Source: Candidatus Abawacabacteria bacterium RBG_16_42_10
Lineage (GTDB): Bacteria; Patescibacteriota; Gracilibacteria; RBG-16-42-10
Assembly: GCA_001773455.1 (NCBI GenBank)
Contig: MEWR01000010.1
Location: 5,037 to 38,304, forward strand
Length of the DNA: 33,268 bases
Reading direction: 5' to 3'
This document shows, piece after piece, positions 1 to 33,268 of this stretch. How positions within the stretch are numbered: the stretch's first letter is position 1; every line of letters begins with the position of its first letter. Below the pieces are notes generated by a model, which was not told the DNA's origin, did no database searches, and worked only from the letters and a program-made list of their open reading frames with translations. A program made the translations under genes and the position numbers.

Positions 1-525
1 AGGGATAGTCACCAATGCCGGAAGAAAAGTACCGATTAAACTCCCTATCGTGGAGATGGCATACAGATTTCCCGCTTCTTGTCCCAACTCTTGATGTTTT
101 TTTGAATAGAGCTTGAGTACATACGGAGAAACCATGCCCATAGCGGTACAGGGCGGTAAAAAAAGAATAGTCGCTGATATGAGAGACAAAGAAAATACAT
201 TAGCATTCGGGATGTGCAAAAATAGGGCAAGTAAGAAGTTACTGACCCAAGGTAAAATGGCTAACCAAATACCTACTCCCAAGATCAAACCAAAAAGCAC
301 TCGCGCCTCAGGAAAACGGTCAGCTAATTTGCCTCCATAATAATACCCGAGGGATAATGCGAGCAAGACAACGCCAATAATGCTCGTCCACACAAAAAGT
401 GACGTGCCAAAGTAAGGAGCTAAGATGCGGGAGGCATTGATTTCTAGTGCCATTAAGCTGGTGCCGGAAATAAAAGCTGTCCACAAAAGTAAACGATGAG
501 AAGGAAGGGGTGGGGAGAAGAACAT
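1..525 (-). CDS. Fused MFS/spermidine synthase-like membrane protein, N-terminal part (runs off the window edge)
   Basis: Open reverse frame from ATG at 525 to position 1, absent from the ORF track because no stop lies in the window. Reads MFFSPPLPSHRLLLWTAFISGTSLMALEINASRILAPYFGTSLFVWTSIIGVVLLALSLGYYYGGKLADRFPEARVLFGL..., the typical N-terminal membrane signature of fused spermidine synthases. Confidence 0.8.
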   Translation of the reverse strand, partial: MFFSPPLPSHRLLLWTAFISGTSLMALEINASRILAPYFGTSLFVWTSIIGVVLLALSLGYYYGGKLADRFPEARVLFGLILGVGIWLAILPWVSNFLLALFLHIPNANVFSLSLISATILFLPPCTAMGMVSPYVLKLYSKKHQELGQEAGNLYAISTIGSLIGTFLPALVTIP

Positions 526-639
526 GGTAGTATTTTTGCTTGGCTCTATAGTACATTCCCTTGACTTCTTATGCTATACTCTTTTGCGTGACTCTTCTTT
601 GTTTTCGCGAATAAAGTACAAGTAATTTTTCTCTACAAA

Positions 640-835
640 TACCGCTTATAGGAGTTCGAATCGTCTTGGTCCTGTTGGAATACCCCGAAGGGGGCCCTTA
701 GTGCCGAGACTGAGGATTCCGCCTTGGATCTCCAGGGAAATAAGTCTTGTACTCAGCGCTTAGAGGGGTCTTTCAAAATGCGTAGCATTTTGCTTATTCT
801 TATCCTTATTCTTACGAACTTCGTAGGAATAAGAT
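640..835. ncRNA. Possible structured RNA / hairpin-rich intergenic region
   Basis: CUUAGUGCCGAG (697-708) can pair with CUCAGCGCUUAG (752-763), 10 of 12 including one GU. CCCC-GAAG-GGGG lies just upstream, followed by CAAAATGC-GTA-GCATTTTG (774-792) and a near-perfect 27-bp palindrome at 806-832. No family identified. Confidence 0.3.
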
Positions 836-909
836 CAAGATGGAGATGAAGAATAAGGTTTTTGTTATGTTTTTGTTCATAGTACAATCCTAATGTACTT
901 TTTGAGGCT

Positions 910-1776
910 ATGTCACTTTTTATTGCGTCCATTTGGCAATGGTTTGAGAATAATAATCGGGACTTACCTTGGCGAAGGACTCGCGATCCTTATGCCATTT
1001 GTGTGTCAGAATTTATGTTGCAACAAACACAGGTTGATCGCGTCATTCCCAAATATTTTCGCTGGTTAGAACTTTTCCCCACGTGGAAGTCTCTTGCTGA
1101 AACCTCTACTGCGCAAGTCATCAGTGAATGGTCAGGCTTGGGGTATAATTCGCGAGCTTTACGTTTGCAGAAATTAGCTCGGGCAGTGGTTGATAAGTAC
1201 CAAGGAATACTCCCCTCGGGAGAAGAAGATCTTTTGGATTTACCGGGCATTGGTCCCTATACCGCACGAGCCTTACAAGCCTTTGCTTTTGAAAAAGAAG
1301 TTACCGTTATCGATACCAATATTGAAAGAATCATGTTGCGTTATTTTTGGGCTAAGGCAGAACATGAAAGGACAGAACTAGAAAAAAGATTGCTAAAAGT
1401 AATTACCGACAAAGCAGCAAAACAGCATATCCCGTTCGCTCGTTATTTCTTTCAGGCATTGATGGATTTCGGTGCTCTTGTATGTAAAGCCAAACCTCAA
1501 TGTAGTATCTGTCCATTAAAAATGACCTGCAAAGCCTTTGCTGTGCAGAAATTTGTGGTGCATCGACCCAAGCAATCTCATTTTCCTCATTCCAAGAGAT
1601 ATTATCGTGGACAACTACTGCGCGAATTAAAAAATAAGCACAGAATTACCATTCATTCCCTCAGACAAGTTGATATTCAGAAATATTCTTGGTCGGAAAT
1701 TATTCAGAGTCTTCAGAAAGATGGACTTGTTGCTGTTCATGAGAAACCAGAGGAATATGTGACTCTACCCCAGTAG
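910..1776 (+). CDS. mutY: A/G-specific adenine glycosylase (MutY-type, short form)
   Basis: LPWRRTRDPYAICVSEFMLQQTQVDRVIPKYFRW, LDLPGIGPYTARALQAFAF...VIDTNIERIMLRYF (HhH-GPD with catalytic Asp) and a C-x6-C-x2-C-x5-C cluster (CKAKPQCSICPLKMTC). Confidence 0.92.
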   Translation: MSLFIASIWQWFENNNRDLPWRRTRDPYAICVSEFMLQQTQVDRVIPKYFRWLELFPTWKSLAETSTAQVISEWSGLGYNSRALRLQKLARAVVDKYQGILPSGEEDLLDLPGIGPYTARALQAFAFEKEVTVIDTNIERIMLRYFWAKAEHERTELEKRLLKVITDKAAKQHIPFARYFFQALMDFGALVCKAKPQCSICPLKMTCKAFAVQKFVVHRPKQSHFPHSKRYYRGQLLRELKNKHRITIHSLRQVDIQKYSWSEIIQSLQKDGLVAVHEKPEEYVTLPQ

Positions 1777-1799
1777 AAGGTATCCCTAACCTTAGCCTT

Positions 1800-1845
1800 A
1801 ACCTTAACCCTACACCTTAAATTGGGTATAGGGTTAGGGGTAAGA
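1800..1845. terminator. Probable bidirectional terminator / inverted repeat between convergent genes
   Basis: TAACCCTA (1805-1812) / TAGGGTTA (1829-1836) between the mutY stop and the znuB-like stop. Confidence 0.5.
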
Positions 1846-1846
1846 A

Positions 1847-2653
1847 TTAGGGTTTAACCACCAATCTATAGATATTACTCAGTATAAATATTCCCGTTCC
1901 CACAATAATCATTGTCGGTCCGCTGGGAGTATGCCCGTAGTAAGAAATAAAAAGTCCTAGGATAACCATCATTTCTGCGATGACCCATGAATAGACAAAG
2001 GATCTTGCCAGGTTTTTCGCCAAAATCAACGCTGAGGCTGCAGGAATAACCAGCAAAGCACTAAAAAGCAATATACCAATGACTTTGATAGTAACGGCTG
2101 TCGTTAATGCGAGAAGAACAACAAATAAATAATTGTACCTAGAAACATTAATTCCTTTTGTTTGTGCTATGTCTTTATCCACCACAGTCATGATGAATTT
2201 CCTGAAATTAAGCCAGAGAGTCGATAGTACCACTCCTGAAACAGTAATAGCTATCAGCATATCGAGGAATTGAACATTATTAATATCACCAAACAAATAT
2301 TCATTGAGTTCGATTTCTTCACCAAATATCATGATGCCCAGTGCCAAAAGTGATGAAAAGAATATTGCAAGATAAGTATCATTTGAAAGTTCGGATTTTT
2401 CCTGAAGCCAGGTGAGAATAAGTGCCAGAGCAACAGCGAAAGTAAAAATGGTAATAGTCGGATGTATTCCTATGAGGAGGCCAATGGCGATACCAGTAAA
2501 GGCCCCATGGGACAATGTGTCTCCGAGGAAAGACAACTTTTTCCCGACCACAAAAATACCAATTTGTGACGCAAGTAAGGCAATGCTCACTCCAACAATA
2601 AGTGCGTTAATAAAAGAAGTATCATTCATGGGAGTGATGATAGTGGGTATCAT
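1847..2653 (-). CDS. znuB: Metal (Zn/Mn) ABC transporter permease, ZnuB/MntB type
   Basis: Polytopic 268 aa protein with LSFLGDTLSHGAFTGIAIGLLIG and VIGILLFSALLVIPAASA motifs; overlaps the upstream ATPase gene. Confidence 0.85.
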   Translation of the reverse strand: MIPTIITPMNDTSFINALIVGVSIALLASQIGIFVVGKKLSFLGDTLSHGAFTGIAIGLLIGIHPTITIFTFAVALALILTWLQEKSELSNDTYLAIFFSSLLALGIMIFGEEIELNEYLFGDINNVQFLDMLIAITVSGVVLSTLWLNFRKFIMTVVDKDIAQTKGINVSRYNYLFVVLLALTTAVTIKVIGILLFSALLVIPAASALILAKNLARSFVYSWVIAEMMVILGLFISYYGHTPSGPTMIIVGTGIFILSNIYRLVVKP

Positions 2654-3308
2654 GAAAGAGATTTTGAAATTCCTTGCTTCTCATGACCAGGTTTGGTTTT
2701 CCGCGACAACAAACAGTCTGATTGAGACAAACAATTTGATCGGCCTGCCTTGCAACAGTATCTATATCATGTGAAATAATGATAATAGTCTTATTTTGAA
2801 TCTTTTCTTCTTCAATTATTTCCTGTAAATCACGGTCTGCTTGAGTGTCGATATTTGATGTCGGTTCATCCAAAATAATAATATCAGGGTCAGATGCGAG
2901 AGCTATGACGAGAAAGAGTTTTTGGGTTTCTCCACCGGAAAGTTTTTTGAGCTGTTGTCTTTTTTTATTCCCAAGCCCCAATTTTTGGAGCAAAGTATTT
3001 CCTTTGTCGGTATTTGCCTGATAGATAGCCAAAATCTCTTCTACTGTTATTGGAAATTCAAGAGGCAAAGTGGTTTTCTGTGGCAAATAACCAAATTGTA
3101 CTTTTGAAAGAAATGTGATTTTCCCCTTTGTGGGTTGCACCAAACCAAGAATTGCTTTAATGAGTGTAGTTTTTCCTCCGCCATTCGGTCCGACAAGTCC
3201 TATCGTTTCGCCACGATGTATATCAAAAGACACATCCTGAATAATAGATTTTCCTCCCAAGGAAATATCTACACCGCTGAGCTCGACAAGAGTTTCCGAC
3301 TTTTTCAT
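2622..3308 (-). CDS. znuC: Metal ABC transporter ATP-binding protein, ZnuC type
   Basis: Walker A GPNGGGKTTLIKAILG, signature LSGGETQKLFLVIAL, Walker B DIIILDEPTSNID; 32-bp overlap with the permease. Confidence 0.87.
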   Translation of the reverse strand: MKKSETLVELSGVDISLGGKSIIQDVSFDIHRGETIGLVGPNGGGKTTLIKAILGLVQPTKGKITFLSKVQFGYLPQKTTLPLEFPITVEEILAIYQANTDKGNTLLQKLGLGNKKRQQLKKLSGGETQKLFLVIALASDPDIIILDEPTSNIDTQADRDLQEIIEEEKIQNKTIIIISHDIDTVARQADQIVCLNQTVCCRGKPNLVMRSKEFQNLFHDTHYHHSHE

Positions 3309-3324
3309 GCTTTTTTCTTATGAC

Positions 3325-3897
3325 CTAAAACAGTGTTTGCTCAGGTTCGAAATGGAAATTCAGATTTATTGTAGCAATCTTGTCAATGCCGCGCATAGGA
3401 AATTTCAATTCGCCGTGTTCGAGAGCATGCAAATAGAGCTTGTGCGTGATCTCGACATCCTTGAGACAATATTTCTCCAAATCCGCAAAATTTCCCTCAT
3501 GATACCATCTTACCGCTTGCATACCATCGCCACCTTTGCCGATCCCTAGTGTAGCTTTGGCCACATTATCCAGGCTTACCCGGTGACTAGTGATTTTTAC
3601 TATCTCGGACATGATGTCCAGAGAGGGGAGTTTTCTCATATTCACTTCGGGAATGTAAGGCTGAAGCACGGCAAAATCGAAGTATTCAGTATTGAAGCCG
3701 ATAATGCGATCAACTCCTGTAATGAGTGGAATAATGTCTCGAATCTTTTCTTCTCTTAAACAGAAATATTTGTCAGTACGTGAATCATAGAGACCAGCAA
3801 CAGAGATGCCTAGGTCGCCAAGGTTACCTTTGCCACCAACTTCAAAAAAAGCTTTTTTCGTCTCTAAATCCAAAACAACATATGAATGGTTTAACAT
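3325..3897 (-). CDS. RNase H-like exonuclease-fold protein (YprB-type)
   Basis: VVLDLETKKAFFEVGG, IIGFNTEYFDFAVLQPYI and YCLKDVEITHKLYLHA match the DEDD exonuclease layout. Confidence 0.7.
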   Translation of the reverse strand: MLNHSYVVLDLETKKAFFEVGGKGNLGDLGISVAGLYDSRTDKYFCLREEKIRDIIPLITGVDRIIGFNTEYFDFAVLQPYIPEVNMRKLPSLDIMSEIVKITSHRVSLDNVAKATLGIGKGGDGMQAVRWYHEGNFADLEKYCLKDVEITHKLYLHALEHGELKFPMRGIDKIATINLNFHFEPEQTLF

Positions 3898-3918
3898 AGA
3901 TGAAGGTGAAAATGCGGA

Positions 3919-5187
3919 TTAGTTGTATTCGTGGACTATACTTCTGTTTTGCAATTCTCTTTTTACCCATAGAGCGGCACTGGAGGTACCCCAATATTGT
4001 TCAGGTAGTCTGGGCAGTATACGCCTCATTTCTATGAGATTTGCTTCAGAAAAAGTCCCGGAGATATTACCATGTTTCATTTGAGTCTCAATATCAGCGA
4101 TGATTTCTTTGTCATCATGATACTTTTTGCCTCGTTCATTCTTGATAATCCTCATAGCTATTTCGCACATGCTGTGTGTGGGAGATGACTTTTTCTCTTT
4201 TTCCTCCAATCTTGCCGCTGTAGTTGGGGAGCTTTCCGTTGTTACTTTTTCCTTCGCTTGTAACAGATCTCTTTCACGAATATTACTTTCTTGTTTTTGA
4301 GCGAGCGTGCTTTTTTGTTCAGTAAGTGAAAGAACAGAGAAATTCTCAGGATTTGTGCCACTGGGGAATTCACTATGAAGTTCTTTGTATTTTTGAAGTA
4401 GTGTTGCTTTCAAGGAAATTTCTGGATCTTCTTTTTTTTCTCTAACAATTACCAATTCACCCAAAGTCTTGAGCAGTTCATTCTTATGAGCGAAATTTCC
4501 ATTCCTAAATTTTTCCAACATACGATCTCGTTCTGAATCTCCTGGTATTTTTTGTAGAAGAAGTGTTTGGTATTTTTCATCCAATTCTTTCGCGTACGCC
4601 AGGTTCGCTGGCAGCATGGCGAGAAGCATGTGTAAGCGACCAAGTCTGCCTATATGAGTTCTGAAACCATTGATACTTGTAAGAACATAGGTGATTGCCA
4701 ATTCACGATCATGCTCGTTAAAGTAAATAGCATTGTCGCCATAAAAAGCTGTAAATTGATTTTTGAGCGACTCAATGACAGCTTTTTGTGCCTCTCTCTT
4801 GAGAGTAATGCGTTTTTCTTCTTGATGTAAATATTCAACAAGTTGTGCTTTGACTTGGAAGTCGCCATTCAAAAATTGTGTACGTAAAATGTCTTTACGA
4901 TCGAAAGCAATAGGCAAACTTCGAAGCAATCCAAAAAATTCTTTTCTCTGCCTTGCAGCAAAATTCACTGCTCGTTCACATATTTCGATACATTTTTTTT
5001 GTCTTTCAAGTAGCATTTCTGGTGATATGTTCTCACCGGTTGCATGGAAATAATTTTTGGCAACTACCTTGTCTTGATTGGAGAAAAAGTGATCATTCTT
5101 TTCATAAAACCGGGTAAAAGTCTTGGCCAAAATTGCCTGTTCTTGAGTAATGTCGCGATTTCTTTCCAATTTTCCTTTCATGTCCAC
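3919..5187 (-). CDS. Hypothetical helical protein with internal ~120-aa repeats
   Basis: Long ORF; FTRFYEKNDHFFSNQDKVVAKNYF and FTAFYGDNAIYFNEHDRELAITYV are related blocks, as are RTQFLNGDFQVKAQLVEYL and LEKFRNGNFAHKNELLKTL. Confidence 0.75.
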   Translation of the reverse strand: MDMKGKLERNRDITQEQAILAKTFTRFYEKNDHFFSNQDKVVAKNYFHATGENISPEMLLERQKKCIEICERAVNFAARQRKEFFGLLRSLPIAFDRKDILRTQFLNGDFQVKAQLVEYLHQEEKRITLKREAQKAVIESLKNQFTAFYGDNAIYFNEHDRELAITYVLTSINGFRTHIGRLGRLHMLLAMLPANLAYAKELDEKYQTLLLQKIPGDSERDRMLEKFRNGNFAHKNELLKTLGELVIVREKKEDPEISLKATLLQKYKELHSEFPSGTNPENFSVLSLTEQKSTLAQKQESNIRERDLLQAKEKVTTESSPTTAARLEEKEKKSSPTHSMCEIAMRIIKNERGKKYHDDKEIIADIETQMKHGNISGTFSEANLIEMRRILPRLPEQYWGTSSAALWVKRELQNRSIVHEYN

Positions 5188-5214
5188 TTAGAGTTAGAAT
5201 TTTGAATTCAGTGT

Positions 5215-5736
5215 TTAGTATTCAATCCCTTTTCTCGCAGCAACTCCTTTGTCAATATAATGTTTTATGGGTTTCATTTCTGTGACCAAATCAGCGAGAG
5301 CAATGATATCTGGATGTACATTCCGGCCCGTAAGTACCAGTTCGGTGGTACTCGGAACCGCTTTGATAAAGTCACAAACTTTCTGAACATCCAGCATGTT
5401 TAGCGCTACAGTAGAGTTAATTTCATCCAAGATCAAGAGATCATAATTCTTGGCTAATAGATCATGCGCAAGCGCCAGTCCGCGCTCTGCTTCTGTGATA
5501 TCTTTCGGTGTGATTGAAAACCGAAAAGTGCCGTCACTATTCCTTCTGTTGAGTCCCGTTGGATAAAATTCTAAGCCTAATTTTGTAAGCACATTTCTTT
5601 CTCCATAATTTTCTCCCCCTTTATCAAAATAGACGATAGCTACTTTCAGTCCCTGGCCAAAAGCGCGTATCGAAAGCCCCAATCCTGCCGTTGTTTTTCC
5701 CTTGCCCTTGCCAGTATACACTTGAATCATACACAA
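5215..5736 (-). CDS. cobO: ATP:corrinoid adenosyltransferase (CobO/BtuR type)
   Basis: IQVYTGKGKGKTTAGLGLSIRAFGQGLKVAIVYFDKGG ... DLLILDEINSTVALNMLDV ... ELVLTGRNVHPDIIALADLVTEMKPIKHY. Confidence 0.87.
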   Translation of the reverse strand: MCMIQVYTGKGKGKTTAGLGLSIRAFGQGLKVAIVYFDKGGENYGERNVLTKLGLEFYPTGLNRRNSDGTFRFSITPKDITEAERGLALAHDLLAKNYDLLILDEINSTVALNMLDVQKVCDFIKAVPSTTELVLTGRNVHPDIIALADLVTEMKPIKHYIDKGVAARKGIEY

Positions 5737-5915
5737 ATGTTATCATATGCGGATATTAACATGTGTGAAAAGATACGCCAAAAACAGTGAATAGGATAAG
5801 GATTAGTGAATAGGGCTTTTGTTCTTTTTTTAGAGACACGAACAAATCGAAGCCTACCAAAGAGACCTCTGGGGATTCAGAGTTCAGAATTTAAACTTAG
5901 AATTTAGAACTTTTC

Positions 5916-6971
5916 TTATTCCTTCGGTTTCTTAAACACTTTCATGGCTGCAGACTTCCCCAATTTTTGCATGATTTCCACTCGTGTTGCTTCGGTTTCT
6001 CGTTTAATAAGGATTTTGATCAATTCCTCTGCAGACATTTCTGGAGCAATTTTAGCGAATATAGACTCCTTTTTTTCTCGGGAAATCCTTTCCAAGAGCT
6101 TTTCGTCGAGCTCTGTCTGGGGAAAGTGTTGCATAAGTGACTTTACGATACTGAGTAATTCCTTGTCCGGATATTGAGTAAGTACAGACTTCGCCCATAC
6201 ATAATAATTGTCGCTAACAACAAGTTTAATGGCATTTTCAAAATCATGCATATCTTCCTTCTTTATTTCAAAATGAAGAAGATGGTCGAGTACACCCGCA
6301 ATCAACATTTCCATGGAACTTGTGAGCATTGTCTCAGCATCGGCGGTGTTGTTGTTTTCTTCGAGGTACTCCATATTTCTTTTCCCCATGTCGGTGACAA
6401 GCTCTTTTACCCTACTGCGAACTTCTTTATCCTTGCTCTTTGCCAGAAGCAATACTCTGCGCGCGCCCAATTGTTGCACCATATCATGCAAGATTGCCTC
6501 TGCGGCTATTCTCGAGATACCGGTATGAGAAATGATGGTTAGGGCAAATCCAGGAAAATTCTCAATAAGGGCTCTTTTCACTTCCGGTCGGAGTATACTT
6601 ATTGTCGTTGGACGTTGACTCACAGCTTCAATGGTATGACCAAGATCAGTGTGAAACTTTTCTTGAAGAGCATCTCTAGTCTCGTTTATTTCCGGGACAT
6701 TGAGATATGCAAGTTCATAAAGTGCATGTTCCTTTGCTGCTTTTACTCTTTCATCTTGTTTATGAAACTTTCTCTGCATCGGGTTTAAATGGGCGTTTGG
6801 ATCTGTTGGCAAAGGAATTTTGCCCAATGTGTCCATTTCAGCTTTCTCCGGTAGAGGAATTATGCCTTCAGGAGCTCTGGCAATAGGAGGAAGTTTCTCT
6901 ACTTCCGGCTTGAACTTGGGCTCGCTGGGCTTTCTCTCATGACTTGGCGTATGATTTGGTGTTGTTTTCAT
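5916..6971 (-). CDS. Hypothetical 351-aa helical protein with Pro-rich N-terminus
   Basis: Long ORF with protein-like composition; no recognised domain. Confidence 0.7.
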   Translation of the reverse strand: MKTTPNHTPSHERKPSEPKFKPEVEKLPPIARAPEGIIPLPEKAEMDTLGKIPLPTDPNAHLNPMQRKFHKQDERVKAAKEHALYELAYLNVPEINETRDALQEKFHTDLGHTIEAVSQRPTTISILRPEVKRALIENFPGFALTIISHTGISRIAAEAILHDMVQQLGARRVLLLAKSKDKEVRSRVKELVTDMGKRNMEYLEENNNTADAETMLTSSMEMLIAGVLDHLLHFEIKKEDMHDFENAIKLVVSDNYYVWAKSVLTQYPDKELLSIVKSLMQHFPQTELDEKLLERISREKKESIFAKIAPEMSAEELIKILIKRETEATRVEIMQKLGKSAAMKVFKKPKE

Positions 6972-7114
6972 AGAAATACTTCATAGTATTATACCTTTTT
7001 GTGGGTTTATTTGCCACTTCTTTATTAATCTCTTTGTCGCTTGGCAGTTACATAAAAATTAATCTTTGACTCCCTGTCAATTAATTACTATAATCAGTGC
7101 CAGTTAAGTAGCCT

Positions 7115-7762
7115 ATGTCAGCTCGTCTTCCCCACGTACGTTATCAATTACCGCCACTTACCAAGGAAATAGTTACAAGAGAGGTCAGTAGTGATACCTC
7201 GGTAAAAAGGGCGATACGAGCAAATATTGTTTTCCAGGCATCCGAGCGACATCCCGAAATGATATCTCTTTATTCACCCCAAGATGCTGGTTTGTTACTT
7301 CGTCATGCGATTTCTGCTGTCGAAGTATATCAGGAAACACTCGCAGTACGAGAGCTTGTAAATGATATTTACTCACCAGAGAAAACAAGCCAATTGAAAA
7401 AGTCATGGCAAAATTTACCTTCATTATCAGAAGAAGAACTTAAAGCTGCTTTTCAATTCTGGCATGAATTATCACTTGCTACCAGAAAGAATTTGCTATC
7501 GATTTGGTGGCGTTCGGAGATGGACGATCATAGAAATATCGTGGGCATTTCAGATAATTTCTTTACAAAAAAGCTACGTAATATTCATGAACAAAAAATG
7601 ATGAGGGCAATGGCAGAGAGAGTTTTGGAAAGTGTTTCATTGCTTCTGGATGATGGCGAATTTGATGAAGAATTTGTACACTACATCATCTGTCTTGCAT
7701 GGCGAGAAAGTATGATCCATCATGAATTACGAGATAAGCTCCCAGTTAACGAACAACGATAA
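7115..7762 (+). CDS. Hypothetical 215-aa helical protein
   Basis: Long ORF in a strand-consistent gap; its 3' end overlaps the convergent PolX-like gene by 17 bp. Confidence 0.65.
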   Translation: MSARLPHVRYQLPPLTKEIVTREVSSDTSVKRAIRANIVFQASERHPEMISLYSPQDAGLLLRHAISAVEVYQETLAVRELVNDIYSPEKTSQLKKSWQNLPSLSEEELKAAFQFWHELSLATRKNLLSIWWRSEMDDHRNIVGISDNFFTKKLRNIHEQKMMRAMAERVLESVSLLLDDGEFDEEFVHYIICLAWRESMIHHELRDKLPVNEQR

Positions 7763-9062
7763 CCATATTCGGCGTTATTCTGTTTCTTCGCATAAATCCT
7801 GCCAAGATCTCTTTTTTCCATTCGTCCATCTTTTTGATATGAGAGAGATCCAAAGCAAAAGGTTTTTGTTCGCGTGCGACGATTTGCCAAGTACCTGATG
7901 GTGGGATGATGTCCTTGATAATAAAGAGCGGTACTTTCTTCATTTTGTGAGCATTGCTGATTTCAGATATAAGCGCTGGATAATTTTCCCAATAATTATA
8001 AGGAATCTCTGTCAATTTTAGTTTGTTGGCATTTTTTTTAGGTTGTAAGTCTTTCACTTGTATCATGGAGGGAAAAGCATGTTCAGCGGCTTCTGCTACT
8101 TCGCCCTGATTGCGACCTAATTCCGGAGGAACATAATGGAGTCCCAAACTTTTGTAGACATCTTCTTCGGTTTTGCTGGCAATGTTCTTTGTTCCTTCGA
8201 AAACGCCGTATTCATTGAGTTTTAGGTCCAAGCTTTTTGCGATATTGCGAAGACGAATATTGTGCTCTTTGGAACCGGTAAAATACTGCAAAGCGGCGCC
8301 ATAACTGTTCGGTTCAACTACTCGAAGATCAACTCCCAATTTCCCATCGATAATAATCGAAGCTTTTGTCGGGCCCTGGGCAACAACCTTCGTAGTACCA
8401 GGGTAAGTGATAAAATGCTCAATTATGAGTTCGGGGCTGTCGGAAGTAGCTAACAAGTCCACATCACCGATGGTGTCTTCGAAGCGGCGAACCGATCCTG
8501 CGTATATAATGTGTTTACAATCTGGATATTTGCGTAGGTGGGTAACGAGCTTGTAGACCGTTGGGAAAACCGTAATCAGCGGCAGGCGATTACTTTCTTT
8601 TTTGAGACGTACTATAGCTTCACGAATCTTAGTGACGCTTTTTTCACCGAAGCGTTCGTATTCCTCCAATTTTCCGCTGTTTAAGACTTTTTCTAAATCA
8701 TTTAAATTCCGAACCTTAAATTTTTCAAAAAGTACTTTGGCAGTTTTCGGTCCTATATGCGGTATAGAGAAAACTTGTAAAAAACTTTCTGGATATTCTT
8801 TGAGATATTCCTCATATGCTTTTACATGACCTGTATTGAGAAATTCAACGATTTTTTCGCTGATAGCTGCGCCTATTCCCGAGACTCCAGTTATTTTTTC
8901 GTCTTTGACCAGGTCGGCAATGTCTTCTGTCATGCCTTGCAGTGTTCTGGAGGCATTTTGATATGCGATGATACGGAAATGATTTTTCCCCTCACCCTCC
9001 ATAGCTAAAATACGGCCGATATTGAGAAATATCTTGGTGAGTGAATCATTATTTGTAGGCAT
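7746..9062 (-). CDS. Family X DNA polymerase (PolX-like) with divergent, PHP-less C-terminus
   Basis: HhH motifs (ITGVSGIGAAISEKI, IPHIGPKTAKVLFEKF) and polymerase beta-type nucleotidyltransferase residues (AGSVRR..IGDVDLLATS; GVDLRVVEP; GSKEHNIRLR). No PHP His/Asp motifs in the C-terminus. Confidence 0.85.
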   Translation of the reverse strand: MPTNNDSLTKIFLNIGRILAMEGEGKNHFRIIAYQNASRTLQGMTEDIADLVKDEKITGVSGIGAAISEKIVEFLNTGHVKAYEEYLKEYPESFLQVFSIPHIGPKTAKVLFEKFKVRNLNDLEKVLNSGKLEEYERFGEKSVTKIREAIVRLKKESNRLPLITVFPTVYKLVTHLRKYPDCKHIIYAGSVRRFEDTIGDVDLLATSDSPELIIEHFITYPGTTKVVAQGPTKASIIIDGKLGVDLRVVEPNSYGAALQYFTGSKEHNIRLRNIAKSLDLKLNEYGVFEGTKNIASKTEEDVYKSLGLHYVPPELGRNQGEVAEAAEHAFPSMIQVKDLQPKKNANKLKLTEIPYNYWENYPALISEISNAHKMKKVPLFIIKDIIPPSGTWQIVAREQKPFALDLSHIKKMDEWKKEILAGFMRRNRITPNMVIVVR

Positions 9063-9067
9063 GCTGC

Positions 9068-9355
9068 TTAATTAAAGAACGATTCGATCTTGTCCTTGAT
9101 ACCGCTGATATCGGTAGATTGTTGGATTTCATTCACGGTACTTTGGAGAGCCTCTACCTGATGACCGATGAATTGATAGACATACCAGACAAGTACAGCT
9201 ATGACGATAAACGGTAAGGCATGGATAAAAAGACCAAACCAAAAACGCCTCGTTTCTTGGTGTTGCTTATGAATGTCTTGTTCCAATATTTTCCCAAGTA
9301 ATTCGTTGGTCGTTTTCTGCTCAGTAAGGAGCTCGTGCATATCGGAAGAAGCCAT
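9068..9355 (-). CDS. Small single-TM protein of unknown function
   Basis: 95 aa; hydrophobic FWFGLFIHALPFIVIAVLVWYVYQFI flanked by charged helices. Confidence 0.6.
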   Translation of the reverse strand: MASSDMHELLTEQKTTNELLGKILEQDIHKQHQETRRFWFGLFIHALPFIVIAVLVWYVYQFIGHQVEALQSTVNEIQQSTDISGIKDKIESFFN

Positions 9356-9405
9356 ACAAACTTTTATGTGTTTGTACTATAGCAAATGCCTCTTAAATAA
9401 TAAAA

Positions 9406-9464
9406 GAGGTGTAGATGGTAACTCTAGATATCCCCCATATGGCTAGAGCCAGGAACTACACCTC
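9406..9464. other. Two-tier inverted repeat / stem-loop
   Basis: GAGGTGTAG (9406-9414) / CTACACCTC (9456-9464) enclosing CTCTAG (9422-9427) / CTAGAG (9443-9448). Confidence 0.5.
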
Positions 9465-9574
9465 ACTTACTATTATACAACATTTATGTACTTTGTCTAT
9501 ATTCAAGAGAGAGACATCCACTGGTAATAACCCTTGTTAAAAGATATTGCTCAACTTATATTGCAACAGCAATA

Positions 9575-9660
9575 GCCGAAGTGGCGGAATGGCAGACGCG
9601 CACGCTTCAGGAGCGTGTTCCCGCAAGGGGGTGGAGGTTCAAGTCCTCTCTTCGGCACCA
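9575..9660 (+). tRNA. tRNA-Leu (anticodon CAG), encoded CCA
   Basis: GCCGAAG acceptor / CTTCGGC; anticodon arm CACGC-TTCAGGA-GCGTG; class II variable arm; GGAGG-TTCAAGT-CCTCT T-arm; 3' ACCA. Confidence 0.95.
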
Positions 9661-9689
9661 AAAACCACTCGCAAAGCTCGGGTTTTTGG
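9658..9689 (+). terminator. Inverted repeat immediately after (overlapping) tRNA-Leu CCA end
   Basis: CCAAAAACC (9658-9666) / GGTTTTTGG (9681-9689). Confidence 0.4.
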
Positions 9690-9898
9690 CGCGCCATGTA
9701 TGTTTAAGTTACCTAGCAGTACCAAAGATAGTGGTTTTTGTAGTGAACTTGAACGTAGTGAATAGTTCACTGCTTAATACATTCGCTGCTCTCAGGTTTA
9801 TGGCGCAGCACATTTTCAATTGCGAATGGTTATGTCCTGAACCCGACGAAGGAGTAGTTCATGGGCAATAGATCTTCGATTTTTGCAGGCCAGTTATT

Positions 9899-10771
9899 TT
9901 ATGCAGCCCCCAATGTTGTTTGTCTCCCGGCGGCGGTGTCACCGACACCAAAATACAATTCTCCGCCCCGAAGCACTTCTTTTGCTTTTACTAAAAGTTC
10001 CTTTCTGTCCTTAAGTAAATCGTAAGTAAAGGGTACCTCAGGTTTTAAAACTCTCGGTAAATTATTTTGTGAGCGCGGACGAGCAATATCGAAGATATAA
10101 TTCTCGCCTTGATTGCTAGGATCCTCAATCACCAAAAATGAATGAGCCTCAGGGAATTCATCTGTATCCTTAGCATCATTCATCGTGATGCCACCCATGT
10201 ATGCTGATTTCATACCTAATCTCTGGAAGAGATATTGTCCCATTGCTGATCTTTCTGTACACATGGTTTTGCCCTTTGTTTCTGAGAGTAGTTGCGATTG
10301 ACTTTTGGTATACATAGATTCTCGCCACATAAATCCTAGATCTGCCGGGTTATGATCAAGAGCGTCAGCTTTCACTTCCAACAACTGCTGCATTTTTGCT
10401 TGTACATAATGGCAAACAAAAAATAAATAGGGATCGATCTTGGTACCGACTTTGTTCAACCAATCAATGACGTCGGCTTTCTGAGCCTCAAATCTTTCTT
10501 TGATGGCCGCTTCTGTGAATTTTTCCAAGGCTGATTCAAACGATTGAAAATCTAATTTCAGTTTTATTGTTAGTTCATCGGTAAATAGTGATCCACCTAC
10601 AGGCAGTTCATGATTATTAGCTAAATGTTCAGCCCAAACCCCACGTCGTAAGGGTTTATTCTCCAATTGCTCGGCGATATTCAGACTTTCAGGAACTTTA
10701 TCGTTCATTGGGCTTGATAGAGGATGTTTCCTTTCTTTTTGGCTATGATCTCTACCTGTCTCTAAGTCCAT
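9899..10771 (-). CDS. Hypothetical protein with Cys-His-Asp layout suggestive of a transglutaminase-like fold
   Basis: CTERSAMGQYLFQRLGMKSAYMGG ... EAHSFLVIEDP ... YIFDIARP has the order and spacing expected for a transglutaminase-like Cys/His/Asp triad. Confidence 0.65.
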   Translation of the reverse strand: MDLETGRDHSQKERKHPLSSPMNDKVPESLNIAEQLENKPLRRGVWAEHLANNHELPVGGSLFTDELTIKLKLDFQSFESALEKFTEAAIKERFEAQKADVIDWLNKVGTKIDPYLFFVCHYVQAKMQQLLEVKADALDHNPADLGFMWRESMYTKSQSQLLSETKGKTMCTERSAMGQYLFQRLGMKSAYMGGITMNDAKDTDEFPEAHSFLVIEDPSNQGENYIFDIARPRSQNNLPRVLKPEVPFTYDLLKDRKELLVKAKEVLRGGELYFGVGDTAAGRQTTLGAA

Positions 10772-10890
10772 ATTTTTTTATTAATCATATAATTGTATCA
10801 TATTGTTCAGTAAATAATGAAAATTATGAAATTAATCTTTTGTATTTTAGTTTAAAAGGAATACTATGAGGATCGCTTTATCAATTTCAT

Positions 10891-11398
10891 ATGTCCCAAA
10901 ACGCACCCATTCTTTTTCAGAATCAGCCAATCCGCAAAGTTTGGCATAAAAATGAGTGGTGGTTTTCAGTGGTAGATGTTGTAAAAGCGCTAACCGATAG
11001 TGCTGATGCCAAAGATTATTGGTATAGAGTAAAGACTCGTATGTCTGAAGAAGAGAAAAGTCAGGTATCGACATTTTGTCGACAACTGAAATTGAAAGCT
11101 AGCGATGGAAAATATTATTCTACAGATTGCGCCAACACAAAAAGTATCCTACGTATTGTTCAATCAATACCGTCGCCAAAAGCAGAACCATTTAAAAGAT
11201 GGTTGGCACAGGTAGGCAAAGATCGGCTCGGATTCACAAGGATTTCCATTATTACGAAAGGATGCGAATGAAGGAGGAAAAGTTGCAGGTAGAACCAGAA
11301 AAGATATTGAATATAGAACCGGACAGAAAGTCGTATCTGAAAATAATTATAAACTGCTGAGGGCTAAAAAGAATATGCAAGAACTGGAAGGAGTGTAG
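10891..11398 (+). pseudogene. Bro-N (antirepressor-like) gene with internal deletion and frameshift
   Basis: Frame 1: FQNQPIRKVWHKNEWWFSVVDVVKALTDSADAKDYWYRVKTRM...KAEPFKRWLAQVGKDRL (Bro-N). Shifted frame downstream: DSQGFPLLRKDANEGGKVAGRTRKDIEYRTGQKVVSENNYKLLRAKKNMQELEGV*, which reads like the usual C-terminal tail of such proteins. Confidence 0.7.
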
Positions 11399-11416
11399 TG
11401 TATGAAAATATTGTGG

Positions 11417-12178
11417 TTATAACGCAATAAAACTACTTGCACCTAGCCAGGCGAGATTGAATATGGCTGTCTGAGAACGAGCGTATACGGGACTTTCGAA
11501 TATCATGCCGATCAATTCGTCTTTATTGAGGGATATAACCGCCACTTTATCGTCATAAATAGTGATCTCATGTTCGAACCAGAATTCACGGGGATTAACA
11601 AAAAGAATTTCCAAGAGTTCGATGGGAAAATCCTTGGGATAATAATTTTTGGTGAAATCGAATGCTTCTTCACTGGAAGGACAAATAATGCGCGTTTTTA
11701 ATTTTTTGCGCATCTTCTTTTCCGCATAATTCATAATAAGTTCTTTATCCAACAACTCTGCAGCACCTTTGAGGTTAGAGTACCCCAGAAGCTCTTTCTT
11801 GGCAGTTAAAGTATCATCAAGAATGCTTTTGATTCCTTCAATTCCCTCGTAGTAACTGATTTTGGGCTTAAACGTTAAAGTGTTGGTGATGGAAAGGAGT
11901 TCGGGAAGTAATTTCTGAGCATAGTGAAATTTTTCTTCCAAGACATTCACGATTTTCTGTGGTGGTTCAGCAGAGTAGAAGCGGACCTTATCTTTGGTGA
12001 TATAACTTACCAGTCCCTTTTTGGTGAGATTTTCCAGGGTGTGATAGCAATTTACGCGTGGAAGTTTAGCTTTTTTAGCAACCCCACTGACATAGCCGCC
12101 ACCCAATTCTAAAAGTGTCATATACACCTGACCTTCGACGTCAGTCATCCCAAGTGACGAGAAATCTGGATAAAGCAT
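11417..12178 (-). CDS. TrmB-family-like transcriptional regulator
   Basis: N-terminal wHTH: LGMTDVEGQVYMTLLELGGGYVSGVAKKAKLPRVNCYHTLENLTKKGLVSYITKDKVRFYSAEPP, then a C-terminal sensor-like domain. Divergent from the Cys-rich array. Confidence 0.75.
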   Translation of the reverse strand: MLYPDFSSLGMTDVEGQVYMTLLELGGGYVSGVAKKAKLPRVNCYHTLENLTKKGLVSYITKDKVRFYSAEPPQKIVNVLEEKFHYAQKLLPELLSITNTLTFKPKISYYEGIEGIKSILDDTLTAKKELLGYSNLKGAAELLDKELIMNYAEKKMRKKLKTRIICPSSEEAFDFTKNYYPKDFPIELLEILFVNPREFWFEHEITIYDDKVAVISLNKDELIGMIFESPVYARSQTAIFNLAWLGASSFIAL

Positions 12179-12288
12179 AATTGTTGTAAAAAGTATTCTA
12201 CAGATATTTTAATTGGTCTTCCTGTTAAAGTAAAGGCTAGGGTAAAACATAAGATTTGCTTTAGATTTATTGAATCTCTCTATAAGTG

Positions 12289-12317
12289 TTTACTGTTAAG
12301 AACATGTTAAATATAAT
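12289..12317 (+). promoter_or_regulatory. Candidate sigma70-type promoter of the Cys-rich array, with palindrome in the spacer
   Basis: TTTACT (12289-12294) - 17 nt - TATAAT (12312-12317), 30 nt before the ATG at 12348. The spacer contains GTTAAGAACATGTTAA with the perfect palindrome AACATGTT (12301-12308). Confidence 0.55.
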
Positions 12318-12347
12318 GCAGATTAAAATATAACTTTTGTCAAAAAC

Positions 12348-14003
12348 ATGACTAGGACTTGTAAACAATGTTCCACACCATTTGAAATCACCTCTGAAGA
12401 TCTGCAATTTTACGATCGATTTCAGGTACCAACTCCGGAGCAGTGTCCGAATTGTCGTTTGCTCCGCAGGATGCAAGAACGTAATGCTAAAAATCTCTAT
12501 TATAGGAAATGTGATTTTACCGGGGAAGAAATCATCTCGCAGTATCACAGCGATCATCCCTTCCCCGTTTACCAGTCAAAAGTGTGGTGGGGGGATGAGT
12601 GGGATGCTAGTGTCTATGGTCAGGACTTTGATTTTAATCAAGCATTCTTTCCCCAATTTAAAGCGCTTAAATATCGAACACCACACATGGCCCTATTCAT
12701 TATTCCGGGTATGGAGAATAGTGACTTTACCAATTGTACTGGATATCTCAAAAATTGTTATCTCATCGCTGAGAGTGATTATGATGAAGATTGTTATTAT
12801 TCCAATCTACTCAAAAAATGTAAAAATGTTTCAGATTGTTCTGTGTGTTATGAATGTGAATTATGCTATCAGTGTATCGACTGTCAAAATTGTCATAATC
12901 TGAAATTTTCTCAAGATTGTAGTTCATGCCAAGATAGCTATTTTCTAAGAGCTTGCCAGAATTGTCGAGACTGTATTGGTTGTATCAATCAAAGGCACAA
13001 ACAGTACATGATCTTCAATAAACAATACTCCAAAGAAGAATATGAACAGATGAAAAGTGCCATGCATCTCGATACTCATAGCGGTCTAGAAAAAGAACTT
13101 GAGGAAGCCGGGGCTCTGTTTGTTACTCAGCCTCATAAGAATCTCTCAATAGAAAAAACCGAGAACAGCACTGGGGACCATTTGTACAACGCCAAAGATG
13201 CTTACTATTGCTTTGATTGTAAGGATATCGAGGACTGTCGCTATTGTGTAAAACTTTCTCTCAATGTGAAATCTTGTATGGATTATAGTTCGTGGGGAGA
13301 TAAGACCGAACTCGTTTATCAATCAGCTTCGTGTGGAGATAATGCATACAATATTAAGTTCTGTACTACCTGTACAACCAATATTCGCGATTTAGAATAT
13401 TGTGATCAGTGCACCGCATCATCAGATCTTTTTGGTTGTGTAGGTCTGAAGCGTAAACAGTACTGTATCCTCAATAAACAGTACTCCAAAGAGGATTACT
13501 TTGCGCTGAAACAAAAGATTATCGAACATATGAAAAAGACTGGTGAATATGGAGAATATTTCCCAGCTGATATGTGTCCTTATGGTCATAATGAGACCAT
13601 GTCTCAAGATTTCTTTCCGCTTAGCAAAGAAGAGGCATTAGGTCGTGGTTTTAAATGGAAAGATGAAGATAGAAGCAATCGCTATCAGGGGACAATACCT
13701 CAAATTCCCGAGCGCAGTAGTGACCTTCCCGAGGAAATTACCAAACATATTTTAGGCTGCAAGAGTTGTGGCAAAAATTATCGTTTGATCAGTCAAGAAG
13801 TAGGTTTCTACAAGATGTTGAATGTACCGGCACCAACGCAATGCTTTGATTGTCGTCATAAAGCTCGTATCCAAGCTAGGAATCCTTTTCAGATCTGGAA
13901 AAGAACATGTGCTAGATGCTCTCAGGATATGAATACCAGCTATGCGCCCGATCGCCCGGAAATCGTGTATTGCGAGAAATGCTATTTAGAAACCGTCTAT
14001 TAA
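12348..14003 (+). CDS. Cys-rich zinc-ribbon/solenoid paralog 1
   Basis: 551 aa. N-terminal CKQCSTPFEI..FYDRF..PEQCPNCR; middle repeats NSDFTN..LKNCYLIAESDYDEDCYY..CELCYQCIDCQNC; C-terminal CKSCGKNYRLISQEVGFY..PTQCFDCRH..CARCSQDMNTSYAPDRPEIVYCEKCYLETVY. Confidence 0.9.
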   Translation: MTRTCKQCSTPFEITSEDLQFYDRFQVPTPEQCPNCRLLRRMQERNAKNLYYRKCDFTGEEIISQYHSDHPFPVYQSKVWWGDEWDASVYGQDFDFNQAFFPQFKALKYRTPHMALFIIPGMENSDFTNCTGYLKNCYLIAESDYDEDCYYSNLLKKCKNVSDCSVCYECELCYQCIDCQNCHNLKFSQDCSSCQDSYFLRACQNCRDCIGCINQRHKQYMIFNKQYSKEEYEQMKSAMHLDTHSGLEKELEEAGALFVTQPHKNLSIEKTENSTGDHLYNAKDAYYCFDCKDIEDCRYCVKLSLNVKSCMDYSSWGDKTELVYQSASCGDNAYNIKFCTTCTTNIRDLEYCDQCTASSDLFGCVGLKRKQYCILNKQYSKEDYFALKQKIIEHMKKTGEYGEYFPADMCPYGHNETMSQDFFPLSKEEALGRGFKWKDEDRSNRYQGTIPQIPERSSDLPEEITKHILGCKSCGKNYRLISQEVGFYKMLNVPAPTQCFDCRHKARIQARNPFQIWKRTCARCSQDMNTSYAPDRPEIVYCEKCYLETVY

Positions 14004-14012
14004 AAACCATTT

Positions 14013-15677
14013 ATGACCAAAACTTGCAAGCGTTGTACCTCCGACTTCGACATTTCCTCTGAAGATCTCAAATTTTATGAAAAGGTTTCGCCGGTATTTC
14101 GAGAACAAAGATTCTTGATTGCGCCGCCAAACTTATGTCCTGACTGCCGCAGGCAAGATCGTCTGGCATTTCGTAATGAGAAAAAACTCTATCAGCGCAA
14201 ATGCGACTCCTGCCAAAAAGAAATTATTTCCATGTATTCAGCTGATGTGCCATTTAAAGTTTTTTGTCCCACCTGCTGGTGGGGTGATGGCTGGGACAGC
14301 ACTAAAATTGGCCAAAGTTTCGATTTTAGTCGGCCATTCTTTGAGCAATTTCATGAACTTTTGCAAAATGCGAGCTTGTCTTCACTGCTCGCTAAAAATA
14401 ACGAAAACAGTGACTATGTGAATTTAGAAACTGACGACAAGAATTGTTATCTCAATGCCGGTGGGCATTTCAATGAGGATTGTTATTACAATACCTACTG
14501 CATGAAGGGAAAGAATAATGTCGACAATTATTGGCTTATAGATTCTGAACTGTGCTACATGTGTGTGAACTGCGAGAAATGTTATAGCAGCACCTACTTA
14601 CAAGACTGCAGTAATGTCCGTGACAGTCATTATTGTCGTGATTGTAAGGACTGTGAGCATTGTTTTGGTTCTTATGGTTTACGTCACAAGAAATATTATT
14701 ACTTCAATGAAGAGCTTTCGAAAGATGCATATGAAAAGAAAGTGAAAGCCCACTTGGACAGTTTTGAATCTCGAGAAGAAGCTAGGGAATTGGCATATAA
14801 ACATTTTCTGAAATATCCACATCAAGCCAGTAGAATCGCTCAGTGTGAAGAGTGTACTGGAGATCTTCTGGTGCGTTGTAAGAATCTCAAAAGTGCTTTC
14901 AATTTTGACGATTCGGAGGATGGCAAATACTTACAGATTGGTCTACACCTGAAAGATGCCATGGACATTACTTCATTTGGTTGGGGCGAACTGATATACC
15001 AAGTTTCTTCTTCGATGAATTTGAAGAATTCTGGATTTCTAGCTTTGAGTGCTGATGGTCACAATGTTTGGTATGGCCAGTTTTGCTGGAATTCTAGCGA
15101 TTGTTTTGGTTGTGTTGGTATGTACCGGAAGCAGTATTGCATCTTGAATAAGCAGTACACAAAGGAAGAATATGAAGCTTTGCTGCCCAAGGTCATCGCT
15201 CATATGCAAAAGACCGGCGAATGGGGACAATATTTCCCTTTGGCATTATCAACCTTTTGTTACAATGAATCGGTTGCCAATGACTATTTCCCTTTGACGA
15301 AAGAAGAAGCCTGGAAAATTGGAGCCATGTGGCGCGATCAAGACACGATTAACAAGTATCAAGGACCAAGAATTGCAGTCCCTAGCCACATCAAAGATGT
15401 AACGGATGACATTACCAAGCAAATTCTGACTTGTGTTACTTGTAACAGAAATTATCGCATTGTAAATCAAGAATTAGACTATTATCGCTGTATGGATTTA
15501 CCTGTGCCTCATGATTGTCTGGACTGTCGCAATCGTTTCCGTTTGTCCCTCAAAAATCCTCAAAAAGTTTGGGAACGCAATTGTGCCAAATGCAGTACTG
15601 CGATTAGTACGAGCTATTCTCCCGATCGCCCCGAGACCGTGTATTGCGAAAAGTGCTACTTAGAAACCGTTTACTAA
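14013..15677 (+). CDS. Cys-rich zinc-ribbon/solenoid paralog 2 (second N-terminal ribbon intact)
   Basis: 554 aa, same architecture; RKCDSCQKEIISMYSADVPFKVFCPTCWWGD keeps all four Cys ligands. 9 bp after paralog 1. Confidence 0.9.
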   Translation: MTKTCKRCTSDFDISSEDLKFYEKVSPVFREQRFLIAPPNLCPDCRRQDRLAFRNEKKLYQRKCDSCQKEIISMYSADVPFKVFCPTCWWGDGWDSTKIGQSFDFSRPFFEQFHELLQNASLSSLLAKNNENSDYVNLETDDKNCYLNAGGHFNEDCYYNTYCMKGKNNVDNYWLIDSELCYMCVNCEKCYSSTYLQDCSNVRDSHYCRDCKDCEHCFGSYGLRHKKYYYFNEELSKDAYEKKVKAHLDSFESREEARELAYKHFLKYPHQASRIAQCEECTGDLLVRCKNLKSAFNFDDSEDGKYLQIGLHLKDAMDITSFGWGELIYQVSSSMNLKNSGFLALSADGHNVWYGQFCWNSSDCFGCVGMYRKQYCILNKQYTKEEYEALLPKVIAHMQKTGEWGQYFPLALSTFCYNESVANDYFPLTKEEAWKIGAMWRDQDTINKYQGPRIAVPSHIKDVTDDITKQILTCVTCNRNYRIVNQELDYYRCMDLPVPHDCLDCRNRFRLSLKNPQKVWERNCAKCSTAISTSYSPDRPETVYCEKCYLETVY

Positions 15678-15798
15678 AATCTATGGATAAGACCTGCAAA
15701 AATTGTTCTCAGCATTTCGAGGTGAGTGATGAAGATATGAAGTTCTATGAGCGTGTATCACCAATTATCAAAGGTACGACGTATCTCATCCCACCACC
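15615..15798 (+). repeat. Direct repeat copy A (end of paralog 2 / start of paralog 3)
   Basis: Identical to copy B over 15615-15747, then only 3 mismatches to 15798. Confidence 0.9.
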
Positions 15799-17359
15799 CA
15801 CACTCTGTCCCGATTGTCGACAACAAAGAAGATTGGCTTTTAGAAATGAAAGAAAACTCTATCATCGTAAATGCGATTTCAGTAATAAATCAATTATCTC
15901 TATATATTCACCCGATTCTCAATATATTGTATATGATCAAGATGTTTGGTGGAGTGATAAATGGGATGCCATGTCATACGGACAAAAATTTAATTTCAAT
16001 CGACCATTTTACGAACAATTCAATGAATTGATGCTTAAAGTTCCACGCATGTCACGTAATGCCATAAATAACGAAAATTCTGACTTTACGAATTTTTCGG
16101 GGACTTGTAAAAATTGCTACCTAGTTTATACAGCAGACGATAATGAGAATTGTTATTATGGAGCATTTGTTATGCATGATAGAGACTGTGTAGACTGCCT
16201 TTTTACGTATAATTCTGAACTTTGCTATGAGGTTTCAGATGGTCAAAAATGCTATGACGTTATGTTCGGGGCAAATATCGAGAATTCTAACAATGCCCTA
16301 TTTATTCGGGACTGTATTGGCTGCAATAATTGCATCATGTGTATTGGCCTTCGCAATAAGTCCTATTATTATAAAAACAAACCTGTTAGCGTTGAAGAAT
16401 TTAAAAAAATAAAAATTGAAACTCTGAAAAAAATTATGGGAAATATACAAGAATTAAAAAAAGAATTTTATGAGTTCTCATTATCTTTTCCAAGAAGATA
16501 TATGAATTCTATTAAATCCGAGAATTGTATTGGAGATTATATACTTAATTCACACAAACTTGACCACTGTTTTGACGCTAATGAATCAGAAGATTGCAAG
16601 TATGGATCTTGGTTGTATCAATGTAAAAATTCGTATGATTGTAGTTTCAATGGCCTCCCAGGAGAATGGGGATATGAACTAATTAGCGTAGCGCACAACG
16701 TATATCATTGCTTATTTTGCAATAATTGTTGGGGAAGTAATAGCGATATGATGCTTTCTGATCTTTGCCAATATTGTAAAAATTGTTTTGGATGTGTGGG
16801 TCTTAAGAATAGAGCATACTGTGTGTTTAATGCTCAATATACCAAAGAAGAGTATGAAAAGTTGGTTGGTAGGATTATTGAACATATGAAGCAAGGAGGC
16901 GAGTGGGGCGAGTTTTTCCCGACCAAGAATTCACCCTTTGGTTACAACGAAACTATTGCTCAAGAGTATTTTCCCTTGACCGAAGAAGAGGCATTAAAAC
17001 AAGGACATAAATGGCTTACTCAAAGAGACATGAATGTATATTATGGGAAAAAGCTCGTCATTCCTCAAAATATTAATAAAGTCTCTGATGATATTTGCAA
17101 AGAAATTCTTACCTGCAATACCTGCGATAAAAATTTCCGAATTATTATTCAGGAATTGGATTTTTACCGACGTATGCAGTTACCTGTCCCTCCAAATTGT
17201 TTTGATTGTAGACATCGTGCACGATTGGCCGCTAGAAACCCTCGAAAATTGTGGAAACGACAGTGTATGAAGTGTAATGCAAATATTGAAACGACGTATG
17301 CTTCTGATCGTCCCGAGATTGTGTACTGTGAAAAATGCTATTTAGAAACTGTTTATTAA
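15683..17359 (+). CDS. Cys-rich zinc-ribbon/solenoid paralog 3
   Basis: Start re-set from 15644 to the ATG at 15683 (MDKTCKNCSQHFEVSDEDMKFY) by comparison with paralogs; the upstream 13 codons are an out-of-frame reading of the previous gene's 3' end. Confidence 0.88.
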   Translation: MDKTCKNCSQHFEVSDEDMKFYERVSPIIKGTTYLIPPPTLCPDCRQQRRLAFRNERKLYHRKCDFSNKSIISIYSPDSQYIVYDQDVWWSDKWDAMSYGQKFNFNRPFYEQFNELMLKVPRMSRNAINNENSDFTNFSGTCKNCYLVYTADDNENCYYGAFVMHDRDCVDCLFTYNSELCYEVSDGQKCYDVMFGANIENSNNALFIRDCIGCNNCIMCIGLRNKSYYYKNKPVSVEEFKKIKIETLKKIMGNIQELKKEFYEFSLSFPRRYMNSIKSENCIGDYILNSHKLDHCFDANESEDCKYGSWLYQCKNSYDCSFNGLPGEWGYELISVAHNVYHCLFCNNCWGSNSDMMLSDLCQYCKNCFGCVGLKNRAYCVFNAQYTKEEYEKLVGRIIEHMKQGGEWGEFFPTKNSPFGYNETIAQEYFPLTEEEALKQGHKWLTQRDMNVYYGKKLVIPQNINKVSDDICKEILTCNTCDKNFRIIIQELDFYRRMQLPVPPNCFDCRHRARLAARNPRKLWKRQCMKCNANIETTYASDRPEIVYCEKCYLETVY

Positions 17360-17364
17360 ACTGT

Positions 17365-19038
17365 ATGAACAAGATTTGTAAACAGTGCCAAACACAATTC
17401 GATGTGACTGAAGAAGATTTGCAGTTTTACGATAAAGTCTCGCCGGTTTTTGCTGGAAAGAAATATGAAGTTCCTCTCCCAACACTTTGTCCACCTTGCA
17501 GACAGCAAAGGCGACTCGCCTGGCGTAATGAAAGAAAATTGTACAATCGCAAATGCGATCTCACTGGAAAACAAATTATTTCAGTGTTTTCTCCAGATAA
17601 ACCTTTCAAGGTTTATGATAAAGATGCCTGGTGGAGTGACAGTTGGGATGAACTTTCGTATGGCAGAGAAGTGGACTTTAATCGACCATTTTTGGATCAG
17701 TTGAAAGAGCTTATGCTCGATGTCCCTCGTATGGCGTTGTGGAATATTGATCCTGTGAACAGTGATTATAACCAATCTACAGGATGGCTCAAGAATTGTT
17801 ATTTGTTAGCAGCAGCCAATAGAAATGAAGATTGTTATTATGGCAATTATGTAAACGATTGTAAAAATTGTGTAGACAATTTAATGATCAAGAATTGTGA
17901 ACTGTGTTATGAGTGTATCGAATGCGAAGGCAGTTATGAGTGTTTCTTTTGTAAGAATTGTGTGAATTGTACTTCTTCACAGTTTCTCTTCAATTGTATC
18001 AGCTGTACCAACTGTTTCGGCTGTGTAAATCTCCAGAGAAAAGAATATTGTTTTTTCAATGAACAGCTCAGCAAGGAAGAGTATCAAATAAAAATAAAAG
18101 AGATCAATACCAAAAGTTATCTACATCTTGAAAAGCTTGCTGCGTTGATGAAAGAAACAGTGCTTAAATATCCTGTGAAATATATGATCGGAACTCACAA
18201 TGAAGATGTGACTGGTAACGGGATATATCAGTCTCATCATGCCTATGCATGTTTTGATGTTAGTAAGTTAGAAAATTGTAGTCATTGCTCTTGGTTTCAT
18301 GAAGCTAAGGACTGTATGGATACTTTTGCTTGGGGTATGTCAGCAGAGTTGTGTTATGACAGTATGGAAATCGGCGGAGGAGCGTATAGAACACTCTTCT
18401 GTGCTACATCACAGGGTACCAAGAATGCTTTCTATTCCTATCAATGCATGTTTTCAGAAAATATTTTTGGTTGTGTGGGACTGAAAAGGAAAAAACACTG
18501 TATTCTCAATAAACAGTATACCCAAGCGGAGTATGAGCAATTGTTGCCAAAGATTATTGAACATATGAAGAAGGGTAATGAGTGGGGAGAATTTTTCCCT
18601 TATTCTCTCAGTCCTTTTTGTTATAACGAGACAGTTGCCAGTGAATTTTTCCCATTATCCCCTGACCAGGCGGTCAGTTTGGGATCTGCATGGAGAGAAG
18701 AAGATGATCAAAACAAGTATCAGGGACCAAGATCGGATCTCCACGATACTATCGACGATGTTTCTGATGATGTATTGAAAAGTATATTAACGTGCGCCAA
18801 ATGCCAGAAGAATTACAAAGTAATCAGTCAAGAATTACAGTTTCACCGAGACCATAGTGTAGCTTTGTCACAATTTTGTCCTGCTTGTCGGCATCAGAAA
18901 AGAATTGAACAAAGAAATCCTCGTAAACTCTGGGATCGTCATTGTGCCAAATGTACTACTGCGATCAGTACCAGTTATTCTCCCGATCGCCCCGAGACCG
19001 TGTATTGCGAAAAGTGCTACTTAGAAACCGTTTACTAA
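17365..19038 (+). CDS. Cys-rich zinc-ribbon/solenoid paralog 4
   Basis: Start re-set from 17335 to 17365 (MNKICKQCQTQFDVTEEDLQFY). Same architecture. Confidence 0.88.
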   Translation: MNKICKQCQTQFDVTEEDLQFYDKVSPVFAGKKYEVPLPTLCPPCRQQRRLAWRNERKLYNRKCDLTGKQIISVFSPDKPFKVYDKDAWWSDSWDELSYGREVDFNRPFLDQLKELMLDVPRMALWNIDPVNSDYNQSTGWLKNCYLLAAANRNEDCYYGNYVNDCKNCVDNLMIKNCELCYECIECEGSYECFFCKNCVNCTSSQFLFNCISCTNCFGCVNLQRKEYCFFNEQLSKEEYQIKIKEINTKSYLHLEKLAALMKETVLKYPVKYMIGTHNEDVTGNGIYQSHHAYACFDVSKLENCSHCSWFHEAKDCMDTFAWGMSAELCYDSMEIGGGAYRTLFCATSQGTKNAFYSYQCMFSENIFGCVGLKRKKHCILNKQYTQAEYEQLLPKIIEHMKKGNEWGEFFPYSLSPFCYNETVASEFFPLSPDQAVSLGSAWREEDDQNKYQGPRSDLHDTIDDVSDDVLKSILTCAKCQKNYKVISQELQFHRDHSVALSQFCPACRHQKRIEQRNPRKLWDRHCAKCTTAISTSYSPDRPETVYCEKCYLETVY

Positions 19039-19159
19039 AATCTATGGATAAGACCTGCAAAAATTGTTCTCAGCATTTCGAGGTGAGTGATGAAGATATG
19101 AAGTTCTACGAGCGTGTATCACCATTTATCAAAGGTACAACGTATCTCATCCCACCACC
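18976..19159 (+). repeat. Direct repeat copy B (end of paralog 4 / start of paralog 5)
   Basis: Offset +3361 from copy A; see copy A. Confidence 0.9.
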
Positions 19160-20717
19160 GACATTCTGTCCTTTATGTCGTCAGCAACGGCGTATGTCAT
19201 GGAGAAATGAAAGAAAATTGTATAATCGGAAATGCGATTTCTCCGGTAGACCAATCGTCTCTATTTACTCTGCAGATAAACCATACAAAGTCTATGAAAG
19301 TAAAGTCTGGTGGAGTGATGACTTTGATGGGAAAAAATATGCCCGAGATTTTGATTTCTTGCGTCCTTTCTTTGAACAATTGCGCGAATTGCAGTTGGTA
19401 GTTCCTCGACTCGCTTTGTTTGGGAAAAAAGGTGAAAATAGTGAGTATACGAATCACGCTGATCAATTAAAAAACTGCTATCTCGTGATGAATGGTGGAA
19501 ATTCAGAGAACTGCTTTTATGCCAATTGGGTCGTAAATTGCCGAGATTGTATGGACTCATCGTATGTAGATGGTTGTGAACTCTGTTATGAATGCACCTA
19601 CTGTAATACATGCTATAACTGCCAATTTGCGTATCACTGCGATGATTGCCGTGATAGTCGCTTTGTGTATGACTGCAAAGGGGTGAGTAAGAGTGTTTTG
19701 TGTGTTGGGCTTCGCAACAAATCATATTGTATTTTGAATGAACAATATTCCAAGGAAGAGTTTGAAAAGAAGATCAAAGAATTCTCTACCGCTTCCTACA
19801 CTGAATTACAAATATTACAAAAGAGTTTCCAAGAGCTTCTGCTCAAACATCCTCATAGAGCTTTGTTTCTCAATAATAGCGAGAATTGTTCCGGACAGAA
19901 TATTTTTAACAGCAAGAATTGTCAGCAATGTTTTTTCCTTTATGATTCACAGGATTGCAAATATTGTTACAACTCGGCAGTTAACATCACCGATAGCTAT
20001 GACATATATGAAACAGGTATAAATTGTGAGTTACAAATCGAAACTCACGCCTGCAATCGTTCGAAATATATCGGATTCTCTAATGCTAGCTACGATAACA
20101 ATAATATTTGGTATTCAGACAACTGTCATAATTCGTCATACCTTTTTGGTTGTATTGGGCTAAAAAAAGACCAGTACTGTATTCTGAATAAACAATATTC
20201 GAGAGAGGAATATGAACGGTTGGTACCAAAGATTATTGAGCACATGAAGAAGAGTAATGAGTATGGCGAGTTCTTTCCTACGAGCATGTCACCGTTCGCA
20301 TACAATGAAACCGTCGCTCATGATGCTATTTCCATGACTAAGGAACAGGTTGAGGCTAAGAATTGGCATTGGTATGAAGATGCTCTGGGTGGTGATTATC
20401 AAGGCGAAAAAGCACGTATACCTGATACCATTGAAGATGTAGAAGATGATATTCTCGAGAAAATATTAACGTGTGAAACTTGTCAGAAACATTATCGAAT
20501 TATCCGCCAAGAACTCAACTTCTATCGTCAGCAAAAAATTACTCTTCCCCGTCAATGTGTGGACTGTCGTCATCGCGTTCGTACGAAAAATCATTATCAG
20601 TTCACTTTGTTTCCTCGGAATTGTGCTAAATGCAATTTTGGCATACAAACGACGTATGCTTCTGATCAACCCGAGACAGTGTATTGCGAAAAGTGTTATT
20701 TAGAAACGGTTTACTGA
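19044..20717 (+). CDS. Cys-rich zinc-ribbon/solenoid paralog 5
   Basis: Start re-set from 18942 to 19044 (MDKTCKNCSQHFEVSDEDMKFY). Same architecture. Confidence 0.88.
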   Translation: MDKTCKNCSQHFEVSDEDMKFYERVSPFIKGTTYLIPPPTFCPLCRQQRRMSWRNERKLYNRKCDFSGRPIVSIYSADKPYKVYESKVWWSDDFDGKKYARDFDFLRPFFEQLRELQLVVPRLALFGKKGENSEYTNHADQLKNCYLVMNGGNSENCFYANWVVNCRDCMDSSYVDGCELCYECTYCNTCYNCQFAYHCDDCRDSRFVYDCKGVSKSVLCVGLRNKSYCILNEQYSKEEFEKKIKEFSTASYTELQILQKSFQELLLKHPHRALFLNNSENCSGQNIFNSKNCQQCFFLYDSQDCKYCYNSAVNITDSYDIYETGINCELQIETHACNRSKYIGFSNASYDNNNIWYSDNCHNSSYLFGCIGLKKDQYCILNKQYSREEYERLVPKIIEHMKKSNEYGEFFPTSMSPFAYNETVAHDAISMTKEQVEAKNWHWYEDALGGDYQGEKARIPDTIEDVEDDILEKILTCETCQKHYRIIRQELNFYRQQKITLPRQCVDCRHRVRTKNHYQFTLFPRNCAKCNFGIQTTYASDQPETVYCEKCYLETVY

Positions 20718-20718
20718 G

Positions 20719-22392
20719 ATGAACAAGATTTGCAGACAATGCCAAAAACAATTTGAAGTTACTCAAGAAGATCTTAAGTTTTATGAGCAAATCTCGCCAG
20801 TTTTTAATGGTGAGAAAGCATTAATTCCCTCTCCGACATTCTGTCCCAACTGTCGTATGCAAAGAAGGTTGTCATTTAGAAATGAGAGAAAGCTCTACCA
20901 TCGGAAATGTGATGCATCTGGTAAAGAGATCCTGTCTATTTATTCAGCAGGTAGGCCATTCAAAGTCTATGAACAAAAAGAGTGGTGGTCAGACAAATGG
21001 GATGCCTTTGATTATGGAAGAGATTTTGACTTTACAAGGTCTTTCTTTGATCAGTTTCGAGAGCTGCAAACCGCTGTTCCTCGTATGAATGTGGTGACGG
21101 AGCACAATGAAAACAGTGATTATACCAATTACAATTCACATTTAAAAAATTGCTATCTACTCTTTTCCGGAGATTCAAGTCAGGATTGTTACTATGGTCA
21201 TTGGATTATTTTTAGTAAGAATTGTGTGGATTGCCTGAATATCGAAAATTGCGAATTAGCTTTCCAATGTTTCTATTCTACAAACCTCTACAATAGTAAT
21301 TACGTTTTGTTTTCAGAAAACTGTCACGATGCTTCATTTCTTTATGATTGTAAGGGCTGTTCCAACTGTTTTATGTGTTTTGGTTTGAGAAATAAACAAT
21401 ATTGTATCGATAATGTTCAATATTCTCCTGATGAGTACAAAAAGAAACTTGCCGGTTTTGATCTCGGTTCTGATAAACAGCTAAGAGTCTTGAAAGAACA
21501 GTTTTTTGCTAAAATAGAGAAATTTCCTCACTTGTATCTCTATCGTCGAGGGAGAATCCAGGACTCGACCGGCAATCTCCTTACTGACACCGACAATTGT
21601 GTTGAATGTTTCGAAGTCATTCGAGGCAAAGATTGTAAGCATGTTGAAGGAGCTTATGATACCCAAAATGTCTATGATTCGTCTTGGGTTGTCGGGCAAT
21701 TCGGATATGAAAATTGTGAGTGTGTCCCCATGCCATACTCTTCAGCATTCAATGTAAATTCCTACTCTGGCAGCAATCTTTTTTATACAGATACATGTAT
21801 GAATAATTGTCAGGATTGTTTTGGTTGTATCGGGCTAAAACACAAACAATACTGCATACTAAATAAACAATATTCTAAAGAAGAATATCTGAGCTTGGTA
21901 CCCAAGGTTATTGCACATATGAAAAAGATGGGGGAGTGGGGTGAATTTTTCCCAATATCACTTTCACCCTTTGCCTATAATGAGAGTGAAGCAGCAGAGT
22001 ATTTCCCACTTACGGTGGAAGAGGTGAAAAACAAAAGTTTACTGTGGAAACAGGAAGATAGTAGTAATCAGTACCATGGACCGGAAATTTCTTTGCCAGA
22101 TAGTATTCATGATTGTCCAGAAATGGTTGATAAACAAATTCTCACCTGTGAATCATGTGATCGCCATTACCGTTTGATACCGTTAGAAATAGAGTTCTAC
22201 AAGAAACAAGGAGTACCTTTACCCAGACAATGTTTCAACTGTAGGCACCATGAGCGTATGCAATGGAAAAATCCACGTAAACTCTGGGATAGAAATTGTA
22301 TGAAATGTAATGTGGCGATTAAGACGAGTTATTCACCAGAAAGACCGGAAATAGTATATTGCGAGAAGTGCTACTTGCAGGTAGTCTACTAA
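20719..22392 (+). CDS. Cys-rich zinc-ribbon/solenoid paralog 6
   Basis: 557 aa, starts 1 bp after paralog 5 stop; MNKICRQCQKQFEVTQEDLKFY...VYCEKCYLQVVY. Confidence 0.9.
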   Translation: MNKICRQCQKQFEVTQEDLKFYEQISPVFNGEKALIPSPTFCPNCRMQRRLSFRNERKLYHRKCDASGKEILSIYSAGRPFKVYEQKEWWSDKWDAFDYGRDFDFTRSFFDQFRELQTAVPRMNVVTEHNENSDYTNYNSHLKNCYLLFSGDSSQDCYYGHWIIFSKNCVDCLNIENCELAFQCFYSTNLYNSNYVLFSENCHDASFLYDCKGCSNCFMCFGLRNKQYCIDNVQYSPDEYKKKLAGFDLGSDKQLRVLKEQFFAKIEKFPHLYLYRRGRIQDSTGNLLTDTDNCVECFEVIRGKDCKHVEGAYDTQNVYDSSWVVGQFGYENCECVPMPYSSAFNVNSYSGSNLFYTDTCMNNCQDCFGCIGLKHKQYCILNKQYSKEEYLSLVPKVIAHMKKMGEWGEFFPISLSPFAYNESEAAEYFPLTVEEVKNKSLLWKQEDSSNQYHGPEISLPDSIHDCPEMVDKQILTCESCDRHYRLIPLEIEFYKKQGVPLPRQCFNCRHHERMQWKNPRKLWDRNCMKCNVAIKTSYSPERPEIVYCEKCYLQVVY

Positions 22393-22410
22393 GCGAAAAA
22401 TAGCTTATTT

Positions 22411-24105
22411 ATGTCACAAAAAAGAACGTGTGTAGTCACGGGCAAAGAATTTACGATATCCGATAAGGAAGAAAAATATTGCACAACCAATAATATTCCG
22501 CTGCCAGATATGTGTCCTGAAGAAAGAATGTGCCAAATGGAGGGCATGTCGAATTCTGTATATCTCTATAACGGCACCTGCGCCTTCACGCATAAGCCAA
22601 TACTGACACCGACACCTCCTGATAAGGGATTTACTGTCTATGATATTGATGCTTGGAATTCCGATAAGTGGGATCCGCTTTCTTATGGCCAAGATATTGA
22701 TTGGAATCGGCCATTTTTTGAACAATTGGCTGAATTACAAAAAAAAGTACCTGTGCCCAGCCTTTTTGTGGCGAGATCAACGGTGGTTAATAGTGATTAT
22801 TGTAATGGCGTAGGGTATCTCAAAAACTGTTATTTGCTTTTTGTATCTGCCAACGACGAGGATTGTCTTTTTTCATTCGGACTATTTGGCTGTAAAAATG
22901 TCGTTGATACATTATGGGGCACAGATTGTGAGCTTTGTTATGGATCATTTCATATCACCAATTGTTATAATTGTCGCTTTGTAGAAAATTGTAGCAATTG
23001 TTCGGATTCTAGTTTTCTCTATAACTGTCAGGGACTCAAAAATTGCTTTGGCTGCGTAAATCTCAATAATAAGGAATATTGTTTTTACAATGAGCCATAT
23101 ACAAAAGAGGAATATCAAAAGAAAATAGCGGAAGTGGATTTGGGCAGCAATGAACGAGTGAAAAAGGAAGCTGATAAGTTTCATCAGTTTAAGTTAAAAT
23201 TTCCCCATAAACATCTCATTGGCAAACAAAATGAAAATTCGACCGGTAATTATTTAGACAATACCAAGGACTGTCATAATTGTTTCTTCTCTCAAAATAT
23301 TCAGGACTTGGAAAATTCTATACAGATCAGAGATGCTAAGGATAGTATGGATTTTCTCGGTTTTGGCATGCATGCTGAATTAATTTATCGCTCTCACGGT
23401 TGTGGTGACAATGCTTACAATCTTAAATTTTGTTTAAGTTGTTTCGGTAATGTGCGTGATTTGGAATACTGTATCTACGCGAATTCAGGAACGAAAGATT
23501 GTTTTGGCTGTATTAGTTTAAAACGTCAGGAATATTGCATACTCAATAAAAAGTATTCCAAAGAAGAATATTTTGCTTTAGTTGAACGTCTCAAAGAGCA
23601 TATGCGCAGGTCCCCACTGCGGTCGCCTGATGCGACCTTCGAGGGGCAGGCTGGTGAATATGGTAGTTTCTTTCCTCCACATTTGAGTTATTTCTATTAC
23701 AATCAATCCGAAGGCATGAATTATTTTCCGATAACAAAGGAAGAGGCGACTAAGCGTGGATTTGCTTGGTTTACAGAAAAGGTAGAGGATTTTGTGCCTA
23801 CGTACACTCTTCCTGATCATATTCGCGATGTAAAAGATGATGTACTGCATGCAGTACTCCGCAGTGAGAAAAGTGGTAAGAAATATCGGATGATTAAACA
23901 AGAATTGGAATTCTATCGTCGAATGAATGTGCCACCACCGCACACTTCCCCCATGGAAAGAATACAAGAAAATTTGAAGCATACGGCAATTCTGCCTCTG
24001 AAGACAATGAAGTGCAGCAGACATGGTGAAACTATCGAAACGGTCTACGATTCTACCAAGCAACAAGTATACTGTGAGAAGTGTTATCAGGAGACTATCT
24101 TGTAG
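22411..24105 (+). CDS. Cys-rich zinc-ribbon/solenoid paralog 7 (degenerate N-terminal ribbon, palindromic insertion)
   Basis: 564 aa; CVVTGKEFTISDKEEKYC at N-terminus; insertion RRSPLRSPDATFEGQA before GEYGSFFP. Confidence 0.88.
   Translation: MSQKRTCVVTGKEFTISDKEEKYCTTNNIPLPDMCPEERMCQMEGMSNSVYLYNGTCAFTHKPILTPTPPDKGFTVYDIDAWNSDKWDPLSYGQDIDWNRPFFEQLAELQKKVPVPSLFVARSTVVNSDYCNGVGYLKNCYLLFVSANDEDCLFSFGLFGCKNVVDTLWGTDCELCYGSFHITNCYNCRFVENCSNCSDSSFLYNCQGLKNCFGCVNLNNKEYCFYNEPYTKEEYQKKIAEVDLGSNERVKKEADKFHQFKLKFPHKHLIGKQNENSTGNYLDNTKDCHNCFFSQNIQDLENSIQIRDAKDSMDFLGFGMHAELIYRSHGCGDNAYNLKFCLSCFGNVRDLEYCIYANSGTKDCFGCISLKRQEYCILNKKYSKEEYFALVERLKEHMRRSPLRSPDATFEGQAGEYGSFFPPHLSYFYYNQSEGMNYFPITKEEATKRGFAWFTEKVEDFVPTYTLPDHIRDVKDDVLHAVLRSEKSGKKYRMIKQELEFYRRMNVPPPHTSPMERIQENLKHTAILPLKTMKCSRHGETIETVYDSTKQQVYCEKCYQETIL
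23608..23650. repeat. Small GC-rich palindromic element inserted in-frame within paralog 7
   Basis: CCCC..GGTCGC-CTGAT-GCGACC..GGGG; absent from all other paralogs at the same site. Confidence 0.6.
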
Positions 24106-24129
24106 TTATTACAAGCCATTTTCTAGGTA

Positions 24130-24157
24130 TTGTCAAGTATATAAATTGTGGTATAAT
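24130..24157 (+). promoter_or_regulatory. Candidate promoter for the HerA/TraD-like ATPase
   Basis: TTGTCA (24130-24135) - 16 nt - TATAAT (24152-24157), 22 nt before ATG 24180. Confidence 0.55.
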
Positions 24158-24179
24158 TACCTGAAAAGACACTGCCAAA

Positions 24180-26423
24180 ATGACCCAGACTAAGACATTA
24201 CTTATCCGCATACCACAGGGATTTATTGAAAAGGGATTTCCCTTATTTAAAACAGAAAAACTTTTTGAGGAACTTTTGGTGACATCGTATAAGACCTTGA
24301 AACATCAAAAGATTTCTTTGGAATTTATTTCTTATCATCAAAATATCTATTTCTACCTTCATATTCCGACAGGAAGCTTGGAATTGGTGGAAGGACAATT
24401 GTATTCGGTTTTCCCCGAATGTGAGATTCTTCATGTACACGATTATGCTGATGAGCGTCTCTTGCAAAGTTTAAAGATTGTCGGTACTGAATTGAAATTA
24501 GCTCGTTCAGATATTTATCCACTTAAGAACTATTTAGCATTTGAAGGAGATTCTTTGGCGTCAGTTTTTTCCGTGCTTACTCGCGGCGATAAACAAGATC
24601 AAGGTTGGGTGCAAATAGTGATCAGTCCCTTGCCGGATAGTTGGACATTTAATTTCATCCGCTCTTGGAAAATACGTCTTCGAGGAATTAAAAGTTTTTT
24701 CCGTTTTAAGAATGTTTTTAAAGCACACAATGTGCGTAAGGTGGAATCAGAAGCTATCACGAGCAAAACTCAAAAAGAACATTTTGCCATCAATATACGA
24801 CTGGCATATCTCAGCCTTGATGAAGAGAAAGCCTGGCAAAAACTGAAAGCTTTGGCCGGTGCTTTTTCCCAATTTAATACGATTGATTTTAACAGTTTTA
24901 AATCCACACATTCAGGTAGTGGTCGAGCATTCTTAGAGCGTTACAAAACACGTACTCGCAGCAATACTTTTCAGGCGAATACCCAGGAAATAGCCACCCT
25001 TTATCATTTCCCTAATTCAGATTTCGTGTCTAATATGTTCCATGTGATTGCACGTAAGGCACAACCACCGTTGGATTTACCGGTGCAGGGGACTGTCGAC
25101 GCTAAATCTACCTGTTTTTTTGGCACTACAAATTATCACAATCAAAACAATGTGTTTGGTATCAAACGTGCCGATCGTCGTCGTCATGCATATGTGATCG
25201 GTAAAAGTGGAACGGGAAAGAGTAAACTTCTGGAACTTCTCGTGCATGAAGATATTCGCGATGGTTATGGAGTAGCGGTTTTGGATCCTCATGGTGACTT
25301 GATCGACAATATCATGCGTCATATTCCGGAGAATCGTATGAAAGATGTTATTTACTTTGATCCTGCTGATACTGAATTTGCTATCGCTTTCAATCCACTT
25401 GAGCAAGTACCACCACAAATGCGTATGCGTGTGACTATCGGTTTCATTGAGATCTTCAAAAAGATGTTTGGTAGCAACTGGACCCCACGCTTGGAGCATG
25501 TACTGCGCTACACCACTCTCGCTTTGCTTGATTCTCCGAATACGACTGTGCTCAGTATTCTGAAGATGTTAACTGATAAAAACTATCGTCAGCGCATAGT
25601 TGCTCGTATTGAAGATTCTGTCGTTAAAAATTTCTGGGTCAATGAATTTGCCAGCTGGAGTGAAAAATTCGACAATGACGCAATTATGCCGATCTTGAAT
25701 AAAGTGGGGCAATTTTTGTCTACAGCACTTATTCGAAATATGATCGGACAATCTGAAAACAAACTCAATCTTCGTAAAATCATGGATGATCAGAAAATTC
25801 TTCTGGTGAAATTATCTCGAGGTCTTCTCGGCGATGAAAATAGTAATCTCTTGGGAGCCATGCTTATTACCAAGATTCAACAAGCAGCTATGAGCCGTGC
25901 TGATATCAAAGAAGAGGAGCGTAAGGACTTTTATCTTTATGTCGATGAGTTTCAAAACTTTGCTACCGACACCTTTGAGCAGATTCTCTCTGAAGCGAGG
26001 AAATATCGTTTATCTGTTACGCTAGCGCATCAATTCATGTCCCAGATCTCACCGGCACTTCGCTCTACAGTCCTGGGGAATGTAGGTACCGTTGTTAATT
26101 TCCGTATTGGCGCTGATGATGCCGGTATTTTGGAAAGAGAATATATTCCAATCTTTAAAGTAAGAGACCTGATCAATCTGGGCGTACAGGAATTTTATAT
26201 GAAAATGTCCATCGACGGCGAAACGAAAAACGCCTTCTCTGGGCGAACTCTTACTATGGGGTATCCCGAGAAAGATTTCACTAAGGAAATCATCGAGCAT
26301 TCTCGGAAAATGTATGCCAAGCCCAAGGCAGAAGTAGAAAAAGATTTAGCCGCTTGGGAGAAAGTCGGCAGTGAGCCGGTGGCTAAACCCATGGAAGAAG
26401 AGTTTGCGAAGCCGCTGGTGTAA
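24180..26423 (+). CDS. HerA/VirD4(TraD)-superfamily DNA-pumping-type ATPase
   Basis: Walker A VIGKSGTGKSKLLELL; GVAVLDPHGDLIDNIM; Walker B FYLYVDEFQNFATDTFEQILSEARKYRLSVTLAHQFMSQI. Confidence 0.85.
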   Translation: MTQTKTLLIRIPQGFIEKGFPLFKTEKLFEELLVTSYKTLKHQKISLEFISYHQNIYFYLHIPTGSLELVEGQLYSVFPECEILHVHDYADERLLQSLKIVGTELKLARSDIYPLKNYLAFEGDSLASVFSVLTRGDKQDQGWVQIVISPLPDSWTFNFIRSWKIRLRGIKSFFRFKNVFKAHNVRKVESEAITSKTQKEHFAINIRLAYLSLDEEKAWQKLKALAGAFSQFNTIDFNSFKSTHSGSGRAFLERYKTRTRSNTFQANTQEIATLYHFPNSDFVSNMFHVIARKAQPPLDLPVQGTVDAKSTCFFGTTNYHNQNNVFGIKRADRRRHAYVIGKSGTGKSKLLELLVHEDIRDGYGVAVLDPHGDLIDNIMRHIPENRMKDVIYFDPADTEFAIAFNPLEQVPPQMRMRVTIGFIEIFKKMFGSNWTPRLEHVLRYTTLALLDSPNTTVLSILKMLTDKNYRQRIVARIEDSVVKNFWVNEFASWSEKFDNDAIMPILNKVGQFLSTALIRNMIGQSENKLNLRKIMDDQKILLVKLSRGLLGDENSNLLGAMLITKIQQAAMSRADIKEEERKDFYLYVDEFQNFATDTFEQILSEARKYRLSVTLAHQFMSQISPALRSTVLGNVGTVVNFRIGADDAGILEREYIPIFKVRDLINLGVQEFYMKMSIDGETKNAFSGRTLTMGYPEKDFTKEIIEHSRKMYAKPKAEVEKDLAAWEKVGSEPVAKPMEEEFAKPLV

Positions 26424-26460
26424 ATCGTAAATCGTGAGTTGTGAATCGTGAATGGAAATG

Positions 26461-26624
26461 TCATCCCGAAGCGAACCCCGAATACATACGTTTATTGGAA
26501 CAATATAGCTAATAGAGGGGGAGTTCGAGGGATCTCTTTGAGATGTTGTTTCTTGACTACCGGACAGGCTTACCACGAGATCCCTCGGACCCAGCCCTGA
26601 TTACAGAGCTGGGCTTCGGGATGA
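26461..26624. repeat. Nested palindromic intergenic repeat, element 1 (uninterrupted)
   Basis: Outer IR TCATCCCGAAGC (26461-26472) / GCTTCGGGATGA (26613-26624); inner IR CGAGGGATCTC (26526-26536) / GAGATCCCTCG (26577-26587). Confidence 0.8.
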
Positions 26625-26685
26625 CTGTTAGGGTTGACTACCAAGATTGATTGTATAGACTTATGGCACAATCTCTCATGAAAGT

Positions 26686-28329
26686 ATGCCTGTTTGTAAA
26701 GTCTCTGGTGAAGAATTCGAATATTCTGCCCTGGAACAAAGAATTCGTGATAAGCTCACAGTGCCGATGCCAACGATTTCACCGAAGAGTGCTTTTCAGC
26801 ATTTAGGTGCTTTTTGGCAACACTTTGCTCTTCATAAGCGGAAATCCGATTTCTCCCAAGAAGAAATTATTTCAGTATTTGATGAACATTGCCCATATCC
26901 GGTATGGCACCGAGATGAATGGGTAAAAAATGCCAATCCTTCATTTGCTGGCTATAATTTCGATAAACCCTTTTTTGATCAATTGTGGGAGCTGTTTCAG
27001 AAGTGTCCGATGCCTCATATGATTGGCGGAGGCAATGAAAACTGTGAATACACTGATGATTGGTGGCATTCCAAGAATTGTTATCTTTGTCATTCTGGGG
27101 TTGATAATGAAGACTTATATTACTGTTATCGGGTGGGGAGATGTCGTAGTTCTCTTTTTGCTGTTTTTTGCTTTGACTGTGAGTTGTGTACTGACTTGGT
27201 GAGTTGTGACAATTGTTACAATGTGACGTACGCCATTAATTCCGCCTATTGTCGGGACTCATACTTCTTATTTGATTGTCGCAATTGCAGCGATTGTCTT
27301 TTTTGTTTTAATTTGCGCAACAAACAATATTGTATTGGGAATAAGCAATTAACCAGAGAGGAATTTGAAACGGAAAAAGCCAAATATAATTTCTCTTCAT
27401 TTAAACACTATGAGAAAGCAAAAGAAGAATTTGCTCAGACGATAACAACCCAAGCTTGGTGGCGAACTTTACAAGTAAATAAGTGTGAGAACGTTACTGG
27501 TAACTATCTCCAGAATGACAAGAACATGGATAATTGTTTCTTTTTGGAAGAGAGTGAAGACTGTGCCAATTATTTTCGTGGATACAAATTGAAAGATGTG
27601 AGTAGTAGTGTTGGCTGCTTCAATATCGAATTAGCAGTCGGTTCAGTTCTGACTCAAGATGGTTCTTACGATGCACGATTTTGTTTCAATGTTATTAATT
27701 CAAGATTCATGGAATATTCTATGAATTGTCTGAATTGTGAGCATTGTTTTGCCTGTAGTGGTTTGGTCGGTAAGAAATATCACATCTTGAATAAAGAATA
27801 TTCTCCTGAAGAATATGGGACTATAAAAGAGAAAATCGTACAACAACTCCGTGACCAGGATATCTATGGTGATTTCTTTCCAGGACATTTTGCTCCCTGT
27901 AGCTATGAAGAAAGTTTAGCACAGGTTTATTGGCCGCTTTCTCATGAAGAACAGAAGCAAAAAGGTCTTCGGGTCAAAGCTGATACCAATTATCCTGTTC
28001 ATGAATACCTTACACGGGATGATATCCCTGACGATTCTTTGAGTGCCAATGACAATATCTGCAAGAAAGCCTTTTGGGATGAAACAGCTAAAAAACCTTT
28101 CACAATTTTGAAATCTGATTTAGAATTTTGCCAAAGACAGAAAATCCCTTTACCTCATGGTTATTACGTACCGCGCATCAAGGAAAATTTTGCATGGCTC
28201 TTTTTCGATGGTGCCTTGCGAGAAACAACTTGTGCCAAGACAGGTAAAAGGGTTTTGACCACCCTGCCGGCGAAGCTAGATGGACGCATTCTGAGTGAGG
28301 AGGCGTATTTGGAAACAATCGTTGGTTAA
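26686..28329 (+). CDS. Cys-rich zinc-ribbon/solenoid paralog 8 (terminal ribbons degenerate)
   Basis: 547 aa; CKVSGEEFEYSALEQRIRDK at N-terminus; solenoid NENCEYTD..SKNCYLCHSGVDNEDLYYC; C-terminal CAKTGKRVLTTLPAKLDGRILSEEAYLETIVG aligns to the intact CxxC..YCEKCYLETVY tail. Confidence 0.87.
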   Translation: MPVCKVSGEEFEYSALEQRIRDKLTVPMPTISPKSAFQHLGAFWQHFALHKRKSDFSQEEIISVFDEHCPYPVWHRDEWVKNANPSFAGYNFDKPFFDQLWELFQKCPMPHMIGGGNENCEYTDDWWHSKNCYLCHSGVDNEDLYYCYRVGRCRSSLFAVFCFDCELCTDLVSCDNCYNVTYAINSAYCRDSYFLFDCRNCSDCLFCFNLRNKQYCIGNKQLTREEFETEKAKYNFSSFKHYEKAKEEFAQTITTQAWWRTLQVNKCENVTGNYLQNDKNMDNCFFLEESEDCANYFRGYKLKDVSSSVGCFNIELAVGSVLTQDGSYDARFCFNVINSRFMEYSMNCLNCEHCFACSGLVGKKYHILNKEYSPEEYGTIKEKIVQQLRDQDIYGDFFPGHFAPCSYEESLAQVYWPLSHEEQKQKGLRVKADTNYPVHEYLTRDDIPDDSLSANDNICKKAFWDETAKKPFTILKSDLEFCQRQKIPLPHGYYVPRIKENFAWLFFDGALRETTCAKTGKRVLTTLPAKLDGRILSEEAYLETIVG

Positions 28330-29873
28330 ATCTGGAACAGTATCTTTGACCTTCGGTCATTCCGCGTATTGAAACTATAGACTGGCACAGGTATGCCCAT
28401 TTGTTTATAGAATGCCAATTCTTTTTTCTGTAATTTATACGCGCGATGAGTTTCTGCATCTTGCAGTACTTGATCGCAGATTGATTCGTCGACTTGATCG
28501 ATAGTGTCTGGAATAGAAATAGCTGTTTCGGTGGTGGTGAAGGCTTTTTTGCCCAACCAATAAACGCCTAATCTTTTTGCTTCTTCGTCTGAAGAAATGG
28601 GAAAATGCTGTTGAGCAATAGTATCTACATAGGGAAAATCTGCCATACTGAGAGGGAAGAACTGGCCCCATTCCCCAGTGGACTCCATATGCTTCTTAAT
28701 TCTTGGTAATAATTCGTGGTATTCTTCCTTTGTATATTGTTTGTTCAAAATACAATAATTTTGTTTACGACTGAAGCCCACACAGCCAAATAAATATTCC
28801 CCGCCACCGTAAATGTTATTGCAATAGATCGCATGAAGATTGTTCTGATTCATGCAACCAAATTGACTATCATATGTGCTTACCATCGAAGATGATCGAT
28901 AGACCAATTCACACTTGGCTACACCAGCTACATCAAAAGTGTCTCTTGATGCACGTACATGATATCCATTCAAAATATTGTTAGATTCTTTAATAAAAAT
29001 GGAATTCTTACAATGCGCAGAGTGATCGATATACGTGCCGGTGCAGTCTTCGCTGTTTGTAATAGTGGAGTAGTTTAACCCTTTTTCTTTCACTAATTCC
29101 CAAAACTTTTTCTGGAGTTCTTCAATGCTTTTTCGAGAGCCAAGATTCATTTCTTTTATTTTCTGCTCATATTCTTCTTTGGAATACTCAACATTCCAAA
29201 TGCAATATTTTTTGTGCTCTAGTCCAACACAACCAAAACAATCGGTACAGTTGCGACACATATAAAGCATGGCTGAATCCCGGGAATTGAAGGAATGGTA
29301 GCCCCAGCGCACATTGTAACAACTGCCGCAGTCAACACATTCATAACAAAGCTCACACTCAGTAATCTCCGTGCAATCTACACAGTTCCTGCATTTGAAT
29401 ACTCTAAAACCATAATAACAGTCCTCACTATCCCAGGATACAAAAGTAAGGAAACAACTTTTAACATTGGCACCGAGATGAACATATGGGCTATTTTCCA
29501 TATTTATACCCTGTCGGCTCGGTCTGGGAACTGTTTTCAAAAGATCATGAAATTGTTCAAAGAAGGTCCTAGAGAAGTCGTAGTCACGGCCATAAGCCAA
29601 ACCATCGTATTCTTCAGAGTACCAAGCTTCATTACTATACACCGGAAAAGGTGCATCAGGACGATAACTACTGATTATGGTTTTTTTTGTCTTGTCACAT
29701 ATGCGCTCGAACATATTTCCTTCATTTCTATTGGCATACTGTTCCCTTGTTCGCCAAGCTGGAGAAACATCCGGCAAAGGAATGCCTCGTTCCTCCAAAT
29801 AGCTTTTTTCAAAATCGCTAATCGTGAATTTCTCACCGGTGCGAACGCAAATTTTTTCCATAATAATTTTCAT
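28326..29873 (-). CDS. Cys-rich solenoid paralog 9 (short C-terminus)
   Basis: 515 aa; better start probably MEKICVRTGEKF a few codons in (ATG near 29861). MENSPYVHLGANVKSCFLTF..CELCYECVDCGSCYNV..FGCVGLEHKKYCIWNVEYSKEEYE. Stop overlaps the convergent paralog 8 stop (TTAA, 4 bp). Confidence 0.88.
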   Translation of the reverse strand: MKIIMEKICVRTGEKFTISDFEKSYLEERGIPLPDVSPAWRTREQYANRNEGNMFERICDKTKKTIISSYRPDAPFPVYSNEAWYSEEYDGLAYGRDYDFSRTFFEQFHDLLKTVPRPSRQGINMENSPYVHLGANVKSCFLTFVSWDSEDCYYGFRVFKCRNCVDCTEITECELCYECVDCGSCYNVRWGYHSFNSRDSAMLYMCRNCTDCFGCVGLEHKKYCIWNVEYSKEEYEQKIKEMNLGSRKSIEELQKKFWELVKEKGLNYSTITNSEDCTGTYIDHSAHCKNSIFIKESNNILNGYHVRASRDTFDVAGVAKCELVYRSSSMVSTYDSQFGCMNQNNLHAIYCNNIYGGGEYLFGCVGFSRKQNYCILNKQYTKEEYHELLPRIKKHMESTGEWGQFFPLSMADFPYVDTIAQQHFPISSDEEAKRLGVYWLGKKAFTTTETAISIPDTIDQVDESICDQVLQDAETHRAYKLQKKELAFYKQMGIPVPVYSFNTRNDRRSKILFQI

Positions 29874-29960
29874 TTATGCGAGCATATCGTAAGATATGTT
29901 TTTGTCAAAGCTAGTCGTGGAGGTCACAATTTGTGACCTCCATTCTAGGACACTCTTGAG

Positions 29961-30472
29961 TCATCCCGAAGCGAATCCCGAAAATTTACGTTTATTGGAA
30001 CAATATAGCTAATAGAGGGAGAGTTCGAGGGATCTCTTTGAAATAAAGCCTAATCATTATCCAATCGCAACCATTCTTCCCATTCTTCCCATTCAGTTAA
30101 GTCAAACCATAGTGGATTGGTCTTTTCTATTAAATAAATTTTCTTCGTTCTGCTCATCCCTTTTATTTGTTTTTCTCGACTAATAGCTTTATCAGGAGAA
30201 TCATGACATTCATAATAAACCAAGCGATTGCATTTATACTTTTGAGTAAATCCTGGAGTTATCCCTTCTTTATGTTGATAGATTCTATTTAATAAATTGT
30301 TAGTGACTCCCACATAGATAACTCTAGTTTTACTTGCAGTGATATAGACATACATAGAGAAAAAGTAATTTTTAAATTACATTAAACCACCAAAAATGAA
30401 ATAAATCTTCTGGCTACCGGACAGGCTTATCACGAGATCCCTCGAACTCCGCTGCGCTTCGCTTCGGGATGA
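29961..30472. repeat. Nested palindromic intergenic repeat, element 2, interrupted by a GIY-YIG cassette
   Basis: Same outer IR (29961-29972 / 30461-30472) and inner IR (30026-30036 / 30434-30444) as element 1, with ~360 bp inserted in the loop. Confidence 0.75.
30050..30355 (-). CDS. GIY-YIG nuclease domain protein
   Basis: MYVYITASKTRVIYVGVTNNLLNRIYQHKEG...KCNRLVYYECHDSPDKAISREKQIKGMSRTKKIYLIEKTNPLWFDL matches the small GIY-YIG (URI-type) family. Confidence 0.9.
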   Translation of the reverse strand: MYVYITASKTRVIYVGVTNNLLNRIYQHKEGITPGFTQKYKCNRLVYYECHDSPDKAISREKQIKGMSRTKKIYLIEKTNPLWFDLTEWEEWEEWLRLDND

Positions 30473-30852
30473 CGAAGTTTCGTCATCCCACGCAGTTTGG
30501 TGAATGTGCGCATGATTTGTATGTTGACTGCAATCGCTCTGTCGCTACTTAGTATCCCGGATAACATAGCTACGCCTTGCTCTGTAAATACAAAGGGATA
30601 TTTTCGTAACCCACCCCAACTTGATATCACAAATTGTGATATCAAATTCTTAGCTTCCGTCTGCGTTAATTGGAACATAAAGTCGCTAGGAAAGCGTTTT
30701 AAATTACGTCTTACGGCTTGATTTAATACATGGGTCTTTACTCCATATAGGGTTGCTAAATCTCGATCTAACATGACTTTCTTGCCGCGAAGCAAGAGAA
30801 TTTTGTTTTCAATAAGCTCTAGAGGAACAAATACTAATTCATTGTCAGACAT
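30430..30852 (-). pseudogene. ORF6N-domain protein, 3' end replaced by palindromic repeat sequence
   Basis: VPLELIENKILLLRGKKVMLDRDLATLYGVKTHVLNQAVRRNLKRFPSDFMFQLT...YPFVFTEQGVAMLSGILSSDRAI..IMRTFTKLR, then GMTKLRHPEAKRSGVRGIS, which is translated repeat element 2. Confidence 0.8.
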
Positions 30853-30915
30853 ACATAAAAAGATTAAGTCTTGTATTATAACAAGACAAAAATGAAAAAA
30901 ATCTTTTGACTTTGT

Positions 30916-32466
30916 TTAAGGGGTTTTATTAAATTGAAATAGTATCTTTGACCTTTTGAGATTGCGCGTTTCAAAACTATATACCGGTACAGGTATATTC
31001 ATCTTCTTATAAAACTCCAGTTCTTTCTTTTGTAGCTTGTAGGCGCGATGTGTTTCTTGATCCTGTAATATTTGATCACAAATTGATTCATCGACCTGAT
31101 CGATAGTATCGGGAATTTCAACTTTTTTATCAGTTGTTGTGAATGCCTTTTGTTTCAATACATAAACATCCCACTTTTCCGCTTCTTCATCCGTCATGGG
31201 GAAATCCACTTGAGCGGGAGAGTCAATGTAAGGGAATTCGGCATATTTAAGAGGGAAAAATTTTCCTAATTCTCCAGTAGATTCCATGTGTTTTAAGATC
31301 CTTGGTAACAATTCTTCGTATTCTTTTTGAGTGTATTGTTTGTTCAAAATACAATAGGAATTTTTTTTGCTAAAACCGATACAACCGAATAAATGATTAC
31401 CTCCGCCGAGTATCCCATTGCAATACATAGAATCAATCAACATCGTGGCATTAAAGCAAAATTGAGTATTATAAGAGTTTCTGGCTACGCCAGCAGAATA
31501 ATAGAGTAGTTCTCCATTGATCGCTCCTCTCGAACTATAACAATCCCGACCACCGTGTATGGTGTGACAGTTCAGTACATGATTACAGTTTTTGAGAAAA
31601 TATGAGTCTTTGCAGTTAACCGAGTGTTCAATATAAGCACCAGTACAATTTTCACTTTGAACAATTGAGTCAAAAACAACACCAGATTCTTTCACGAATT
31701 TCCAAAATTTTTGCTGTAGCTGTTCAAGGTTCTTACGCGAACTTAAATTCATTGCCTTCATCTTTTGTTCATATTCCTCTTTGGTGTACTCAACATTCCA
31801 AATACAATAGGACTTCTGCTTAAGTCCGACACAGCCGAAACAATTTGTACAGCCCCTGCACAAGTACAAAAATGCAGAGTCAGAGGAATTGTGTGTGTGA
31901 TAAGCCCATTTTACGTTATAACACTTGGTGCAATCGATACATTCATAGCAGAGTTCACTCTCGTCAACTTCGATACAGTCCATACAATCGCGAGAACGAT
32001 ACAAACGATAGCTGTAAAAGGAGTCTTGATCTTCATAGGAAACAAAAATATAATGGCTATTTTTAATATTCATGACCGCATTCACGTACGGACTTCCTTC
32101 TAGACCAATGGCTACTCTCGATGGACGAGGAACCACTTTCCACAGATCACGGTATTGCTCAAAGAATGGCCGACTGAAATCGTAATCGCGACCATATGTG
32201 AATGGATCATACTGATCAGAAATCCAGATATCATAGTCATACACGGGAAATTCAGCGTCCGTTCGATAGCAGCTGATGATTTTCTTGCTACTTTTGCTGC
32301 AGGTCCTTTCAAAAAGATTAAATTCATTGCGATTGGCAAAGAGCTCTCGTAGTCGCCACATGGGAGATACTGTAGGTAATGGCAATTTTCGCTCTTCTAA
32401 ATAGGCGATTTCGTCGTCAGTTATCGTGAATGGGACATTTGTTTGGGTGCAGATTCTTTTTTCCAT
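30916..32466 (-). CDS. Cys-rich solenoid paralog 10 (short C-terminus)
   Basis: 516 aa; MEKRICTQTNVPFTITDDEIAYLEERKLPLP; closest to paralog 9, sharing the TIDQVDESICDQ(V/I)LQD.ETHRAYKLQKKEL.FYK.M.IPVPVYSF.TRN..RSKILFQ C-terminus. Confidence 0.9.
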   Translation of the reverse strand: MEKRICTQTNVPFTITDDEIAYLEERKLPLPTVSPMWRLRELFANRNEFNLFERTCSKSSKKIISCYRTDAEFPVYDYDIWISDQYDPFTYGRDYDFSRPFFEQYRDLWKVVPRPSRVAIGLEGSPYVNAVMNIKNSHYIFVSYEDQDSFYSYRLYRSRDCMDCIEVDESELCYECIDCTKCYNVKWAYHTHNSSDSAFLYLCRGCTNCFGCVGLKQKSYCIWNVEYTKEEYEQKMKAMNLSSRKNLEQLQQKFWKFVKESGVVFDSIVQSENCTGAYIEHSVNCKDSYFLKNCNHVLNCHTIHGGRDCYSSRGAINGELLYYSAGVARNSYNTQFCFNATMLIDSMYCNGILGGGNHLFGCIGFSKKNSYCILNKQYTQKEYEELLPRILKHMESTGELGKFFPLKYAEFPYIDSPAQVDFPMTDEEAEKWDVYVLKQKAFTTTDKKVEIPDTIDQVDESICDQILQDQETHRAYKLQKKELEFYKKMNIPVPVYSFETRNLKRSKILFQFNKTP

Positions 32467-32530
32467 AAAGCGTTTCTTTTATGAGGGAGTATACTAGCTA
32501 TGATTTAAAATTAAAATAAAATAATTCTCC

Positions 32531-32626
32531 TTGACTACCGGACATTCTTACCACGAGATCCCTGCCTACTCCGCCGGAGCGGCTGCGAAGGCCGGGCGAA
32601 CGTCGCATTGCGCCGCTTCGGGATGA
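32531..32626. repeat. Palindromic intergenic repeat, element 3 (half element)
   Basis: TTGACTACCGGACATTCTTACCACGAGATCCCT...GCTTCGGGATGA (32615-32626) matches the right half of elements 1 and 2. Confidence 0.7.
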
Positions 32627-32659
32627 CTCAGAAGGATACCATTTTGTCAAAAGCGTTCT

Positions 32660-33184
32660 TTAGTCTGCTGAAAATCCCAACTTTCCTTTTGGCCTGTCTT
32701 CTTCAGTAACCAATTGTTTGATAACATCGAAAATGACTTTGAAATGAGAGTCGTATTTCTTTTCCAATTCTTCGAGTTTTTTTCGTAATAAGTGATTACT
32801 GGATAACATTTCGCGTAGTTTAGTGAAGGTGCGCATGATTTGGATGTTTACATCGATAGCTCGCTCGCTTTTGAGTACACTCGATAACATGGCCACACCC
32901 TGTTCAGTGAACACATAAGGTTGTCTGCGGATTCCCATCCGTTGTTTTTTGGACATCACAAATTGTGATATCCAATTTGTGGCTTCAGTATGTGTTAGCC
33001 GGAACATAAAGTCCTCTGGGAAACGTCTAAGATTGCGTTTGACTGCTTGATTCAATGCTTGTGTTTTTACTCCGTACAGTACTGCTAAATCACGATCTAG
33101 CATGACTTTTTTCCCACGGATTAAGAATATTTTGTTTTCGATAGTTTCTATCGGCACAAGGACCAATCTTTCATTATTTGACAT
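32660..33184 (-). CDS. ORF6N-domain protein (full length)
   Basis: MSNNERLVLVPIETIENKIFLIRGKKVMLDRDLAVLYGVKTQALNQAVKRNLRRFPEDFMFRLT...QPYVFTEQGVAMLSSVLKSERAIDVNIQIMRTFTKLREMLSSNHLLRKKLEELEKKYDSHF. Confidence 0.9.
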   Translation of the reverse strand: MSNNERLVLVPIETIENKIFLIRGKKVMLDRDLAVLYGVKTQALNQAVKRNLRRFPEDFMFRLTHTEATNWISQFVMSKKQRMGIRRQPYVFTEQGVAMLSSVLKSERAIDVNIQIMRTFTKLREMLSSNHLLRKKLEELEKKYDSHFKVIFDVIKQLVTEEDRPKGKLGFSAD

Positions 33185-33268
33185 AATATTTGGTTATTTT
33201 CATTCATTATATCAATGCAATTATGAAAATAATCTTCTTGACACTTCGGCTTTATTCCCTCCAGGGGC

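What the first reader, a model, noticed from the sequence alone, without database searches (positions are those of the whole stretch)
12348..32466. Ten-member island of giant Cys-rich solenoid/zinc-ribbon paralogs: main candidate undescribed system
Seen: ten ORFs of ~515-570 aa with the same layout fill ~20 kb. Seven are head-to-tail on + with 1-18 bp gaps, one is downstream of an ATPase, and two are on -. All carry repeated blocks such as NSDYTN..LKNCYLLF..NEDCYYG..CKNCVDC..CELCYEC..CYNC..FGCVGLRNKQYCILNKQYSKEEY. Paralogs are highly diverged in the middle but conserved at the ends. No N-terminal signal peptide is evident. Inference: lineage-specific expansion of a metal-binding scaffold, perhaps diversified by recombination. 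Function is unknown; nucleic-acid binding, metal storage and defence are all open.
Basis: partly seen in the sequence, partly recalled or inferred. Interest (0 to 1): 0.92.

Follow-up and report, generated by a model that had tools for sequence, protein, structure and literature searches.

The report
Zinc-capped cysteine solenoid array in Patescibacteria
Tiny Patescibacteria carry up to dozens of copies of an undescribed protein, two cysteine-lined coils capped at both ends by zinc fingers, in tandem arrays that share a dedicated DNA switch and often a soluble motor ATPase; what the system does is unknown.

Summary
In detail: ten paralogous ORFs (515-564 aa), seven head-to-tail. The genome (1.10 Mb, Peregrinibacteria-like Patescibacteria) has 18 matching stretches; related genomes have 0-51. 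No Pfam, NCBIfam or PADLOC model covers the protein, and no solved structure matches at E<=0.001; PHROGs offers one unknown-function family over solenoid A.

Much of the interpretation changes. Each protein is ZF pair - solenoid - solenoid - ZF pair; the two solenoids are homologous, and so are the two ZF pairs. Only the end caps behave as metal sites (four Cys kept or lost together). Solenoid Cys sit on a 3-residue period, vary one by one, are replaced by Ser/Leu/Val/Thr and show no even parity: a buried Cys ladder, not metal storage or disulfides. The array is not a recent lineage-specific expansion: members have orthologues in other genera.

New: the island is part of a module. A TrmB-type regulator is divergent from a family gene, with an 18-bp palindromic operator (TGTAGAA-N4-TTCTACA) between them, rediscovered in genomes outside the training set. 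A soluble HerA/VirD4-like ATPase, lacking its paralogues' membrane anchor, often follows the array. Distant genomes carry unfused versions.

Best reading: a regulator-switched cytosolic adaptor set working with a ring ATPase. Composition is well supported; function is inference.

The parts
11417..12178 (-). TrmB-type HTH regulator, divergent from the array; the only TrmB match in the genome
   Evidence: PF01978 E 1.2e-12; 1 match in own genome; 33 of 46 nearby TrmB genes in family loci are divergent
12185..12202 (.). 18-bp palindromic operator TGTAAAAAGTATTCTACA (13/14 to TGTAGAA-N4-TTCTACA)
   Evidence: only site with <=1 mismatch in the whole genome; rediscovered at the same place in other genomes
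12348..14003 (+). Family ORF 1 (43 Cys); orthologues in other genera incl. Kerfeldbacteria
14013..15677 (+). Family ORF 2; all four ZF sites intact
15683..17359 (+). Family ORF 3
17365..19038 (+). Family ORF 4
19044..20717 (+). Family ORF 5
20719..22392 (+). Family ORF 6, reference for the structure model
22411..24105 (+). Family ORF 7; N-cap zinc ligands partly lost
24180..26423 (+). Soluble HerA/VirD4-like ATPase at the end of the array, no membrane anchor, Walker A GKSGTGKS
   Evidence: PF02534/PF01935; 15 of 16 homologues in family loci lie within 125 bp of a family gene, 12 of them tandem downstream; anchor absent while paralogues have it
26686..28329 (+). Family ORF 8; N-cap ligands lost
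28326..29873 (-). Family ORF 9; C-terminal ZF2 absent
30916..32466 (-). Family ORF 10; 60% identical to ORF 9
15554..15853 (+). ORF2/ORF3 junction repeat, 89% identical to 18915-19214
18915..19214 (+). ORF4/ORF5 junction repeat, second copy

Best explanation
The island is a regulator-switched, cytosolic protein system. SHOWN by sequence: each family protein is [treble-clef ZF pair]-[Cys-lined solenoid, 12-residue coils]-[homologous second solenoid]-[homologous ZF pair]; a TrmB-type regulator lies divergent to a family gene with a shared palindrome between them; many arrays end in a soluble HerA/VirD4-like ATPase. PREDICTED by modelling: the solenoid is a right-handed beta-solenoid. INFERRED: TrmB binds the palindrome and controls both itself and the array according to an unknown signal. 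The proteins act as rigid adaptors: the basic zinc caps dock to nucleic acid or to partner proteins, the acidic solenoid faces (different in each ancient paralogue) each bind a particular partner, and the ring ATPase moves or remodels what they hold. Cys in the solenoids pack the core of the coil in a reducing cytoplasm.
For: Architecture: solenoid A vs B HHalign E 2.3e-37, N vs C ZF pair E 4.5e-30; 83% of Cys-Cys distances <=30 are multiples of 3, strongest at 3, 9 and 12; AF2 models pLDDT 87.9/pTM 0.91 full length and about 92 over solenoid A of ORF1; weak best fold matches of the solenoid are right-handed beta-helices, pentapeptide-repeat proteins first. Zinc caps: four Cys present or absent together (N_zf2 40 observed vs 1.2 expected; C_zf1 64 vs 9.7). 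Regulator: 46 of 48 TrmB genes in the loci lie within 1.5 kb of a family gene, 33 divergent; 10 of 16 class genomes that have both show the divergent pair (coordinates). Operator: all 13 sites with >=13/14 matches in 1.32 Mb lie upstream of a TrmB gene next to a family gene; found at the same place in G297, G092, G135, G291, G004, G243 and G302, which were not used to define it. ATPase: 12 of 16 tandem downstream, none with the N-terminal membrane helix that three paralogues have. Cap charge +2.4 and +5.5 (zf1), solenoids -5.0 and -4.1. Unfused relatives: 99-aa ZF pair plus 342-aa double solenoid side by side in G290.
Against: No nucleic-acid or partner binding has been tested. Solenoid surfaces are not hypervariable (outward-facing entropy 2.17-2.50 vs 2.79 in the linker), so a recognition repertoire is not demonstrated. 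Cap zinc sites are degenerate in some paralogues. The ATPase is found in only 15 of about 75 loci (many cut by contig ends), and own-genome single copies lie without TrmB or ATPase, so neither is obligatory for every copy. The operator is not seen beside every TrmB gene (a site of >=12/14 within 220 bp of 14 of 48); other TrmB groups may use other sites.
Confidence: 0.4

Rival explanations
1. DNA-mimic inhibitors: the acidic right-handed solenoids imitate DNA, like pentapeptide-repeat proteins, and shield or inhibit a DNA enzyme; the basic zinc caps position them on it.
For: Closest solved folds of the solenoid model are pentapeptide-repeat proteins including AlbG (E from 1.2e-3); solenoids net -5 and -4; cytosolic.
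Against: Fold matches are weak (none at E<=0.001, TM about 0.1); charge is modest for a DNA mimic; coil length is 12, not 20, residues; no Pentapeptide Pfam match.
Confidence: 0.15
2. Metal storage or buffering scaffold (one of the first reader's ideas): the Cys-rich solenoids hold many zinc or other ions.
For: About 38 Cys per protein (6.8%); CxxC spacing; by eye a metal ABC transporter lies 9 kb upstream (1847-3308).
Against: Solenoid Cys vary independently and are replaced by Ser/Leu/Val/Thr, rarely His; no metal-type all-or-none pattern there; TrmB has only about 2 Cys on average; no metal gene among the most recurrent neighbours.
Confidence: 0.12
3. Anti-phage or anti-plasmid defence system built on a HerA-like motor with a diversified sensor set.
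For: HerA-type ATPase (PADLOC mad8 3.7e-15 and weak HerA matches); patchy copy number 0-51; tandem arrays with recombined ends.
Against: No PADLOC match for the family; no recurrent defence neighbours seen; paralogues are ancient orthologous groups, not fast-changing; absent from PLSDB plasmids.
Confidence: 0.15
4. Exported, disulfide-stabilised surface or effector proteins, passed out by a type IV secretion-like coupling ATPase.
For: VirD4-like motor in the operon; Peribacteria are reported to have large Cys-rich extracellular proteins (PMC4736985).
Against: No signal peptide or membrane span; odd Cys counts as common as even (120 vs 94); the array ATPase lacks the membrane anchor expected of a coupling protein; published proteins are about 1,655 aa with signal peptides.
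Confidence: 0.08

Closest known systems
zf_Tbcl (PF13451) + zf_Tbcl_2 (PF23477) / TIGR04272 CxxC-x17-CxxC small zinc proteins
   Same: End caps have the same two-finger layout; a stand-alone 99-aa version next to a double solenoid exists in a relative
   Different: All matches are below curated cut-offs; no solenoids in those models; function unknown
Pentapeptide-repeat proteins (e.g. AlbG, 6fls)
   Same: Right-handed beta-solenoid, cytosolic, acidic; nearest solved folds
   Different: 12-residue Cys-lined coils with period 3 instead of 5-residue repeats; zinc caps; no sequence match
Tenebrio molitor thermal hysteresis protein (1ezg)
   Same: 12-residue coil with inward Cys; weak profile hit to solenoid A (E 0.61)
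   Different: Secreted with spacing-6 disulfides (own knowledge); here spacing 6 is the weakest of the short multiples of 3 and no pairing is seen; hit not significant and absent with the second profile
HerA / VirD4-TraD motor ATPases
   Same: DUF87/T4SS-DNA_transf core, Walker A
   Different: Dedicated, soluble, at the end of solenoid arrays
TrmB-type regulators
   Same: PF01978 HTH
   Different: No known ligand; sits divergent to a solenoid array with the palindrome TGTAGAA-N4-TTCTACA between
phrog_15341 and Campylobacter phage hypothetical proteins
   Same: Period-3 Cys solenoid
   Different: Stand-alone, no zinc caps, unknown function
Cys-rich extracellular proteins of Ca. Peribacter riflensis (PMC4736985)
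   Same: Same broad lineage, Cys-rich, clustered genes
   Different: About 1,655 aa, signal peptides, extracellular; a different set

Membership tests
zf_Tbcl / CxxC-x17-CxxC zinc proteins | Score above curated cut-off | tested here: not met
   all below cut-off
zf_Tbcl / CxxC-x17-CxxC zinc proteins | Two CxxC pairs conserved together | tested here: met
   all-or-none Cys; met by N1 and C2 caps in most members, N2 and C1 often degenerate
Pentapeptide-repeat proteins | A(D/N)LXX five-residue repeat / Pfam match | tested here: not met
   no match; period 3 and 12
Pentapeptide-repeat proteins | Right-handed quadrilateral beta-solenoid | tested here: inconclusive
   best but weak matches
Insect-type 12-residue antifreeze solenoid | Spacing-6 disulfide pairs per coil, secreted | tested here: not met
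TrmB regulators | PF01978 HTH above cut-off | tested here: met
   47.9 bits vs 25.6
TrmB regulators | Sugar sensing | not testable with these tools
   needs ligand assay
VirD4/TraD coupling proteins | P-loop core | tested here: met
VirD4/TraD coupling proteins | N-terminal membrane anchor | tested here: not met
   present in own-genome paralogues only
Known anti-phage defence systems (PADLOC) | Family protein matches a model | tested here: not met
Peribacter extracellular Cys-rich proteins | Signal peptide, very large | tested here: not met

The most novel reading that the evidence does not exclude
A previously undescribed kind of molecular machine of Patescibacteria: a TrmB-gated set of zinc-capped double-solenoid adaptors, each an ancient orthologous subfamily with its own partner, feeding a dedicated soluble DNA-translocase-type ATPase.
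Probability: 0.3. Interest if true: 0.88.

Novelty: categorically new. Interest (0 to 1): 0.74.

Why it matters
Up to 51 matching stretches of one undescribed protein in a genome of about 0.9 Mb that otherwise sheds genes means it probably does something important for these uncultured, probably symbiotic bacteria. The regulator, the operator and the ATPase turn an anonymous repeat family into a defined, testable module. The unfused ZF and solenoid genes suggest how it was assembled, and the Cys-ladder solenoid is a fold element also seen in phages, with no close solved structure.

Tried and rejected
Metal storage by the solenoid Cys: rejected as main role. Disulfide/secreted reading: rejected. 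Lineage-specific expansion: rejected by the tree. Hypervariable recognition surfaces: entropy gave no support. Phage or plasmid cargo: one viral-contig fragment, no plasmid hits, one weak ZF-region phage hit. TmAFP kinship: only a weak lead, not reproduced. Function from the enlarged operator set in G302: sites also precede an SLH/beta-propeller gene, a toxin-antitoxin-like pair and DUF4116 genes, but no common theme emerged. Promoter and terminator scans were near the shuffled expectation. Literature: one relevant paper, on a different Cys-rich set; other searches empty or irrelevant.

Full report
CHECK. The ten ORFs are present as described, with small corrections to start codons and gap sizes. 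They align over full length. The window lies in a 1.10-Mb, 28-contig genome (G000) that holds 18 matching stretches, some single and one split. No curated Pfam or NCBIfam cut-off is reached; PADLOC gives nothing; PHROGs gives only phrog_15341, unknown function, mainly over solenoid A.

DISTRIBUTION. Named relatives are almost all Peregrinibacteria/Peribacteria/Gracilibacteria, with some Kerfeldbacteria; two records labelled Bacteroidetes and Nitrospirota may be misbinned. In a phylum sample the family is in 17 of 25 other same-class genomes and 5 of about 260 genomes of other classes. In 30 class genomes 19 have a match, with 0 to 51 matching stretches (some are fragments), and copy number differs widely between genera of one family. 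It is not a plasmid or phage family. One relative (L059) reads through only with UGA=Gly.

ANATOMY. Profile-profile comparison shows that the two central halves are homologous (E 2.3e-37) and so are the two terminal ZF pairs (E 4.5e-30): ZF-ZF/solenoid/solenoid/ZF-ZF. Central Cys obey a 3-residue period (83% of distances up to 30 are multiples of 3; 33% expected) with a 12-residue coil; single beta-bridges 12 residues apart appear in the full-length model. A model of the ORF1 solenoids is confident over solenoid A (pLDDT about 92), and its weak nearest folds are right-handed beta-helices, led by pentapeptide-repeat proteins. The full-length model has no PDB match at E<=0.001.

WHAT THE CYSTEINES DO. 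Across 214 members the four Cys of each cap site are kept or lost as a block (N_zf2: 40 complete vs 1.2 expected from marginals; C_zf1: 64 vs 9.7), as expected of metal sites, though shared ancestry contributes. Solenoid Cys vary singly (largest phi 0.43), are replaced mainly by Ser, Leu, Val, Thr, Ala and Ile, and total Cys is odd in 120 and even in 94 members. They are therefore best read as a buried Cys ladder, not disulfides or metal clusters. No member has a hydrophobic N-terminus and essentially none a membrane span.

HISTORY. Own-genome members are scattered in the tree (12 changes, 8 forced), and several pair with genes of other genera, e.g. ORF1 with L015 at 56%. The array is a collection of old paralogues. 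Recombination touches the ends: the ORF2/ORF3 and ORF4/ORF5 junctions share 300 nt at 89% identity while the middles are about 50% identical, consistent with conversion or duplication across gene junctions. In G290 the ZF pair (99 aa) and the double solenoid (342 aa) are separate neighbouring genes, and G194 of another class has a separate double-solenoid gene, with a ZF-like match just upstream and, by sequence likeness, a membrane-anchored HerA/VirD4-like ATPase nearby.

THE MODULE. Only two neighbour types recur strongly. First, TrmB-type regulators: 46 of 48 lie within 1.5 kb of a family gene and 33 of these are divergent; in G000 the single TrmB gene is the divergent one here; 10 of 16 class genomes with both show the same pair (coordinates, compared by hand). 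Second, a HerA/VirD4-like ATPase: 15 of 16 within 125 bp of a family gene, 12 of them tandem downstream. All array-linked copies lack the N-terminal membrane helix found in three paralogues.

THE OPERATOR. The TrmB/array gaps share the palindrome TGTAGAA-N4-TTCTACA. The consensus was read from about nine gaps, then scanned: all 13 sites with at least 13 of 14 matches in 1.32 Mb lie upstream of TrmB beside a family gene, including several not used to define it (L005, L009, L011, L015, L022, L054). In whole genomes the window site is the only one within one mismatch, and sites recur in the same gap in G297, G092, G135, G291, G004 and G243; in G302 they precede TrmB and each of two family genes. 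Other one-mismatch hits outside G302 occur at about the rate of the reversed control. That TrmB binds it is inference.

FUNCTION. The best reading is a cytosolic, regulator-switched adaptor set for a ring ATPase: basic caps and acidic solenoids suggest binding to nucleic acid or proteins. This step is inference. DNA mimicry, defence and metal buffering remain open at lower probability; export is unlikely.

NOVELTY. Parts are known folds; the protein architecture and the TrmB-operator-array-ATPase module were not found in any library or in the open papers searched. AlphaFold DB, UniRef and subscription papers were not available, so prior mention under an uninformative name cannot be excluded.

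Noticed in passing
L059 (whole): Family array in a contig that needs UGA=Gly (code 25); full-length ORFs appear only then, so the family also occurs in a recoded lineage.
   Followed up: partly
L088 2376-3617 and 5382-6395: In G302, DUF4116-repeat genes are interleaved with family genes and face the same operators; G302 has 12 near-perfect sites, some before an SLH/beta-propeller gene and a toxin-antitoxin-like pair.
   Followed up: partly
L098 1435-1860: Campylobacter phage hypothetical protein (141 aa, 26 Cys) with every Cys-Cys distance up to 30 divisible by 3; matches the solenoid A profile, shuffles do not.
   Followed up: partly
window 10891-11271, 30050-30355, 30430-30852, 32660-33184: BRO-N, GIY-YIG and two ORF6N genes flank the island: mobile-element or phage-type genes, suggesting a plastic region.
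   Followed up: no
window 1847-3308: By eye, a ZnuB/ZnuC-like metal ABC transporter pair about 9 kb upstream of the array; not a recurrent neighbour.
   Followed up: no
window 24180-26423: The array ATPase matches phrog_5156 (E 2.9e-72) and Bacillus phage G gp156 (25% over 88%), so large phages carry related motors of unknown function.
   Followed up: partly
L081 5032-6510: A split family copy in the own genome, probably decaying.
   Followed up: no
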